Both the position numbers and the translations under genes were made by a program. A stretch of 64,000 nucleotides of DNA, from contig CANMVS010000001.1 in NCBI GenBank assembly GCA_947501445.1, positions 124,001-188,000 of the forward strand. The letters run 5' to 3'. Every line of letters begins with the position of its first letter. The first letter of the stretch is position 1. The DNA comes from an uncultured Rhizobiaceae group bacterium. Its GTDB lineage: Bacteria > Pseudomonadota > Alphaproteobacteria > Rhizobiales > Rhizobiaceae. Below the pieces are notes generated by a model, which ran no database searches, was not told the origin of the DNA, and was given only the letters and a program-made list of their open reading frames with translations. Positions 1 to 64,000 of this stretch are shown here, piece by piece.

Positions 1-7
1 CTACATT

Positions 8-898
8 GTGGCCATGACATATTTCACGCAACATTGGATGGGGCTGCATTCTTTCGCACGGTCATTTTGGATGAATTTTGCAACGCCGCGGATCGTCTTG
101 TGGCTTGCGCCGTTTGGCGATTGGATATCGGGGCCCCTGCCCGTTTGGGCATTCGTCCTCCTGACCTCAGCCGACATTCTGTTTTTTACATGGCAGACAA
201 TCGGTGTTTTGCGGAGCGGGGAAAGGTATTTCGCAACCAGAGGCTCCATGGCTCCAGTCTGGGGGGCATATATCGCAATAGGCGTCGCAACGTTCGCACT
301 GGCCGTCCAATCGTTGACGCTGTATCGCTTTACGGGAATGCCACCCGACACTGAGTTGTTCACCACCCGCATGAACAAGCAACATGCTGCACAATATTCA
401 CTGGAAGTGTCAGCTGATGGATTGACGGCATTTCTTGACGGTACGATTGCGCTTGGGATATCGCGCAACATGGGTGCGTATTTACTGGCGCATTCAAATA
501 TCGAAACGCTTGTGGTGACAAGCAAAGGTGGAAACATTTATGAGGCGCGTGGCCTGGCAAAAATACTCATGGACAACGACATAGGTACCCATGTGGTTGG
601 CGAATGCAGCTCAGCCTGCACCATTGTCTATCTGGCTGGACAAACGCGCACGATGGGCCCCCTGGGCAAATTGGGCTTTCATGCCTATCGATTGGACTCA
701 TCCACATCCATGCCAAACGTAGACATTGAAAACGAACAGGAACGCGATCGATTGTTTTTTAGCCAAAGAGCAGTGAATCAGGACTTTCTACAGAAAATCT
801 TTACGCGATCGCACAACTCAATCTGGTTTCCCGACACCATCGAGCTTTTGACCTCTGGTGCCGTTCACAAGATATCGGACGATCCGTTCCGGCGTTGA
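8..898 (+). CDS. Membrane-anchored ClpP-like (COG3904-type) protein
   Basis: A 296-aa protein with hydrophobic N-terminal segments (about residues 45-65 and 80-100) followed by a periplasmic ClpP/crotonase-fold domain. In that domain, GGNIYEARGLAKIL followed by a small-residue CSSACT motif near residue 199-204 fits the COG3904 family of predicted periplasmic proteins. The serine of that motif lies where ClpP-fold proteases carry their nucleophile; protease activity is inference. The reading frame is open to the left edge, so the GTG at 8 may not be the real start. It stands alone and converges on mucR. A function beyond 'ClpP-like' cannot be given. Confidence 0.7.
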   Translation: MAMTYFTQHWMGLHSFARSFWMNFATPRIVLWLAPFGDWISGPLPVWAFVLLTSADILFFTWQTIGVLRSGERYFATRGSMAPVWGAYIAIGVATFALAVQSLTLYRFTGMPPDTELFTTRMNKQHAAQYSLEVSADGLTAFLDGTIALGISRNMGAYLLAHSNIETLVVTSKGGNIYEARGLAKILMDNDIGTHVVGECSSACTIVYLAGQTRTMGPLGKLGFHAYRLDSSTSMPNVDIENEQERDRLFFSQRAVNQDFLQKIFTRSHNSIWFPDTIELLTSGAVHKISDDPFRR

Positions 899-966
899 CG
901 CCAAGGCATTGCCGTCTCCTGGCGCATTCCAATATTCGATCAGACGCGCATCTGGCTTAAAATAAA

Positions 967-998
967 ATACGCGCGCCACAATCAAGCAGCTCGCGTAT
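967..998 (-). terminator. Probable mucR terminator hairpin
   Basis: Inverted repeat ATACGCG (967-973) / CGCGTAT (992-998). Read on the minus strand, the hairpin lies about 70 bases past the mucR stop and is followed by a T-rich run (TTTTATTTT), as expected of an intrinsic terminator. Confidence 0.55.
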
Positions 999-1070
999 CT
1001 TGGTAGTCGTACAAGTATGCCGCACTCGGTTCCGTTGAAATGCTATCCAGCCGGAAACCTGGGCAATTCC

Positions 1071-1526
1071 TTACTCGCCGCGCTTGTGACCAAGCTTCAT
1101 GTCGCGGGCCAACCTTGAGCGTTTCTCAGCATAGGCAGGTGCAACCATTGGGTAGCTGGCAGGCAAGTTCCATTTAGCCCTGTAACCTTCCGGGCTCAAG
1201 CTGTGGTAGGTCATCAAATGACGTTTGAGTGACTTGAATTTCAAGCCGCACTCAAGACAGGTAATCTGATGCTCCTGAAGAGACTTCTTGATATTGACAG
1301 CAGGCTTCTGCTGAACATCAGGTTTTGAGTCTTCTCCAACTGTTGTTGATCCCAGTGCAGAATGCACTTCGGAAATCAAATGTGGAAGGTCACTGGTCTG
1401 CACTACATTGTTACTTACATATGCTGCAACAACATCGGCAGTCAATTCTACAAGCCGGTCGTCCCGGCCCTCTTCTAGGGATTCATTCATTTTGCGCCTC
1501 ATAATTTTTTCAAGTTTACTATCCAT
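1071..1526 (-). CDS. mucR: MucR/Ros family zinc-finger transcriptional regulator
   Basis: A 151-aa regulator of the Ros/MucR family, which in rhizobia and other Alphaproteobacteria controls exopolysaccharide, motility and virulence genes by binding AT-rich DNA. The prokaryotic C2H2 finger is visible as C90-x2-C93-x9-H103-x4-H108, followed by the family hallmark GYRAKWNLPASYPMVAPAYAEKRS and a basic tail (LGHKRG). The acidic N-terminal half matches the oligomerisation region. The ATG at 1526 has GGTGAG six bases upstream; the internal Met13 is an alternative start. An AT-rich region of 1.1 kb lies upstream, consistent with the known autoregulation of MucR/Ros proteins, but I cannot delimit binding sites. 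Confidence 0.92.
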   Translation of the reverse strand: MDSKLEKIMRRKMNESLEEGRDDRLVELTADVVAAYVSNNVVQTSDLPHLISEVHSALGSTTVGEDSKPDVQQKPAVNIKKSLQEHQITCLECGLKFKSLKRHLMTYHSLSPEGYRAKWNLPASYPMVAPAYAEKRSRLARDMKLGHKRGE

Positions 1527-2659
1527 AACTCACCAATTCCACAGTTACGCTGCATGAAATCGAGAATGTGAGCTACAATTGAATGTCTACAAGATACTAA
1601 GTAATTTATCAATATAAAAATTCAAGCCACATTCCATGTTACTTATATATATTACCATAATTTAATTTTTAAAACCCCCCTTGAAACATATTTCTCTCTG
1701 TACTAGCGAGATGGTTTGTGTACAAATGATCAAAATTAGCGTTATTTCAGTAAGAATATACGGGAAATGCGCCGAATTGTGGGAAAACATATATATGTCA
1801 TTGACGTCACTGTGAGTATTGATGGCGCGAATAAAAGTTCATTTCCCCTCAAATTTTTGCGTGTTTTGACACTATTTCTAGTGGAAAACCCGCATTTCAA
1901 AATCTATTTTGTTCATTGCAAACACAATTCGGGCATTGATTCGAGGTACTAACATTAGTGTTCACTGACAGCAGTGATGAGCAATTTTCGGGTAATTTAT
2001 TCCATATTTTGATTATTATTGGATTTATAAGCTAGAAGAAATATCCGCTGGCAAAGAATGTTCCTAATTGGCGCATATCCCCGCATTCATGAGCCTGTGT
2101 CATCCAGACTTATTATTATTGATCTGCGGGACAAACCCGGCCCAATTCTGCTCCTGCCAACAATACTGCCGATTTGTTGGAATATCGATCCCGCAACAAA
2201 ACAGGCTTTTGTCAGCTCGTGGCTGCAACGCTCGTCATGCTGCACGCCCCAAAACTTCTGATTTAGACAGTATATATGGAATACCGAATTCAAGTTGAGC
2301 AAATATCTGGAGAAACAAGTGGAATAGGTCTGTTGTTCAAATTCCCCATTTTTTCACGGTTGGATGCGGATGTATGACGATTGTCACTTCTGCGCAAAGA
2401 ATTCAGGGGTAACAGCATAGTATTGAGCAAACATGCGGATCGGCTCCGACATCGGTTGTTTTTGAGTGACCGGCGAACAATAGACCAAAGTCAACGGGTG
2501 CAATGGGCTTGGCTGTGTGCTTCAGGCTCCGGCATTTAAGTGGGTGACGTAAATGGGAGATCAGATGATCGGTGTTGGCATTCCGGCCGCAATCTGGGCG
2601 GCGGATATTGACTTACAATCATAACAATGTCCTGTAGAATGACGAGAAGACGCCTATAA
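1527..2659. other. Long AT-rich intergenic region between mucR and dedA
   Basis: About 1.1 kb without a convincing gene. The first 500 bases are conspicuously AT-rich, with runs of A/T around 1600-1740. The short open frames (61-76 aa at 1767-1952 and 2058-2302) lack ribosome binding sites and recognisable protein character. The region probably holds the mucR promoter and H-NS-like MucR binding sites; this is inference from the family. Confidence 0.5.
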
Positions 2660-3322
2660 TTGCAATTGGGTCCCGGCACATTGTTTTCATACCTGCCGGG
2701 GAAAGGTTCGGCCTTAGCTGTGTTACCACAACTGGAACCGCTGCTTCAAAAATTCGGAATGCCCGGACTGTTTTTGGATGTTTTTTTCGAGGCGCTTGGC
2801 CTCCCGCTCCCTGGTGAGACGCTGATCATTGTTGCGTCCGGTCTTGCCGGCCTGGGGAAACTGAACATTTACTCTGTTGCAATAACAGTATTTCTGGCCG
2901 CCGTTGTGGGCGATAATGTGGGTTTTCTTATCGGTCGAAAGTTGGGGCGTCCGCTGATTATAAAACACGCCAGCCGTTTCGGTGTCACACATGAGCGCCT
3001 GCAAAAAGTGGAAGATCTGATCGACAGACGCGGACCATTGCTTGTTGCATCTGCTCGTTTCTTCGTAATTCTGCGACAGCTCAATGGCATCGCTGCCGGA
3101 ACCGCCGGCATGCATTGGCTCAAATTTTTGATTGCCAATGCCGTTGGTGCTGCATTGTGGGTTGGATTTTGGACAACCCTTGCCTATCACTTTGGTAAGG
3201 ATGTTTCGATACTGCCCTTCGTGATGAACCACCTATCCTATGTCGCATTGTTTTTGGTCTTTGGCCTTGTCAGCACTTTCACGATCGGCTGGATTATAAG
3301 CCGTCGGATCAAGCCGAGTTGA
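2660..3322 (+). CDS. DedA family membrane protein
   Basis: A 220-aa polytopic protein of the DedA/SNARE-associated family, implicated in undecaprenyl-phosphate or lipid flipping and in envelope homeostasis. Family marks are FFEALGLPLPGE near residue 43, GDNVGFLIGRKLG near residue 85 with the conserved acidic-glycine pattern, and the R-x5-G-x3-G helix RQLNGIAAGTAGM. Several hydrophobic segments follow to the C-terminal RRIK. The start is uncertain: TTG at 2660 gives the length shown, GTG at 2720 is an alternative behind a GGAAAGG, and ATG 2759 would cut into the first conserved segment. The gene is monocistronic and convergent with the IalB-like gene. Confidence 0.85.
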   Translation: MQLGPGTLFSYLPGKGSALAVLPQLEPLLQKFGMPGLFLDVFFEALGLPLPGETLIIVASGLAGLGKLNIYSVAITVFLAAVVGDNVGFLIGRKLGRPLIIKHASRFGVTHERLQKVEDLIDRRGPLLVASARFFVILRQLNGIAAGTAGMHWLKFLIANAVGAALWVGFWTTLAYHFGKDVSILPFVMNHLSYVALFLVFGLVSTFTIGWIISRRIKPS

Positions 3323-3352
3323 ATAAAGACTTCCAGCCCGACAATACCGTTT

Positions 3353-3994
3353 TCACATGGACAGACGCCTGAGATTACTTTCAAAATCACTATAGGCATT
3401 GGCAAAAGGAAACATTGGCCAGGTACGGACCAATCGTTCACCATTGTGATCCGTAAAGGCAACATGCATCTCCAGGCTCTCTCCGCTCTGGTCAGAGAAG
3501 GCACGAACCAATGCCAGTGCAGCAGGACCGGTAAATGTGCACAGACCGGAAGGCGCGCAATCGTCCGGGTCAAGAACCCAAACGGCCTTGTCCTCTCTGG
3601 AGAGGTAAAAACCGCCGCGCTCTATCTTCAGCTCGGATTGAATCCCAAATTCAACCTTCAAGCCATTGGCATCAGGACTGATGAAAGCCGCGATGCTCGG
3701 TGTATCGCTACTTCCGTTGTCCATGCCCCATGGATTAAGCTTGTCAATGTAGCGTACGTAGCAGCGCTGACCATCCTGTTCAGCCAGTGCAACCGATTTG
3801 ACCGGATCACCGTCAGTCTTCGTCTCGCAAATGGATTCCCAGGACCCAAAACGATTGTAGTGCGTTTGAGACCATTTTGGCAGTGTTTCAGTCAGGTTGC
3901 GTTCCTGCGCAACCCCAGTTTGTGCAGGCATGACGCAGCCAATAGCTACCGCGCCGGCCGCCAGCGCAATGGCAGCAACGGTATAAACATACAT
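3353..3994 (-). CDS. Secreted invasion-associated locus B (IalB)-like protein
   Basis: A 213-aa exported protein. The N-terminus has a hydrophobic signal (VAAIALAAGAVAIGC) that could end in a lipobox with Cys20. The mature part follows the IalB pattern: FGSWESIC...RCYVRY, then a late cysteine pair (DDCAPSGLC) followed by a segment ending WPMFPFANAYSDF. IalB was named in Bartonella, but homologues are widespread in free-living Alphaproteobacteria and their role is unclear. The ATG at 3994 follows a GGAG eight bases upstream. Family assignment is by motif layout and only moderately sure. Confidence 0.6.
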   Translation of the reverse strand: MYVYTVAAIALAAGAVAIGCVMPAQTGVAQERNLTETLPKWSQTHYNRFGSWESICETKTDGDPVKSVALAEQDGQRCYVRYIDKLNPWGMDNGSSDTPSIAAFISPDANGLKVEFGIQSELKIERGGFYLSREDKAVWVLDPDDCAPSGLCTFTGPAALALVRAFSDQSGESLEMHVAFTDHNGERLVRTWPMFPFANAYSDFESNLRRLSM

Positions 3995-4461
3995 TGCAAA
4001 GCTCCGCTTCTTTGCTAAATGATCGAATATGATTTCGGTAGCGTGTTATTTACCAACAAGTTAACCGCTCCAAAAATTTAATATTGCGAACCAATATGGT
4101 GAAAGAATTGTCGTGAACAAGAGGTGTTAAATCAATTGTGATCGGCACTTTTGTCGCACACCCGAGACAACTAATGCGTGTTTTTTGGTAATTTTTCCAA
4201 CGTCTGGCATATAGTCATCGCCCACTTCTTAATCAGACAATCGTGGCTTAATTGAATTATAAATTACCCATAAGTGTCTGTTTTTTATTAGAATTTTTAT
4301 GTTTGCCTTGCCCAATGCACCTGACCTTCATGCTCCGTTTCGCCAAGTCCACGTTGGCGGCGTTCCCATGGTCGAAACCTCCGGATCGAACTCGAATTCC
4401 GGTTCGGAAATTCTCTCAAATGGTGGGAAAACTCACAAAGAATTTTGGCCGATGCCTCCTG
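3995..4461. other. Intergenic region without recognised features
   Basis: About 470 bases, AT-rich near 4040-4260. A 95-codon frame at 4252-4539 lacks a ribosome binding site and overlaps the DUF6362 gene on the other strand, so I do not call it. No hairpin, promoter or repeat stands out. Confidence 0.4.
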
Positions 4462-5037
4462 TCACACATGGATAATCCGTTCTTTGCAATTCTTCGTGTC
4501 GATAACCGGCTTCGTATTCGACGCACGCCAATGGTTTGAATAGGTGATGTTCGAGCGCGTCATTTGCGCTGACGCCGTGCGGTCTGTTTCAATCTGATCA
4601 TCAGCTGACTGTTTTATGGGAATGAAGTCGCGGTTTAGGTCAGATGCGATCCGGATGCATATCCGTTGGATTTTACGACGAAGTGTTCGGGTGCAAATTC
4701 CATTCCTTGCTGCAAGATGCCTAAGCGTGTGACCATACTTGCATTTGGCTTGGGCCCAATCATAAATCAATGTGCGGTCACCAATCGAATCCAATGCGTT
4801 GATCCAGTCCCAGCATTCGGCCATTTGATCAAGGGCCGCTGGCCCCGGTACTCTTCGATACCGCAGTGCCGACGGAACATCTCCATCCCGCACTCTGCGC
4901 AATGGTTCCGGCATGGACGAGCCAAAAGCCTTGGGGCCCCTGGCTTTAGGGCACAACATCAATGTCTCAGCGGCTTCAAGAACCCGCTTTTCAACCGCTT
5001 TTGATGACCATTGGCAATACTCCGGAAGTGGTTTCAT
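4462..5037 (-). CDS. DUF6362 family protein (phage-type helix-turn-helix)
   Basis: A 191-aa protein. Residues 10-135 match the DUF6362 layout as I know it: W-S-x-K-A-V-E-K-R-V-L-E-A-A-E-T-L at the start, a central R-V-P-G-P-A-A-L-D-Q-M-x-x-C-W-D-W-I, and a late helix-turn-helix-like segment RHLAARNGICTRTLRRKIQR. Such genes usually sit in prophages or packaging modules of Alphaproteobacteria. Here no other phage gene is seen, so it is an orphan, perhaps a prophage relic. The C-terminal 50 residues (after about 140) look low in conservation. GAGGATAG precedes the ATG. DNA binding is inference. Confidence 0.6.
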   Translation of the reverse strand: MKPLPEYCQWSSKAVEKRVLEAAETLMLCPKARGPKAFGSSMPEPLRRVRDGDVPSALRYRRVPGPAALDQMAECWDWINALDSIGDRTLIYDWAQAKCKYGHTLRHLAARNGICTRTLRRKIQRICIRIASDLNRDFIPIKQSADDQIETDRTASAQMTRSNITYSNHWRASNTKPVIDTKNCKERIIHV

Positions 5038-5201
5038 GGCTATCCTCGTGTTTCAGTACACCAGAACATACCATGAACACATGTCATCGATAATGCCTTT
5101 TGATCCAAATATTCATCTTTTTTTGAAATCATCCGATAATTACCGCGAACACCGGATCTGCCACAGGGCCTGTGGTTGCACAGGACTGGAGCCCTGTGCA
5201 T

Positions 5202-6230
5202 TCATCCATTGTTTACCGGGCCGGTTGACGTTCCAACCATCAACTCAGCCTCGAGCAATTCACTCAGCGGCGACGTATTGTTTGTTCTGATGAGTTGCAA
5301 AAGCAGTTCAGCAGAACGACGTCCCGCATCACGCACTGATGAACGCGCAGCAGTGAATATCGGCACATCCTCGCCATTTCGTAGATAAGACAAGGCATCG
5401 TCGAAGGTGACGATGGAAACGTCTTTGCCGATTTTCAATCCGGCACCTTCCACAGCCCGGCGCACACCAAAGGCTGAAATAATTGATGAAACGAGATAGG
5501 CTGTCGGCGGCACATCAAGCATCATCATCTCACAGGCCGACCGATAGCCGAAAAACTCCGTCATTTCGTCCGATCGCATAATGTCAGGATCGCTGCGCAC
5601 CCCTCTTTCTTCCAGCGCGCGATGATATCCGTCGCGGCGGCGATAGGCAAAATCCATCGTCTCCAGACCGTTGATCAATGCAATTTTTCGATGTCCCAGG
5701 TCCAGAAGAAAATCTGTCGCACGTTTGAACGCGCTGCGGTTATTCACATCCAGCCACGAATAGGGGGCGGTTATACCCGAGGCACGTCCGTGAACCAGAA
5801 ATGGCAAGCCTATTTCGTTGAGCAGAGCAATCCGGTCGTCGTTCAATTTCGGCCCGTGCACAATGATACCATCAACAGTGCCTTTTGCTTTCAGGTCCCG
5901 GTAAACGCGCGCTTCATCATCGTCATTGGCAATTGAAAGAATCATTTCATAGCCGTTTTTGGAATAGACCTCCCCTGCCCCCGCAATAAAGTCACCAAAT
6001 ATGGGGTTCATCATTTCGTGTCTCGAAGATAGTGGAATGACGTGACCTGTCGCCATTGCCTGTCCCGTCGCCAGATTTTTGGCCCGATTATTTGCTGCGT
6101 AATTATGTGTCCTGGCCGCCGCCAGTACCCGTTGACGCGTTGCCTCCTTGACCTCGGGGTAACCGTTCAAGGCTCTGCTGACAGTCGTTTGTGAAAGACC
6201 GAGATGCCTTGATAATTCCTTCAGGTTCAT
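5202..6230 (-). CDS. aglR: LacI family regulator of the alpha-glucoside operon
   Basis: A 342-aa LacI/GalR repressor with an N-terminal helix-turn-helix (NLKELSRHLGLSQTTVSRALNG), hinge LATGQ and a periplasmic-binding-like effector domain. It lies divergent to aglEFGAK, in the arrangement known for Sinorhizobium meliloti aglR, so it is very likely the operon's repressor, with an alpha-glucoside as inducer. I chose the ATG at 6230; the frame extends to a TTG at 6248 but family proteins start at the helix-turn-helix. A perfect palindrome at the aglE promoter is its likely operator. A close paralogue lies at 14545-15579. Confidence 0.88.
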   Translation of the reverse strand: MNLKELSRHLGLSQTTVSRALNGYPEVKEATRQRVLAAARTHNYAANNRAKNLATGQAMATGHVIPLSSRHEMMNPIFGDFIAGAGEVYSKNGYEMILSIANDDDEARVYRDLKAKGTVDGIIVHGPKLNDDRIALLNEIGLPFLVHGRASGITAPYSWLDVNNRSAFKRATDFLLDLGHRKIALINGLETMDFAYRRRDGYHRALEERGVRSDPDIMRSDEMTEFFGYRSACEMMMLDVPPTAYLVSSIISAFGVRRAVEGAGLKIGKDVSIVTFDDALSYLRNGEDVPIFTAARSSVRDAGRRSAELLLQLIRTNNTSPLSELLEAELMVGTSTGPVNNG

Positions 6231-6371
6231 CGTTGAATCACTTTTCAAACCGATTTCAATTTTTTCTCAAACAGGTACCGATTGTCCCAACTTTCAAAAT
6301 TTGGTTCAGCAACCATCAAACAGATAGTCCTCCAAAATCCTTACAAACAAAGACGAAATTGTCAAACCACG

Positions 6372-6400
6372 TTGACAATAGCCTGATTGTGGGCGATTAT
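6372..6400 (+). promoter_or_regulatory. aglE promoter
   Basis: TTGACA (6372-6377), a 17-base spacer, and GATTAT (6395-6400) form a good sigma-70-type promoter. Transcription would start near 6407, at the edge of the AglR operator and about 75 bases before the aglE start. Confidence 0.75.
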
Positions 6401-6408
6401 GAATTTTC

Positions 6409-6420
6409 CAAAGCGCTTTG
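6409..6420. promoter_or_regulatory. AglR operator palindrome
   Basis: Perfect 12-bp palindrome CAAAGCGCTTTG with the central CG typical of LacI-family sites. It overlaps the expected transcription start of aglE, a position suited to repression by AglR. A near-identical site (CAAACCGCTTTG) precedes the aglR paralogue at 14545. Confidence 0.75.
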
Positions 6421-6481
6421 ATAATTGCTCATTTACTCAGAGCTAAACAACGCTCGCCATGGACACAACTGGGAGGATTCA

Positions 6482-7837
6482 ATGAAAAAGCTTATCTATT
6501 GCGGCGTTATGGCCGCAGCGTTAACAGCTGGTTTGGCTCATGCGGATGACCATCTGTTGTTCAAGCCCGGTGAAGGATCATTCAACTGGGAGAGTTTTGA
6601 CGCCTTTGCCGCAGCCAACGACTTTACGGGGCAAGAACTGACGATGACCGGGCCGTGGACCGGTGAAGATGGTAAGACCGTCAACAATATGCTTGCGTAT
6701 TTTCAACAGGCCACAGGTGCTAATGTCGCCTATTCCGGCTCTGACAGTTTCGAACAGGATATTGTTATATCCGCACAGGCAAATTCAGCCCCCAACATCG
6801 CTGTCTTTCCGCAGCCGGGCCTTGCAGCTGACATGGCCTCTCGCGGTTTTCTAAAGCCTTTGGGTGATGAAAGCGCCCAATGGGTAAAGGATAATTATGC
6901 CGCCGGACAATCCTGGGTGGATCTGGGCACATATGCCGACGCCGACGGTAAGGATGAATTGTTTGGATTTTTCTACAAGGTTGATGTGAAATCACTTGTC
7001 TGGTTTGTTCCAGAGCAGTTTGAAGAAGCCGGATACGAAGTACCCACAACCATGGAAGAGCTAAAGGCTCTGACAGATCAGATCGTTGAAGACGGTGGCA
7101 CGCCCTGGTGTATTGGTCTGGGATCAGGTGCAGCGACTGGCTGGCCTGCGACCGACTGGGTTGAGGATATGATGTTGAGAACCCAACCCCCGGAAGTCTA
7201 TGATCAATGGGTCAAGAATGAAATTCCGTTTGATGATCCAAGGGTAGTAGCGGCCATCGAAGAATATGGTCATTTTGCCAAGAACAACGATTATGTCAGT
7301 GGGGGTGCTGCATCCGTACCCAATACCGACTTTCGGGACAGCCCAACCGGGTTGTTCTCGCTGCCGCCAAAATGTTACATGCATCATCAGGCAACATTCA
7401 TTCCGACCTTTTTCCCTGAGGGCACAAAACTGGGTTTGGACGCGGATTTCTTCTATTTCCCGTCTTATGAAAGCAAAGATCTCGGTCAGCCGGTGCTGGG
7501 CGCAGGTACATTGTTTTCGATCCTTGATGATTCACCGGTTGCCCGTGCTTTCATCGAATTCCTCAAAACACCCATCGCCCACGAAGTCTGGATGGCACAG
7601 GGTGGCTTCCTGACACCGCATACAGGTGTTAATGCCGCAACCTATTCAAACGATACATCGCGGGCTCTGGGCGATATTCTGTTGAATGCCACGACCTTTC
7701 GTTTTGACGGATCAGACCTGATGCCCGGAGAAATCGGCGCAGGTGCGTTCTGGACCGGTATGGTGGACTACACATCCGGCGCTGAGGCTGGTGATGTAGC
7801 CAAGACAATCCAGGATCGTTGGGACACCATACAATAG
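6482..7837 (+). CDS. aglE: Alpha-glucoside ABC transporter substrate-binding protein
   Basis: A 451-aa periplasmic binding protein (extracellular solute-binding family 1). The signal peptide MKKLIYCGVMAAALTAGLAHA is followed by the mature DDHLLFKPGEG. Together with AglF, AglG and AglK it should import alpha-glucosides such as sucrose, maltose and trehalose, as in rhizobia. The ATG at 6482 has GGGAGG five bases upstream; the frame runs 19 codons further back but without a ribosome site. First gene of the operon, behind a strong promoter and operator and followed by a stem-loop before aglF. Confidence 0.9.
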   Translation: MKKLIYCGVMAAALTAGLAHADDHLLFKPGEGSFNWESFDAFAAANDFTGQELTMTGPWTGEDGKTVNNMLAYFQQATGANVAYSGSDSFEQDIVISAQANSAPNIAVFPQPGLAADMASRGFLKPLGDESAQWVKDNYAAGQSWVDLGTYADADGKDELFGFFYKVDVKSLVWFVPEQFEEAGYEVPTTMEELKALTDQIVEDGGTPWCIGLGSGAATGWPATDWVEDMMLRTQPPEVYDQWVKNEIPFDDPRVVAAIEEYGHFAKNNDYVSGGAASVPNTDFRDSPTGLFSLPPKCYMHHQATFIPTFFPEGTKLGLDADFFYFPSYESKDLGQPVLGAGTLFSILDDSPVARAFIEFLKTPIAHEVWMAQGGFLTPHTGVNAATYSNDTSRALGDILLNATTFRFDGSDLMPGEIGAGAFWTGMVDYTSGAEAGDVAKTIQDRWDTIQ

Positions 7838-7851
7838 TGTCGGCAAAGCAA

Positions 7852-7887
7852 TTCAACACCCGCTGCCAATAATATGCGGGTGTTGAA
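7852..7887 (+). promoter_or_regulatory. aglE-aglF intercistronic stem-loop
   Basis: A perfect 12-bp stem (7852-7863 with 7876-7887, TTCAACACCCGC / GCGGGTGTTGAA) with a 12-base loop and no T-run. Its place after a binding-protein gene and before the permease genes fits a 3'-end stabiliser that raises binding-protein mRNA over permease mRNA, as known for mal-type operons. Confidence 0.75.
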
Positions 7888-7909
7888 ATAGAAGAACCGG
7901 GAGGTCGCC

Positions 7910-8890
7910 ATGAATCCGATTGTGCAGGGCATAGCCACGATTATTGCAGGCGTGGGTGGGTGTGTTGCCTATTTCTATTTGTCGAACCTGGTGCTGGACA
8001 AATTTATTTTCCCGGCAAAAGGCAAGAATATCGGCAGAAACATCAACAATGCCAATATGGTGCGCCCCTGGCTCTTCCTTCTGCCAGCAATACTGGCTCT
8101 GGGTCTTTATCTGATGTACCCGGTGGTCGCCTCTTTTTATCGCTCACTGTTCAATCGTTCCGGCGATGATTTTGTCGGCCTGGGCAACTACATTACAATG
8201 TTCAGCGAGCCGGCATTTCGCCGCAGCTTCAGAAACAATATGTTGTGGGTGTTGGTTGTCCCTGCAAGTGCCACTTTTGCGGGTCTGCTTGCCGCACAAC
8301 TGACAGACCGCATGCGCGGCGGAAATCTGGCAAAATCCATAATCTTCATGCCCATGGCCATTAGTTTTGTGGGCGCATCTTTGATATGGAAATTCGTCTA
8401 TGCCAATGATGCGGACATCGGCATGATCAACGCCATCCGTGCGCTGTTTGGGGCACAAGATCCAGTCGACATGCTTCAGGTTCCCTTCTGGAACAACTTT
8501 TTCCTGATGGTCATTCTAATCTGGACCCAGACAGGCTTCGCCATGGTGATCCTGTCCGGCGCCTTGCGGGGGGTACCCGAAGAGACCATTGAGGCCGCCA
8601 TCATTGATGGCGCCAATCCATTTCAGATTTTTTTCAAAATCAAGGTGCCGCAAATCATGGGGACCATTGTTGTGGTCTGGACGACAACGACGATCCTTGT
8701 CCTCAAGGTTTTCGACATTGTCTACACAATGACAGGTGGCAATTTCGGCACCGAAATTCTGCCAAGTTACATGATGTCATACATGTTTCGTGATGATGGT
8801 CGCGCAACATCAGTAGCCTTTGTAATCATGCTCATCGTGCTGCCAGTCATGATCTGGAACATCGTACAGGCACGCAAGGAATTTCGCTAG
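7910..8890 (+). CDS. aglF: Alpha-glucoside ABC transporter permease
   Basis: A 326-aa inner-membrane permease of the MalF type. An N-terminal hydrophobic helix (residues about 5-25) precedes the usual six-segment core starting PWLFLLPAILALGLYLMYPVV. The cytoplasmic EAA loop that docks on AglK reads EAAIIDGANPFQIFFKIKVPQ. GGGAGG stands six bases before the ATG. It is 72 bases downstream of aglE and 11 bases before aglG. Confidence 0.9.
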   Translation: MNPIVQGIATIIAGVGGCVAYFYLSNLVLDKFIFPAKGKNIGRNINNANMVRPWLFLLPAILALGLYLMYPVVASFYRSLFNRSGDDFVGLGNYITMFSEPAFRRSFRNNMLWVLVVPASATFAGLLAAQLTDRMRGGNLAKSIIFMPMAISFVGASLIWKFVYANDADIGMINAIRALFGAQDPVDMLQVPFWNNFFLMVILIWTQTGFAMVILSGALRGVPEETIEAAIIDGANPFQIFFKIKVPQIMGTIVVVWTTTTILVLKVFDIVYTMTGGNFGTEILPSYMMSYMFRDDGRATSVAFVIMLIVLPVMIWNIVQARKEFR

Positions 8891-8901
8891 GAGGCACGGA
8901 C

Positions 8902-10056
8902 ATGGACAATATTGCAGGTCAAAAATCAGGTCTCATGGTGGCCACCTATGTTTCAGTAATTGTGATCGTTCTTTTGTGGCTGATTCCGACAGTAGGGCTG
9001 TTTGTATCTTCATTTCGGGACCGCGATCAGATTTCAGCTTCCGGGTGGTGGCAGGCCCCCTTCTCCGTCGTATTGGCAGATGCTGGCCGCGCCAATCTCG
9101 ACAGCCAGAAAGAAGTCGACGGTGTGTGGGTTCTGAAAGGTAATATATTCAGCGATGACGATGTCTCCAGCCGGTTCAAATCAGGTGAAAGCAGCGTTAC
9201 CGCTTTCGGCAGCAAAGGCCGTGCGCCAGGTGAGTTTCCCGTTGGCACAACTGCAAATGTACAAAGCGGACGCACATTAATTGTCGAAAAGAATGGAGAC
9301 TACACGCTGACCTCGCCCAAGGAGATTACCGGGCGGGGGCCAAGGGTCTATTTTCAGGCCGAGACACCGCCGGACTTCACACTCAACAATTACCGCACCG
9401 TCATGACGGCCGATAACATGGATCGTGCATTCATCAACACATTGACAGTCACGATACCGGCGACAATCATCCCCATTCTCATTGCGGCCTTTGCCGCCTA
9501 TGCTCTGGCATGGATGGAATTTCCAGGCCGTGGCCTGATGATTGCCGCTGTGGTGGGCCTGCTCGTGGTTCCCCTGCAATTGGCACTTGTGCCCTTGCTG
9601 AATTTGCACAACAAAATTGGCATTGGTCAAAGCTTCATGGGCATTTGGCTGGCCCACACGGCGTTTGGAATGCCGCTGGCGATATATCTTTTGCGCAATT
9701 ATATGGTGGGTTTACCGCGCGATATTATCGAGAGCGCCAAGGTCGATGGCGCAACGGATTTTCAGGTGTTCATGAAGATCGTCCTGCCTTTGTCATTTCC
9801 TGCTCTGGCAAGTTTTGCCATCTTCCAGTTTCTTTGGACATGGAATGATCTGTTGGTGGCTAAGGTCTTTTTGCCATCCGCTGATGAAAGCAAGGTCATG
9901 ACCGTGAAAATAGCCGATGATCTGCTTGGGTCTCGTGGCGGCGACTGGGGCATACTGGCAACGGCTGCCTTTGTTTCAATCGCGGTTCCACTGACCGTCT
10001 TCTTTACAATGCAACGTTATCTTGTCCGCGGCCTGTTGGCCGGTTCGGTCAAATAA
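8902..10056 (+). CDS. aglG: Alpha-glucoside ABC transporter permease
   Basis: A 384-aa MalG-type permease. After the first membrane helix (residues about 12-32) it carries an extra soluble region of roughly 110 residues (DRDQISASGWW to TLNNYRTVM), so it is longer than ordinary sugar permeases of about 280 aa. Such an insert is typical of the AglG group. Later helices and the EAA loop (ESAKVDGATDFQVFMKIVLP) are normal. AGGAGGCACGG precedes the ATG. Partner of AglF in the membrane channel. Confidence 0.9.
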   Translation: MDNIAGQKSGLMVATYVSVIVIVLLWLIPTVGLFVSSFRDRDQISASGWWQAPFSVVLADAGRANLDSQKEVDGVWVLKGNIFSDDDVSSRFKSGESSVTAFGSKGRAPGEFPVGTTANVQSGRTLIVEKNGDYTLTSPKEITGRGPRVYFQAETPPDFTLNNYRTVMTADNMDRAFINTLTVTIPATIIPILIAAFAAYALAWMEFPGRGLMIAAVVGLLVVPLQLALVPLLNLHNKIGIGQSFMGIWLAHTAFGMPLAIYLLRNYMVGLPRDIIESAKVDGATDFQVFMKIVLPLSFPALASFAIFQFLWTWNDLLVAKVFLPSADESKVMTVKIADDLLGSRGGDWGILATAAFVSIAVPLTVFFTMQRYLVRGLLAGSVK

Positions 10057-10073
10057 ACAGGGTTCGTTGAGTT

Positions 10074-11729
10074 ATGACAATGATGAATCAGACACTGCCA
10101 TCCAATGGACACGGCACAAACGGGGACTGGTGGCGTGGCGCGGTCATGTATCAGATTTACCCCCGTAGCTACCAGGACAGCAATGGTGACGGCATTGGCG
10201 ATCTTCAGGGCATCGTACAGCGTCTTCCCTATATCGCGTCCCTGGGTGTCGATGGTATCTGGATTTCACCGTTTTTCACCTCGCCGATGAAGGATTTTGG
10301 CTATGATGTAAGTAACTATTGTGATGTGGATCCCATTTTCGGAACGATGGATGACTTCACAACCCTTGTTGAAAGAGCACATCAGCTTGGACTCAAGGTG
10401 ATGATCGACCTTGTATTGTCGCACACATCCGATGAGCATCCATGGTTTACCCAGAGCCGCTCCAATCGCGACAATGACAAGGCTGACTGGTATGTCTGGG
10501 CAGACCCGAAACCGGATGGCACACCGCCGAACAACTGGCTGTCCATTTTCGGCGGATCAGCCTGGCAGTGGGAGCCACGGCGCGAACAGTATTTTCTGCA
10601 TAATTTTCTTATCCAGCAACCGGATTTGAATTTTCACCAACCGGCCGTACAGGATGCACTTCTTGACGTCACCCGTTTCTGGCTTGACCACAAGGTTGAT
10701 GGATTTCGTCTCGACACGATTAACTTTTACTTCGCCGATAAGGCCCTGCGGGACAATCCCGCATTGCCCATTGAAAAGCGCAATGCAAACATTGCTCCCA
10801 GCGTAAATCCTTACAATCACCAGGAACATATTTATTCCAAGAACCAGCCGGAAAACCTTGAATTCCTGCAGCGATTTCGTGCGCTTCTGGATGAGTACCC
10901 GGCGACAGTGGCTTTGGGCGAGGTTGGTGATGCACAACATGGCCTCGAAATCCTGGGCCAATACACAGCCGGAAACGACCGCATTCACATGTGTTATGCC
11001 TTCGAATTCCTGGCCATGGAACAATTGACCGCGCAGCGCATAGCCGGTGTATTTAATCAGCTTGATCAGGTCGCCCAATCAGGGTGGGCCTGTTGGGCAT
11101 TCTCAAACCATGATGTCATGCGCCACAGCACCCGCTGGAACCTGACAGCGCAAGCCCAGCGACTGTTTGCAACCCTGTTGATGTGTATGCGCGGCTCCGT
11201 GTGCCTATATCAGGGCGATGAACTTGGGTTCCATGAAGCCGACGTGGATTTCGAAAATCTCAAAGATCCCTACGGCATCGAGTTCTGGCCCGAATATAAA
11301 GGGCGAGACGGCTGCCGCACGCCAATGGTGTGGGAAAACTCCAATCTGAATGGCGGGTTTTCGACTGCAAAACCCTGGCTTCCAGTCAGCCACGACCAGT
11401 TGCCACATTCAGCCAAATCACAGGAAGCCGACCCTGAAGCAATGTTGCATCATTATCGCCGGGTCATTGCGCTAAGGCATGCCTATAAAGCGCTGGCCAG
11501 AGGCAAACACGATGATGTCCGGGCCATCGGCAATGTCATACAATTCGTTCGCACAGAAGGCGATCAGGTAATCTTTTGCGCATTTAATGTTGGCAGTTCA
11601 CCAGCATTGATACCCTTCCCGCCAGGAAAATGGGATTCCATAGGTATCGAGTTGGGATGCGCAGGCATATCCGCTGATGGGAATTTGTATCTTGGCCCGT
11701 GGCAGTCCTGCCTCGCGTTGCGCCGCTAG
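10074..11729 (+). CDS. aglA: Alpha-glucosidase (glycoside hydrolase family 13)
   Basis: A 551-aa cytoplasmic GH13 enzyme that hydrolyses imported alpha-glucosides. The family motifs are present: DLVLSHTS, nucleophile Asp214 in GFRLD, general acid Glu283 in LGEVGD and the transition-state His346-Asp347 in FSNHD. No signal peptide is seen, in keeping with import by AglEFGK first. It is 17 bases after aglG. Its TAG stop codon (11727-11729) is also the first three bases of a 103-bp repeat that separates it from aglK. Confidence 0.93.
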   Translation: MTMMNQTLPSNGHGTNGDWWRGAVMYQIYPRSYQDSNGDGIGDLQGIVQRLPYIASLGVDGIWISPFFTSPMKDFGYDVSNYCDVDPIFGTMDDFTTLVERAHQLGLKVMIDLVLSHTSDEHPWFTQSRSNRDNDKADWYVWADPKPDGTPPNNWLSIFGGSAWQWEPRREQYFLHNFLIQQPDLNFHQPAVQDALLDVTRFWLDHKVDGFRLDTINFYFADKALRDNPALPIEKRNANIAPSVNPYNHQEHIYSKNQPENLEFLQRFRALLDEYPATVALGEVGDAQHGLEILGQYTAGNDRIHMCYAFEFLAMEQLTAQRIAGVFNQLDQVAQSGWACWAFSNHDVMRHSTRWNLTAQAQRLFATLLMCMRGSVCLYQGDELGFHEADVDFENLKDPYGIEFWPEYKGRDGCRTPMVWENSNLNGGFSTAKPWLPVSHDQLPHSAKSQEADPEAMLHHYRRVIALRHAYKALARGKHDDVRAIGNVIQFVRTEGDQVIFCAFNVGSSPALIPFPPGKWDSIGIELGCAGISADGNLYLGPWQSCLALRR

Positions 11730-11829
11730 AGCAATTCAGGTTTTGACGGAATCGGCGAAACCTGAATGCATCAACAAATTCAACGGCCGACACCGTTGTC
11801 CCGTTTCTGACAAAACGTGAAACGGTCTA
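11727..11829 (+). repeat. TAGA repeat, full copy, within the agl operon
   Basis: Complete 103-bp copy of the window's repeat family. It has a left palindrome (ATTCAGGTTTTG with a partly matched right arm), a right hairpin CCGTTTC/GAAACGG and terminal TAGA...TCTA. The first TAG is the stop codon of aglA. This is the only copy inside a clearly single operon; aglK begins 17 bases after it with its own ribosome site. Confidence 0.9.
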
Positions 11830-11845
11830 ATACAGGGAGACGATT

Positions 11846-12937
11846 ATGGCCAATCTGAAACTTACAGATATTGCAAAAAACTACGGGGGCACCGTTGATG
11901 TGCTCAAAAACATTAATCTGGACATCGAGACAGGTGAACTGATTGTATTCGTTGGTCCATCGGGCTGCGGGAAAAGCACCCTGCTGCGTATGATAGCCGG
12001 GCTGGAACGCATTACTGACGGAACGCTCGAAATTGATGGCATGCTGGTAAACGATGTCCCGCCTGCTCAAAGAGGCATAGCCATGGTATTCCAGAGCTAC
12101 GCTCTCTACCCGCATATGACCGTTCGCGACAATATGGCCTTTGCCCTCAAATTGGCCAAGAAAAGCAAAGCCGAAATCGACGAGGCCGTTAATCGCGCCG
12201 CCAAAGTTCTCCAGCTTGATGAGTATTTGGATCGCCTCCCAAAGGCGCTATCGGGCGGCCAGCGCCAGCGTGTGGCCATAGGCCGCTCGATTGTCCGCGA
12301 CCCGAAGGTTTATCTGTTTGATGAGCCGCTCTCAAATCTTGATGCGGCGCTGCGTGTGGCAACCCGCATTGAAATTGCGCAATTGAAAGAGTCAATGCCG
12401 GATTCAACCATGATCTATGTCACGCATGATCAGGTTGAAGCCATGACGCTCGCCTCCAGGATTGTTGTATTGGCGGATAAAGGCATCGCTCAGGTCGGCA
12501 CCCCGCTGGATTTGTATGAACGACCGGAAAATGAATTCGTCGCACAATTTATCGGATCGCCCGCCATGAACCTTTTGTCCGGTGAGATTGTCGAGACAGG
12601 TGCGAACACGACCGTCATGCTGGATGGTGGTGGCCAGGCCATCAGCACTGTATCAACAGACGAAGCAGACAAAGGCCTCAAGGTAAATGTTGGCGTCCGT
12701 CCAGAGGATTTTGTGGAATCCGCCGACGACGGATTTATCTATCAGGGAACCGTCAACTTTACCGAGGCTCTGGGAGAAGTGACGTTGCTTTATTTCCATG
12801 CACAACAGGGCGGCAACCCGATCATTGGCAAGCTACCGGGCATTCACTCCGACCTGCGCGGTAATACGGTCAAACTGACCGCAGCAGCCAGCAAGGTTCA
12901 GATATTCCATCAGGGCAAATCCCTGCTCTACCGCTAG
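11846..12937 (+). CDS. aglK: Alpha-glucoside ABC transporter ATP-binding protein
   Basis: A 363-aa MalK/UgpC-type ATPase. It shows Walker A GPSGCGKST (about residue 38), signature LSGGQRQR, Walker B LFDEPLSNLD, the H-loop THDQ, and a C-terminal OB-fold regulatory region (VGVRPEDF). It powers AglEFG. CAGGGAGACG precedes the ATG. A repeat with two hairpins lies between it and aglA, so its expression may be uncoupled from the upstream genes. Confidence 0.92.
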   Translation: MANLKLTDIAKNYGGTVDVLKNINLDIETGELIVFVGPSGCGKSTLLRMIAGLERITDGTLEIDGMLVNDVPPAQRGIAMVFQSYALYPHMTVRDNMAFALKLAKKSKAEIDEAVNRAAKVLQLDEYLDRLPKALSGGQRQRVAIGRSIVRDPKVYLFDEPLSNLDAALRVATRIEIAQLKESMPDSTMIYVTHDQVEAMTLASRIVVLADKGIAQVGTPLDLYERPENEFVAQFIGSPAMNLLSGEIVETGANTTVMLDGGGQAISTVSTDEADKGLKVNVGVRPEDFVESADDGFIYQGTVNFTEALGEVTLLYFHAQQGGNPIIGKLPGIHSDLRGNTVKLTAAASKVQIFHQGKSLLYR

Positions 12938-13045
12938 CAGGTTGCTTGTGTTGTGATCAGAACAAATCCGGTTGTCCGCGTGAATGCAGTAACACGGCTG
13001 CCAATTTCATTTCCTGACTGAAATTCAATCTACAAGTCGATTGAC

Positions 13046-13116
13046 TGCACTGTTTCACGTATTGACAGAAACGGGACAACGGTGCCGGCTTTGATTTTGT
13101 TGACGCATTCAGTTTT
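13046..13116 (-). repeat. TAGA repeat, partial copy, reversed
   Basis: Reverse-oriented partial copy. The right-half hairpin (GTTTCACG...AGAAACGG) and the conserved middle (TTGATTTTGTTGACGCATTC) are clear, and the left palindrome is lost. Minus-strand gene 13109-14407 stops at a TGA inside the copy, within the repeat's CTGAATGC motif. Confidence 0.8.
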
Positions 13117-14407
13117 CCTCATGACGCATCCGTCGCCACCATTGAGCAGGCTTCAGTCGCTTTGCCAATCCGCGCTTTGTCTCCAGATACAACGCAAGCT
13201 TTCGTAACCGCGAGCGTGCCAACATATGGAACAGGCGACCATAAAGCGTCGATTTTGGTTGAATGAACGGACAAACCCGCATGCAAATTGCGCAATCCGA
13301 TTTGAGTTTTGCCCAGTAACCGAAACATTTCTCACAATTGGCAGACCATTTTTTCACCCCCTTGATCGTCGACACACTTGAATTGTCTTCCTCGGGTGGT
13401 CCAAAGGGCAATGCCTTTGGTGGGCAGGCGTCTGCACATTTTGTGCAAATGTCGCAGTAAGCCCGAATGCCGGTTTGTACAGGTAAATCAATGGCCAATG
13501 GCAGATTGGTGAATATTTTCGAAAAGCGCACACGTGGGCCGAATTGCGGCGTAATAACCATTTGATTTCTACCGTACTCGCCAAGGCCTGCTTTTATGGC
13601 ATAGGGGATAACCAGCGCGGTATCGTTCATTGATGGGACCGCCTCATAACCCAAATTACGGATATAGGCAGCAAGCTGGATGACAATGGCGGTTTCATGG
13701 GAATATTCCAGCCCGGTTGCAACACCTGCAAGGGCCGACGGATATGTCTCCACAAGCGCTCCATCCATGGCATGCCCCATCACAATCACATGGGTCAGAC
13801 CATCTGGAAGCTCGTTGGCAACAGCACTCATGTCACGTGTATCGACGCGGGCCGAATAATGCCAACGCTGGTCTATTTGTGTAATTCCCACCAGGTCTGC
13901 GCCGAACAGGCTGGCAATCGACTTGATCTCGCGTGCCTGTGCCTCAATATCGTCGACTGGCAGGCGATCCTTGACCACAGGTGTGTCATAGCGAATTGAC
14001 GCCTGAAATCCTTCCCGTTCACCAACATCGTTATTGCGGTTGGATACCAGATCCGAAATGATCCAGGAGGCATTACGAAGAGCAAAGTCCTTTTGGGAAA
14101 ACCCCTCTCCGCGCCGCGGTGCAGATTCACTTCGATAACTGGCAAAAAAAGCATCAGAATGTTTGTTGCGTACCCGCTCGTCCCAAAAAGCCCGGGTAAA
14201 CATATCGTTCCTTTGATTGAAAGGTTCGAATTCTTCACTCACCTCAATGCCAGCCGCTGCATCGCTTTTGGCGAAACGGCTGTTTAATTTGGCGATATTG
14301 TCTTTGCCGGTATGCGCGGGTGGATTGTTGGATGGCCAGGTCAGCTTCGGGAACCTCTCCGTATTGTGCATGCGAATATAAAGGGATATTTGCATCTTGG
14401 ATGTCAT
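13109..14407 (-). CDS. Reductive-dehalogenase-like iron-sulfur protein
   Basis: A 432-aa protein resembling the RdhA catalytic domain: FGADLVGITQIDQRWHYS (168-185), ALAGVATGLEYSHE, and PYAIKAGLGEYGRNQMVITP. Two ferredoxin-like clusters follow: C318-x2-C321-x2-C324-x3-C328, and a second set from C358/C361, C372, C375 and C379. RdhA enzymes remove halogens with cobalamin; epoxyqueuosine reductase is a related alternative, but the sequence around the clusters reads like RdhA. No Tat signal and no RdhB-like anchor gene is seen, so a cytoplasmic form is likely. The start is uncertain (Met1, Met5 or Met13). The stop codon lies in a repeat. Activity on halogenated substrates is inference. Confidence 0.72.
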   Translation of the reverse strand: MTSKMQISLYIRMHNTERFPKLTWPSNNPPAHTGKDNIAKLNSRFAKSDAAAGIEVSEEFEPFNQRNDMFTRAFWDERVRNKHSDAFFASYRSESAPRRGEGFSQKDFALRNASWIISDLVSNRNNDVGEREGFQASIRYDTPVVKDRLPVDDIEAQAREIKSIASLFGADLVGITQIDQRWHYSARVDTRDMSAVANELPDGLTHVIVMGHAMDGALVETYPSALAGVATGLEYSHETAIVIQLAAYIRNLGYEAVPSMNDTALVIPYAIKAGLGEYGRNQMVITPQFGPRVRFSKIFTNLPLAIDLPVQTGIRAYCDICTKCADACPPKALPFGPPEEDNSSVSTIKGVKKWSANCEKCFGYWAKLKSDCAICMRVCPFIQPKSTLYGRLFHMLARSRLRKLALYLETKRGLAKRLKPAQWWRRMRHEEN

Positions 14408-14523
14408 ATTTCAATCACTGCAGGTCACTGTGCCGGTAAGGGGCATTCAACTGGCCTGATAGGTCAGGAAAATCGCTCCTGTTGTATCGCCTTAATTTGT
14501 ATGGCTAGCTGTGCGAACAGAAT

Positions 14524-14535
14524 CAAACCGCTTTG
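14524..14535. promoter_or_regulatory. Candidate AglR-type operator
   Basis: CAAACCGCTTTG differs by one base from the perfect palindrome at the aglE promoter (CAAAGCGCTTTG). It ends nine bases before the ATG of the LacI paralogue, which suits autoregulation or cross-control by AglR. Confidence 0.55.
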
Positions 14536-14544
14536 GATATCGCA

Positions 14545-15579
14545 ATGAGTGTAAATCTCAAACAACTGGCGCAGGCTCTTGGCATATCGCAAACAACCGT
14601 CAGCAGGGCACTGAATGGCTTCCCCGAAGTCAGCGAGAAGACCCGTCACAAAGTGCGTGCAATGGCTCAGCAGCTGAACTATGTGCCAAGTCAGCATGCA
14701 ACCAAACTGGCCACCGGGAAATCGAAAACAATTGGTCATGTGATCCCGCAGTCAGATCATTTAATGATAAACCCGCTGTTTTCTGATTTTCTGGCAGGTG
14801 CCGGCGAAACCTGTTCGCGCGCCGGATATGACATGCTGATGTCTGTCGTACCAAGGGAACAGGAGGAGCAAACATACAGAAACCTGTTTGCCAGCAAACG
14901 CGTGGATGGTGTGATCGTGCACGCCCCTCTCGTAAAGGACGACCGTGTCACACTGCTTCAACAACTGTCCATTCCCTTTGTGGTGCATGGCAGATGTGCC
15001 GATGACGATACTTCATACACCTGGCTCGATGTAAACAACCGGCGCTCTTTTGAAAGGGTCACCCATTTGCTGATTGATTTGGGCCATCACCGGATCGGCT
15101 TGCTCAATGGTCTGGAAAATATGACATTTGCCCAACGTCGTCGCACGGGCTTTCTGCAGGCTTTGTCAGAGCGGAAAATTGAAATGGATCAGGGTTTGAT
15201 GTTTGCCCAGGATATGACGGAACCCTATGGTTACAATCGGATGCGTGAGATGTTGGAGCTGCCATCGCCACCCACCGCCGTCGTTTGCGCCAGCATCCTT
15301 CCCGCCATGGGCGCGTTACGCGCTGTGCAAGAGGCCAGACTTGAACCAGGAAAGGACATTTCAATCGTCACACATGACGATGTCCTGTCATTCCTCACCA
15401 ATAACAGGGATGTTCCCATATTTACGGCAGTCCGGTCATCGATCAAAACAGCGGGTATGCGTTGCGCAGAGCTGCTCATCAATGAAATTGAGAACCCGCA
15501 CACAGATCCTGTACACGAGCTATGGGAGGCTGAACTGGTTTTAGGCGCCTCCACAGGCCCTGCACTGTCGGCAGATTGA
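14545..15579 (+). CDS. LacI family regulator, AglR paralogue
   Basis: A 344-aa LacI-type repressor, by eye roughly half identical to the AglR at 5202-6230 over its whole length. Shared stretches include SQTTVSRALNG, GHVIP, VHGR and WLDVNNR. The ATG at 14545 starts the helix-turn-helix (VNLKQLAQALGISQTTVSRALNG); a TTG at 14533 is unlikely because it would overlap the operator-like site. Divergent from the reductive-dehalogenase-like gene, so it may control that gene, the agl operon, or both. The effector is unknown, probably sugar-like. Confidence 0.85.
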   Translation: MSVNLKQLAQALGISQTTVSRALNGFPEVSEKTRHKVRAMAQQLNYVPSQHATKLATGKSKTIGHVIPQSDHLMINPLFSDFLAGAGETCSRAGYDMLMSVVPREQEEQTYRNLFASKRVDGVIVHAPLVKDDRVTLLQQLSIPFVVHGRCADDDTSYTWLDVNNRRSFERVTHLLIDLGHHRIGLLNGLENMTFAQRRRTGFLQALSERKIEMDQGLMFAQDMTEPYGYNRMREMLELPSPPTAVVCASILPAMGALRAVQEARLEPGKDISIVTHDDVLSFLTNNRDVPIFTAVRSSIKTAGMRCAELLINEIENPHTDPVHELWEAELVLGASTGPALSAD

Positions 15580-15989
15580 TGTCCGCATAATTTGCCACTG
15601 CGTTAGCTGTTGCCACGTTCCGCAGTAACGGATCAGTATGGATGCTGAAATCGGGACTGCATCGGTTGGATAAACAAGTTTAACAAAGATGTTGGTTCGG
15701 GAACATAAACTGCAATTTCTCCCCGCAAATTAAGAAAGCAATGTGTCCAGAAACACAAACCTGTTCCCCTTGTTGACACCACAATGTCTGCAACCACAGT
15801 TTGATCGAACAAACGCGAGCAACTGATTACGCGGCACCCACATAAAAACGCCACAAATCAGGCACTTTTAGTATTTCCTCTCAATACGGGGTATCACGGC
15901 CAAATATATACAGAAATATTATTTTAATATTTTACATAAAAATTTCAATTTCTATCTTTACTTACAAATATATCTATGCAATTCTAATC

Positions 15990-16115
15990 ACATCAATGTA
16001 GAAAACCAATTTTTCACATAAACATTGATGGAGTAAGCCTACTGGCAATACATATGAATGTAGACTCCCACCCCCCACCGTCAGCACAATCGCCGTTGTG
16101 CTGACGGATTTTTTT
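15990..16115 (+). ncRNA. Candidate small RNA ending at an intrinsic terminator
   Basis: A stand-alone strong terminator has no coding gene directly upstream (the nearest stop is 500 bases away). The stretch before it can form GGAGT/ACTCC pairing (about 16030-16034 with 16064-16068) and contains an exposed C-rich run (TCCCACCCCCCACC) that could pair with Shine-Dalgarno sequences, as in alphaproteobacterial sRNAs with CCUCC loops. I see no clear promoter, and the 5' end is a guess. Confidence 0.35.
16078..16115 (+). terminator. Strong intrinsic terminator
   Basis: A perfect 12-bp stem CCGTCAGCACAA / TTGTGCTGACGG (16078-16089 with 16096-16107), loop TCGCCG, followed by a run of seven T after one A. 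It terminates plus-strand transcripts. Confidence 0.9.
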
Positions 16116-16237
16116 ATCTAACAAAAAACATACCTGTTATTCCATTTACTGCCGCCTTGTTTCTGAATGAAACAAAGTGATACTCAATCGTGACATTTGT
16201 CTGTTTACTATTGCAATTGACCTTTTGGATAACCTAG

Positions 16238-16339
16238 TAGAGCAATTCAGGTTTTGACGGAATCGGCAGAACCTGAATGCATCAACAAGTTCAAAGGCCG
16301 ACATCCCTGTCCCGTTATTGACAAAAGTGAAACGGTGTA
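16238..16339 (+). repeat. TAGA repeat, full copy
   Basis: Nearly complete copy (102 bp) with both hairpins, although the right one is weakened by a base change (CCGTTAT) and a shortened loop. It lies between the convergent LacI and EamA genes, but far from either stop codon. Confidence 0.88.
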
Positions 16340-16974
16340 GGGTCTGTTGAGGCTCAGGCAATTCAAATTGATACTGTTCACAGTTCGCAATTCTGTACAG
16401 CTGGTCCTTTTTTAAATTGCTTAAATCTGCAGATTGCCAGCACTAAGCCCTCCAATGACACTCCGATACTGGCCGATTCATCAAGCGGCCCATGTATTTA
16501 TTAGACCATTCAATTAAATTTTATGGTTTTTTTATTTGCAGATTATTGTATTGATTGACAAAGTAGATTCTCGGCGACTCTATAGAATGTGGAATGGGGA
16601 GATATTGCACCTGTCAGATCAACAGTCCGATGTGTGCGAAACAAATAGGCGGATTATATTGCATCACAGAATCTCACAACTGAGGTTCGGCGCAATTTCA
16701 AGATTTGATGATTGCTCGGTACGGGCTGGTGATCTACGCAGCGGTTAGCGTGTATTACCTGAATGCCCTGGAGCATCGCAAATAGTGACCGGTAAAGTTT
16801 CGGGGATCAATGTGGGAATTAATACCGACCACGGTTTGTTTATTCCATACAATCCCCAAAGAGTATAGAGAGCCAGGATTGCATTCTTGCACTGAGGACA
16901 TGCTGGCTTTCGTAGCCTCGCAACGCGTTTGGATCCGCCCATCCTGCACGTTGTGGGGCTACACTTTTCATCCT

Positions 16975-17916
16975 TCAGCTGGATGGAGCCGAAGCAGACT
17001 TTGCAAGGCTCACCATAACAATACCGATCAGTATCAAAATACCTGCAGGTAATAGAGCTGATGGCAGCGCCTCTTCCAGTATCAGGACAGCCACGCAAAC
17101 GCCGGCCACTGCGCCAACTGATCCTATTTGACTGAGATAAACCGGTCCTGCACGCTTTTGCAGAACAAAATAGAGAAGATACAACAATGTAAATCCGAAG
17201 GTCTGCACCAGTGTCAGCATTTCAACTGCGGCACCTTGTAATTGCCACAATACCGCGAATTGCCCATCGAATAACGCAATCATACCAGTGGTCAGAGCTC
17301 CTCCGAGAAGCATCAGAGGCGCAGCAACAATCGGACGCAATCCTTGCGGCCAATAAACAGTGCGATAAATGTTTCCAAGCGCGATTATGACCGGAACAGA
17401 GAAAGTAATCAGCAGCCACGGTAAGGGAGGATTGTCATTCATCACCTTTCCAATGGCCAATAAGACACCACCGGCCAACCCTGCCGCGACGCCTATCGCA
17501 CGCCAACGATCAAATTGTTCAATCACAAACACCAGTGCCAGCGCATAGGTCAGTAGTATCGGAAACGCGAAATTAAGAGCTACAAAACCCGCGCCAACTT
17601 TTTCTATTGCCATAAATGCCAGCAGATTGGGCACTGCGAAAAGGGCACCGGATACTAGCCCATAGACGATCATGGCCTGTGTCAGTTGAAGTTTGTTTTG
17701 GAGCAACCTTGCTATCACCAAAAGTGCAGTACCTGCGCCCAGTGTCGCCCAGAACAATAAAAAAAGAGGCGATCCACCCCGCTCAATTGTCATTTTGGCG
17801 ATATTAATCGACACACCCAACAAACTGCCCACGACAAGCAGATAGGACAGGGACGCCCATTCAAACCCGCCTGACCCGCGAAATCGCGTGGCCGCGATGT
17901 CGGTAAAACGACGCAT
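16975..17916 (-). CDS. EamA/DMT family transporter
   Basis: A 313-aa inner-membrane protein with about ten hydrophobic segments in two repeats, typical of the drug/metabolite transporter (EamA) family. The substrate cannot be told from sequence. The ATG at 17916 has GAGG seven bases upstream. A 20-bp imperfect palindrome of the type bound by MarR proteins begins 19 bases upstream of the start, so the gene is probably repressed and induced by a small molecule. It stands alone. Confidence 0.82.
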   Translation of the reverse strand: MRRFTDIAATRFRGSGGFEWASLSYLLVVGSLLGVSINIAKMTIERGGSPLFLLFWATLGAGTALLVIARLLQNKLQLTQAMIVYGLVSGALFAVPNLLAFMAIEKVGAGFVALNFAFPILLTYALALVFVIEQFDRWRAIGVAAGLAGGVLLAIGKVMNDNPPLPWLLITFSVPVIIALGNIYRTVYWPQGLRPIVAAPLMLLGGALTTGMIALFDGQFAVLWQLQGAAVEMLTLVQTFGFTLLYLLYFVLQKRAGPVYLSQIGSVGAVAGVCVAVLILEEALPSALLPAGILILIGIVMVSLAKSASAPSS

Positions 17917-17934
17917 AATCTACCTCGATGTCAT

Positions 17935-17954
17935 TTATCTCGACATCAAGATAA
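17935..17954. promoter_or_regulatory. MarR-type operator upstream of EamA gene
   Basis: Imperfect palindrome TTATCTCGACATCAAGATAA with outer arms TTATCT/AGATAA. A second related half-site (CTCGATGTC) lies just downstream at 17924-17932. No cognate MarR gene is adjacent; the MarR at 21462 has a different candidate site. Confidence 0.55.
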
Positions 17955-18325
17955 TTACAATCCGTTGCCAATGCAATGGCTTGCCAACTGAATTAGTGCC
18001 GGGTGCCAAATCCTGCTGGTGAAAATCTACGCCGAATTACTGGACAGCGTTATGCCATCTGCCAGTTCTTCATTTAATACGCATTTGTCGCTGCGTCGGC
18101 TGGCACGTTTTCTATCGGCCTTGTCAAATCTACCCGTGACACCAGACTGCGAATTGCAAACAAATTTTATGAACTGTCCCATCTTACCGTTCCTGTCTTC
18201 AGGCACTTGCGAATACAAAGCCAATTGTTGAACTGCTCCATATATATGGGGGTATCCGGTAATATATTTCCAGCTCTTTTTCGTTACAAATTGGACAGGT
18301 TCCCAATGGCACAAACTTTCGCCCC
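17955..18325. other. Intergenic region upstream of the EamA gene
   Basis: About 370 bases. Short frames on both strands lack ribosome sites. It should hold the EamA promoter next to 17955; the rest shows nothing I recognise. Confidence 0.4.
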
Positions 18326-19129
18326 TCAAGCTCTGGCAACTTCTACCCCGTCTCGCAATGCGATCACAGTGCCCTCGGGCAGGGCCGACCAGCCTGAGGA
18401 GGTCAATGGCACGCTGGCGACCATCAAGCCCTTCCTGTCCGTACCGGACCACTGAACATTCAAGCCCTCTATCACTTCCTGTGAATTGCCCAGACACAAT
18501 CCCGGGGCGCGGATTTCACCGAATTTCCCATCGACGTCAAAGCGCCTCTTGTCCGCATGAGCAAATAGCACATCGCCATCGGCATAGAGAAAATTGGCCG
18601 ACCCGAGCTGGCGCAAATCGCGGGCGGTATCAACAACCACGGCCATCCGGTCCTCAAGTGGCGGAATTTTGTCCTTCTTGTCGCGCCAGATTGCCACCAA
18701 TCTTTGCAGCAGAACGCAAAAAGCGTGTTCAGAATCGGTTTGTCCCACGGGGCGGTAGCGGTCAGATTCAAATGGCAATGCGGCCTCGATGTTTTTCAAT
18801 CCGCCATTGTGAGCAAATACATGCATATTGCCCCCAAGCTCACGCCTGAATGGGTGCGTATTGACGATGGAAACAGCGCCCACCGTCGCATAGCGTACAT
18901 GGCATATGGTGCAATGGCTTTTCAGTCCGTGATTTTCCAGAAAACCTATCCAGGGACTATCAGCTGCAGGATGCGCGTCCCGGATGAGAAGAACATCATT
19001 GTCTTCATAATAGGCAACGCCCCAACCGGATCGATTGACATGAGATCGACCGCCGTGTTTTGAAAACGCATCAAGACTATAGAACAGGCGGACGGGCTGC
19101 GACGATGACATGCCAAATAATTCACACAC
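18326..19129 (-). CDS. Class II glutamine amidotransferase (YafJ/EgtC-like)
   Basis: A 267-aa Ntn-type glutaminase domain. The protein begins MCELFGMSS, placing catalytic Cys2 at the N-terminus after Met removal. Further family motifs are GWGVAYYE, CHVRYAT, NTHPF and FAHNGGL. Stand-alone class II amidotransferases of this type include YafJ and EgtC (gamma-glutamyl hydrolase in ergothioneine synthesis). No egt genes are nearby, so the substrate is unknown. It is monocistronic. Confidence 0.85.
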   Translation of the reverse strand: MCELFGMSSSQPVRLFYSLDAFSKHGGRSHVNRSGWGVAYYEDNDVLLIRDAHPAADSPWIGFLENHGLKSHCTICHVRYATVGAVSIVNTHPFRRELGGNMHVFAHNGGLKNIEAALPFESDRYRPVGQTDSEHAFCVLLQRLVAIWRDKKDKIPPLEDRMAVVVDTARDLRQLGSANFLYADGDVLFAHADKRRFDVDGKFGEIRAPGLCLGNSQEVIEGLNVQWSGTDRKGLMVASVPLTSSGWSALPEGTVIALRDGVEVARA

Positions 19130-19435
19130 GATCCCAACCCCTTATTGGCTGCTGGCAAGATCTATCTGCCTGGCCATTCGAAATGATGGCACACGATACA
19201 TCACCAATATGAAAACACCACATCCTTGATTGGCATCAAATACAGAATACAAATTTGCACACGGCACCAGGGTCCTGACAACACACCGTAAAATACAAAA
19301 CTTCTGTTCAATTGATGATCAAGCCTAAAGCCGTCTCGCCACGCATGTTACTTGCCAGTCGCAACACCTTGTCTGTACAGTATCCCACCACCATAAATCC
19401 GTCAGACGGTCGCATAAAATTTCAAGGTTTACGCC
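19130..19435. other. Divergent promoter region
   Basis: About 305 bases between the divergent amidotransferase and LysE-type genes. It should carry both promoters; I see no clear palindrome or hairpin. Confidence 0.4.
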
Positions 19436-20077
19436 ATGGATTCTGCACTTCAGGCTCTGCCAGGGCTATCTCTGGTGTTTCTAACCTACGTTGTTGCCAC
19501 CGCCAGTCCGGGCCCGGCAACACTTGCCATAGCCGGAACTGCCATGCGCTCGGGGCGTCGGGCAGCATTAATCATGGCGATGGGTGTCATTTGTGGTTCA
19601 CAAACCTGGGCCATGCTGGCTGCATTTGGGTTGAGTGCGCTGCTGTTGAAGTTTACCGGCATGCTGACATTGTTGAAAATTGTCGGAGGCTTGTACCTCA
19701 TCTGGCTTGCCATGAAATCCCTGCGCTCAGCACTTCAGCCTGTCAAACAACCTGATTTCACAGCTCAACTGCCATCGATGTCATCCCGTGGGTTTTTTCT
19801 GCGTGGTTATGCGCTGCACATGACGAACCCCAAAGCGGTCATCGCATGGACGGCAATTATTGCGCTTGGCGTGCAGCAGGATACACCGCCGTGGATGGTA
19901 TTTACCATTGTTGCGGGGTGCGGACTTTTGGGTATCTCAATATTCTGTGGCTACGCTATTGCGTTCTCCATGCCACGCGTTGTTTCGATCTATTCGAATA
20001 TGCGCCGCCCGATTGAGGGTGTATTGGCGACATTGTTTGGTTTTGCCGGTGTGCAGCTGATGCGTTCTGACGTGTGA
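19436..20077 (+). CDS. LysE/RhtB family amino-acid exporter
   Basis: A 213-aa inner-membrane protein with about six hydrophobic segments. Family marks are TASPGPATLAIAGTAMRSGRRAAL near residues 23-46, GLYLIWLAMKSLRSA and GYALHMTNPKAVIAW. Members export amino acids or homoserine lactones; the substrate here is unknown. The ATG at 19436 is preceded by AAGGTTTAC. It converges on the fabF-like gene. Confidence 0.88.
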   Translation: MDSALQALPGLSLVFLTYVVATASPGPATLAIAGTAMRSGRRAALIMAMGVICGSQTWAMLAAFGLSALLLKFTGMLTLLKIVGGLYLIWLAMKSLRSALQPVKQPDFTAQLPSMSSRGFFLRGYALHMTNPKAVIAWTAIIALGVQQDTPPWMVFTIVAGCGLLGISIFCGYAIAFSMPRVVSIYSNMRRPIEGVLATLFGFAGVQLMRSDV

Positions 20078-20113
20078 CACAAAAAGAGGCTGGCCAGCGC
20101 TCGATCTGGCTAA

Positions 20114-20142
20114 CCCGCTTCACGTTTTGGCAGAAGCAAAAG
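20114..20142 (-). repeat. Possible degraded TAGA repeat fragment
   Basis: CCCGCTTCACGTTTTGGCAG followed by AAGC resembles the reverse-oriented right hairpin of the repeat (GTTTCACGTTTTGTCAGAAAC) and still folds as GCTTC/GAAGC. It sits between the convergent LysE and FabF-like genes. This is the weakest member of the set. Confidence 0.4.
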
Positions 20143-20147
20143 CACAC

Positions 20148-21422
20148 TTACCCCATATCCGCGGTTCTCATCGCCAGGGTGGCATTGACACCTCCGAATC
20201 CAAAAGCATTGCACAAGGCTGCCCGAATATCTGCTTTGCGCGAATATAGAGGAACCAAATCCAGATCGAGAAATTCAGGCCCCGGCTCTTCGCAATTCAA
20301 TGTCGGTGGCAAGATACCGGTCCTGATTGCCATGGCGGTGAAGACAGCCTCAACACCGCCTGCCGCACCCAGCAGGTGACCAATCGCCGATTTGGTGGAT
20401 GAAATGGGTACATCAGCAATCCGATTGCCGAATATCTTTCGCACACCGGCAATTTCCCCCCTGTCACCAACATGCGTCGATGTAGCATGGGCATTGATGT
20501 AGCCGATATTATGGATATCTTCCCTGGCCACCTTAAGACATGCGTCCATCGCTCTGGCGGCGCCTGCGCCGTCCTCCGGACCAGCGGTCAGGTGATAGGC
20601 ATCAGAACTTGTTCCATATCCGCTCACCTCCACCAGGGGTGTCGCACCGCGCGCACGCGCATGGGTCAGCGTCTCCAGCACCACAAGGCCCGCGCCTTCG
20701 CCGAGAACAAAACCATCCCGATTGCGGTCAAACGGCCTGGAAGCAGATTGAGGTGAGTCATTTCTCGTGGATAAGGCACGCGCTGCGGCAAATCCACCGA
20801 TTGATACAGGGTCGATACAGGCATCAGAGCCGCCAGCCAAAACAACATCGGCTTCTCCTGAGCGAATAAGGCGCATACCGTCGCCAATAGCCTGCAATCC
20901 GGCGGCACAGGCCGTAACCGGAGTACCGATCGGTCCGGTAAAACCATATCGAATTGAAATATTTCCGGCCGCCAGGTTGGCCAGGAATGCGGGGACCACA
21001 AAAGGTGACAGGCGCCGGGCACCACGATGCTCCAGTGTCTTTACTGCATCGGTAATCACCGGGAAGCCGCCGATGCCGGTTCCAACAATTGTGGCAGTTC
21101 TGCTGCGACTGTCTGCATCGTCAGGCAACCATGCCGCTTGTGACAGAGCCTCCTGTGCGGCGGCCAAAGCATAGACCGTGAAAATATCCACTTTCCGACG
21201 CTCTTTTGAACTAACGACTGCACGCGGATCCAAACCATGCGGATCATTGGCCCGATCCGGTACAAGTCCGGCAATTTTCACCGGCAGTTCATCGCAATCA
21301 AACCGGTTGTTGTACACGATACCAGATTGACCGCTTATCAACCGGTCCCATACTGCTTCCACACCCACCCCCAATGGCGTGACCAGCCCCATTCCGGTAA
21401 TAACAATTGGTTCATTCAGCAT
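20148..21422 (-). CDS. FabF-like beta-ketoacyl-ACP synthase
   Basis: A 424-aa thiolase-fold condensing enzyme of the KAS II group, using Cys172 (VTACAAG), His312 (NAHATST) and His349 (KSAIGHLLGAAGG) to elongate acyl-ACP. All catalytic residues are intact. The ATG at 21422 has AAGGAG seven bases upstream; the GTG eight codons earlier lies inside a palindrome and is rejected. There is no acyl-carrier protein or other fab gene nearby, so this is an accessory synthase, perhaps for a special fatty acid. It is downstream of a MarR gene on the same strand, 39 bases away. Confidence 0.88.
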   Translation of the reverse strand: MLNEPIVITGMGLVTPLGVGVEAVWDRLISGQSGIVYNNRFDCDELPVKIAGLVPDRANDPHGLDPRAVVSSKERRKVDIFTVYALAAAQEALSQAAWLPDDADSRSRTATIVGTGIGGFPVITDAVKTLEHRGARRLSPFVVPAFLANLAAGNISIRYGFTGPIGTPVTACAAGLQAIGDGMRLIRSGEADVVLAGGSDACIDPVSIGGFAAARALSTRNDSPQSASRPFDRNRDGFVLGEGAGLVVLETLTHARARGATPLVEVSGYGTSSDAYHLTAGPEDGAGAARAMDACLKVAREDIHNIGYINAHATSTHVGDRGEIAGVRKIFGNRIADVPISSTKSAIGHLLGAAGGVEAVFTAMAIRTGILPPTLNCEEPGPEFLDLDLVPLYSRKADIRAALCNAFGFGGVNATLAMRTADMG

Positions 21423-21434
21423 GTCTGACTCCTT

Positions 21435-21446
21435 GTGTATATACAC
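21435..21446. promoter_or_regulatory. Palindrome in the MarR-FabF gap
   Basis: Perfect 12-bp palindrome GTGTATATACAC just upstream of the fabF-like ribosome site. A related site occurs upstream of the MarR gene, so both are candidate operators for that regulator. Confidence 0.6.
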
Positions 21447-21461
21447 TTTATGGATAAAAAA

Positions 21462-21896
21462 TTACCGGATGGCACCGACGATAGATAATGACGATTGAAT
21501 AACCGACCAATCTTCTTCACCCCATTCCTGTCGCAGTGTGTCCTGCGCCTGTTGCCACAATGGAATGGTGACCTCCAGCAAATGTGCGCCCTGAGGCGTC
21601 AACTCAAAACGCTGTGGGCGACCCTGCCCTTCCTGTTCTGAACAGATCAGTCCACGTTTGCGTAACAATTGCAGATTTCGCGTCAGAGTGCTTCGTTCCA
21701 TCGCCTGTTGATCTGCCATTTCACTGATGGAATCAAATCCTCCTGCAGCAACGGCATACAAGAGCGAAACCTGGGTACATTGCAGATCGAATGGACGAAG
21801 CAACTGATTATACCGGCGCGTGACTGCGCGCGCAGCGCGCCGCGTTTTCAGCACCATGCAATGGGCTCCCAACTCTTTTGGGATTTCAGATTCCAT
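21462..21896 (-). CDS. MarR family transcriptional regulator
   Basis: A 144-aa winged-helix regulator. The recognition region reads ISEMADQQAMERSTLTRNLQLLRKRGLI and the wing GQGRPQRFELTPQG, as in MarR proteins. I chose the ATG at 21896; the open frame continues to 21932 but would put a palindromic operator inside the coding region. It lies directly upstream of the fabF-like gene and likely controls it and itself. The ligand is unknown. Confidence 0.85.
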   Translation of the reverse strand: MESEIPKELGAHCMVLKTRRAARAVTRRYNQLLRPFDLQCTQVSLLYAVAAGGFDSISEMADQQAMERSTLTRNLQLLRKRGLICSEQEGQGRPQRFELTPQGAHLLEVTIPLWQQAQDTLRQEWGEEDWSVIQSSLSIVGAIR

Positions 21897-21911
21897 GATG
21901 CTTGTTGTAAT

Positions 21912-21925
21912 TGTGTATATGCACA
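21912..21925. promoter_or_regulatory. Candidate MarR operator at its own promoter
   Basis: TGTGTATATGCACA, an imperfect palindrome closely matching the GTGTATATACAC site at 21435. It lies 15 bases upstream of the MarR start. Confidence 0.55.
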
Positions 21926-22037
21926 TTTGCAAGTCTATTTCAAACAGTTAAAATTCGTTAACGACGATTCGTCCTATGCCTTGCTAAGGCCGCATATTCG
22001 CCAACAATTGGCCCGGTCGCCAAAGCAGTGAAGAATT

Positions 22038-22448
22038 ATGATGAAAATTGACAAGAACTACGATCTGCCCTTTCCACCGGATCAGGTGTTTGCCGCCTGG
22101 GTGTGTTCACAAACTGTGATCCCGCCAGCAACCCGTATGGACATCAATCCGATGGTTGGTGGTCACTTCCGCCTGTTCATGGAAAGCGAAGATCGCTGCA
22201 ATCGCGCCGAGGGCCTGTTTTTCGCCATCGAACCGGATCGCCATGTTCGCTATACATGGGAGTGGGACCGCGATGGTGAAATAACCGAGATTGACGTTCA
22301 ATTTGAACCTGCAGACGATGGAACCGCACTTCGAATACGTCACTCCGGATTTCGCAAGGAAGAAAGCAGAGATATGCACGACAGCGGCTGGGACAGCTAT
22401 GTCGAACAACTGTCTGCTCTTTTGGACAAGAACGAGGACAAACACTAG
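22038..22448 (+). CDS. SRPBCC/AHSA1-domain protein
   Basis: A 136-aa single-domain protein of the START-like AHSA1 family, seen in the opening PFPPDQVFAAWV, GGHFRLFM, and the late SGWDSYVEQLSALLD. Such proteins have a hydrophobic ligand pocket; their roles are mostly unknown. The start is ATG at 22038, with a second ATG immediately following. Its TAG stop (22446-22448) coincides with the left end of a repeat copy. Divergent from the MarR gene. Confidence 0.8.
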   Translation: MMKIDKNYDLPFPPDQVFAAWVCSQTVIPPATRMDINPMVGGHFRLFMESEDRCNRAEGLFFAIEPDRHVRYTWEWDRDGEITEIDVQFEPADDGTALRIRHSGFRKEESRDMHDSGWDSYVEQLSALLDKNEDKH

Positions 22449-22549
22449 TTCAATTCAGGTTTTGGCGGTATCGGCAAGACCTGAATGCATCGACAAAATC
22501 AAAGGCCGACATAGTCGTCCCGTTTCTGACAAAACATGAAACGGTCTGG
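22446..22549 (+). repeat. TAGA repeat, full copy
   Basis: Complete copy with both hairpins, lying between convergent genes. Its first TAG is the stop codon of the SRPBCC gene; the right end (GGTCTG) has lost the terminal A and ends 55 bases before the aminotransferase stop. Confidence 0.9.
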
Positions 22550-22603
22550 CGCACGGACGTCGCAGGCTTTTGGATCGGATTTCGCATGATCGCGACGACA
22601 CAA

Positions 22604-23923
22604 TCAAATTGATTTTTTAAGCGCTGTATCAAGCTTGCCAACCAATTCATCCACCTGGTTGTCGTCAATAATAAATGGTGGGGCGAGCAGAACATGGTCT
22701 CCTCGAATTCCATCAATCGTCCCACCCATGGGGTAGCATATCAATCCGGCATCAAAAGCAGCGGTTTTGATCTTACGGTGCAGGCCTGCTTCCGGCGCAA
22801 ATGGTTGTTTGGATTGGCGGTCTTCTACGAGTTCCACCCCCCAGAACAGGCCGCGTCCGCGGATATCGCCAACATTTGGATGTTGGCCAAACGCAGCGTG
22901 AAGCGCATTACTGAGTTTCTCGCCCTGCTGTTGAACCTGTGTGATCAGCCCCCTGTCCAATATGCTATTGACCACAGCCAGGCTGGCGGCACACGCGACC
23001 GGGTGCCCCATATAGGTATGCCCATGCTGAAAAAAGCCGGACCCGTTTTCAACGGCTTCATAAATTTGCCCGCTACACATCATAGCGCCAATGGGCTGAT
23101 AGCCGGCGCCCAGTCCCTTGGCGATTGTTACTATATCAGGAACTATACCTTCCTGTTCACTGGCAAAGAGCGAACCTGTGCGTCCCATGCCGCACATGAC
23201 TTCGTCAAGAATAAGCAGCACACCGAATTTGTCACAAATCTGACGAATTTTGGAAAAATACCCTTCTACTGCCGGAACTGCCCCCATAGTGGCACCAATT
23301 ACCGGCTCGGCAATAAATGCCATTACGCTTTGAGGTCCCAGTGAGAGGATCTGCTGTTCAAGTTCATCAGCAACCCTTTGACCATAATCGAACGGCGTTT
23401 CATCTTCGCGTTTTCCACGGTAAGCATAACACGGCGAAACATGGGTCGTGTCGATCAACAAGGGTGCAAAGGGTTCCCGTCTCCAGGCATTACCACCAGC
23501 GGCCAGCGCTCCAAGGGTATTGCCATGATAACTTTGTTTGCGGGCTATTATACGGTGACGGTCAACCTCGCCCTTTTCCAAAAAATATTGGCGTGCAAGC
23601 TTTATGGCTGCTTCAACTGCCTCTGATCCGCCCGAAACAAAGTAGACACGGTCGATCCCGGCAGGCGCGTTTTCGATCAGCAGATCTGCAAGTGCCTCCG
23701 CCGGTTGAGACGTTAAAAATCCTGTATGGGCAAAGGCCACTTTCTCCAACTGCGCTTTAATAGCGGCGCGAACACGTACGTCACTGTGCCCAAGGCACGA
23801 CACCGCTGCACCACCCGAGCCATCAAGATATCGTTTTCCACTGCTATCAATCAGGTAGCAGCCATCTGCCGATGCAACCGTTGGGAGGTTTGATTTCGTA
23901 TGCCTTGGAAATACATGTGACAT
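22604..23923 (-). CDS. Class III pyridoxal-phosphate aminotransferase
   Basis: A 439-aa aminotransferase of fold type I, class III (omega-amino-acid group). Visible are SGGSEAVEAAIKLARQY (phosphate-binding region), ILDEVMCGMGRTG with the PLP-ring Asp, and TIAKGLGAGYQPIGAM with the Schiff-base Lys. The ATG at 23923 (MSHVFPRH) matches the usual family start; a frame extension to 23953 is unlikely. The substrate cannot be given; beta-alanine, diaminobutyrate (DoeD-like) and similar omega-amines are possibilities. No pathway neighbour is present. Confidence 0.87.
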   Translation of the reverse strand: MSHVFPRHTKSNLPTVASADGCYLIDSSGKRYLDGSGGAAVSCLGHSDVRVRAAIKAQLEKVAFAHTGFLTSQPAEALADLLIENAPAGIDRVYFVSGGSEAVEAAIKLARQYFLEKGEVDRHRIIARKQSYHGNTLGALAAGGNAWRREPFAPLLIDTTHVSPCYAYRGKREDETPFDYGQRVADELEQQILSLGPQSVMAFIAEPVIGATMGAVPAVEGYFSKIRQICDKFGVLLILDEVMCGMGRTGSLFASEQEGIVPDIVTIAKGLGAGYQPIGAMMCSGQIYEAVENGSGFFQHGHTYMGHPVACAASLAVVNSILDRGLITQVQQQGEKLSNALHAAFGQHPNVGDIRGRGLFWGVELVEDRQSKQPFAPEAGLHRKIKTAAFDAGLICYPMGGTIDGIRGDHVLLAPPFIIDDNQVDELVGKLDTALKKSI

Positions 23924-24348
23924 GGAGCAATCCGTTGGAATTAAGTCGATCAATTGTCAGATACAAGTGCGATTGCGATGACACGTCTGGATCATCACAA
24001 CCCTGTATGCCGTATATGATACATTTGTTTTATGCATTGGCAATAAATATTTCATTTGTTTCAGTCAAATATCGACAGCTTGTCGGAAGGCTTTTTCTAT
24101 CGTCCAGGCCCCATTCATGCGGCGACGCCGCACAATCAATATCAGTTCAGGTTGCAGATAAAAACCGGAACACCACACCCATCAATCCGCATTGATCTCA
24201 TTTTATTCTGCATCCGCAACGACAAATGCGGCTTTAATTTTCACGAAATTGAATAATGCTTGTCATAATTATGTATATTTTCCGATTTATTCAGTTATTA
24301 TTAGCATAGAGACAATCAGTTCACGAAAAATATTCGACAGGCATAGAA
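23924..24348. other. Divergent promoter region
   Basis: About 425 bases between the divergent aminotransferase and GyrI-like genes, AT-rich from 24190 to 24310. It presumably contains both promoters. I see no palindrome worth naming. Confidence 0.4.
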
Positions 24349-24828
24349 ATGACCGCCACACTCTCCAGACAACCAGAAATCAGGAATGGCAAGGCACTGT
24401 TGGTTGCTGGTTTTCGCCAGACCCACAAACCCAAGGAAGTTGTGAATGGCATTTCCAGGCAGTGGCGACGTCTGTTTCCTTACATGGGCAGCATCCAAAA
24501 TCAGGTAGGCAACATTTCCTACGGCGTCGTTTGCAACAGTGATGACATTGGCAATGCAGAATATATGTGTGGCATGGAAGTTATGGAGTTTGCGGGATTA
24601 CCGCCAGAAATGGATCGCTTGCGCATTCCGGAGCAGACCTATGCCGTGTTTTCGCATGAGGGTCATATTTCCACGCTGCAGGATACGTGGCAGTCCATTT
24701 GGGACGACTGGTATCCGAATTCAGGCTATGAGGCGGCCGACACTCCCGATTTTGAACGCTATGGCGAGGGATACAGCCAGGAGGCCGGGATCGGCGGCAT
24801 TGAAATATGGTTCCCGATCAAAAACTGA
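24349..24828 (+). CDS. GyrI-like / AraC effector-binding domain protein
   Basis: A 159-aa protein consisting of one GyrI-like small-molecule-binding domain: GISRQWRRLFPYMG near residues 34-47, YGVVCN, YMCGMEV, the late IPEQTYAVFSHEGHISTLQDTWQSIWDDW and a closing GGIEIWFPI. These domains bind cationic drugs or gyrase; no DNA-binding part is attached here. The start ATG follows GGCATAGAA. It stops six bases before a repeat copy that separates it from arsH. Confidence 0.82.
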   Translation: MTATLSRQPEIRNGKALLVAGFRQTHKPKEVVNGISRQWRRLFPYMGSIQNQVGNISYGVVCNSDDIGNAEYMCGMEVMEFAGLPPEMDRLRIPEQTYAVFSHEGHISTLQDTWQSIWDDWYPNSGYEAADTPDFERYGEGYSQEAGIGGIEIWFPIKN

Positions 24829-24834
24829 TCTCCA

Positions 24835-24933
24835 TAGCACTTCAGGTTTTGACGGGTGCGACGACATCTGAATGCATCAACAAAATCAAAGGCCGGCGCT
24901 GTTGTTCCGTTTCTGACAAAACGTGAGACGGAC
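24835..24933 (+). repeat. TAGA repeat, near-full copy
   Basis: Copy of about 99 bp with a diverged left palindrome loop (GGGTGCGACGACAT in place of the usual sequence) and a right hairpin with one change (GAGACGG). It lies between the convergent GyrI-like and arsH genes, six bases past the first and 13 bases from the second stop. Confidence 0.82.
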
Positions 24934-24946
24934 AAAAACCGTGTTG

Positions 24947-25675
24947 TCAGAGCGAACGTTGATTTACCCGAGTTGAAGTTTGTTCAGCAGTTTCAACACG
25001 TTCAGAATATCTGCTTACCAGATACTGAGATCGTCCCCGTATCATCCAGGTAAAGCGCACCAGTTCTTCTGTGACATCAACAATCCTGTCATAATAGGCA
25101 GATGGTTTCATACGCCCATCTTCCTCAAACTCGGTGAATGCCTTGGCCACGGACGATTGATTTGGAATTGTCACCATCCGCATCCATCGCCCCAATATCC
25201 GCATCTGATTTATAGCGTTGAAGCTTTGTGAACCGCCGCTTACCTGCATAACGGCCAGCGTCTTTCCCTGTGTAGGCCGCACGCCACCCAGGGATAGCGG
25301 CAGCCAGTCTATCTGCGCCTTCATTATTCCTGTCATTGCGCCATGCCGCTCTGGCGAGACCCAGACCATGCCTTCAGACCAGATTGCCAGATCACGCAAT
25401 TCTGCGACTTTGGGATGATCGGGTTCGCATGAATCGGGCAACGGCAGACCAGCTGGGTCGAAGCTGCGGGTCTGCGCACCATAAAGCTGCAGAAGGCGCG
25501 CACTTTCTTCTGCGACGAGGCGTGAGTAGGAACGCTCACGCAATGACCCGTGAAGCAGGAGAATCCGTGGCGGATGCCCGGGGTCGTCAGGTGCGGCCAG
25601 AAACGGAACATCTGGTACCATAACCTTTTCAGACTGAACATTAGGCAGATCAGCAAGTGGATTTAAAACGTCCAT
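24947..25675 (-). CDS. arsH: ArsH, NADPH-dependent organoarsenical oxidase
   Basis: A 242-aa flavodoxin-fold FMN enzyme. ArsH marks are [19 protein letters not shown] (FMN phosphate loop), [22 protein letters not shown] and [17 protein letters not shown]. ArsH oxidises trivalent methyl- and aromatic arsenicals to less toxic pentavalent forms. The ATG at 25675 ([10 protein letters not shown]) with GGA eight bases upstream gives the normal family length; an upstream GTG at 25735 is less likely. It is 79 bases downstream of arsR, probably one transcript. No arsB, acr3 or arsC is in the window. Confidence 0.9.
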
Positions 25676-25754
25676 TTGAATTCCAGTTTTGGTTGGCGGC
25701 AATCGGTGTTTTATGCGGTTTCGGGATCGCTTCACATCGTGTATTTGTCGGCGA

Positions 25755-26087
25755 TCAACACACGCTTGTTATGTCTTCGATCAGAGGCCTGCAAAGATCC
25801 GGTTTTCCACCGCAGCAATCCTCCATCAAAAACCCAAGCAGTCCGCGCACCCCTTCAAAGTCAGCAAAATAACGCACATGCCTTCCCTGCCGCTGATTGC
25901 CAATCAATCCGGCATTCATCAGCACCGATAGATTGGTGGACATGGTATTTTGCCGCACATTCAGCTTTTCACCTATTTCTCCTGATAGCATACCATCCGT
26001 TCCTGCCCTGACGAGCAGCTTGAAAACGTCCAATCGGGTCTCCTGCGCCAAAGCAGCAAAGGCGCTAATCGCTTTTTTTGTATCCAT
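25755..26087 (-). CDS. arsR: ArsR family arsenic-responsive repressor
   Basis: A 110-aa winged-helix ArsR/SmtB protein beginning [20 protein letters not shown], with recognition helix [18 protein letters not shown] and wing [12 protein letters not shown]. The usual CxC of the DNA-binding helix is absent; a cysteine-rich C-terminal end ([11 protein letters not shown], plus the final Cys) offers an alternative arsenite site, as in some other ArsR subtypes. It heads the arsR-arsH unit and should repress it. Confidence 0.88.
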
Positions 26088-26089
26088 AC

Positions 26090-26107
26090 ATCAAGAATAG
26101 TCGATAT
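26090..26107. promoter_or_regulatory. Possible ArsR operator
   Basis: ATCAAGAATAGTCGATAT immediately upstream of the arsR start is an imperfect inverted repeat (ATCAAGA and TCGATAT) of the size and place expected of an ArsR site. Confidence 0.35.
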
Positions 26108-26281
26108 ATTACGTTCACACAAGATGCCATTCGCAGATGCGACAATTTTATTTTGCTCACTCGGGCGAAGTTCACTGTGTGTATGGTCCGAATCAGGGCA
26201 CCATAACCACCCAATTCATGAACAAAATTTGTTCAATTATTGCTACCTTTGCAGCCAGGACTACGGGAAAATTTCAAGGTG

Positions 26282-26692
26282 ATGACCCCCAATTACCAGA
26301 CAATTCGGATTGCAGCAGCAATCCTGACCAACAGTAACGGCGAACTGCTTTTGGTAAGAAAGTCTGGAACACGAGCGTTCATGCAGCCGGGTGGCAAGAT
26401 GGAGGCAGGTGAAAGGCCAGAGCGATGCCTTATTCGTGAATTGAGCGAAGAACTCCAGATCCATATAGGTGAAGACGACGTCCACCTGATCGGCAATCAT
26501 TGTGCATTGGCTGCAAATGAACCAAATGCTCTGGTTGAGGCAACATTGTTCGCCATTTGTTGCGACCAGGACATAACGGTCAGCGCCGAAATTGCGGAGG
26601 CCAAATGGGTAGACCCGAACGCACCAATTACAGTGGAACTGGCGCCATTGACCCGTCACATCGTCTTGCCACTGACCAACGTTACCAATTGA
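26282..26692 (+). CDS. Nudix hydrolase
   Basis: A 136-aa Nudix protein whose box reads G-G-K-M-E-A-G-E-R-P-E-R-C-L-I-R-E-L-S-E-E-L, fitting GX5EX7REUXEEXGU apart from the last glycine. It would hydrolyse a nucleoside diphosphate linked to another moiety; the substrate is unknown. The ATG at 26282 has AAGGTG directly upstream. The GST gene follows after 11 bases, so the two are probably one operon. Confidence 0.87.
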   Translation: MTPNYQTIRIAAAILTNSNGELLLVRKSGTRAFMQPGGKMEAGERPERCLIRELSEELQIHIGEDDVHLIGNHCALAANEPNALVEATLFAICCDQDITVSAEIAEAKWVDPNAPITVELAPLTRHIVLPLTNVTN

Positions 26693-26703
26693 GGAGTTGA
26701 TGC

Positions 26704-27402
26704 ATGTATACGCTATATTATGCGCCTGACAACGCATCCCTGATTGTGCGTATCGTGCTTGAGGAACTTGCCGTTTCTTACAATACCTGGCTGGTGGACA
26801 GAGCCACGCACGAACAGGAAAGTGATACCTACAGGAAACTAAATCCAAATGGCCTGATTCCGGTGTGCATCATTGACGAGCAACCCGTGTTTGAAACTGC
26901 CGCCATCGTTCTTATGCTGGCAGATCGACATAAAAAGCTGGCCCCTGTCGTAGACAGTATCAAACGTCCACAATTCCTTAAATGGCTGTTTTTCATAAGC
27001 AATACCTTGCACGCGGATTTGCAACTTCTCTTTTATCCCGATAAATATTTTGGTCGAAATACAGCGGGACATACAGAACACACGCGCCTCACCAAAGATC
27101 GATTGCACCAGCATTTTGATTTGCTCGAAGCACATTTGGATACCTGCAACGCCGTGTATTTTTTTGGGCGAGAACCGACGATCGTTGATATCTACGCTGC
27201 TGTATGCATGCGATGGGCACAGCTCTATCCAAGAGCCCAACCGGGCAAATTCACACCCGACGACTATCCGGCGCTCAAAGCGATGATGTGCCGGCTTGAA
27301 ATCCGTCCGGCTTTTGTCAGAGCTTTCGAAGCCGAGGGCATACCCTCACCCTACCTGTCTGCAGCACAACTGTCTGATGGCACGAAAGGAGCGGCACTTT
27401 AG
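26704..27402 (+). CDS. Glutathione S-transferase family protein
   Basis: A 232-aa cytosolic GST. The N-terminal thioredoxin-like half contains LNPNGLIPVCIIDEQPVFETAAIVLMLAD, with the cis-proline and the E-T/S glutathione-binding pair. An all-helical C-terminal half carries FFGREPTIVDIYAA. GAGGAGTTG precedes the ATG. It pairs with the Nudix gene upstream. A left-end repeat fragment lies 23 bases after the stop. Confidence 0.87.
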   Translation: MYTLYYAPDNASLIVRIVLEELAVSYNTWLVDRATHEQESDTYRKLNPNGLIPVCIIDEQPVFETAAIVLMLADRHKKLAPVVDSIKRPQFLKWLFFISNTLHADLQLLFYPDKYFGRNTAGHTEHTRLTKDRLHQHFDLLEAHLDTCNAVYFFGREPTIVDIYAAVCMRWAQLYPRAQPGKFTPDDYPALKAMMCRLEIRPAFVRAFEAEGIPSPYLSAAQLSDGTKGAAL

Positions 27403-27425
27403 GGCCTCATGCTTGCATGGCTTGT

Positions 27426-27446
27426 TAGGGCAATTCAGGTTTTGAT
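27426..27446 (+). repeat. TAGA repeat, left-end fragment
   Basis: TAGGGCAATTCAGGTTTTGA only; the rest of the element is gone. It lies between the convergent GST and AOC-like genes. Confidence 0.75.
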
Positions 27447-27612
27447 AATCAGACGGGCGCTTTGTTTTGGAGGTAATGATCAGTCACGATCATGACTTCC
27501 GAGCCTCAATCCCCATTCCGGTAATATGCCAATCCGCCAAAACCGATACGCCAGGATCACACAATATTTGTGTAAATGCTTCAGAGCGCTGACCTACGAT
27601 GTGCGGTTTGAG

Positions 27613-28125
27613 TTATTTGCAAGCAACATCGAAATGATAGGTAAAACGGCCAGTCTCAGCGTCTCTTTCATGGCGTTTCGTGCCTGAAGCTCCAGCATAT
27701 TTTCCCACACCACCGTGAATGCTTGTGCGCCCGGAAACGATTGATACTTGTGACGTATCCCCAACCGGAGATTTGACATTATCAAGGCTTCGTCCAAATA
27801 GAATGCCATCCTCGAATTCATAAAATTTGTCTACTGCATAGACAGGCTTGCTGTCTCCTTCCCCCATCTGGATAACTGTAGCGATCCATCTGAACACGCC
27901 AATCTTGTCTCCGCTTTCATCAAGAATGTCCTTTTGCCCGATACGTTTGTCCCCAATTGATGCGCCTTCGGGAGCTGCTTCGATGAAGGTAACCTGTCTT
28001 CCGGCATCCGTTGTATAGACGACACCCTGGCTGCAGATATCAGACTGGGCATATGCACCTCCACTGAGTGCCAACACAATGGAAAAGACAATCACGTAAG
28101 AAGAACTGCAACTTGGGAATGACAT
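27613..28125 (-). CDS. Secreted allene-oxide-cyclase-like barrel protein
   Basis: A 170-aa exported protein. Signal peptide MSFPSCSSSYVIVFSIVLAL, cleavage after AYA. The mature domain shows the AOC/dirigent-like barrel pattern: GDKIGVFRW, DKFYEFEDGILFGRSL, and the closing SIHGGVGKYAGASGTKRHER. In plants such folds make jasmonate precursors or guide phenoxy coupling; bacterial members have no known role. I start at ATG 28125 because it begins a clean signal peptide; upstream frame extends to 28179. Confidence 0.68.
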   Translation of the reverse strand: MSFPSCSSSYVIVFSIVLALSGGAYAQSDICSQGVVYTTDAGRQVTFIEAAPEGASIGDKRIGQKDILDESGDKIGVFRWIATVIQMGEGDSKPVYAVDKFYEFEDGILFGRSLDNVKSPVGDTSQVSIVSGRTSIHGGVGKYAGASGTKRHERDAETGRFTYHFDVACK

Positions 28126-28286
28126 GCCCGGATCCTCATTTACCAATGCCTGACTTGTTTCTTTGGGATGGTACATCATACAGGCCTGACAACAACCAAC
28201 CGCTCGACAGCAATGCTAAGGTGATAATACAATTTCGTCCAGCCGAGGGAGATGGAAATCGCGCACCCTGCGATACGATATCTCAA

Positions 28287-29330
28287 TCACCTGGGAAACA
28301 AGTCATTTGAACGTTCGGGCAGGTTGTGCGCCGTGGTTATACCAATAGCGGCCTGCGCAATCACGAAGTCACCCGGCAGCAATCGATGGTATTTGAGAAT
28401 TAACTGACAGGCTGAACGAGCGTCCTGACGCAAATCATGTTGTATCACCATGGAGATGGATCCGCTGCGAAGCAAATCCACATTATCATCATCCAGATCA
28501 TGTCCGATGAAACAGATACAGGGCATGCGCTGCTTTCCCAGGGCATTGACAATGGCGCGATTGCCGCCGCCAATCGAATATACCGCACAAATATCCGGTT
28601 GCGCTTCAACCAGAGCGGCAACCTGGGCGCCGGTTTGTTGGTCTTTGCCAAATCCTTCGCTGATGGACACAATCTGGTTTTTCAAACCTGATTGCTTGAA
28701 CCCGGCACGAAAACCGGCGTCGCGCTCGCGTTCGCCAACAAATTGATCGCTGGACATTGAAAGCAGAACACGCCCTGCCCTTTGATTGATGAAATTTCCG
28801 ATCAAAAAAGCTGCTGTCCTGCCGGCAGCTTCATTGTCCACACCCACATAGGCAATCCTTTTGGATTGCGGAATGTCAGTAACATAGGTCACGACAGGTA
28901 TTCCGGCCGCGACCAGCCGATTGACCTCTACTGCGACGTCATGTTCACCCGACGCCTTGAGCACAACACCGTGGCTTCCACGGCTTCTGATGCGTTTCAA
29001 TATGGATAGTGTATCGGACTTTCCGAACACCTCGGATGTATGAAACCGGCAGCGAAAGCTTGCGGGTCGCAGGGCTGGCACCTCGGCTTCAAAGGCATTG
29101 CGTACAGATTGTGAAAATCGCTTTGGTGTCTCCATGACCACGTCGATTGTAAATCTGGTTCCCGTTTGCAGTGCAGATTCGCTCTGGCGCTGCAATTCCA
29201 CGATGGACGCTTCAATGCGTTTTGTTGTTGCCAGGCGAACACCCCCGCGTCCGTTGACCACACGGTCTACCGTTGCAAGGCTCACACCTGCCTGAAACGC
29301 AATTTCTTTCAACGGAAATTTGTGGCTCAT
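28287..29330 (-). CDS. LacI family transcriptional regulator
   Basis: A 347-aa LacI-type protein with an N-terminal helix-turn-helix (PLKEIAFQAGVSLATVDRVVNGRGGV) and an effector domain of the type B periplasmic-binding fold (GVVLKASGEHDVAVEVNRLVAAGIPVVTYVTD, YVGVDNEAAGRTAAFLIG). It differs clearly from the two AglR-like regulators. It is divergent from the PhyH-type dioxygenase gene, with 105 bases between, and probably controls that gene. The ligand is probably a sugar or polyol-like compound. Confidence 0.87.
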   Translation of the reverse strand: MSHKFPLKEIAFQAGVSLATVDRVVNGRGGVRLATTKRIEASIVELQRQSESALQTGTRFTIDVVMETPKRFSQSVRNAFEAEVPALRPASFRCRFHTSEVFGKSDTLSILKRIRSRGSHGVVLKASGEHDVAVEVNRLVAAGIPVVTYVTDIPQSKRIAYVGVDNEAAGRTAAFLIGNFINQRAGRVLLSMSSDQFVGERERDAGFRAGFKQSGLKNQIVSISEGFGKDQQTGAQVAALVEAQPDICAVYSIGGGNRAIVNALGKQRMPCICFIGHDLDDDNVDLLRSGSISMVIQHDLRQDARSACQLILKYHRLLPGDFVIAQAAIGITTAHNLPERSNDLFPR

Positions 29331-29435
29331 AAATCACACAATGAGGGTTTTTTGAGGGATTTCCCAGATATAAATACTCCCTTTTATGCCTAAAGTAAGC
29401 GCAGGAACAATTGAAGGCACCCGGGAGGCATTCCA

Positions 29436-30629
29436 ATGAACAACCAATCGCTACAAATGGAGCGAAGAAAACGTCATTTCATTGCTCAAGATAGCGGACG
29501 ATTTGAGGATTTCAGCAGACAGGTCTCTCAATCAACAGATGCATCATTGTGGCCGCTGGCCGACGCGATTGAGCGAAACATCCTCGTATACGACGGCAAC
29601 ACCATACGCGCGCTGGCTGCCAGCATCGATACCCGCATGGAGGTGATGGCTGAATGGGTCGAGGCACTGTCATCTGGCCCTGGCGTAATTGTTATCAAAA
29701 ATGCCGTTACAGATATTTCAGCTGTTGATGAGGCAACGCAGATTTTTGAATCCATTATCAAGGAACAGCAAAATTCAAATGCCGGTAGCGGAGACCATTT
29801 CGCCAAATCAGGTGCCAACGATCGTATCTGGAACGCTCTGCAAAAACATTGCTATAGTTCGCCGGAGAATTTTGCCCGCTACTATGGCAACATTTGTGTC
29901 GATCTCATAAGCCGCGCGTGGCTGGGAGATGGCTACCAGATGACGGCACAGGTGAACCGGGTAAACCCGGGTGGCTCGGCGCAAAAGGCACACCGCGACT
30001 ACCATCTCGGCTTCATGTCCGCCGAAAGAATGGAAAAATATCCGGCCCATGTTCACAAATTGTCGCCCGTTTTGACCCTGCAGGGCGCCATTGCTCATGG
30101 TGACATGCCCATTGAAACCGGCCCCACACAGTTTTTGCCCTATTCGCAATTGTTTACTGATGGATATCTGGCATTCAGCAGACCGGAATTCCAGTCATTG
30201 TTTTCACGCGATCATGTTCAGCTACCGTTGAACAAAGGTGACGCAGTCTTCTTTAATCCGGCGGTCATGCATGCAGCTGGTTCAAATAATTCAACCAATA
30301 CCTATCGATTGGCAAACCTGCTGCAGGTTTCGTCGGCATTTGGTCGGGCCATGGAGAATATTGATCGGGCGGACATGTGTGCGAGAATCTATCCCGCACT
30401 TATGGAGGCAACCCGGCAAAACACATTATCTTGCGATGAGATCGTCTGTGCAATTGCGGCCTGTGCGGAAGGGTATTCGTTCCCGACCAATCTCGACAAT
30501 GATCCGCCTTTGGGTGGCCTTGCGCCAATGACACAGGCGCAACTCCTGCACAAACATCTGGACGAACAAACGCAACCTGATGCGTTTGCAAAAGCACTGG
30601 AACAGCACACCCGAAAACGTCAACCATAG
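29436..30629 (+). CDS. Phytanoyl-CoA dioxygenase family protein
   Basis: A 397-aa Fe(II)/2-oxoglutarate oxygenase. The facial triad is visible as His186-x-Asp188 (AHRDYH) and His279 (VMHAAGSN), with Arg291 (TYRLANL) for 2-oxoglutarate. The N-terminal 80 residues lie outside the core. PhyH enzymes hydroxylate acyl-CoAs or small molecules such as ectoine; the substrate here is unknown. CGGGAGGC precedes the ATG. The divergent LacI regulator suggests a catabolic role. Confidence 0.85.
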   Translation: MNNQSLQMERRKRHFIAQDSGRFEDFSRQVSQSTDASLWPLADAIERNILVYDGNTIRALAASIDTRMEVMAEWVEALSSGPGVIVIKNAVTDISAVDEATQIFESIIKEQQNSNAGSGDHFAKSGANDRIWNALQKHCYSSPENFARYYGNICVDLISRAWLGDGYQMTAQVNRVNPGGSAQKAHRDYHLGFMSAERMEKYPAHVHKLSPVLTLQGAIAHGDMPIETGPTQFLPYSQLFTDGYLAFSRPEFQSLFSRDHVQLPLNKGDAVFFNPAVMHAAGSNNSTNTYRLANLLQVSSAFGRAMENIDRADMCARIYPALMEATRQNTLSCDEIVCAIAACAEGYSFPTNLDNDPPLGGLAPMTQAQLLHKHLDEQTQPDAFAKALEQHTRKRQP

Positions 30630-30803
30630 GCGACACGCCATCCTGTTTGTTTGTACCAGTGCAGCGGCGTCACACCACTGTTTTCATCGCGATGTTTAAA
30701 AGGCAATATGTCGACAACAACGGTAATAGATGCACAACTTATCAGTCAGACTATTGTTCAACAGGAATGGAGCATCACGGCAATCGCAGATCTATCGGCT
30801 AAT

Positions 30804-30839
30804 CCGTTTCACATGTCTGACAACAGGTGAACCGGTCTA
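30804..30839 (+). repeat. TAGA repeat, right-half remnant
   Basis: Decayed right half: CCGTTTCACATGTCTGACAA and then GGTGAACCGGTCTA, keeping the terminal TCTA. The minus-strand phosphotransferase-like gene uses this terminal TAG as its stop (30837-30839). It sits between convergent genes. Confidence 0.7.
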
Positions 30840-31676
30840 AGTTGAACTCCAGGGCTCAAGAAGTTTGCCAGTGGCATCACGCAGTTTGTCGACGACAACT
30901 GCAGCTTCTTCGGCCGATTTCATTCTGGCTCTGACCTGCTCGGGCTGTTCGGCGATGCGTCTGGCGAGCGCACGCAACACATGGGCACGCATGCCAGGTC
31001 GGTCGAAGTGCACGGGTTGGGCGATTTCGGCGAGCCAAATTGTGTCTACCCAGATCACCGCTTCGGCGAAACCTTCAGGCCGCCAATAGGGGGTCACGTC
31101 GATGATCCCGGGAGCACGGCCCTCTGAAAACACGTAGTTGCCGGACAAATCCCCATGGATGAGCTGCTCTTTGCTACCGCTAGGGAGAGGCGTTTCAGCA
31201 ATCATAGCAAGGACCGGCGACAGCGCTGACATCGAGTTGGCATCGTAATCTGCCGGCGCATCACCCCATGCGACACGATCGGCCATGGCCCATGGATCAA
31301 TTCTTCGGTCTATGTATTCAGGACGTGAAAGAGATCTCAATCCTGCATGAAACACCCTCGCCGCTGCAAGTTTTCTGGCATATCCGCCGGGTGCCGGGAG
31401 GCCGTCCAACCAAGTCCATGCAGCGTGACCATTTACGATCCACCGACCTCTTTTCGTTGCAATCACCCGGGGGACACGGACACCTGGAGCGAATATCACA
31501 TCAGAGAAAACCCGCCCAAACCATCGGATCTCTTCGGGGTGTGGAGCCGGTTTGATAACGATTGCACCGGCGTTCGTCGCAACCTTCCAGGATTGGCCTT
31601 GCCCGCCTGATAATCGCTCTGGTCTTCCCGTTGCACCAAACTGACTGGCGATTTGTTTGATCGCTGTGACGGACAT
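30837..31676 (-). CDS. Aminoglycoside-phosphotransferase-like (APH family) protein
   Basis: A 279-aa kinase-fold protein. The catalytic loop reads HGDLSGNYVF (Asp of the Brenner motif) and the metal-binding segment IIDVTPYWRPEG. Near the N-terminus GGQGQSWKV and IVIKP supply the nucleotide loop and lysine. Such proteins phosphorylate small hydroxylated compounds; antibiotic resistance should not be assumed. ATG 31676 has GAAGG seven bases upstream; TTG 31688 is the longer alternative. The stop codon is the end of a repeat remnant. Confidence 0.75.
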   Translation of the reverse strand: MSVTAIKQIASQFGATGRPERLSGGQGQSWKVATNAGAIVIKPAPHPEEIRWFGRVFSDVIFAPGVRVPRVIATKRGRWIVNGHAAWTWLDGLPAPGGYARKLAAARVFHAGLRSLSRPEYIDRRIDPWAMADRVAWGDAPADYDANSMSALSPVLAMIAETPLPSGSKEQLIHGDLSGNYVFSEGRAPGIIDVTPYWRPEGFAEAVIWVDTIWLAEIAQPVHFDRPGMRAHVLRALARRIAEQPEQVRARMKSAEEAAVVVDKLRDATGKLLEPWSST

Positions 31677-32017
31677 TCGAGCCTTCAAGGTTGCAGGTTA
31701 ACGTCCAAAAAAGGACGCATGTCGCCTGGTCGGAATATTAACGAGATTGAGCTTCGCTTTCCACAAGTATAACCGTTGCCAAGGTGACACAGCCACACAA
31801 TACCACGGTCTGAACACGGAAAATGTCGGGTGGCAATTGCAAAACTCCCTCAATTCAATAAGTGGGGAAACCGTACGCGACGCCAGAAATTGAAAAGTGG
31901 TGTAAAAGAGTGGTTATCCCTCATGTCCAATTGAACCCAGTATGGTTAAACATCCTATCGGAAACGATGGATTTGGATTACCTGTTCTATTGAGCAATTT
32001 TAGATTGGGAGTGCGCC
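31677..32017. other. Divergent intergenic region
   Basis: About 340 bases between the APH-like and YjbR-like genes. No repeat, palindrome or small gene stands out; promoters for both neighbours are expected here. Confidence 0.4.
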
Positions 32018-32398
32018 ATGAACCGCGCCGAATTCGATACCTATTGCCGTTCTCTGAAGGCGACGACAAATGTAGAACAATGGGGTGGTGCAACCGTGTG
32101 GAAGATAGGCGGCAAAATATTTGCGATCTGTTCGCATTGGGGGGAAGGACCTGCAGATAGAATAAGTTTCAAATGTAGTGACATGACCTATGCGATATTA
32201 TGCGAGCAAAACGGCATTGTTCCTGCACCGTATCTCGCGCGTGCAAAGTGGGTTCAGATTAACGATCCTGATGCCATGAGTGATGATGACATTCGAACTT
32301 ATATCAAAGCAGCATACCGCATCATCACAGGCAAATTGACCCGGCGGAAACGCGCTGAACTGGGTGTTGAATTACCCGAAAAATCATCCGCCAGATAA
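32018..32398 (+). CDS. MmcQ/YjbR family protein
   Basis: A 126-aa YjbR-fold protein: MNRAEFDTYCRSLKAT at the start, VEQWGGATVWKIGGKIFAI in the first half, ending AKWVQINDPDAMSDDDIRTYIKAAYRIITGKLTRR. YjbR proteins have a double-stranded-DNA-like binding fold but no defined role. It converges on the MATE gene with a full repeat copy between. Confidence 0.87.
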   Translation: MNRAEFDTYCRSLKATTNVEQWGGATVWKIGGKIFAICSHWGEGPADRISFKCSDMTYAILCEQNGIVPAPYLARAKWVQINDPDAMSDDDIRTYIKAAYRIITGKLTRRKRAELGVELPEKSSAR

Positions 32399-32475
32399 TC
32401 CATCATTCCGATATGAAATGACCGCAGTAAATTACAGATTACCTGTCGTCATCGGCATTTGACAGGAACTCACAT

Positions 32476-32578
32476 TAGAGCACTTCAGGTTTTGACGGAA
32501 TTGGCAAAACCTGAATGCATCAACAAAATAAACTGCTGACACTGTAGTCCCGTTTCTGACAAAACGTGAAACGGTCTA
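32476..32578 (+). repeat. TAGA repeat, full copy
   Basis: Complete 103-bp copy with perfect 12-bp left palindrome arms (TTCAGGTTTTG / CAAAACCTGAA) and CCGTTTC/GAAACGG on the right. Its terminal TCTA provides the TAG stop of the minus-strand MATE gene (32576-32578). It sits between convergent genes. Confidence 0.92.
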
Positions 32579-34006
32579 GCTGACATGGCGAAAAAGACCC
32601 CAGCGGTAGCTTTTCTGACGACGAACCTGCAAAAGCAGGAAAAACGTGACACCAAGCATCAGAATTTCGGCCGTTGGTCCAGCAAGCCAGACCCCTGTTT
32701 CACCAAAGGCGAATGGCAGGATAAAGGTAAGCGGCAGCACAAAGAAATATGTCCGCGACAGATTCATCACAGCAGACCTGCGGGCATCTCCGGTTGCCTG
32801 AAAATAGGTGGCCAACATCATCGTCGGGCCAAACATGAAGAAGAGAGCAAACATGAAGGGCAATATCCGTCCGGTTTGCGCCGCTATGGCATCATCATCC
32901 ACAAATCCATAACTTATGACATCGGCAAATGTCAAAAACGCAACCTGAGCGACAATACAATAAATCACCGCCAGAGATAACGCCAACCGAATGCTGGCAT
33001 CTGTCCGCGACCAGATCTGTGCACCGTAATTATTGCCGAGTACCGTTTGGAACGCCATCGAAAGACCCAGCAAAGGCAGGAAGGAAAACGTCATCAGTCG
33101 CGTGGCGATGCCGTAGGCACCCACCGTTGCGGCATAATCATCTCCGCTCCACAATTGCAAACTGTAGATAACCGCTGCACTGGCCAGTGATACACCCAGG
33201 TACCCCAGACTTGTCGGCACACCCAGCGCCAGATAGTCACCCCAATAGCGACGTATTGCGTGAAAAGACATCGCGCCGAATGCCATCAAGGATGGGCTGA
33301 AAAACCTGTAAACCAGGATCGTCACCAGTGCGACAAGCTGCGCTGCGATTGTTCCCAGAGCAGAGCCGGCCACACCCCAGTCCATTCCAACGATCAGCAG
33401 GTAGTTAAACATGACGTTGAGCGCGATTGTGGACAGAGATGCGATGGTCATAAAGGCAACTCGCCCCTCGCAACGCAGCAAATCGAAAAACAACATTTCA
33501 ATGAATGTGATGGGTGACAAAATAACCAGTATCGCAATGTAGGTGTAACCCATTTGCGCAAGCGTTTCGGCCCCCCTGGCAACAACATCAACAAGGCCGC
33601 TCCCGCCAGCCAGAAAGCCAGCGATCAATAGCCCGCACAATATGAGGGAAAGTAAAATGGCGCCGATCAACGCATTGCCCAGAGCGTCCGGTTTCTCACC
33701 GGCCCCAAGCAATCGGGCCATAACGGAGGAAAAACCATTTGAAACGATTGTCGCCATTGCGATGAGCATCATAAAGAGCGGAAACATCAAGGTCACAGCG
33801 GTCAACGCGTCAGCGCCAACAAAAAATCCGAGAAACCACGCATCCACCAGAGTGAACAACCCGTTCACCAGCATTACCAGAATGATTGGCGTCGCTGTTC
33901 TGGCGAAAACACGACCCAACGACCCGGTCAGGTAGCGGTTATCAGGTTTATCATCAATGTTGTCAGCACTGGAACCTGCTGCAGCAACAGTGTCAATTTC
34001 ACCCAT
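32576..34006 (-). CDS. MATE family efflux transporter
   Basis: A 476-aa inner-membrane antiporter with twelve predicted segments in two halves; MATE pumps export cationic drugs or metabolites using Na+ or H+. Recognisable parts are the opening PIILVMLVNGLFTLVDAWFLGF and a second-half GYLGVSLASAAVIYSL with LGLSMAFQTVLGNNYGA. AAAGG lies nine bases before the ATG at 34006. The divergent TetR gene with a large palindromic operator probably controls it. The stop codon is supplied by a repeat copy. Confidence 0.88.
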   Translation of the reverse strand: MGEIDTVAAAGSSADNIDDKPDNRYLTGSLGRVFARTATPIILVMLVNGLFTLVDAWFLGFFVGADALTAVTLMFPLFMMLIAMATIVSNGFSSVMARLLGAGEKPDALGNALIGAILLSLILCGLLIAGFLAGGSGLVDVVARGAETLAQMGYTYIAILVILSPITFIEMLFFDLLRCEGRVAFMTIASLSTIALNVMFNYLLIVGMDWGVAGSALGTIAAQLVALVTILVYRFFSPSLMAFGAMSFHAIRRYWGDYLALGVPTSLGYLGVSLASAAVIYSLQLWSGDDYAATVGAYGIATRLMTFSFLPLLGLSMAFQTVLGNNYGAQIWSRTDASIRLALSLAVIYCIVAQVAFLTFADVISYGFVDDDAIAAQTGRILPFMFALFFMFGPTMMLATYFQATGDARRSAVMNLSRTYFFVLPLTFILPFAFGETGVWLAGPTAEILMLGVTFFLLLQVRRQKSYRWGLFRHVS

Positions 34007-34174
34007 CTCAAGACGCCTTTCTTTCGTTATTCACCCGGCAAATCAGTGACAGGGGCCCAACACTGATTGGGGAACCTATCGCTATTCAAAAAGGGTATTC
34101 CGTTCACAATTGTGTTGTGTTCAGCACAAAAAACACATTGTGCTTGTCGTGATGGCGGAATGGCATTAATATAA

Positions 34175-34200
34175 TTGACAGCGTCAATTGACGTTGTCAA
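34175..34200. promoter_or_regulatory. TetR operator between MATE and tetR genes
   Basis: A 26-bp inverted repeat whose 13-base arms are TTGACAGCGTCAA and TTGACGTTGTCAA, matching at 12 of 13 positions. It ends four bases before the tetR ATG and contains TTGACA, so a bound repressor would block the tetR promoter and possibly the divergent MATE promoter. Confidence 0.8.
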
Positions 34201-34204
34201 TAGA

Positions 34205-34861
34205 ATGAATGCAATCAAGAGAGTGACGTTGAACAAACCGCTATCCGAACACCAGATCGACAGAAAACGCGATCATCTGACCGATTGCGCCCTATCCATT
34301 CTGGAATTACACGGTGCGGAGCAGCTTACACTGCGCAGGCTGGCGGAGACAGCCGGCGTGAGCCGCCAAACACCCTATTTGTATTTCAGGGATAAATCCG
34401 CACTGCTGAACGCCATGCGCATCGTCGGCTTGGCCCGATTGACACAAAACACATCAAATGCGGTTAATCAGGCCAATGCTGATGATTTTGTTGAACAATT
34501 ACTGGTTGCCGGAAGGGCTTACGTTCAGTTCGGCCTGGACAATCCCAGCCTTTATCGACTGATATTCGTGCCTGTCAGTCCCGATTGTCGGATATCAGAC
34601 GATCTTCAGTCTGCCATTGATGACAACAATGCCGTCACGCAGGCGCCGCTGCAAAGCGCATGGGATGAAGGGCTGCTTTCGCTGCCCCCCGACAGGTTGA
34701 ACAAAGTGTTTTGGGCAACACTCCATGGGCTCATCTCATTGCACAACGAAGGCCTGATTTCCCATGAGGATGCGAAGCAGCAAATCATGAGTGATATTGA
34801 GACGGTGTTGACCAATGGCTTTCAGATCAAACACGATACAGCCGTCCGGGAACCAAGCTGA
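34205..34861 (+). CDS. TetR family transcriptional regulator
   Basis: A 218-aa repressor with the TetR helix-turn-helix LTLRRLAETAGVSRQTPYLYFRDKSALLNAM and a helical ligand domain (WHG-type: SLYRLIFVPVSP, FWATLHGLISLHNEG). I start at ATG 34205, since the frame upstream runs through the operator palindrome; GTG 34223 is also possible. It likely represses itself and the divergent MATE pump and responds to a pump substrate. Confidence 0.87.
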   Translation: MNAIKRVTLNKPLSEHQIDRKRDHLTDCALSILELHGAEQLTLRRLAETAGVSRQTPYLYFRDKSALLNAMRIVGLARLTQNTSNAVNQANADDFVEQLLVAGRAYVQFGLDNPSLYRLIFVPVSPDCRISDDLQSAIDDNNAVTQAPLQSAWDEGLLSLPPDRLNKVFWATLHGLISLHNEGLISHEDAKQQIMSDIETVLTNGFQIKHDTAVREPS

Positions 34862-34905
34862 TTTAACAAAAATCTGTTTTTTCGACAGTCGGGTCCGGTG
34901 TTATC

Positions 34906-35829
34906 CTATTGATCAGTCACATCAATCAGCAAAGATTCGCAAGAAGGCAAATCATTGACATTGACGCCGTCTCTTTCTTCATCGTAACAGGACGGTCCGC
35001 CACTTGCCGGACGCTGACTGTTGGCAATCGCAAAGATATCATCTGGAAGAATAACGCCTGGATCATCCTGGCGATGGCGGTCGATCAGTGACTTGTTGCT
35101 GCCGAAGTAGAGCCGCAGCCCCGCACGCACGGAATAAAAACTGTCCTCACCAACACGACCATCAATGTATAGAGCGGGCGTAAAAGACTGGTTCCAGGGC
35201 TGCATTTGATACTCGGCACCCAATGTCCCGAAGTTGCCCGCGCCTTCATAGTATTGATGTCCGATTGAAAAGGCGAGATTGTCCTGTGCATAGAAAGAAA
35301 ATTTCTCTGTTGAGGTAAAGCCGTTTCCAACCTCTCCATATTGGTATCCAGCGAAAGCCTTTGCCGTAAAGCGGTTGTAGTAATATTCCCCTTCTAGTCC
35401 CACGCGACCCAACGTATTGTCAGCACCATCAAGATCCAATGCCGTAAAACTGGAATAAATTCCAATCAGACCCTTGCTGGGATCGCGCCAGAATAAATGC
35501 CCGGCGACACCACCAAAGATATTCTCACCCAGTCCACCGACCATGCCGTCGACTTGCAAACCAAAGCGATGGGAAAGCGGCGCGGAGAATGCACCCGTCA
35601 CACCATATATTCCATCATTTGAAAAATTATCTGATCCCATTGCCCCGCCGAATGCAGACAATTTGCCATTGGGCGCCGATACGGCCGGAAGACTCACGAC
35701 CGCAGGTGTTGGTGGCGGCTCATAGACTGGAATGGCATCTGCGGCATTGGCGGTTGCCAATCCACCAGCAGATAGAATTATTGCTATTGCCGACGTCAGC
35801 TGAGTTGATCTTTTTGCAAAATGGCGCAT
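34906..35829 (-). CDS. Outer-membrane beta-barrel-like protein
   Basis: A 307-aa exported protein. Signal peptide MRHFAKRSTQLTSAIAIILS, cleavage after ANA. The mature protein starts with a proline-rich linker (VYEPPPTPAVV) followed by alternating hydrophobic/polar strands rich in glycine and aromatic residues (GLQVDGMVGGLGE, RVGLEGEYYYNRFTAKAFAGYQYGE), typical of barrels. A cysteine-containing tail (GPSCYDEERDG, LPSCESLL) follows. GAGGGTA precedes ATG 35829. Specific family and function not recognised. Confidence 0.65.
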   Translation of the reverse strand: MRHFAKRSTQLTSAIAIILSAGGLATANAADAIPVYEPPPTPAVVSLPAVSAPNGKLSAFGGAMGSDNFSNDGIYGVTGAFSAPLSHRFGLQVDGMVGGLGENIFGGVAGHLFWRDPSKGLIGIYSSFTALDLDGADNTLGRVGLEGEYYYNRFTAKAFAGYQYGEVGNGFTSTEKFSFYAQDNLAFSIGHQYYEGAGNFGTLGAEYQMQPWNQSFTPALYIDGRVGEDSFYSVRAGLRLYFGSNKSLIDRHRQDDPGVILPDDIFAIANSQRPASGGPSCYDEERDGVNVNDLPSCESLLIDVTDQ

Positions 35830-36158
35830 GGGTACCCTCGACCTTTCCCATAGGTTCAACGTTGTGATTTGCTCTCATTCGCATCCGTGAGAGCAACACA
35901 AGTTCAACTAAAGTCATAAACGGTGACTGCAACAAATTAACAAAATATTACAAATATTACCGCACCAAATATCATATATACATAACTGAGGGCAAATTTT
36001 CTCAATGTTTTCAAATATTAATACGAAGTGGTTAATTTAAATCCTGTTAAAATTGTTGGTAAACTCACCCGACAAACATTACCAGCGACTGAAGATTGCC
36101 TATTTTTGTTGTATATTGGCACCATGTTACTTGCCCGGGCTCTATTGAGGATCAGCTT
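35830..36158. other. AT-rich promoter region of the outer-membrane gene
   Basis: About 330 bases, strongly AT-rich from 35930 to 36060. It presumably contains the promoter for the minus-strand barrel gene. Nothing else recognised. Confidence 0.4.
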
Positions 36159-36203
36159 GTGGTGTCGGCCTTTGATTTTGTTGATGCATTCACGCAGGTT
36201 CAG
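36159..36203 (-). repeat. TAGA repeat, partial copy, reversed
   Basis: Reverse-oriented middle part (GGTGTCGGCCTTTGATTTTG then TTGATGCATTC), followed by a rearranged remnant of the left palindrome. The minus-strand lipase-like gene stops at a TGA within ACCTGAA at 36200-36202, that is, in repeat-derived sequence. Confidence 0.75.
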
Positions 36204-37771
36204 GTGTTCGACAGGTTAAGCACTTCGCGCAATTTATGAATATGGTATGGAATAGCCCAACTGTCATTGGGACCGGTTCGCACGCTCATATCCCAGTATT
36301 TGCAATGCGTAAAAAACGGCACAACCCCTTTGGCCTTGTCCTCAAAATCCTGTTCAGGCAGCACGGGTATATCAAGTATACCCTGTAATTGGGCCACTGG
36401 TGTAGACAATCCAAATCGGCCTGAAACCGGCCCGGAGATTATGTCCCCCCAAAGAAAATTCCTGCTCTTGCTGTATATATTTGTCCAACGCGTAAATGCA
36501 AAATGAGCGGCCGGATGCGGATAGCGAAAATACTCACCGCTGGCAAAATTGCTGCCATATCGATAGGTAAAATGCTGATGCCCGGACTTCTCATCCCATT
36601 CAAGCGCTGGCGGGCAGGTTGGCAAAATGCGTTTTTCCTGTTGCGCTCTCAAGTCCTGTTCGCCCTCTGCCAGAAAAAATTCGGCATGTGCAAGGGGAGA
36701 TCCAAGCGTAATGAAATCACTCACAATCCATGGACTTCCATCAGCCTTCAATTCCTGCAGGGCCAAATTCTGTAGCCGGCGAAACGCCTCGATATCAAGT
36801 GTTCCGGAATGCTCAATCGCACCCTGAATTAATTTCTCCAACTCATGGCGATGTGGTTGCTTCCTGCGCGCCTGCCCACCCCTGTTAATATAACGGTTGA
36901 CCCTGGCGAAGCTGGCCTTGAGAATATCATAGGCAATGACAGTGCCGAGCGAGTGCGACACGACGATTATCCGGTCATAGGGCGTGTTCCATTTGGGATA
37001 GGGTGCACCGGGTTTGTGCTTTGAAGGATCAAATCCCCCTACTCCCATCAGTGCCTCGAAAAGTTCGACCCCCTTTTTTTGAATATCCTGTCTTTGAGCG
37101 GTGTTCACCGGCGTTGTCTTGATGTAGCGGGCAATCCTGCCGAAATATTTAAGCAGATAAAATCCGATTGCTGCTGTCGCAAGGGTCCATACTGCAAAGC
37201 CTGCCAAGGGCGACAGCCAACGCCAACACAAATTGGAAGAGACACATACTCCCGCATCACAATTGCCGGTCAAACAGCGATGTATTTCTCCAATCGGCAG
37301 CAGGGATGCCAGTAGTGTAAGTCCGGCAAGCCCCGTTACGAGCCAAATCGCGATCCAGGCACCAAATATGTCGTTGGGTATGCGTTTTGGAGCGCGCCAC
37401 AGGAGATCGGTAAACCAGATTTTGTATCGACCCCAGGTTGTGGAGGGCAACATATGGGCCCAACAAAACTCGATGAAATCAGTGCGCACGCCATTGATAT
37501 CTTCTTCGGTTGTCATGCGGCGCACGTCAAAACTGCCGGAATGCCGATCCGGCTTTTCCCACACGGGATTTTCGATCCTTTGTTGACCATTGTTGGAATC
37601 CAGACGGGTCCGCGAAATAACCGTTTCGTCTGTCACCCAGACCGTATTCACAAAACCGCGCAATGTATCCAACGGAATTTGCTCGTCCATTCCGTGAATG
37701 ACGACAACTGCCTGTTTCTTTTTCTCAACGGTCGCGCTTTGTGATCGCGCTTTCTTTCTCGCCGTAGCCAA
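36200..37771 (-). CDS. Membrane-anchored alpha/beta-hydrolase (lipase-like) protein
   Basis: A 523-aa protein. VVVIHGMDEQ near residue 22 resembles the oxyanion region of alpha/beta hydrolases, and VVSHSLGTVIAYDIL near residue 270 carries the GxSxG-like elbow (S-H-S-L-G), giving a probable nucleophile Ser. Two or three hydrophobic segments (about 135-160, 185-210) separate these parts. Near the C-terminus, YHIHKLREVL could supply the catalytic His. The TTG start at 37771 has AGAGGCGG just upstream. The substrate is unknown. The last codons run into a reversed repeat copy. Confidence 0.65.
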   Translation of the reverse strand: MATARKKARSQSATVEKKKQAVVVIHGMDEQIPLDTLRGFVNTVWVTDETVISRTRLDSNNGQQRIENPVWEKPDRHSGSFDVRRMTTEEDINGVRTDFIEFCWAHMLPSTTWGRYKIWFTDLLWRAPKRIPNDIFGAWIAIWLVTGLAGLTLLASLLPIGEIHRCLTGNCDAGVCVSSNLCWRWLSPLAGFAVWTLATAAIGFYLLKYFGRIARYIKTTPVNTAQRQDIQKKGVELFEALMGVGGFDPSKHKPGAPYPKWNTPYDRIIVVSHSLGTVIAYDILKASFARVNRYINRGGQARRKQPHRHELEKLIQGAIEHSGTLDIEAFRRLQNLALQELKADGSPWIVSDFITLGSPLAHAEFFLAEGEQDLRAQQEKRILPTCPPALEWDEKSGHQHFTYRYGSNFASGEYFRYPHPAAHFAFTRWTNIYSKSRNFLWGDIISGPVSGRFGLSTPVAQLQGILDIPVLPEQDFEDKAKGVVPFFTHCKYWDMSVRTGPNDSWAIPYHIHKLREVLNLSNT

Positions 37772-38471
37772 TACCGCCTCTTACGCCCCCACATTCCGAG
37801 CACTAAATCTGCATTAAAAAAGTACCAAAGGCAAAACATCAATCGAACCGGTTCATTTGCAAACACACGTCTTGAGTTCAAATTGGCAGACGGAACGTCC
37901 TGCTGCAAAGGTTCCCCACTATGAATATCGTAAAATCGGGCTGCAACCAACCGACCTTGCCTGTTGTTTATAAAAGTCAATTTCTGCCGTCATGACGCCC
38001 TACACCTGGAATAGGTGACATCGTTAATTCGTAAATTCACCACTAATTAATGTATACTACTATACGAAATAAATGTTATGTAGTATATAACTCAAAATCG
38101 TTGCTCTCTTTGCGACTTTTGGGAACGTGTCAATTTGATATCAGAAGATTCCGATCCGATGGATTGGACACTGTTGACTGGCAGATGGGGTTACGCATTA
38201 CTAATTGATCATGCAAAGTGGGCAAATCGCGCCTGTTCTGCTTTGCATGTATCGCCCTTCTGCCGGTCATTTTGGTAGTGCATTCAGATGATCATTAACT
38301 ATTCAAAAATGTCGCATTCCATGTGCTGGCCACAATGTTTTTGAACCATAGCCAGATTCCGTAATCGCTCGACGTCCTGAAGTCCAAACTTTGAGGTAAC
38401 TTGTCTGTTCAGCACAAGTCTGAAACGATGGCGTTGCAACGCGCGTTTATGTAACCGGATCGACAGCGGAC
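37772..38471. other. Intergenic region with an inverted repeat
   Basis: About 700 bases between divergent genes. TATACTAC (38053-38060) and GTAGTATA (38080-38087) form an 8-bp inverted repeat 19 bases apart in an AT-rich stretch, possibly part of a promoter or operator. Short frames here have no support. Confidence 0.4.
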
Positions 38472-39638
38472 ATGACAAATCACCACTGGCAAACGACAAT
38501 GGCTGCAATGATGTGCCTGTCTCTATTGATGGGGTACAGGGCACAGGCAGCCGACGTTATTCCACTGACAGCTGACAATGGCACCCTGTTCGCAGACTAC
38601 GACCCCAAGGCCAAGGCAGACCGCAATGTCAGCGGTGCAACATGTTTTTCTGATGGATCATGCATATTGGTCTCTGACGAAATGATTGCCGTCCAGAGGA
38701 TACAGTTGAAACTCAAAGGCAAAAGTTCTTCCTATAGTGTTGGCCGCACCTATGGCAGAATATTTGGCGACAAATGTACCGACATTGGGAAAAAGAAAAA
38801 ATGCAACGAGGTCGATCTGGAGGCTATCGCCAGCAATGGCAATAAAATCCTGGTCACTGGCTCAATGGGCAACAAAAGCAAGAGTGGAAAACGGGCCAGG
38901 GATCGCTGGTTTCTGGGCGAATTTGCAATAGGTAAGAATGGCAAGCCGCGTTCTGGCAGCCTGTCACTGCAATCCAAACGTAGCGTGCTTAAAGTCATGT
39001 TTGAACAGCATGGGGCTCTCAAACCCTATGTCGAAAAGCCACTTCAATGCGGCGGGATCAACATTGAAGGTCTTGCTGTCCTTGACGACCAGATTTTTTT
39101 CGGGTTACGCAGTCCTTCAGGCCCCAAAAATGGCCAGGCCTATATCCTTCAGGCCGATGACAGGATTCTGTCGACAGATAACAAGAAGAATGTAGGATCC
39201 ACGACATTGCACAGGCTTACATTCAAGGATCGCTCAAAGCGCAAACTGAAGAACCTTGGTATTCGTGCCTTGGAGACCATCGGCACAAAAATGCTTATTG
39301 TCACTGCTGATTCCGGCGTTTCCAGCCCGGATACCCCTGCCCGCCGCCGCGACATCACCTCCCGATGCGTGAGCGTACCCAATGGCGCGGATTTACCAAA
39401 TGTCGCCACCAGGCTGCTCAAACCGAAAATTTGGCTGTGGGATCCGAATACAAAGAAACAACCGGTCGAAATATTTGAACTGGGTGGCGATTACGGCGAT
39501 GAAAAACTCGAGGGTATTGCCATAATTCCCGGCTCTGCCTCACGGGCCGATACCGTCGATCTTTTGCTCACGATTGATGGGCAAAATGATGTACCGGCAC
39601 TGGCACTTCTTCAAGGTCTGGAAATTCCCAACCTTTAG
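38472..39638 (+). CDS. Secreted DUF3616-like protein
   Basis: A 388-aa exported protein: signal peptide ending YRAQA before ADVIPL. The mature part reads like DUF3616 / beta-propeller proteins: NVSGATCFSDGSCILVSDE, DLEAIASNGNKILVTGS, NIEGLAVLDDQIFFGLRSP and EKLEGIAIIPGS. It is rich in lysine. A phytase-like esterase fold is the alternative. No close partner gene. The stop TAG (39636-39638) is also the start of a repeat fragment. Confidence 0.68.
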   Translation: MTNHHWQTTMAAMMCLSLLMGYRAQAADVIPLTADNGTLFADYDPKAKADRNVSGATCFSDGSCILVSDEMIAVQRIQLKLKGKSSSYSVGRTYGRIFGDKCTDIGKKKKCNEVDLEAIASNGNKILVTGSMGNKSKSGKRARDRWFLGEFAIGKNGKPRSGSLSLQSKRSVLKVMFEQHGALKPYVEKPLQCGGINIEGLAVLDDQIFFGLRSPSGPKNGQAYILQADDRILSTDNKKNVGSTTLHRLTFKDRSKRKLKNLGIRALETIGTKMLIVTADSGVSSPDTPARRRDITSRCVSVPNGADLPNVATRLLKPKIWLWDPNTKKQPVEIFELGGDYGDEKLEGIAIIPGSASRADTVDLLLTIDGQNDVPALALLQGLEIPNL

Positions 39639-39660
39639 GGCAATTCAGGTTTTGATGGAA
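39636..39660 (+). repeat. TAGA repeat, left-end fragment
   Basis: TAGGGCAATTCAGGTTTTGA then divergence. Its first TAG is the stop codon of the DUF3616-like gene. It lies between convergent genes. Confidence 0.78.
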
Positions 39661-39711
39661 TATTCATAACGCAAAATGTGGTCACTGCATTTGATGTCGC
39701 CTGATCGCTCA

Positions 39712-40140
39712 TCAATCATTCTGGCTAACGGGCATCCCCTCACATGTCATCATCCCCTCAGGAACATCCAGCCAGTCCGGCTTTGACCGTGTGAACACAT
39801 AGCGCTGAGGCTTGCACCAGAACGTAGGTGCATCAAAACTCCCTCCAGCAATGCCGCGCAAACCGGGCAGAAACTCCAGCGTCCAGCTTAGCACTGTGCC
39901 GCAATTTCCGCAGAACTCACTTTTGATCCAGCGTCCGGCATCCGATTGCAATTCGTAGGCTTTCAAGTTGCCGCACTCAAAAAACACGTGGTTCTGCTCA
40001 AAGTATGCAGAAATTCCAAAGGCACTGCCGGTTCGCTTCTTACACCAACTGCACGAGCACATGCTGACCCGTTGCGGTTGCCCGGTTACGTGGTAGCGAA
40101 CACTACCGCACACACAACCTCCGCGATGAATATCCGCCAC
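39712..40140 (-). CDS. GFA family (Mss4-like fold) protein
   Basis: A 142-aa protein of the family named after glutathione-dependent formaldehyde-activating enzyme. Zinc ligands are visible as GGCVCGSVRY, CSCSWCKKRTGSAF and FCGNCGTVLSW. Actual formaldehyde activity is doubtful for most members. I start at GTG 40140, which has AAGGAG six bases upstream; the frame extends to TTG 40170. A second GFA gene lies at 55309. Confidence 0.85.
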   Translation of the reverse strand: MADIHRGGCVCGSVRYHVTGQPQRVSMCSCSWCKKRTGSAFGISAYFEQNHVFFECGNLKAYELQSDAGRWIKSEFCGNCGTVLSWTLEFLPGLRGIAGGSFDAPTFWCKPQRYVFTRSKPDWLDVPEGMMTCEGMPVSQND

Positions 40141-40360
40141 ACGTTGCTCCTTAGCCGTTGCAGGTCCCAAACACTCAAGCAGACAGATATCAAAGTGCGT
40201 GTTGAACTGACAACCATCGCCAGTTTCGCGCGGCGATATTTGACCTTACCGGGTTTCTTCCAAGTTTTCAGCTTATGATTCAGACATGTCGTTCACCAGT
40301 ACCGGATCGACATAATCCTGAACGGCAGCAGTTTACTTAATTCGATCCAACAGCCAGCCC

Positions 40361-41572
40361 CTATGCCGAGCGCAAAATCGGCACATCCCTCTCGGTCTTG
40401 AAGGCCGATGGTGTCATGCCTGTTTCCCGTTTAAATGCTTTATAAAATGAAGAACGGGAGTTGAAACCAACATCATAGGTGACTTTCAAAATTGTATCAC
40501 TGCTGTTGCTGATCTGATGCATGGCTTCCTTGATGCGCCAGCTGTTGACGTAGTCAAAGAAGGTCTCACCCAAAGTGCCATTCAGCGTCTGTGACAGATA
40601 ATTGGGCGAAACGCCAATATGTTTTGACAGGTCCCAAAGTGACAGATTGGGATTTTTGTAAAGATTATCCTTTTGCATCGCCGCACCGATCTTTCTGGCA
40701 ATACGTTCGGCATGTTCAGGCGTAAGAGCTGATTTTTCGTATTTCTCAGCCGAGACCGCTGCGGCTGGACTCGGCCGTTGGTCAGTGTCTTGTGGTTGCG
40801 AGCTGTCACCGGGGTCCAGTCCCGGTCGCTGGCGCAGCCCCCAATAACAAAGTGTCCAAACAAATATCAAGTTGAGAAAATCACTCCAGTGCTCAATATT
40901 TAGATCCATCTCAAACAGAACTCCGGCGATTACACCGGTAACATTGACCAACCAGAAACTGCCGAAAATCAGTGTGATCCATATGATCCAGCCAAGCTCG
41001 CGATTCTCGGTACTGGCAAAAAGATCCTTTAGTTTTGCACGGTAGGTTACAATGGCCCGTATAATTGCCACCTCATACGCCACGCACTGTATGTAAAAGC
41101 AGACCATCATTGCGACAACCAACCACCAAACCACAATTGCCATCGGCGTTGTGATCGGGTCTGTGCCCGCCATTTCCTTTTCCAGTACCTCTGCAGGCAA
41201 ACTGAACAGGAGGATGACCGTAATGAGGCTCATGGCGGGAAGAACGAGATGGCGCCAATCCCTTCGTGAAATGGAAAGGTTGTTTTGTGACGTCAGGGCT
41301 CGCACATAGAGCCACAGCAAGGGCGGCTGTAAATAGGAGGCAGGCATGCTTAATCCACTCAGCACATACTCAACGTATGGCTCAACATTGCCATCCAGAA
41401 AATAGTCATAAAGACTTGAAGCTTCGCTCACGACGTTGCAAATGAAGAAGGCCGCCAATGGGCCATATACCCGTCGGTTGTGCAATCTGGAAATCAACAT
41501 CGATGCTGCCAGCAAAGACTGCCCAATTCCCATGGCAAGGCTGGCAGCACTCAGCGCAGTCGTTGCAATCAT
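40361..41572 (-). CDS. AraC family regulator with membrane-bound sensor half
   Basis: A 403-aa protein. Residues 1-240 contain about seven hydrophobic segments; after a charged linker (PGLDPGDSSQPQD), residues 285-395 form an AraC-type double helix-turn-helix (LSLWDLSKHIGVSPNYLSQTLN, and KVTYDVGFNSRSSFYKAFKRETGMTPSAF). The membrane half is like the seven-helix sensor type. GAGAGGGATAG precedes the ATG. Signal and targets are unknown; the neighbours give no clue. Confidence 0.87.
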   Translation of the reverse strand: MIATTALSAASLAMGIGQSLLAASMLISRLHNRRVYGPLAAFFICNVVSEASSLYDYFLDGNVEPYVEYVLSGLSMPASYLQPPLLWLYVRALTSQNNLSISRRDWRHLVLPAMSLITVILLFSLPAEVLEKEMAGTDPITTPMAIVVWWLVVAMMVCFYIQCVAYEVAIIRAIVTYRAKLKDLFASTENRELGWIIWITLIFGSFWLVNVTGVIAGVLFEMDLNIEHWSDFLNLIFVWTLCYWGLRQRPGLDPGDSSQPQDTDQRPSPAAAVSAEKYEKSALTPEHAERIARKIGAAMQKDNLYKNPNLSLWDLSKHIGVSPNYLSQTLNGTLGETFFDYVNSWRIKEAMHQISNSSDTILKVTYDVGFNSRSSFYKAFKRETGMTPSAFKTERDVPILRSA

Positions 41573-41734
41573 CTATCCCTCTCCGTTCACTGGGCCAGCA
41601 ATGCTACGATTACAGGATTAATAGCAAGGCAGAAGCCGGGAAAATGTGTCCGACCTTACAGGCGTGTACATCTGTCAGCAGGATCGCTCGCTCAAACACG
41701 GTTCAAGCTGCGGTGCAGAACACGTGGCAAGTGA

Positions 41735-42505
41735 TTATTCTTCCAGTATCAAACTGGACAGGGCATCGGCAGCAACACGTAAATTGGAAAGATAATTCAG
41801 TGCCTTCGCCATACTGAGGCGCTGCGTTGGCGCGTGGAATGACAATGTAGAAAGCAGTCGTCCGTTGCCATCACGAATGGGCACAGCAAGGGCAATCATG
41901 CCCTCCATAAATTCTTCATTGTCGCGCGAGTACTGTCGTTCCCGTGTCTGATCAATTTCTGACAGCAATGCATCCGGATTGGTTATAGTGCGTCCGGTTT
42001 TTGGCTCAAGACGGGCCGCCCGCACATAGCGTTCAAGATGATTTCGGTTGAGTGTCGACAGATACATCTTGCCACTCGCCGTGCAGTAAAATGGCACTTG
42101 TGTCCCGACAGGCAGTTGTATCCGCAATGGCCATTTGGTCTCGACCCGGTCAATATAAATCATGACATCACGCTCGGGGATCGAAATATTGCAGGTTTCA
42201 CCAATGTCTTCGGTCAATGCATTTAAAACAGCCAGCCGGGCAGTCCTTACTCTCAGGGATGTCAGCACACCCGTCGATAGTGAACGCAAACGGCGCCCGG
42301 CCGTATAGGAGCGTCCGTCGATTTCACGTTGCAGAAAACCTTCTGCTTCCAGTGTCGCAAACAACCGATGAATCGTTGGCTTTGGCAGTCCCAACAGCTG
42401 GTTGATCTGGGTTGGTGTTACCGGAACCCCTGCCCTGGCCACTTCCTCAAGCACGAATACCAGCCGCAAGTTGGTCGGTATGTTGTCGCCGTTTTCGTTT
42501 GCCAT
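41735..42505 (-). CDS. IclR family transcriptional regulator
   Basis: A 256-aa regulator with an N-terminal winged helix (VTPTQINQLLGLPKPTIHRLFATLEAEGFL) and the IclR ligand domain (YCTASGKMYLSTL, FMEGMIALAVPIRD). IclR proteins typically control catabolic genes for aromatic or carboxylic acids. It is divergent from the LuxR gene that precedes the amidase/ABC operon, so it may act there. Confidence 0.9.
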   Translation of the reverse strand: MANENGDNIPTNLRLVFVLEEVARAGVPVTPTQINQLLGLPKPTIHRLFATLEAEGFLQREIDGRSYTAGRRLRSLSTGVLTSLRVRTARLAVLNALTEDIGETCNISIPERDVMIYIDRVETKWPLRIQLPVGTQVPFYCTASGKMYLSTLNRNHLERYVRAARLEPKTGRTITNPDALLSEIDQTRERQYSRDNEEFMEGMIALAVPIRDGNGRLLSTLSFHAPTQRLSMAKALNYLSNLRVAADALSSLILEE

Positions 42506-42798
42506 GCAGTCAGTTCCAGTTTCTTGCTTTTCAGGACAGACCCCAGCCTGACGTCAGCAACCAGATAAGTCATCTTTATCGATAGCCGTTGAAACGTTTC
42601 CACCCCAGCAACCAGACCCGGTATATATTAGCAGACAAATTAATGAAACACCCATGTTTGTCAGGGTTTTCCAGCATCTTTGCGCGGTAAATCCGGCATC
42701 TCGAATGTGGTCACACCCGACGGCAATTTGCAACAAATGAGCTTTATCCGTAAATTGTGCGGGCAGCATTGCAACGTTGCCAGAAGTGGGATTGGAAA

Positions 42799-43560
42799 AT
42801 GAACCTGACAGCGAGGGAAACCGGCATTGTTTTTCGCATCATGAGCGAATTATCCAATGATCACAATCTATCGGTTCTGCGTGAGACTATCGGCAAATTG
42901 ATACTCGAACTGCTGGAGGCGCAATATTTCGCGTCCTACGTCTGGAACGGGAAGAAGGCGGTTTTCGAAAACCGTATTGCCCTCAACATGAGCGATGAAA
43001 ACCTGTCGGAATATGAAACATACTACCAGTACCGCGATCCAATCACCCCCCGACTGCAGCGTCGCCGCAAAACAACGGCCGTCAGTGAGGTCATGTCGCG
43101 CAGGGCTTTTGAAAAATGCGAATTTTTCAATGATTTCCTCGCCCGTGACGGTTTGCACTTCGGCATAAATTGTTTCGCCTATTCTGCAGGACAAAATATT
43201 GGCGATCTGCGTATTTGGCGCGGCACCGGAAAGGAAGATTTTACCCGTCGGGATCTGGCAATCATGGATGCCATAGGGCCAGCCTTTACAAATGCAGTCC
43301 GTTTGGCCCTGATACGGGAAAACCGCAGCGGTTCCAGCCTGCCTTTGACCAATGCGCTGGAAAGAGCTGATTTTGCCGCTCTGCTAACAAAGAGGGAGAG
43401 GGAAATTGCCGGAGCAGTCCTGCTGGGGAAAACAGACCAGCAGATTGCCGATACCCATTTCATTTCCATCACAACGGTACGCACCCACCTCAAACATATT
43501 TTTAGCAAGCTCAACATAACCAGCCGCACCCAATTGATGCATCGTATCGCGCTGCATTAG
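42799..43560 (+). CDS. LuxR family transcriptional regulator
   Basis: A 253-aa protein with an N-terminal sensor-like domain and a C-terminal LuxR helix-turn-helix (LTKREREIAGAVLLGKTDQQIADTHFISITTVRTHLKHIFSKL). The sensor half is not clearly the acyl-homoserine-lactone type. ATG 42799 (MNLTARETG) is preferred over the frame start at 42757. It lies 130 bases upstream of the amidase gene on the same strand, so control of that operon is likely. The TAG stop (43558-43560) is the left end of a repeat copy. Confidence 0.85.
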   Translation: MNLTARETGIVFRIMSELSNDHNLSVLRETIGKLILELLEAQYFASYVWNGKKAVFENRIALNMSDENLSEYETYYQYRDPITPRLQRRRKTTAVSEVMSRRAFEKCEFFNDFLARDGLHFGINCFAYSAGQNIGDLRIWRGTGKEDFTRRDLAIMDAIGPAFTNAVRLALIRENRSGSSLPLTNALERADFAALLTKREREIAGAVLLGKTDQQIADTHFISITTVRTHLKHIFSKLNITSRTQLMHRIALH

Positions 43561-43594
43561 CGCAATTCAGGTTTTGACAGAACCGGCAAAACCG
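43558..43594 (+). repeat. TAGA repeat, left-half copy
   Basis: TAGCGCAATTCAGGTTTTGA and the matching CAAAACC arm; the right half is missing. Its first TAG is the stop codon of the LuxR gene. Confidence 0.8.
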
Positions 43595-43609
43595 CCGCAA
43601 CAGAAAAAA

Positions 43610-43629
43610 TATCCTCATTTGTGAGGATA
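43610..43629. other. Small stem-loop upstream of the amidase gene
   Basis: TATCCTCA / TGAGGATA with a 4-base loop. On the minus strand it is followed by TTTTTTCTG and would look like a terminator, but no minus-strand gene is upstream; on the plus strand it lies 60 bases before the amidase gene and may affect its leader. Confidence 0.45.
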
Positions 43630-43690
43630 CCCATTTGTCCCCCCTGCCGCCAAACTGAATGCCAAGACTGTATTGCACATCCCTGGGAGA

Positions 43691-45115
43691 ATGGTGTTGG
43701 CAGACAAGACGCTGGTTGAATTGACAATTGAGGAAGCGCTTGCAGCACTTCGCAACAAATCCATGTCGTGTGTGGACTATGCGGACGCTTTGATTGCACA
43801 GTGCGATGGTCAGGCGCATCTGAATGCCCTGACTGATTACAACTGGGATCAACTGCGCCAGTCAGCAATCCGGATCGACCAGAACGGCACAGCAGGCAGA
43901 CACCTTGGCGGCATACCGCTGGCCCTGAAAGCCAATATCAATACAACTTCACTGAGAACCTGCGCCGCAACCGGTGCGTTGCACGATCACATTGCAACCA
44001 CAAATGCACCGATTGCAGATGCCCTGTTTGCAGCCGGTGGGCTGTTGGGCGCCAAATGCAACATGCATGAATTGGCATTCGGCATCACAACCAATAACAA
44101 AGTTACCGGCGCGACAGGAAATCCGTACAACGCGTCGATGATACCTGGCGGATCAAGCGGCGGTGTCGCTGCTGCCATTGCCGCACGCATGATGCCTGGT
44201 GGCATCGGCACTGATACCGGCGCCTCGGTTCGTCTGCCTGCCGCCCTGTGCGGTGTGGTCGGTTACCGGCCGACCATGGGCCGCTATAGCGGCAAGGGAA
44301 TTGTTCCCATATCCCATACACGCGATACGGCCGGACCGATCACAAGAACCGTTACCGATGCATGTATTTTGGACAATGCAATGAGACGGCGGGAATATGC
44401 ACCCGGCGCTGGACAGACCTGCAGCCTTGCCGGGGTGCGTATCGGCCTGCCGCGCAAGATGTTTTATGAAAATCTGGATCCGGATGTGGCAAGCGAGGCC
44501 AGCCGTGTCCTGGACCTGCTATCCAATGCAGGCGTCATTTTTATTGGGGAAGACCTCATTGACGTGGAAACGCTTAACGCAGCGGTAAGTTTCCCGGTTG
44601 CCCTTTACGAATTCATGCAGGACCTACCGAAATATCTGGTGGAAAATGAGGTTCCTCTTACCATCAGCGATGTGTTTGAGCAGATCGGCAGTGAGGATGT
44701 AAAGGCGGTTTTCGGCTCGCAGATGGGCCCTGATGCGATGCCATCAGCCGTCTATCAGGAGGCCATGTCAATCCACCGGCCAAAACTGCGCCAGACGTAC
44801 GCAAACTATTTTACCGACAACCGGGTTGATGCTGTTTTGTTTCCTACTTCACCGCTGGTGACCCGACCAATCGGGCAGGACGAAACCGTCGATCTCAACG
44901 GTACACAGGTGCCGACCTTCGCAACATTCATCCGCAACACCGACCCTGCCAGCAACGCAGGTATTCCCGGTATTAGCATTCCAACCGGGCTTTCATCATC
45001 GGGGCTTCCGATTGGTATGGAGCTGGACAGCGCCGAGGGCAATGATGACCACCTGTTGATGATCGCACGGTTAATCGAGGAACTGGTTGACTGTCGCGCT
45101 GCACCCAATTTTTGA
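43691..45115 (+). CDS. Amidase signature family enzyme
   Basis: A 474-aa amide hydrolase with an intact Ser-cisSer-Lys triad: Lys80 (ALKANIN), the GGSSGG motif at 153-158 and nucleophile Ser179 (GTDTGASVRLPA). The family cleaves many amides, from indole-acetamide to small aliphatic ones. The start is one of ATG 43691, GTG 43694 or TTG 43697, all behind GGGAGA at 43685-43690; spacing favours the later two slightly. The next genes encode an importer for amide or branched-chain amino-acid-type solutes, so this enzyme probably acts on an imported amide. Confidence 0.9.
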   Translation: MVLADKTLVELTIEEALAALRNKSMSCVDYADALIAQCDGQAHLNALTDYNWDQLRQSAIRIDQNGTAGRHLGGIPLALKANINTTSLRTCAATGALHDHIATTNAPIADALFAAGGLLGAKCNMHELAFGITTNNKVTGATGNPYNASMIPGGSSGGVAAAIAARMMPGGIGTDTGASVRLPAALCGVVGYRPTMGRYSGKGIVPISHTRDTAGPITRTVTDACILDNAMRRREYAPGAGQTCSLAGVRIGLPRKMFYENLDPDVASEASRVLDLLSNAGVIFIGEDLIDVETLNAAVSFPVALYEFMQDLPKYLVENEVPLTISDVFEQIGSEDVKAVFGSQMGPDAMPSAVYQEAMSIHRPKLRQTYANYFTDNRVDAVLFPTSPLVTRPIGQDETVDLNGTQVPTFATFIRNTDPASNAGIPGISIPTGLSSSGLPIGMELDSAEGNDDHLLMIARLIEELVDCRAAPNF

Positions 45116-45142
45116 CAAAACTGGCATTTGGGAGGATATCAG

Positions 45143-46309
45143 ATGAACAGACGAAGTTTTATAAAGAATGCACTTTGCACTGCTGTGTTGAGCACCGGGG
45201 CCGCCGGCCTTTTTACCGGGACTGCACTTGGTGCAGACCCAATCAAGGTTGGCATTCTCATTCCCCAATCGGGACCAGGCGGACTGTTTGGACCATCGTG
45301 CCAGAATGCCGCGCAACTGGCTGTCGACGAGATTAATGCGCAAGGCGGCATTCTCGGACGCCCAATCGCACCGATATTTGCGGACGTCGGAGGCCCTCCT
45401 TCGGATGCGACACAGGCGGCCCTTAAACTATGGAAAGGCCAGAAGGTCGAAGCCTTTATCGGCATGCATGATAGTGCGGTTCGCGGCGCGCTGACAAATC
45501 TTTTCAAAGGACAGGTTCCCTATATTTACACCGCTGTTTACGAGGGCAATGAGTGTTCAGCAGGAACCTATGTCATTGGCGAAACGCCACCCCAGCAGCT
45601 TAAACCGGTTATTCCCTGGATTGCCTCAAAAAAAGGTGCATCGAAATGGTATCTGATCGGCAATGATTACAACTGGCCACGCGACACAAATGTTGCTGCC
45701 AAAGATTACATCACCCAATCAGGCGGCAGCGTGGTCGGTGAAGAATACCTGCCATTCACCGCAGACAATTTTGATTCCAATCTGGCCAGGATAAAAAGCA
45801 GCGGTGCGGATGCGGTACTGATCACGCTGGTCGGCGGAGCTTCGGTTGGCTTCAATCGTGCGTTTGCCAGTTTCGGATTATCGGATTCCGTCGTGCGGCT
45901 GGGCACCCTGATTGAGGAAAACACCCTTGCCGGCATCGGTGCTGAAAACTCGAAAAACCTGTTTTCAGCCTCCGGCTATTTCGCCAATATCGACACGCCC
46001 GATGCCAGAAAGTTCGCAGCCGACTATTCTTCACGTTATGGCGCTGATGCTGCGGCTCTCAATTCACTGGGTGAATCGTGCTATGAGGGTGTGCTTTTTC
46101 TTCAGGCGCTGGCGCAAAATGCCGGTTCTTTGGCAATTGCCGATATCGAAAAAGCCTCCGAAGGCACCAGATATAGCGGCCCGCGCGGTACCGCAACCAT
46201 GCAAAACCGCCATGTCTCGACCAATATCTATCTTGCACAGGCCAGGGGCACAGACTTTGAGGTTGTTGAAACATTTACAAATGTTGATCCCGGCAGCACG
46301 TGTAACTGA
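45143..46309 (+). CDS. ABC transporter substrate-binding protein (amide/branched-chain type)
   Basis: A 388-aa periplasmic protein of the LivJ/AmiC/UrtA superfamily. The N-terminus has a twin-arginine-like signal (NRRSFIKN) followed by a hydrophobic stretch and TALGA before DPIKVGILIPQSG. Later parts (AVDEINAQGGILGRPI, WYLIGNDYNWPRDTN) resemble amide- or urea-binding members. GGGAGG stands seven bases before ATG 45143. It is 27 bases downstream of the amidase. Two stem-loops follow before the permease. Confidence 0.85.
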   Translation: MNRRSFIKNALCTAVLSTGAAGLFTGTALGADPIKVGILIPQSGPGGLFGPSCQNAAQLAVDEINAQGGILGRPIAPIFADVGGPPSDATQAALKLWKGQKVEAFIGMHDSAVRGALTNLFKGQVPYIYTAVYEGNECSAGTYVIGETPPQQLKPVIPWIASKKGASKWYLIGNDYNWPRDTNVAAKDYITQSGGSVVGEEYLPFTADNFDSNLARIKSSGADAVLITLVGGASVGFNRAFASFGLSDSVVRLGTLIEENTLAGIGAENSKNLFSASGYFANIDTPDARKFAADYSSRYGADAAALNSLGESCYEGVLFLQALAQNAGSLAIADIEKASEGTRYSGPRGTATMQNRHVSTNIYLAQARGTDFEVVETFTNVDPGSTCN

Positions 46310-46322
46310 TGCATTTCACCTG

Positions 46323-46337
46323 TCCCCTCATAGGGGA
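46323..46337 (+). promoter_or_regulatory. Stem-loop after the binding-protein gene
   Basis: TCCCCT / AGGGGA with a CAT loop, 14 bases after the binding-protein stop and without a T-run. Probably an mRNA stabiliser. Confidence 0.5.
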
Positions 46338-46403
46338 TGGGCGGCATGTCAATGTTGAATAAATGGCTTCGGCACTTTGCCTTCAATCTGCAATGCAGGC
46401 GGG

Positions 46404-46422
46404 ATGCAGAGTGCCTCTGCAT
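46404..46422 (+). promoter_or_regulatory. Second intercistronic stem-loop
   Basis: Perfect 8-bp stem ATGCAGAG / CTCTGCAT with a 3-base loop, just upstream of the permease start. It may modulate permease expression or mark a processing site. Confidence 0.55.
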
Positions 46423-46453
46423 AAAATAAGTGGCGCGGAAGAAAGGCGTTTTC

Positions 46454-47305
46454 GTGGAGTTGCTCGTCGTCAATATTCTCAATTTTGTGTTCGCGACCGC
46501 AACCCTGGCCCTTGTTGTGCTGGGCCTGGCCATTATTTTCGGTATGCTTGGTGTGATGAACATGGCCCATGGCGAATTTGTCATGTTGGGCGCCTATGGT
46601 GCCTTGGTGGTGCAAAATGCCGGTCTGCATTTCCTGTTCGCCATTCCCTTCGTTCTGCTCCTATGCATCATTGTCGGCTGGTTTATAGAATGGTCGATCA
46701 TTCGCCACCTGTATCGACGCCCCTTCGACACCCTGTTGGCAACCTGGGGTCTGGCCATTTTGCTGCGCAAGGGTATTGAGGCTATTTTTGGCCGGGACTA
46801 TAAAAGCATTGACCAAACACTGCCCGGCACGGTCCAACTTATGGGTGTGGATTATCCGGCTTACCGATTGGTGCTAATCGGCCTCATCGCCCTGTTTTTC
46901 CTGTCGATCTTTCTGTGGTATCGCAAGAGCAATACCGGTGCACGCATCAAGGCGATGGTGACAAACCCTGCCCTGGCATCTGCCGTTGGCATCGACACGC
47001 GGCATCTGGCGCGGCTGACCTTCATATTTGGCGTTTGCACAGCAGGCCTGGCTGGCGTGGCACTCGCACCGATGGTGCGCATTGACCCATTCATGGGGCT
47101 TGACTACCTGCTTTCCTCGTTTTTTGTACTTGTTGTTGGTGGATTGGGATCACTGGAAGGCCTGCTTACCGGTGCCTCGGTTATTGCTGGTACTGACGTC
47201 ACCGTATCAGCGCTGATAAGCAAAACCGGCGGATACATTGCCGTCCTGACGTTATCCATCCTGTTTTTGTGGTTGAGACCCAATGGCCTATTTTCGAGCC
47301 GCTAG
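46454..47305 (+). CDS. ABC transporter permease (LivH/UrtB type)
   Basis: A 283-aa inner-membrane permease. GVMNMAHGEFVMLGAYGA and FFVLVVGGLGSLEGLLTGA are the usual LivH landmarks. I prefer GTG 46454 (GAAAGG ten bases upstream) over GTG 46430, which would add eight charged residues. The downstream fusion gene overlaps its end by 23 bases, so translation is likely coupled. Confidence 0.85.
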   Translation: MELLVVNILNFVFATATLALVVLGLAIIFGMLGVMNMAHGEFVMLGAYGALVVQNAGLHFLFAIPFVLLLCIIVGWFIEWSIIRHLYRRPFDTLLATWGLAILLRKGIEAIFGRDYKSIDQTLPGTVQLMGVDYPAYRLVLIGLIALFFLSIFLWYRKSNTGARIKAMVTNPALASAVGIDTRHLARLTFIFGVCTAGLAGVALAPMVRIDPFMGLDYLLSSFFVLVVGGLGSLEGLLTGASVIAGTDVTVSALISKTGGYIAVLTLSILFLWLRPNGLFSSR

Positions 47306-49031
47306 TATCCCATTCGCCGTCGTTATCGGCCTGCTGTTTGTTCCATTTATCTGGGACACATTTGTGGCCTATCAACTGGGGCTCTATTTGCTCTATGGCA
47401 TGGTCGCACAGGGTATCGCGCTATGTTGGGGGCGCACCGGATTCTTGCCACTGGGCCAGGCATTGTTTTTCGGCATTGGTGCATATGTTTCCGGGGCTGC
47501 CCTCACCCAGTTTGGTGACAATTGGCTCCTGCTGATCCCTGCATTTCTTGTTGCCGTCGCGCTGCCCGCTCTCCTGGCCTGTGGTGTCGGTCTATTGGTA
47601 TTCAACAGGCAGGTGGGTTCCGGACCATTCTTTTCCTTGATAACCCTGGCTCTATCAATTTTGGGATTTCAACTGGCGAATTCCTGGAGCACGGTCACCG
47701 GTGGTTTCAACGGAATGACCGGAATACCCGGCCTTCCGGGTATAGATAGCTATGAGCACCTGTATTATGTCATTCTGGCCGCATTGCTGTTTGGCTCACT
47801 ATTATTGCTTTACCTGCAACGAGCACCCTTTGGGCAGTTGCTGTCGGCAATTGCAGGCAATGAGGACAGACTGCAGTTCTTTGGTTTCCACACCGGTTTG
47901 CTCAAGGCAATGGCCTTCGGTGTCAGCGCAGGCCTGGCAGGACTTGCCGGTGCAATTTATGCGCCCCATCAGGGGATCGTAACCCCGCAGGCCGTCGGCT
48001 TCCTGTTATCCGCCGAGTTTGTGATCTGGACAGCCGTCGGCGGCCGCAACAGCCTGATGGGACCGGTCATGGGGGCGGTTTTGATCGGTTTTCTGGCATC
48101 AGGGTTGCGTGACACATTTCAATATTGGGAAGTTGTCGTTGCACTGGTCTTCATTGTGGTCGTGCTGCGATTTCCGGGTGGTTTGGCCCAACTGGCCGAA
48201 CGCATCGTACCATCGCGCCACCGCAGAACCGCCATACAGGCGCGTCAACGCACGCACACCATTGCGGGTACAAAAACCCAACCTGAGACCAATCTGAAAT
48301 TCGATCATGTGGGACTGAAAATCGGCCCGGTAACCATTCTCGACAATCTCGCGCTTGATATCACCAGCAAGGGCATACACTGCATCATTGGGCCAAATGG
48401 TGCAGGCAAGACGTCAACATTCAACGTGCTCAGCGGTAAATTGCCCATCACCTCAGGTCAGATATCCTGGGCCGGTCAACGTCTTTCCGGCATGCGGGTC
48501 GATCAGGTGGCACAATTGGGCATAAGCAGAAAGCTGCAGGTGCCATCGGTGTTTGCGGCGCTTTCCATCGATCAGAACATTGACATCGCCCTTTGGGCCG
48601 GTCGACTGCGTCGACGTGACTATTTTTCCATGCAGCCCTTTGCATGGCAAACAGAACTGCTGGGCGATCTGGAAACCCGATTTGATTTTTTGCACAACGG
48701 GCACGCGCCTGCCGGTGTGCTGTCTCTTGGGCAAAGACAGATGCTGGATTTTTCGATGACCTACCTGGGCGAAGCTTCCCTCATCCTGCTTGATGAGCCC
48801 TGCGCAGGACTTTCATCGGCTGAAACAGTGGAAATGATTGAAGCGATTGCGCAAATCAATCAGCTAACGGGTGCCTGTGCCATCATTATCGAACATGACA
48901 TGCAGGTGGTCGAACGCCTCTCAGACCACGTATTGGTCATGCACCAGGGCACACTTCTGGCCAGTGGCACAATGGCCAACATTCGCAATAATGCCGCAGT
49001 TCAGGCGGTGTACGGCGGAGGCACGAAGTAA
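47283..49031 (+). CDS. ABC transporter permease-ATPase fusion (LivM-LivG type)
   Basis: A 582-aa fusion. Residues 1-315 form a LivM-type permease (GRTGFLPLGQALFFGIGAYV, AIAGNEDRLQFFGFHTGLLKAMAFGVSAGLAGLAGAIYAP). After a linker (about 316-340), residues 345-582 form a LivG-type ATPase with Walker A GPNGAGKTST (about 369), signature LSLGQRQ (about 479), Walker B LILLDEPCAGL (about 500) and the H-loop IIEHD (about 537). The two parts are separate genes in most Liv systems. Both halves look intact. Confidence 0.88.
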   Translation: MAYFRAASIPFAVVIGLLFVPFIWDTFVAYQLGLYLLYGMVAQGIALCWGRTGFLPLGQALFFGIGAYVSGAALTQFGDNWLLLIPAFLVAVALPALLACGVGLLVFNRQVGSGPFFSLITLALSILGFQLANSWSTVTGGFNGMTGIPGLPGIDSYEHLYYVILAALLFGSLLLLYLQRAPFGQLLSAIAGNEDRLQFFGFHTGLLKAMAFGVSAGLAGLAGAIYAPHQGIVTPQAVGFLLSAEFVIWTAVGGRNSLMGPVMGAVLIGFLASGLRDTFQYWEVVVALVFIVVVLRFPGGLAQLAERIVPSRHRRTAIQARQRTHTIAGTKTQPETNLKFDHVGLKIGPVTILDNLALDITSKGIHCIIGPNGAGKTSTFNVLSGKLPITSGQISWAGQRLSGMRVDQVAQLGISRKLQVPSVFAALSIDQNIDIALWAGRLRRRDYFSMQPFAWQTELLGDLETRFDFLHNGHAPAGVLSLGQRQMLDFSMTYLGEASLILLDEPCAGLSSAETVEMIEAIAQINQLTGACAIIIEHDMQVVERLSDHVLVMHQGTLLASGTMANIRNNAAVQAVYGGGTK

Positions 49032-49726
49032 TGGGAACAGACCTGCTTGAGGTATGGGAGCTGCGTGGCGGCTATGGCGACATCACTGTCATAGAAGGTT
49101 TTTCCGCAAGCCTGCGTGTCGGAGAAGTGGTTTTCATAACCGGGCGAAATGGAACCGGAAAATCAACACTGGTCAAACTCATCGCCGGTCAACTCACTCC
49201 ATCCGGCGGGCAGTTGCGGTTCAATGGTCAGGATCTGCTCTTGGTGCCACAGCACAAACGCTTGAGCCTTGGCATTGGTTATGCGCCACAGGAAGCCGTG
49301 GTCTTTGACGGATTGAGTGTCGAGGAAAACCTGACGCTTCATTACGACAACCGTGAATTGTCACGCTATGACGCCTTGTTTGACGCTTTTCCACGGTTAC
49401 CTGAACGACTGAAACAAAACGCTGGCACCCTGTCAGGCGGCGAAAAGAAAATTCTATCCTTTTGCCGCGCCATGGCTGAAGACACAAAACTGGTCATTCT
49501 TGACGAGCCAACCGAGGGTGTCCAACCGGAAAACATTGCGCATATGGCACATGCAATTGACCATGCCCGGTCGCTGGGCAGAAGTTTGATTGTGGTAGAA
49601 CAAAACCTCAGTCTGGTCGAGCAGACGGCTGACCGCGCATTCCTGTTGGACAATGGACGCTGTATTTATACAGCAGATGCCAATCAAAACCTAAGATCAG
49701 ACATTGCACAGCGGCTAAAGCTTTGA
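49031..49726 (+). CDS. ABC transporter ATP-binding protein (LivF type)
   Basis: A 231-aa ATPase with Walker A GRNGTGKST (about residue 37), signature LSGGEKKIL (about 134), Walker B LVILDEPTEG (about 155) and the VVEQNLSLV switch. It would pair with the ATPase half of the fusion. It starts one base inside the stop codon of the fusion gene (TAATG overlap), indicating tight coupling. Last gene of the operon; a hairpin spans its stop codon. Confidence 0.9.
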   Translation: MGTDLLEVWELRGGYGDITVIEGFSASLRVGEVVFITGRNGTGKSTLVKLIAGQLTPSGGQLRFNGQDLLLVPQHKRLSLGIGYAPQEAVVFDGLSVEENLTLHYDNRELSRYDALFDAFPRLPERLKQNAGTLSGGEKKILSFCRAMAEDTKLVILDEPTEGVQPENIAHMAHAIDHARSLGRSLIVVEQNLSLVEQTADRAFLLDNGRCIYTADANQNLRSDIAQRLKL

Positions 49727-49740
49727 TGCGTCAGCCGCTG
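49709..49740. terminator. Hairpin between convergent livF-type and dctM genes
   Basis: Perfect 8-bp arms CAGCGGCT (49709-49716) and AGCCGCTG (49733-49740) enclosing the livF-type stop codon, with the dctM stop 9 bases beyond. No strong T-run on either side, so it may be a weak bidirectional terminator or 3'-end stabiliser. This convergent junction lacks the TAGA repeat. Confidence 0.5.
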
Positions 49741-49748
49741 TATTTCAA

Positions 49749-51110
49749 TCACCTGTTTGGCAGGAGGAATGTCGATAGTTCAGGCACAAGCGCCACGATG
49801 ATCCACACAGAAATCAGCGCCACCAGATAAGGCACCGTGAAAGGCAGCAGCCTGAAGTAAGGTACGCCTGTTACGCCACTTGCGACGTAAAGGTTCAATC
49901 CATAGGGCGGCGTGATAAAGCCAATGGAAGCACCGACCAGAAATATCACCGCGAACTGAACCGGCTCAACGCCAATGGAATGCGCGATGGGTGCAAGGAT
50001 TGGCGCAAGAATGATTGTCACCGGCAGGCTCTCCAGCACCATGCCGGAAACAAAGACAATGATCATTGCAGTGAACAGGACCGCATAATAACCACCCATC
50101 CCGGTTACAAAATCACCGATGAATTGCTGTGCACCAAGAATTGACAGTATCTGCTGCATAACAACGGATATGGCAATCAAAGGCGCTAGAATTCCTGTAA
50201 TCTGAGCTGAGCGCATCGTTATTGACGGGATTTCGGTGATACTGAAACCCTGCACGACAAGCATATCCCGATAGGTTTTTTCCGTATGGGGCCGGTCTTC
50301 TGCCTTACCGCCGAGGAATTTGTGGAGCGGCAGGCAAATGACGCCGACAATGATGCAAAATCCGACCGTAACACCGGCTGCTTCTGTGGGCGAAAACTTG
50401 CCCGTATATATGCCCCACAGCACCAATCCGATCGCAAAGAAACCAAGCCACGCGCCAAATGCTGTTTTCAGGACACGATTGAGCTGCAGCGGAATGAGAT
50501 GTCCCCAACCATTGATGCGGCACAAAATCCAGCAGGCAAACTGCATGCCGAGTACCATCAAGGCACCAGGGATAATTCCCGCCACAAACAGATCTGAAAT
50601 TGGCAGATTCATCAGAAAGCCGTAGACAATGAAGATGATTGACGGGGGAATGATGATACCGACGGTTCCGCCGGCTGCAGCCGTTGCTGCCGAGAACCGC
50701 TCATCATAGCCGCCCTTGACCATTTCAGGGTGCAGCATTGATCCAATTGTTGCCGTTGTTGCCGAGTTGGAACCCGAAATGGCTGCAAAAAGCCCGCAGG
50801 CCGCAAGCGAGGCCATCGCCAGGCCTCCCCTTAGCCAGCCTAAACAGGAATAGGCAAAATCAGACAGCCGTCGGGCGATACCAGATCGGTTGATAAGATC
50901 ACCGGTAAGAATAAACAGCGGCATCGCCAGCAGAGCAAATCCATCCGTAAACACGTCGGATAGCGCCGTGCCAATATTATCAAGCGGCAGTCCGAGAACG
51001 AAACTGCAGCCGATGACCCAATAGGCAATCACGAGAAACACCGGCACACCCAATATGAACAGGCAGGTGACGCCGACCGATATCAATGTAATCCAGGTAC
51101 CATCAGTCAT
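49749..51110 (-). CDS. TRAP transporter large permease (DctM)
   Basis: A 453-aa inner-membrane subunit with about twelve hydrophobic segments. Family marks are GVPVFLVIAYWVIG near the start, ALLAMPLFILTGDLI, SGSNSATTATIGSMLHPEM and GFITPPYGLNLYVASGV. It forms the Na+-coupled transport channel with DctQ. I start at ATG 51110, with GGGGAG nine bases upstream. It follows dctQ directly. Confidence 0.9.
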   Translation of the reverse strand: MTDGTWITLISVGVTCLFILGVPVFLVIAYWVIGCSFVLGLPLDNIGTALSDVFTDGFALLAMPLFILTGDLINRSGIARRLSDFAYSCLGWLRGGLAMASLAACGLFAAISGSNSATTATIGSMLHPEMVKGGYDERFSAATAAAGGTVGIIIPPSIIFIVYGFLMNLPISDLFVAGIIPGALMVLGMQFACWILCRINGWGHLIPLQLNRVLKTAFGAWLGFFAIGLVLWGIYTGKFSPTEAAGVTVGFCIIVGVICLPLHKFLGGKAEDRPHTEKTYRDMLVVQGFSITEIPSITMRSAQITGILAPLIAISVVMQQILSILGAQQFIGDFVTGMGGYYAVLFTAMIIVFVSGMVLESLPVTIILAPILAPIAHSIGVEPVQFAVIFLVGASIGFITPPYGLNLYVASGVTGVPYFRLLPFTVPYLVALISVWIIVALVPELSTFLLPNR

Positions 51111-51116
51111 AATCAA

Positions 51117-51785
51117 TCACTCCCCGCCGATGACAGCCGGGCTGATAATATCAGCGCCGGATCGATAGTTTGCAAAATCCTCATGCAAATTCTCAAAGAC
51201 CCTTGCACACAACAATATAAAGCTTATTGGCACGGTCACGAGGAACCACCACTGCAATATGTCGTCCGTACCCAGCAGAATGTGGAAATTGGCTGCCGAA
51301 TTGGCGACAACGCGCATGGATGTGACGACAACGACCCAGCAGAATACGAACCACAACGTTGCATCAAGGCATAAAGTTGCGAGCTGACCGGCCCTTGGCA
51401 GGTTCATACGCAACTCGGCAAAGGCCAGATGGGTTCTCAGCCGTACATTATAGGAACAGCCAAACCAGGTCATGATCAGGAATAAAAAGGGTGGCAGGGT
51501 TGTGGACCAGGGAGCCTGTTCACTCAAAATGAAGCGGCGGAACACCTCGACAAAAATAACGGCAGATATAATCAGATATGTCCAAACCATCACCGTGCGT
51601 TCAAGGTGCTTGTCGATGAAGGGCACCCGCTTGTAGATCTGAACAACAAGCAGTCCGCCGATCAGCGTTGCAAAGAACCCGACAATCCATGCCCCTTCGG
51701 TACGAAAGGCCTGATTCATCTCCCATGAATCATATGACATGATAGCGCCGAATACAGCACCGACTTCCGTCACCCAGGACCCCAT
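51117..51785 (-). CDS. TRAP transporter small permease (DctQ)
   Basis: A 222-aa subunit with four hydrophobic segments (the usual DctQ number) plus an N-terminal extension of about 50 residues. RRFILSEQAPWSTTLPPFLFLIMTWFG is the family-like centre. GGGAGGGGACACTC precedes ATG 51785. It lies between dctP and dctM of the same operon. Confidence 0.85.
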   Translation of the reverse strand: MGSWVTEVGAVFGAIMSYDSWEMNQAFRTEGAWIVGFFATLIGGLLVVQIYKRVPFIDKHLERTVMVWTYLIISAVIFVEVFRRFILSEQAPWSTTLPPFLFLIMTWFGCSYNVRLRTHLAFAELRMNLPRAGQLATLCLDATLWFVFCWVVVVTSMRVVANSAANFHILLGTDDILQWWFLVTVPISFILLCARVFENLHEDFANYRSGADIISPAVIGGE

Positions 51786-51842
51786 GAGTGTCCCCTCCCA
51801 ATGCTATCTCTAATTCCTCCCGGCAACTGCCGGATCAGCGTA

Positions 51843-51870
51843 AAATGGCCTGATCAGGATCAGGCCATTT
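51843..51870 (-). promoter_or_regulatory. dctP-dctQ intercistronic stem-loop
   Basis: Perfect 12-bp stem AAATGGCCTGAT / ATCAGGCCATTT with a 4-base loop, 22 bases after the dctP stop. It may stabilise the dctP message over the membrane subunits; a weak T-run (TTTT) on the minus strand would also allow partial termination. Confidence 0.7.
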
Positions 51871-51892
51871 GAGTTTTACACAATTCAGTACG

Positions 51893-53125
51893 TTAAGTGC
51901 GCCACCAGCGACGCGGCTCAACATTTTCCGGTTTCATGTCCGCTGGCACTTCACGTGCCACCTTGGATATGTCGGTATAGGTGTCAATACCACCGGCCCA
52001 TCCGTTCAGGCGTTCGCGCCATGCTGCCCAGGGTTCGGGATTATATTCAGGCGAACACATTTCCTCTGCCATTTTGATCTGATCAGCAGCAAGGAATGCC
52101 GGCCGAACATTGTTTTCCACGAATACAGTGCCGGGTAACTGAGGATCAGAAAAGCCAACGGTTTTAACCAGTGCGGCTTCATTTGCAGCCTGTACGTGAA
52201 CCTGAGCAAGATAGGATGATTCCATAACAGCGTCCTGCAAATGACCGTCAAGTGAATCAAACACTTTTGCAGACATGGATGTATGTTCCGTACCGCAGAA
52301 GAATTTCAGATCAACAGACTGCGACACAACCGGAGACATATTGGCATAGGCAACCGCAGACGCCCAGGTTTCAGCACCGTCAATAAGGCCCTGCTTAAGA
52401 CCATCGAGTGTTTCTTCCCATGCAACCGGAACAGGGTTCAGATTGAGAAGCTGCATGGCAATACGTCCGAGCTGCGTGCCCGTTACGCGGTTTTTCGTGC
52501 CAAAAAGCTGCTCAAGCTTGGTGATGGTGGGGTCTTTTTCAAATTTGAGACCCAATTGGATGCCACGCAGTTCACAATGGCTGAACAGGAACTTCAAACC
52601 ATGGCGTTTTTCCAGTGGATCACGCAAAATTCGCTGACTTTCCGGGCTATATAGAAAGTGATACTGCGATGCCCGACCCGGGAACATATAGGCATAATCA
52701 AGTACGTTCAGATAGGGCGCACCACCGGCTGAGTTCTGTGTTGAAGCTGCATAAATATCAACAATACCCAACTGTGTTTTCTCAACGCAGGAAAGCTGGC
52801 CGCAAATCTGGTTGTCACCGATGAATTCAACCTGAATTTCACCCTCTGTACGCTCTTCAAGGTCACGCGCAAATTCAAGACAACCGGCACGTTCGATGAG
52901 CAGATTACGGCCGTTAAATCCGGACGCGCCAAATTTCAACGTGTGTTTCGCCGGATTTTTGAAACGTTTTTTGTAGGTCGATTCAGCCGCCTGAGCGAGT
53001 GAAGAGATGCTGGTGGCGGCACCAAAGGTACCGGCAGCCATGAGTGTTGACGCAATGCCAAACTGGCCCGTCAACTTGAATAGATCGCGACGCGAAATTG
53101 CGCCAAGCGCGTTCGAGACTTTCAT
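51893..53125 (-). CDS. TRAP transporter substrate-binding protein (DctP)
   Basis: A 410-aa periplasmic protein. The signal carries a twin-arginine motif (SRRDLFKLTG) before a hydrophobic stretch ending AQAAES. The mature part follows the DctP fold: LEERTEGEIQVEFIGDNQICGQLSCVEKTQLGIVDIYA and WEETLDGLKQGLIDGAETWAS. GGGAGGAATAA precedes the ATG at 53125. Substrate unknown; the divergent GMC oxidoreductase suggests an alcohol or polyol-like compound. Confidence 0.87.
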   Translation of the reverse strand: MKVSNALGAISRRDLFKLTGQFGIASTLMAAGTFGAATSISSLAQAAESTYKKRFKNPAKHTLKFGASGFNGRNLLIERAGCLEFARDLEERTEGEIQVEFIGDNQICGQLSCVEKTQLGIVDIYAASTQNSAGGAPYLNVLDYAYMFPGRASQYHFLYSPESQRILRDPLEKRHGLKFLFSHCELRGIQLGLKFEKDPTITKLEQLFGTKNRVTGTQLGRIAMQLLNLNPVPVAWEETLDGLKQGLIDGAETWASAVAYANMSPVVSQSVDLKFFCGTEHTSMSAKVFDSLDGHLQDAVMESSYLAQVHVQAANEAALVKTVGFSDPQLPGTVFVENNVRPAFLAADQIKMAEEMCSPEYNPEPWAAWRERLNGWAGGIDTYTDISKVAREVPADMKPENVEPRRWWRT

Positions 53126-53154
53126 TTATTCCTCCCAAAAACAAATGCCAAAAA

Positions 53155-53171
53155 TGAGACTTGTAGTCTCA
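53155..53171. promoter_or_regulatory. Palindrome in the dctP/GMC divergent promoter region
   Basis: TGAGACTTGTAGTCTCA, perfect 7-base arms around TGT, 30 bases upstream of the dctP start and about 85 bases upstream of the GMC start. A candidate operator for a regulator (perhaps GntR-like) encoded elsewhere. Confidence 0.55.
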
Positions 53172-53254
53172 AAAAAACACATTATGGTGCGAGATGCAAG
53201 TCACAATTCGAATTATCGTCGTTAATGCATACCTAATAAGGGGAGAAACCGGTT

Positions 53255-54853
53255 ATGGAGAACACTGAGGCCGACTATATAGTTGTTGGAGCAGGCTCAG
53301 CCGGTTGCGTGCTTGCCAATAGATTGAGTGCCGACGGCAAGAGCAAAGTCATACTGCTTGAAGCCGGTGGGCGGGATCTCAATCCATGGATCCACATCCC
53401 TGTCGGTTACTTCAAGACAATGCACAATCCCAGTGTCGACTGGTGCTACAGCACGGAACCCGATCCTGGTCTGAATGGCCGCTCACTGGACTGGCCGCGC
53501 GGCAAGGTACTTGGCGGCTCCTCCTCACTTAATGGCTTGCTTTATGTAAGGGGCCAGCAGCAGGATTATGATCGCTGGCGGCAGATGGGTAATGATGGCT
53601 GGGGATGGGATGACGTACTTCCGCTGTTTCGCCGCGCCGAAAACCAGGAACGCGGCGAGGATGAGTATCATGGCGTTGGCGGTCCGCTGAATGTGTCCAA
53701 CATGCGGTTGAAGCGACCCATCTGTGACGCCTGGGTCGCGGCGGCCCAAAATGAGGGCTATGCGTTCAATACAGACTATAATGGTGCTGAGCAGGAAGGT
53801 GTCGGTTATTTTCAGCTGACAGCACGAAAAGGCCGGCGATGCAGCAGTGCCGTGGCCTATCTCAACCCGGCCAAATCAAGACCCAATCTGAAAATCATCA
53901 CACGTGCACAGGCGCAGAAAATCATTTTCGAAGGCACCCGTGCCGTTGGAATTACCTATATTGACCGCAGCGGACAGGAACAGACCGTTCGAACAAACGG
54001 CGAGATCATTTTGTCTTCGGGCGCAATCGGCTCCCCCCACCTGTTGATGTTGTCCGGCATCGGAGAAGCCGAACAATTGCGCCACAATGACATATCCGTC
54101 GTTTCGGACTTGTCCGGTGTCGGCAAAAATCTGCAGGACCACCTCCAGGCACGTCTTGTCTTCAAATGCAATGAACCTACCCTCAATGATGAGGTTCGAA
54201 GTCTACATAATCAGGCGCGTATCGCTTTGAAATACCTCATGTTTCGCGCTGGCCCAATGGCCATGGCCGCCAGTCTGGCAACCGGGTTCATCAAGACCCG
54301 TGACGAGGTGGAAACGCCCGACATTCAATTCCATATTCAGCCCTGGTCAGCGGATAGCCCGGGAGAAGGTGTTCATCCTTTTTCTGCCTTTACCATGTCT
54401 GTTTGTCAGTTGCGCCCTGAAAGCCGCGGGGAAATTCGGCTTAAGGACGCAAATGCGTCAACCTATCCGGCCATTCATCCCAATTATCTGGCAACGCAGA
54501 CCGACTGCAGGACCATCATTGACGGCGTAAAGATCGCCCGCAACATCGCGGCTCAAAGACCGCTGGAAAGTAAAATCGCCAGTGAATTTCGGCCGGGAAA
54601 CGCTGTCGTGACCGACGAGCATATTCTGCAATGGGTGCGCGATGATGCGACAACAATCTACCATCCGACCGGAACGTGCAAAATGGGCACCGGTAAATCA
54701 GCCGTCGTCGATGCACGGCTGCGTGTTCATGGCGTGCAGGGATTGCGCGTCGCCGATTGCTCCATCATGCCCGAAATTGTCTCAGGCAATACAAATGCAC
54801 CGGCAATCATGATAGGCGAAAAAGCCAGTGATATGATCCTCGCAGACCGTTAG
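53255..54853 (+). CDS. GMC family FAD oxidoreductase (choline-dehydrogenase-like)
   Basis: A 532-aa flavoenzyme. The N-terminal FAD loop VVGAGSAGCVLANRLS, the GMC signature (RGKVLGGSSSLNGLLYVRG), the second signature (GAIGSPHLLMLSGIGE) and the C-terminal active-site region YHPTGTCKMG with GNTNAPAIMIGEKASD are all present. It oxidises an alcohol to an aldehyde; choline is only one possibility. AAGGGGAGA precedes the ATG. Divergent to a TRAP transporter that may import its substrate. The TAG stop is the start of a repeat copy. Confidence 0.9.
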   Translation: MENTEADYIVVGAGSAGCVLANRLSADGKSKVILLEAGGRDLNPWIHIPVGYFKTMHNPSVDWCYSTEPDPGLNGRSLDWPRGKVLGGSSSLNGLLYVRGQQQDYDRWRQMGNDGWGWDDVLPLFRRAENQERGEDEYHGVGGPLNVSNMRLKRPICDAWVAAAQNEGYAFNTDYNGAEQEGVGYFQLTARKGRRCSSAVAYLNPAKSRPNLKIITRAQAQKIIFEGTRAVGITYIDRSGQEQTVRTNGEIILSSGAIGSPHLLMLSGIGEAEQLRHNDISVVSDLSGVGKNLQDHLQARLVFKCNEPTLNDEVRSLHNQARIALKYLMFRAGPMAMAASLATGFIKTRDEVETPDIQFHIQPWSADSPGEGVHPFSAFTMSVCQLRPESRGEIRLKDANASTYPAIHPNYLATQTDCRTIIDGVKIARNIAAQRPLESKIASEFRPGNAVVTDEHILQWVRDDATTIYHPTGTCKMGTGKSAVVDARLRVHGVQGLRVADCSIMPEIVSGNTNAPAIMIGEKASDMILADR

Positions 54854-54952
54854 AGCATTCAGGTTTTGACAGAACCGGCAAAACCTGAATGCAGCAACAA
54901 AATCAATGGCCAACACCGTGGTCCCGTTTCTGACAAAACGTGAAACGGTCTC
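54851..54952 (+). repeat. TAGA repeat, full copy
   Basis: Near-complete copy missing one base of the left end (TAGAGCATTCAGG) and with a changed terminal end (GGTCTC). Both hairpins intact. Its first TAG is the stop codon of the GMC gene. Confidence 0.9.
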
Positions 54953-54959
54953 TGTCGAA

Positions 54960-55142
54960 TCACAATCCGCCTACTTCTTCGCATTCAACTGCATATTGAA
55001 TCCCATCAAGTATGATGAAACACTCCGTATCTGCTGCTGCTTCTTCCTCCACCTGCCCACCGCAGGCTTTTGGAATAACAACAAAAATAATCAGCGCCAG
55101 CACACTGGCTGTAAAAGCATTTTGCCAACCCTGATTGAGCAT
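54960..55142 (-). CDS. Possible small membrane protein, 60 aa
   Basis: A 60-codon frame beginning MLNQGWQNAF, followed by a hydrophobic helix (TASVLALIIFVVIPKACGG) and an acidic tail (VEEEAAADTE). AGAAGG lies nine bases before the ATG at 55142. Charge pattern, helix and ribosome site make it more than random, but I do not recognise a family. It would converge with the GMC gene across the repeat copy. Confidence 0.45.
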   Translation of the reverse strand: MLNQGWQNAFTASVLALIIFVVIPKACGGQVEEEAAADTECFIILDGIQYAVECEEVGGL

Positions 55143-55308
55143 GTCGTAAACCTTCTCAACGTGGCTGGAGCCAGAACAACCATCATTGCGGCTTTCTGTT
55201 GCCGCTGAAATGCAAGTGTCCCGTAACAAAGACACATTTGCAACCTTGATCAGCAATCAATACCGCAGTGCAATTCCAATTCCATTTGTTTGCGGCGCAA
55301 TGGTTGGC

Positions 55309-55716
55309 TCACAATGAAGGATCAACAGGATCCCAAGGCTGGGCCTGCGCACCAAATACAACAAACTGGGCGTTAAACGCAGATGGGTCATCCAGTGTCG
55401 CCGCAAGAAAGTAAAATCTGTCGGGATAGGCTCCGGACATGGAAACGATGGGCGAACCGCAGGTTTCGCAAAAGCCGCTCCGGGTACGCGCCCCGCTATC
55501 TGCCGACTGCTCAAAATACTTCAGCGGTCCCAACAGCGTCGTTTCAGCTTTTTTGACTGCAAAGGCTGGTGCGTGCCCCGTGCCCGTCAAATGCTGGCAC
55601 TTTCTGCAATGGCAATGGAATGAGAATTCCCACTGTTTCGGTACATCATATCGAACGGCACCACACGCACATCCACCGGTCAGACAGTCGACGCCAATAG
55701 TTGTTGTTTCTGGCAT
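55309..55716 (-). CDS. GFA family (Mss4-like fold) protein
   Basis: A 135-aa zinc-fold protein like the one at 39712: GGCACGAVRYDV, CHCRKCQHLTGTGHAPAF and FCETCGSPIV provide the cysteines. I start at ATG 55716 (MPETTTIG); the upstream frame crosses two operator-like repeats. Divergent from an HxlR regulator that may control it. Confidence 0.85.
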   Translation of the reverse strand: MPETTTIGVDCLTGGCACGAVRYDVPKQWEFSFHCHCRKCQHLTGTGHAPAFAVKKAETTLLGPLKYFEQSADSGARTRSGFCETCGSPIVSMSGAYPDRFYFLAATLDDPSAFNAQFVVFGAQAQPWDPVDPSL

Positions 55717-55732
55717 TTCATTGCAATCCCGT

Positions 55733-55784
55733 TTCAGTTGCGTTATGCAAGTAACCACATTCAGTTGCACTATGCAAGTGACCA
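55733..55784. promoter_or_regulatory. Two direct-repeat operator units for HxlR
   Basis: Two 25-bp units (55733-55757 and 55760-55784) matching at 22 of 25 positions with a 27-bp period. Each contains an inner TTGC...GCAA inverted repeat (TTGCGTTATGCAA, TTGCACTATGCAA). They fill the gap between the divergent GFA and HxlR genes, as expected of operator sites for the adjacent regulator. Confidence 0.75.
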
Positions 55785-55812
55785 AGCTGGATCATCTGCA
55801 AGGACAGGATTG

Positions 55813-56259
55813 ATGGCTAATCGAAATGAAAAACTGCGTTCGCACTGCCCCGTTAATTTTGCGCTGGAGGCTATTGGAGATCGCTGGAGCCTGCTCATCA
55901 TTCGCGATATCCTGCTAAACGGCAAGCAGAGCTTTGGTGCTTTGCTGGAATCTGACGAACAAATCGCAACAAACATATTGTCGGAACGGCTTGTCCGCCT
56001 TGTAGAGATGGACATTATCTGGCGTCAGCGCGATCCACACGATGGACGAAAATTTGTGTATGACACGACACCAAAGGGAGATGCTTTGTTGGGCGTAGTG
56101 TTGGAGCTGGGTGCCTGGGGAGCGCAATATGATCCCCAGACCGTTGCGCCGCAAGGCACATCCGCACAATATTATGCGGACCGCACAGGCACCATCGAAA
56201 AGGCCAGACTGTCGCTGGTAAAACGGCGGGGATCAGCCCCTGGACCAATTCAGGTTTAG
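55813..56259 (+). CDS. HxlR family transcriptional regulator
   Basis: A 148-aa winged-helix regulator: CPVNFALEAIGDRWSLLIIRDILLNGKQSFGALLES, ILSERLVRLVEMDII and YDTTPKGDALLGVV are the family pattern. ATG 55813 follows AGGACAGGATTG. The last codons (GPIQV, then TAG at 56257-56259) are read from the left end of a repeat copy, so the C-terminus is partly repeat-encoded. Likely regulates the divergent GFA gene through the paired direct repeats. Confidence 0.87.
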   Translation: MANRNEKLRSHCPVNFALEAIGDRWSLLIIRDILLNGKQSFGALLESDEQIATNILSERLVRLVEMDIIWRQRDPHDGRKFVYDTTPKGDALLGVVLELGAWGAQYDPQTVAPQGTSAQYYADRTGTIEKARLSLVKRRGSAPGPIQV

Positions 56260-56343
56260 ACGGAACCGACAAAATCTGTATGCGTCAACAAAATCAAAGG
56301 CCGACACCCTTGTCCCGTTTCTGACAAAACGTGAAACGGTCCA
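56241..56343 (+). repeat. TAGA repeat, full copy
   Basis: 103-bp copy with altered ends (TGGACC... and ...GGTCCA) and a diverged left palindrome; right hairpin intact. The HxlR gene ends inside it; the sulfatase stop lies seven bases beyond the right end. Between convergent genes. Confidence 0.88.
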
Positions 56344-56349
56344 GCGCCA

Positions 56350-57933
56350 CTACCATTGACCGATGAGAATGCCGCTTTCATCTTCATCCAGTCGCATTGC
56401 AGCAACACTGTCGTTCGACATGGCGATACGGTTCCTTCTTTCAATTAGACGATCAAATAGTAATTCCTTCATTTCCAGCCGTTCAGCGAGATGATCATCA
56501 GACCGCCCAAGATCATGAAACTCCGCAGGATCATTGAGAAGATCAAACAATTGTGGCGGAAACCCTTTGAAATGAACATATTTCCAGCGATCTGTGCGCA
56601 CCATATAACCCCGCGCATCATTAACACCGACGCCCAGATTATCGCGTACCTGATAGAATGCGTAGTCGATTTCCGAGAACACGGCATCGCGCCACTCTTT
56701 GGGTTTGTTGCCATTCAACAAATCACCGATGGATCTGCCTTCAAGGCGATGGTCCGGAATTGGCGCGCCTGCTGCTTCCAGAAATGTCGGCACCAGATCA
56801 ATCGCCTCGACCAGCGCATCACAACTTGACCCTCTTGTTGCGTCAGCGGCTGGACGCGGATCAACAACGATCAACGGTACACGTACAGATACGTCATGAA
56901 ACAGCTCTTTCTCACCCATCCAGTGGTCACCAAGATAGTCACCATGATCGGATGTGAAGACGATCATGGTTTCTTCGGTTTTGCCGGTTTTTTCAAGAAA
57001 GCCGAACAAACGGCCAAGGTGATCGTCAATCTGCTTGATCAGTCCCATATAGGCCGGCAATACCGTCTCTCGGGTTTCGGCTTTTGAGAAACATTGGCTT
57101 ACGTCCATCTGCATGAATGCGCCATAGACCGGATTTGGATCCTGCTTTTCACACGGATCACGGTGGATGGGCAAAAAAGTCTGCGAGCCAAACATATTAT
57201 GATAGGGCGCAGGCGCCATATAGGGCCAGTGGGGCTTGATGTACGACAGGTGCAAACACCAGGGCGTATCGCCACTCTCGTCAATAAATTCCATTGCCCG
57301 ATCTGTCATATAAGCAGTTTCGGAATGTTCTTCCTTGACCCTTGCCGGCAGGTTGGAATTACGCAGGTTCCACCCGGAAAGCACCTCGCCATTGGGCCCT
57401 TCGGCTGCATTGGCATAGTCATTCCACGGGTTCTCACCCTCATAGCCCTTTGATTTCAGCCAATCATTATAGGCCAGCTTGCCACCCTTTTTTCTAAGCA
57501 GTGGCGTCGGATGCAAACCATCGTCACGCTCATAGGGCTCAAACCCCGGTTCGGATACAATCATTCCGATTTCCGTACTCCGGTTCAGCCCCAGCCGCGC
57601 CATGCCATCTGTATCCGCCATCATGTGGGTTTTACCGACAACCGCCGTTCGCATGCCGAGGGGGCGCAGGTAATCGCCCAGTGTCAATTCTCCGATCGGC
57701 AGGGGAACCCTGTTCCAGGTCGCGCCATGACTGAACACAGTTCGACCCGTGTAGCATGATGCACGGGAGGGACCACATACGGGTGATTGCACGAAGGCAC
57801 GATCAAATCGAACGCCGCGCGCGGCAAGCCTGTCAATATTGGGCGTATGCAGATGAAGGTGCCCGTAGCAGGAAAGATAATCCCAACGCAGCTGATCGGC
57901 CATTATGAATAGAATGTTTTTGATCTTCGTCAT
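56350..57933 (-). CDS. Sulfatase / alkaline-phosphatase-superfamily hydrolase
   Basis: A 527-aa hydrolase. The formylglycine motif C-G-P-S-R (Cys53 from this start) followed by ASCYTGR, the N-terminal metal site MADQLRWD, and SDHGDYLGDHWMGEKELFHD near residue 330 mark a type I sulfatase; phosphonate monoester hydrolases share this layout. It has no signal peptide, so acts in the cytoplasm on an imported compound. ATG 57933 has TGAGG seven bases upstream. Last gene of the minus-strand uptake/BKACE operon, right after dctM. Confidence 0.85.
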   Translation of the reverse strand: MTKIKNILFIMADQLRWDYLSCYGHLHLHTPNIDRLAARGVRFDRAFVQSPVCGPSRASCYTGRTVFSHGATWNRVPLPIGELTLGDYLRPLGMRTAVVGKTHMMADTDGMARLGLNRSTEIGMIVSEPGFEPYERDDGLHPTPLLRKKGGKLAYNDWLKSKGYEGENPWNDYANAAEGPNGEVLSGWNLRNSNLPARVKEEHSETAYMTDRAMEFIDESGDTPWCLHLSYIKPHWPYMAPAPYHNMFGSQTFLPIHRDPCEKQDPNPVYGAFMQMDVSQCFSKAETRETVLPAYMGLIKQIDDHLGRLFGFLEKTGKTEETMIVFTSDHGDYLGDHWMGEKELFHDVSVRVPLIVVDPRPAADATRGSSCDALVEAIDLVPTFLEAAGAPIPDHRLEGRSIGDLLNGNKPKEWRDAVFSEIDYAFYQVRDNLGVGVNDARGYMVRTDRWKYVHFKGFPPQLFDLLNDPAEFHDLGRSDDHLAERLEMKELLFDRLIERRNRIAMSNDSVAAMRLDEDESGILIGQW

Positions 57934-57941
57934 CGTCTGCC

Positions 57942-59237
57942 TCACTGCATTATCTGGGGTAACAATGTTGCAAACCCTGGAATCAGGAAGACCAGGACCA
58001 GCCCCAGCAACATTGCAAAAATAAACGGTATCACACCACGAAATATCTGTGCGAGTTGTGTGTCCGGCATAACTGATTTGACAACAAATACATTCATCCC
58101 GATAGGCGGCGTGATCAGACCGAGCTCCGTCACCAATACAACAACGATACCAAACCAGATCATATCCACGTCTGAAGCATATAAAGACGGCAAGAACACC
58201 GGAACCAGAAGCAGCAATATGCCGATAGATTCAAAAATCATCCCCATCAACACAGCGATAAAGGCTATGGCCAAAACCAGCTGCCAGGCGTTCAGGTCCT
58301 GTTCTTCAATTATGTCCAGCAAATCGTAAGGCATGCCGGAAAAATTAATGAATTGGGCAAATACAAGCGCGCCAAATATGACCATGAAGAGCGTTGCCGT
58401 GGTTTTCGCCGCTTCGACAAGGCAATCTTTCCACTGGTTGATCTTGCGCAGGTAACCGCGGGAAATTGCAATCAGTGCGGCACAAAAAGCGCCGATGCCA
58501 GCAGCTTCCGTGGGTGTAAATACGCCACCATATATCCCGCCCAGCACAACGATGAACAGTCCGGTTACCGGCCAGACCGCTTTCAGGGCCTCGCGCTTGC
58601 GCTGTGCACTCAATGGGCTACCTGCAGGCCCAGCCTCAGGAAAAATCCAAACGGTCAGTGAAATGGCGGCAAAAAACAGCAGTATCAACAGCAGGCCCGG
58701 CAATATGCCCGCCATGAATAATTGTCCTATATCCTGCTCGGCAACGATACCATAGATAACCAGCGGCACTGAAGGCGGGATCATAATGCCCAGGGTTCCA
58801 CCGGCTGCGATTGTTCCGGTGGCAAGGCTGTCTGCATATTTGTATTTTCGCATGGGAGGCAAGGCAACTTTTGTCATGGTTGCCGCAGTTGCAAGTGATG
58901 AGCCGCAAACAGCGGAAAAACCCGCACAGGCGGCAACAGTTGACAGCGCCAACCCACCGCGAAACTGCCCCAGCCCGGCGTAGGCGGCGTCATAGAGGTC
59001 GCGGCTGATATTGGCGCGATAAATAAACACACCCATCAAAATAAAAAGCGGAATTACACTGAAATTGTAATTCATTGCATCGTCAATTATTTGCTGACCA
59101 GCCATTGCAAAAGAGGCCGACCAACCCCGTTCAAGCGCAAATCCCACAATGCCGACGATAAACGTGGCGAACCCGACACGAAAGCCAAAGAAACAAAGCA
59201 GGATCAGGATTGCAAATCCACAAAGGGCAGTAATCAT
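57942..59237 (-). CDS. TRAP transporter large permease (DctM), second system
   Basis: A 431-aa polytopic subunit with about twelve hydrophobic segments. The family pattern shows in VIPLFILMGVFIYRA, CGSSLATAATMTKVALPPM, GTLGIMIPPSVPLVIYGI and GLITPPIGMNVFVVKSV. It overlaps the end of dctQ by four bases (ATGA), indicating coupling. Clearly different from the TRAP system at 49.7-53.1 kb. Confidence 0.9.
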   Translation of the reverse strand: MITALCGFAILILLCFFGFRVGFATFIVGIVGFALERGWSASFAMAGQQIIDDAMNYNFSVIPLFILMGVFIYRANISRDLYDAAYAGLGQFRGGLALSTVAACAGFSAVCGSSLATAATMTKVALPPMRKYKYADSLATGTIAAGGTLGIMIPPSVPLVIYGIVAEQDIGQLFMAGILPGLLLILLFFAAISLTVWIFPEAGPAGSPLSAQRKREALKAVWPVTGLFIVVLGGIYGGVFTPTEAAGIGAFCAALIAISRGYLRKINQWKDCLVEAAKTTATLFMVIFGALVFAQFINFSGMPYDLLDIIEEQDLNAWQLVLAIAFIAVLMGMIFESIGILLLLVPVFLPSLYASDVDMIWFGIVVVLVTELGLITPPIGMNVFVVKSVMPDTQLAQIFRGVIPFIFAMLLGLVLVFLIPGFATLLPQIMQ

Positions 59238-59743
59238 AAGCCATCCAACGTTGGATTGGCCGGGGTTTGATCAATGGGCAGCATCAGGCCCAGAAGCTGA
59301 ACCAAAAGGGAAATGAAAGACAGAAAGGCAATGACACCGGCAACAATGGCAACTGGCCATTCCAGAACAACAGTTGTAGAATTGTGGTGCGCCGCTTCGA
59401 GGGCATATTGGGCCAACTGCCAGGCGATCACAGCCATGGCGACGACTGAAAACCCCTGAACAAGCACATGATGCAAATGTGGAATTTTGCTCTTGATACG
59501 CGCTTCAAACAATTCCACTGCAATGTGATCATCATGCGCATTGACAAGGCTAAGGCCGGCAAAAATGGTCATTGCCAGCAGAAACTGGATCATTTCCGCC
59601 GCGCCAAAGATGGGTGCGCCGAGCAGATAACGCCCCACCACATCTGCAAAAGTCACCATCATCATGACAAAAATCAGGACCGCCGACACCCATTCCAGAA
59701 CCACCAGAATGGGGGACAACGCCGCGCGCGCCAGTTTTTCCAT
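59234..59743 (-). CDS. TRAP transporter small permease (DctQ), second system
   Basis: A 169-aa four-helix subunit (VLEWVSAVLIFVMMMVTFADVVGRYLLG at the start is the typical DctQ entry). ATG 59743 has GGAGGTG eight bases upstream; the frame extends to 59779 but without a comparable site. Lies between dctP and dctM. Confidence 0.87.
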   Translation of the reverse strand: MEKLARAALSPILVVLEWVSAVLIFVMMMVTFADVVGRYLLGAPIFGAAEMIQFLLAMTIFAGLSLVNAHDDHIAVELFEARIKSKIPHLHHVLVQGFSVVAMAVIAWQLAQYALEAAHHNSTTVVLEWPVAIVAGVIAFLSFISLLVQLLGLMLPIDQTPANPTLDGL

Positions 59744-59776
59744 GAAGTAAACACCTCCGTTATATCGATCCCGGCT

Positions 59777-59791
59777 CATCCGTTCCGGATG
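59777..59791 (-). promoter_or_regulatory. dctP-dctQ intercistronic stem-loop, second system
   Basis: CATCCG / CGGATG with a TTC loop, ten bases after the dctP stop and before the dctQ ribosome site. Shorter than the corresponding hairpin of the other TRAP operon but in the same place. Confidence 0.5.
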
Positions 59792-59800
59792 AATCAGTAC

Positions 59801-60838
59801 CTATTTCGACAGGGCTTTGACGCGACTGATGTAAAAATCCAAAGCACCCTGCCCGTCCAATCCGGCCGCATTTGCCTTTGCCACCCAGTCAATCGTGACA
59901 AATTCAGAAGCAGATTTCAGCGCAACCTCGAAAGCGGGATCAGCCGGCACGATTTCCAGACCCTTCTCCTGAAACGTCCCAAGCGCCGACTTTGTCGCCT
60001 CCATCCACATACCAGCAGCCGAACGGGCAAATGCGTCACCGCTGATATTGCTGATGGCATCGCGGTCTTCGGGTGAAATTTCCGCCCATTTGTCCTTGTT
60101 GATTACAAAGGAGAAGCTCGTTGTATAAAGGCTCTCGCTAAACTTCGTCATGGACCTGGTGTACGGAATGAGCTGAAAGGCACGCACACCCTGCGGGTCC
60201 AGGCCAATCTGCGCATCAACGACACCGCGCGAAATGATCTCATTGGCTTTGACAGCTGGCGTGGCGACAACCCCTGCACCGATTTTCTTCATGATGGATG
60301 CCAGTGCGCCCGGCAAAGCCCAGATTTTGCGCGATTTCAAATCTGCCATTGAGTTTACCGGCGTATCCGTCTGGCTGTAGAGCTCCCCTGGTGAAATAAC
60401 CCATTGGGAAAGCAGATGTACGCTGTCGAATTCATTGGGAAAAAACTTTCGATTGGTTTCCCAAAGTGCCGTCGACATGGCCTGCGGATCATTAGAGGCA
60501 ATAAATGGGTTCATTGCCACGAGAGGTCCGGTTACCCGGTTCTGAATGAGACCGTTAAACTGAATGGCCGCATCTGCAATTCCCTTTTCAACAGCCGAAA
60601 GCTGTTCCGGTGGCGCAGCAACTGATTTGGGCGGAATACGCCCGACAACACGACCGTCGGTGACACGCTCGACTTCGTCCAGCCAATTCGGCAAGGCTTT
60701 TTGGCAGACAAAATGCTGTGGTGGCCAAAAACAGTTCACAATGAGACGGGTCTTTGCTTCAACCGGCAGCACCGAGCCCAAACTCGTGGCAAAAATGAAT
60801 ACAGCAAGCAGAGACAATCCTTCGATCTTATGCGTCAT
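59801..60838 (-). CDS. TRAP transporter substrate-binding protein (DctP), second system
   Basis: A 345-aa periplasmic protein. The signal peptide ends near LPVEA before KTRLIVNCFWPPQH. Fold-typical parts are IADAAIQFNGLIQNR, SMADLKSRKIWALPG and KANEIISRGVVDAQIG. AGGAGAAATGTA precedes the ATG. It is 32 bases downstream of the BKACE gene. The ligand is unknown; carboxylates are the usual TRAP substrates. Confidence 0.87.
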   Translation of the reverse strand: MTHKIEGLSLLAVFIFATSLGSVLPVEAKTRLIVNCFWPPQHFVCQKALPNWLDEVERVTDGRVVGRIPPKSVAAPPEQLSAVEKGIADAAIQFNGLIQNRVTGPLVAMNPFIASNDPQAMSTALWETNRKFFPNEFDSVHLLSQWVISPGELYSQTDTPVNSMADLKSRKIWALPGALASIMKKIGAGVVATPAVKANEIISRGVVDAQIGLDPQGVRAFQLIPYTRSMTKFSESLYTTSFSFVINKDKWAEISPEDRDAISNISGDAFARSAAGMWMEATKSALGTFQEKGLEIVPADPAFEVALKSASEFVTIDWVAKANAAGLDGQGALDFYISRVKALSK

Positions 60839-60870
60839 TACATTTCTCCTACATTTCGATGTTCAGTTTT

Positions 60871-61809
60871 TTAAAAATTGACTCTGTCCGCGCCCTTCAG
60901 GTCCAGCATTTCACGGGCCTCGTCCGGCGTTGCCACTTCGCAGCCCAGGTCCTCGATAATGCGACGGATCTTGCTGACCTGATCGGCGTTGGACTTTGCC
61001 AGTTTGCCCCGACTGATCATCAGACTGTCCTCCAGTCCGACGCGCACATTGCCGCCCAGTTGTGTTGCCGTTGTTGCAAATGGCATTTGTGCTCCACCCG
61101 CGCCCAACACGGACCATTGGTAATCGTCACCGAACAGACGATCCGCCGTACGCTTCATGAAAATCAGATTATCGATATCGGGTCCTATTCCGCCCAAAAT
61201 TCCGAAGATGAACTGAATGAAAACCGGAGCCTTGAAGAGGCCCGTGTCCATACAGAATTTCAGATTGTAGAGATGACCGACATCGTAGCATTCATGTTCA
61301 AATTTAACCCCGTGTCCTTCGCCCAGCTGATTGGCCACATAGCCGATGTCGGCAAAGGTATTGCGGAAGATGTAGCCGTCGGAATTGCGCAGATATTCTT
61401 CCTCCCAGTCAAATTTCCAATCCTTGTAGCGGTCGGCCAAAGGGTGCATCGAAAAATTCATCGACCCCATGTTGAGGGAACACATTTCCGGAGAAGCCCA
61501 TTTTGCCGGGGCAATGCGTTCCTCCATCGTCGTCAGCAGACTGCCACCTGTCGAAACATTGATAACGGCGTCACTCGCTTGCTTGATAACCGGCAGGAAA
61601 CGTTTGAAGTGTGCCGGATCAATGGACACGGATCCGTTGTCCGGATTACGCGCGTGCAGATGAAGTATGGATGCGCCCGCTTCAGCGGCAGCAATTGCCT
61701 GATCAGCGATGTCCTCCGCACGATAGGGCAAGGCGTCAGACATTGTTGGCGTATGTATGGCACCTGTTATGGCGCAGGTAATTATCGTCTTACGTTGTTT
61801 GCGGCTCAT
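60871..61809 (-). CDS. Beta-keto acid cleavage enzyme (BKACE, DUF849)
   Basis: A 312-aa TIM-barrel enzyme of the BKACE family, which condenses a beta-keto acid with acetyl-CoA to give acetoacetate and a new CoA ester (3-keto-5-aminohexanoate and dehydrocarnitine are known substrates). The Zn site is visible in HLHARNPDNG (His-x-His), with ITCAITGAIHTPTMS at the start and INVSTGG further on. ATG 61809 has AAGGGTGAG five bases upstream and lies inside the end of livM (20-base overlap). The frame runs on to 61971 but within livM. Confidence 0.9.
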   Translation of the reverse strand: MSRKQRKTIITCAITGAIHTPTMSDALPYRAEDIADQAIAAAEAGASILHLHARNPDNGSVSIDPAHFKRFLPVIKQASDAVINVSTGGSLLTTMEERIAPAKWASPEMCSLNMGSMNFSMHPLADRYKDWKFDWEEEYLRNSDGYIFRNTFADIGYVANQLGEGHGVKFEHECYDVGHLYNLKFCMDTGLFKAPVFIQFIFGILGGIGPDIDNLIFMKRTADRLFGDDYQWSVLGAGGAQMPFATTATQLGGNVRVGLEDSLMISRGKLAKSNADQVSKIRRIIEDLGCEVATPDEAREMLDLKGADRVNF

Positions 61810-62869
61810 GCGGCTCACCCTTGTTGTCTTCATTTGCGTGTGATGACTGATGTTTTTTACGCGTAACGACCCGTCGGGAGAGCGCGAAGAGATCAAGGTC
61901 TGTCTTTTGTCTGACGAACCCCCAGATGCCCTTTGGTGCGCGCAGCATGATAACAATGGCAACCAGACCAAGGATCATCAGGTAGAGGGCACCCAGATCT
62001 GCCAAAGTTTCCCGCAGCAGGAAAAAGATGATGGTGCCAACAATCGGCCCTTCAATTGTGCCGATCCCGCCGATGACGACAATGAAAATAACAAATGCAG
62101 TCCAGTCATTGACGCTGAATGCGGCGTCCGGTGATATGCGTAGTTTTTGCAGGAATATCAACGCGCCGACGGCTGCCGTCAGGCCACCGGTTAACACATA
62201 AACAAAAAACTTGGCCCGCCAGATATCAATACCCAGGCTCTGCGAAGCCAGCTCATTGTCCCGGATCGCCGTCAGTGCCAGACCGCGCCTGGAACGCAAC
62301 AACAGGCATACGATTGCCAGCACAACAACCAGAATTGCCAGGGCCATCCAATAGGACGCTGCCTCTCGCAATGCCCGGCTGGAGGCAATGGATTTTACGA
62401 TTGTCACGGGAAGGCTTGTGCCTGATCCACCGCCCAGGGCAGATATCTGCGCAGCAGAAAGCCGGAATACTTCGGCTATTACCCATGTACCTATCGCGAA
62501 ATAGGCACCGCGCAGGCGGAAAATCAAAAAGGCAACCGGAATGGATATGAGGGCGCCTGCCACACCTGCCACCGGAATGGCCATAAGTGGCGGAATGCCG
62601 AAAAACATGGTCATCGCAAACAGACAGTAGCCGCCAAATCCTACAAATGCCTGCTGTCCAACGGACACCAGTCCGGCATATCCGGCTAGCAGGTTCCACA
62701 GGCTTGCCAGAGCCATATAAAGGAACAGCTCGCTCAGCAACCGCATATCGGCACGCCCTGCCCACCAGGGGCCACAGGCAAGGGCGATAATCAGCACAAG
62801 CGCCGCGACAGCAGCGATGCGGCTGGCAGGTGAAAATCTGTCGATGGCATATTGCTGTGTATCACTCAT
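61790..62869 (-). CDS. ABC transporter permease (LivM type)
   Basis: A 359-aa inner-membrane permease: NLLAGYAGLVSVGQQAFVGFGGY, GAYFAIGTWVIAEVFRL, TAIRDNELASQSLGID and VIGGIGTIEGPIVG. A hydrophilic tail of about 40 residues (TRKKHQSSHANEDNKGE) follows the last helix and overlaps the BKACE start. It overlaps livH by four bases. Confidence 0.9.
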   Translation of the reverse strand: MSDTQQYAIDRFSPASRIAAVAALVLIIALACGPWWAGRADMRLLSELFLYMALASLWNLLAGYAGLVSVGQQAFVGFGGYCLFAMTMFFGIPPLMAIPVAGVAGALISIPVAFLIFRLRGAYFAIGTWVIAEVFRLSAAQISALGGGSGTSLPVTIVKSIASSRALREAASYWMALAILVVVLAIVCLLLRSRRGLALTAIRDNELASQSLGIDIWRAKFFVYVLTGGLTAAVGALIFLQKLRISPDAAFSVNDWTAFVIFIVVIGGIGTIEGPIVGTIIFFLLRETLADLGALYLMILGLVAIVIMLRAPKGIWGFVRQKTDLDLFALSRRVVTRKKHQSSHANEDNKGEPHEPQTT

Positions 62870-63732
62870 CCATCAACCCTCGGAAACAGGCCGCGTGGGC
62901 GCACAGCAAGAATAATAAGAAATGCGATATGGCCCGCCAGCAATTGCCAACCCGGGTTTATTTGTGCGCCGATATTCTGGCAGATGCCAAGGATAATTCC
63001 GCCGATGAGTGTCCCCCACAGATTTCCAAGACCACCGATGATAACAGCCTCAAATCCAAATATCAGTCTTGCCGGCCCTGCAGCGGGATCGAAGCTGGTG
63101 CGAATACCAAGAAAAATACCGGCGATAGCCACAACGACCAGAGACAAGGCCATCGCCAGCCCAAAGATATGGCTCTTGTTCAAGCCCATTAGCTGGGCGA
63201 TATCCTGATTATCGGAGGTTGCCCGAAAGGCTCTTCCAAGGGCTGAGCGATAGAATATCCATTGCAGCACGGCAATAACCGCCACAGCGGTAACAAACAT
63301 CAATAGCGGCAACACCCCGATGTTGATGCCACCAGGCACCGCAATGCTTGCCGTTTCAATGGAGCCTGCGTTCAGTTTTTGCGGATCAGCACTAAAGACC
63401 TCCAGCAGGCCGTTTTGTATGATGACTGAAAGACCAAAAGTCACCAGAAGTGGCGGCAGGATATCATCACCCAGTGTGCGATTGAGTACCCACCGCTGCA
63501 ACGCATAACCAAATAGCCCCATCTGGGGTGCAGCAACGAACAGCGCCAGAAGCGGATTGATACCCAGGGTTGTCGTTATCATCAGACCAAGAAACGCCGC
63601 CAGAACGATTAGGTCACCATGGGCAATATTTACCAGTCGCATAACGCCGAAAATGAGCGAGAGACCAGCTGCAAAAAGGGCATAAAGACCGCCCAGTAAA
63701 ATGCCCTGAATGATCGCATTGAGCCAATCCAT
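62866..63732 (-). CDS. ABC transporter permease (LivH type)
   Basis: A 288-aa permease: GGLYALFAAGLSLIFGVMRLVNIAHGDLIVLAAFLG and FRATSDNQDIAQLMGLN are typical. It starts two bases after the stop of the ATPase gene, and its own stop overlaps livM. Part of an importer of the branched-chain amino-acid family whose substrate is presumably linked to the BKACE reaction. Confidence 0.9.
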   Translation of the reverse strand: MDWLNAIIQGILLGGLYALFAAGLSLIFGVMRLVNIAHGDLIVLAAFLGLMITTTLGINPLLALFVAAPQMGLFGYALQRWVLNRTLGDDILPPLLVTFGLSVIIQNGLLEVFSADPQKLNAGSIETASIAVPGGINIGVLPLLMFVTAVAVIAVLQWIFYRSALGRAFRATSDNQDIAQLMGLNKSHIFGLAMALSLVVVAIAGIFLGIRTSFDPAAGPARLIFGFEAVIIGGLGNLWGTLIGGIILGICQNIGAQINPGWQLLAGHIAFLIILAVRPRGLFPRVDG

Positions 63733-63734
63733 AT

Positions 63735-64000
63735 TCAGACCCCGAAATAGGCGTTGCTGATGGCCTCTCGCGAGACCGTTTTTGAGCTGCCCTCAAGCGA
63801 CACACGCCCCTCCTGAAGGCAATAGACCCGGTGCGATACATTGATCGCGCGGGTTATGTCCTGCTCCACGATGATGGCACTCATGCCGCCGCCGATTATG
63901 CCGGGCAGCGCTTCGTAAATTGTCTTGATGATAATGGGCGCAAGACCCAGGCTGATTTCATCAAACAGCAGCAGATCAGGGTTGGCCATCAATGCCCGGC
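63735..64000 (-). CDS. ABC transporter ATP-binding protein (LivF type), partial
   Basis: The C-terminal part of an ATPase cut by the right edge. RALMANPDLLLFDEISLGLAP (Walker B and D-loop, in frame up to the edge) and AIIVEQDITRAINVSHRVYCLQEGR (H-loop region) fit LivF. The sequence before these motifs lies outside the window. It is the most upstream visible gene of the minus-strand operon. Confidence 0.87.
   Translation of the reverse strand, partial: RALMANPDLLLFDEISLGLAPIIIKTIYEALPGIIGGGMSAIIVEQDITRAINVSHRVYCLQEGRVSLEGSSKTVSREAISNAYFGV

What the first reader, a model, noticed from the sequence alone, without database searches (positions are those of the whole stretch)
11727..56343. A 103-bp two-hairpin repeat at eleven of fifteen convergent gene junctions
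Fourteen full or partial copies were found by eye. Full copies have a left palindrome (ATTCAGGTTTTG / CAAAACCTGAAT), a conserved middle, a right hairpin (CCGTTTC / GAAACGG) and imperfect terminal inverted repeats (TAGAGCAATTCAGG against TAGACCGTTTCACG, 10 of 14). This resembles rhizobial RIME-type mosaic elements or a MITE. Convergent junctions at 13.0, 16.3, 20.1, 22.5, 24.9, 27.4, 30.8, 32.5, 39.6, 54.9 and 56.3 kb carry a copy; those at 1.0, 3.3, 34.9 and 49.7 kb do not. A role as a bidirectional 3'-end signal or insulator between converging transcripts is inference.
Basis: partly seen in the sequence, partly recalled or inferred. Interest (0 to 1): 0.82.

Follow-up and report, generated by a model that had tools for sequence, protein, structure and literature searches.

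The report
RIME-like repeats landing on stop codons
This bacterial genome carries hundreds of copies of a 103-letter, apparently mobile repeat with two hairpins that inserts at TA, often on a gene's stop codon, which it rebuilds, so copies collect where two genes end facing each other; it looks like a cousin of a repeat known from root-nodule bacteria.

Summary
In detail: 14 copies in the window (7 full, 7 partial), 11 at convergent junctions. In 2.0 of 6.8 Mb of the genome a profile found 197 copies: in 86 of 298 convergent, 86 of 1153 codirectional and 18 of 296 divergent gaps.

It is a MITE-like mobile repeat with sharp ends, TA|GAGCAATTC...GGTC|TA. Its left hairpin is kept by compensatory changes across genera. 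Matches occur in 15 of 109 sampled genera of the family, our own included. A second subfamily matches the abundant Rhizobium/Sinorhizobium repeat that I take, from memory, to be RIME1. A rhizobial empty site shows insertion into the TA of a TAA stop, TA duplicated, stop rebuilt as TAG.

Convergent enrichment is reported for parasitic repeats and IS elements too (PMC3049150), so a terminator role is not needed. Two features resist this: convergent occupancy hardly depends on gap length, and only one gap holds two copies (10.5 expected). A bidirectional 3'-end role stays possible but unproven; U-tracts directly after the hairpins are almost absent.

The parts
11727..11829 (+). full copy, codirectional; its first TAG is the stop codon of the called gene 10074-11729
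13045..13136 (-). partial copy (right part), convergent junction 13.0 kb
16238..16340 (+). full copy, convergent junction 16.3 kb; a type-2 end (TA|GGGTCTGTTGAGGCTCAGG) abuts its right TA
20115..20137 (-). weak fragment of the right hairpin, convergent junction 20.1 kb (E 0.011)
22446..22548 (+). full copy, convergent; TAG 22446-22448 is the stop of the gene 22038-22448
24833..24935 (+). full copy, convergent junction 24.9 kb
27426..27445 (+). left-end fragment, convergent junction 27.4 kb (E 0.16 by profile; member of repeat family D3)
30804..30838 (+). right-end fragment, convergent junction 30.8 kb (E 0.011)
32476..32578 (+). full copy; its right-end CTA is the TAG stop of the minus-strand gene 32576-34006
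36161..36194 (-). middle fragment, codirectional; followed by a type-2-like right end
39636..39668 (+). left fragment; TAG 39636-39638 is the stop of the gene 38529-39638
43558..43605 (+). left fragment, codirectional; TAG 43558-43560 is the stop of the gene 42799-43560
54850..54952 (+). full copy; TAG 54851-54853 is the stop of the gene 53255-54853; the G085 ortholog, without the element, ends at the same residue
56241..56343 (+). full copy, convergent; the called gene 55813-56259 ends inside it

Best explanation
The repeat is a non-autonomous, MITE-like mobile element of about 103 bp and a Rhodobacteraceae subfamily of the RIME1-type repeats of rhizobia. It inserts at TA and leaves TA on both sides. 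Its core begins with G, so an insertion into the TA of a TAA or TAG stop codon rebuilds the stop as TAG and leaves the protein unchanged (shown at one rhizobial site; inferred for window copies from orthologs with equal or nearly equal C-termini). Copies survive where they do little harm: on stop codons, in 3' flanks and between convergent genes; they are lost from operons, promoters and coding sequence (inference from the distribution). The hairpins are conserved across genera, perhaps because mobility or an RNA/ssDNA form needs them (inference). The transposase is not identified; an IS5-family enzyme with TA targets is the best lead.
For: Sharp ends and TA flanks in 94 full copies. In the first 1.2 Mb, 34 copy edges lie at or inside a gene's 3' end for 876 such positions (38.8 per kb), against at most 3.5 per kb in bins farther out, and none at or inside a start. 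Of 163 3' ends beside near-complete copies, 30 are within a few bases of the copy edge; the 24 at -1 or -2 all read TAG. Empty and filled sites: R. beringeri, R. ruizarguesonis and R. johnstonii have GGCGCT|TA|AAACCC; R. leguminosarum and R. brockwellii have the element between two TAs. The gene is annotated as 201 bp in two filled records and one empty one (225 bp in R. johnstonii, another start; R. beringeri unannotated). S. meliloti LMB1 and Rm41 differ by the element at GGTC|TA|GATCCG. Window gene 53255-54853 and its G085 ortholog, without element, end at the same residue with TAG; four other orthologs end within a few residues. Window alpha-glucosidase is 551 aa by my gene call, against 550 aa in two relatives without the insert. 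Homology: R2 finds 4 of 5 rhizobial copies at E 3.7e-8 to 7e-4 (S. meliloti L156 missed); R3 ranks four of the seven full window copies first, E 0.0012, 0.017, 0.15, 0.26. Patchy spread: 19 of 294 family genomes, own included; no match at E <= 0.001 in four same-genus genomes. An IS5-family remnant in this genome has ends TA|GGGCCTGTGGACAT...ATGTCCACGGGCCC|TA, the second TA being the first bases of a copy.
Against: In the window's genome left and right dinucleotide variants are uncorrelated (29 of 94 equal, 28.9 in shuffles), so duplication is not shown there copy by copy. Across genera the TIR-like ends do not coevolve: 587 of 793 cells paired against 581 +/- 5, odd for a TIR-recognised MITE; within the own genome they show a small excess, 1194 of 1313 against 1187 +/- 2.5. 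The Rhizobium filled sites carry two further changes next to the TA (AAACCC to GAATCC). S. medicae keeps a decayed element-like stretch at the S. meliloti site, so loss in Rm41 is as possible as gain in LMB1. R3 is a weak match to the window, and six of its 11 sequences were found with R2. No matching transposase was found: no PF13358, one decayed Y1, five DDE_Tnp_1. Convergent occupancy is nearly flat with gap length and doubly occupied gaps are too few. TA-stop occupancy is higher at convergent stops (32/324) than at codirectional stops before gaps of 150 bp or more (5/157), p 0.0099 pooled, but p 0.36 in the fresh sample alone.
Confidence: 0.7

Rival explanations
1. The element is kept by selection as a bidirectional 3'-end signal: two hairpins stop or trim both transcripts at a convergent junction, and one copy per junction is enough. 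Mobility supplies copies; function retains them.
For: 86 of 298 convergent gaps occupied; occupancy 19-67% in each of seven residual-length classes, while codirectional occupancy rises from 3/244 to about a quarter; one convergent gap with two copies against 10.5 expected, P 0.0003 pooled, and 0 against 3.1, P 0.045, in the fresh sample. Convergent excess in other genera: 23 of 54 placed copies against 29 of 207 other gaps (uneven, 7 of 9 in G203, 1 of 8 in G244). Left-hairpin covariation. Consensus folds better than shuffles on both strands, z -4.4 and -4.1. One terminator-like site inside the 11727 copy, minus strand.
Against: TTTT within 10 nt after a hairpin in only 3 of 548 places in 137 full copies. 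Convergent 3' ends with a copy do not lack other terminator-like sites: 7 of 110 against 9 of 180 without (summed by me); a strong one lies at 16078-16107 near the 16238 copy. G297 shows no significant excess. Parasitic repeats and IS elements elsewhere show such an excess (PMC3049150). Recombination between nearby copies could also explain the lack of double occupancy.
Confidence: 0.2
2. It is a REPIN-like pair of REPs moved by a Y1/RAYT enzyme; the conserved end hairpins are the substrate.
For: Self-contained hairpins near each end with TAG outside them; conserved left hairpin but uncoupled ends across genera; GTAG REPs also supply TAG stops (PMC3733652, section 15); a broken Y1 gene in the genome.
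Against: The base before TA is G in only 4 of 94 copies. TA is duplicated at a rhizobial site; Y1 elements leave no duplication (recalled). Only one decayed Y1 match was found.
Confidence: 0.08

Closest known systems
RIME1 (Rhizobium-specific intergenic mosaic element; Osteras et al. 1995, not held; identification recalled)
   Same: About 105 bp, two palindromes, ends TAGAGCAATTC...TCTAG; model matches in both directions in full register; copies of both can supply the TAG stop.
   Different: Different hairpin sequences; found in a Rhodobacteraceae-like genome rather than Hyphomicrobiales; about 100 copies per Mb here against 1-35 BLAST places in the rhizobial records listed.
BOX/RUP/SPRITE repeats of Streptococcus pneumoniae (PMC3049150, passages)
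   Same: Short repeats over-represented between convergent genes; RUP targets contain TA (PMC2229807, passages); BOX encodes the stop in 36 of 58 overlapping genes.
   Different: No relation by sequence was tested; RUP is tied to IS630-Spn1 there, while no PF13358 gene was found here.
GTAG/CGTC REPs (PMC3733652, passages and section 15) and REPINs (PMC3116915, search listing only)
   Same: Palindromes near 3' ends, convergent or codirectional gaps, TAG stops supplied.
   Different: No GTAG tag; two unlike hairpins in a fixed 103-bp unit; TA duplication.

Membership tests
RIME1-type repeat | sequence homology to the rhizobial repeat over its full length | tested here: met
   R2 finds 4 of 5 rhizobial loci at E 3.7e-8 to 7e-4; R3 finds window 11727 at E 0.0012, model 1-105. 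Weak in the second direction; that the rhizobial repeat is RIME1 is recalled.
RIME1-type repeat | about 105 bp with two palindromes, intergenic | tested here: met
   193 of 197 copies placed in gaps
RIME1-type repeat | match to the published RIME1 sequence | not testable with these tools
   paper PMC177356 not held
MITE | target-site duplication | tested here: inconclusive
   TA duplication at a Rhizobium site; in the window's genome TA commonest on both sides but variants uncorrelated
MITE | terminal inverted repeats recognised by a partner transposase | tested here: inconclusive
   15 of 21 end positions agree in the consensus (counted by eye); no end-to-end coupling across genera, a small excess within the genome; no partner found
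REPIN/RAYT | GTAG or CGTC tag | tested here: not met
   base before TA: C 47, T 30, A 13, G 4 of 94
REPIN/RAYT | intact RAYT in the genome | tested here: not met
   one Y1_Tnp match with an internal TGA
intrinsic terminator | hairpin followed by a U-tract | tested here: not met
   TTTT in 3 of 548 places after the two hairpins in 137 of 138 full copies; one looser terminator-like site inside the 11727 copy
3'-end punctuation element | RNA 3' ends at the copies | not testable with these tools
   no transcript data

The most novel reading that the evidence does not exclude
A mobile repeat has been drafted as one-per-junction bidirectional 3' punctuation: it lands on stop codons without changing the protein, and selection keeps a single copy between closely convergent genes, so that transposition builds transcript boundaries across the genome.
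Probability: 0.2. Interest if true: 0.75.

Novelty: new member of a known kind. Interest (0 to 1): 0.45.

Why it matters
It links an abundant repeat of a Rhodobacteraceae-like genome to the rhizobial RIME repeats, and gives a concrete reason why such repeats gather at 3' ends: TA targeting plus a leading G rebuilds TAA/TAG stops. With about 100 copies per Mb, this genome is a good place to test whether hairpin repeats are mere passengers or serve as transcript ends.

Tried and rejected
IS630 partner: no PF13358 match in the genome. TIR-coupled MITE: no end-to-end coupling across genera. REPIN: tag not met. Rfam: no match at gathering scores in the window. Solo ends in 1.2 Mb were listed and looked over by eye for a pair around a gene; no obvious pair, no systematic test. 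Another high-copy intergenic repeat as a neutral control: after masking, the largest families link only about ten gaps and look coding. Terminator substitution: copy-bearing and copy-free gaps alike, numbers small. BLAST of the window consensus against plasmids: no match. Class-wide scan with R2: four weak genomes besides our own of 385; only about ten candidates per genome were scored, so it is insensitive.

Rows dropped: of 80 R2 matches 63 were aligned; reverse-strand duplicates, short and weak ones were left out. The covariation count uses 57 of these 63; the six of the second subfamily were left out. These copies were found with a model that contains the structure, and related copies inflate shuffle tests. 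In one search, 2 of 56 copies could not be placed, and the copies are the best-scoring ones of each genome, not a random draw.

The rhizobial context tally is biased, because several hits were chosen after seeing a gene name under the match, and is not used as a statistic: of 15 loci, 4 had no annotation; of the other 11, 8 are convergent and 8 lie on a stop.
Full report
CHECK OF THE OBSERVATION. Seven full and seven partial copies are there; three of the partial ones are weak. Eleven of 14 lie at convergent junctions, three at codirectional ones. The window is bases 124001-188000 of contig C1 of a 6.82-Mb genome in 110 contigs.

COUNT IN THE GENOME. I read 2.0 of 6.82 Mb and called genes with a simple coding-score caller of my own. 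An iterated nucleotide profile found 197 copies after merging the double hits that palindromes give (129 in the first 1.2 Mb, 68 in the next 0.8 Mb; 4 of 197 fell outside any gap). That would be roughly 670 in the whole genome; the first look had 637 candidates, 40 of them scored. Gaps with a copy: convergent 86/298, codirectional 86/1153, divergent 18/296; convergent against the rest, odds ratio 5.2, p 2e-22. The convergent excess was already known when the second sample was fetched; it repeats there: 30/124, 33/475, 3/122, p 1e-8.

THREE PREDICTIONS written down before the second sample was fetched, tested. (1) TAA/TAG stops carry a copy more often when convergent: repeated against all codirectional stops (12/137 against 3/204, p 0.002), not significant against codirectional stops before gaps of 150 bp or more (12/137 against 2/51, p 0.36). 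(2) Occupancy of convergent gaps does not grow with residual length: fresh counts 7/38, 6/24, 8/21, 3/17, 2/7, 2/3, 2/7, broadly flat but small. (3) Few convergent gaps with two copies: 0 against 3.1 expected, P 0.045.

ANATOMY. The alignment of 94 full copies from the first 1.2 Mb has sharp edges: Y-TA|GAGCAATTCAGGTTTTG...GTGAAACGGTC|TA-R; median divergence from consensus is 8%. Across 57 copies from 9 genomes the left hairpin is paired in 820 of 904 cells against 738 +/- 6 in shuffles, with 108 kept double changes against 37.5 +/- 11. The right hairpin shows less (329 of 396 against 321 +/- 3). The pairing of one end with the other shows none (587 of 793 against 581 +/- 5). Within the own genome's 94 copies the effects are small: left hairpin 1391 of 1496 against 1383 +/- 2, right 607 of 658 against 607 +/- 2, end to end 1194 of 1313 against 1187 +/- 2.5 (all). 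So over long times the left hairpin, not the inverted-repeat pair, is what is kept. A type-2 variant shares the left half but ends TA|GGGTCTGTTGAGGATCAGG.

STOP CODONS. In the first 1.2 Mb, 34 copy edges lie at or inside a gene's 3' end for 876 such positions, 38.8 per kb, against at most 3.5 per kb in bins farther out, and none at or inside a start. Of 163 3' ends beside near-complete copies, 30 lie within a few bases of the copy edge, and the 24 at -1 or -2 all read TAG. In other genera 27 of 56 copies have an end within a few bases of a stop. This does not look like truncation: the rhizobial gene is annotated with the same length with and without the element, apart from one record with another start, and orthologs of the window gene 53255-54853 without the element end at the same residue (G085) or within a few. 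Some genes do end inside a copy, for example 55813-56259. Insertion into the TA of TAA or TAG yields TA+G = TAG.

RELATIVES. With model R2, 19 of 294 genomes of the family in 15 of 109 genera match, our own included; with the plain DNA query 14 of 297. Four same-genus genomes have no match at E <= 0.001. bin.49 (JANSYK, found; G297) has at least 40 matches; it is probably G682 of the same genus, judged from contig numbers and size. Six R2 matches (L148-L153) form a second subfamily; one of them as a query hits 490 plasmid records, mainly Rhizobium and Sinorhizobium, and a R. leguminosarum copy hits 523. I take that repeat to be RIME1 from memory; the founding paper is not held. Models match in both directions, clearly one way and marginally the other.

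MECHANISM. Shown: TA flanks; one clean rhizobial insertion into the TA of a TAA stop with TA duplicated; a second S. meliloti site with the element present or precisely absent at TA (S. medicae keeps a decayed element-like remnant there, so loss in Rm41 is as possible as gain in LMB1). Inferred: the same chemistry in the window's genome and an IS5-type mobiliser. An IS5-family remnant in this genome shares the TA target and sits against a copy.

WHY CONVERGENT GAPS. The simple reading is tolerance: such gaps have two stops and no promoter. Published counts for pneumococcal IS elements (22 convergent, 52 upstream of a gene, against 149 and 1800 repeat-free sites; PMC3049150, passages seen) give an odds ratio near 5 by my arithmetic, like ours. 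Against a purely passive reading, pooled over 2.0 Mb: occupancy of convergent gaps barely changes with length (22/75 at 0-30 bp residual, 8/24 above 400 bp), while codirectional occupancy rises (3/244 to 16/76, with 20/82 at 250-400 bp); one of 298 convergent gaps has two copies (10.5 expected); and convergent TA-stops are occupied more than codirectional stops before gaps of 150 bp or more (32/324 against 5/157, p 0.0099). Recombination between close copies could explain the second point. In other genera 23 of 54 placed copies are convergent against 29 of 207 other gaps (p 1.3e-5), unevenly by genome. G297 shows no clear excess (3/48 against 10/285). The hairpins lack U-tracts, but one looser terminator-like site was scored inside the 11727 copy. 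I leave a selected 3'-end role at about one in five.

LITERATURE. Searches of the held library: in the listings and passages that I saw there are RIME mentions (PMC2245857, PMC5498481; passages) but no account of RIME insertion at stop codons, of convergent enrichment of RIME, or of the element in Rhodobacteraceae. Most subscription papers are not held, so this is weak evidence of novelty.

Noticed in passing
L113:1075-1921 (G000 C2, near 146.6-147.1 kb): A frameshifted IS5-family element whose ends sit at TA and directly abut a copy of the repeat, sharing its TA.
   Followed up: partly
G000 C1 15.5, 50.8, 278.7, 296.4, 384.6 kb and window 16339, 36140-36194: Type-2 variants share the left half or middle but have an IS5-like right end TA|GGGTCTGTTGAGGATCAGG; some abut full copies as if nested at the shared TA.
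   Followed up: partly
G000 C2:64-65, 307-311 kb; C1:31-35, 89 kb; C3:257 kb: About nine related stretches in apparent intergenic space, probably missed or badly called small genes with a shared part.
   Followed up: no
G000 C2:249-250 kb and C3:80-83 kb: Long, apparently tandem blocks (unit several hundred bp, judged by eye) in intergenic regions.
   Followed up: no
L108:1318-1830: The only Y1 (REP-type) transposase match in the genome is broken by a stop; a copy of the repeat lies about 0.8 kb away.
   Followed up: partly
window 16078-16107: A strong intrinsic terminator-like hairpin with a T-run near the 16238 copy.
   Followed up: no
window 11781-11798, minus strand: A terminator-like hairpin with a T-rich tail scored inside the 11727 copy; the middle of the element is T-rich on that strand.
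   Followed up: no
L211 (Rhizobium ruizarguesonis pRlX2): A RIME1-like copy lies between groES and groEL.
   Followed up: no
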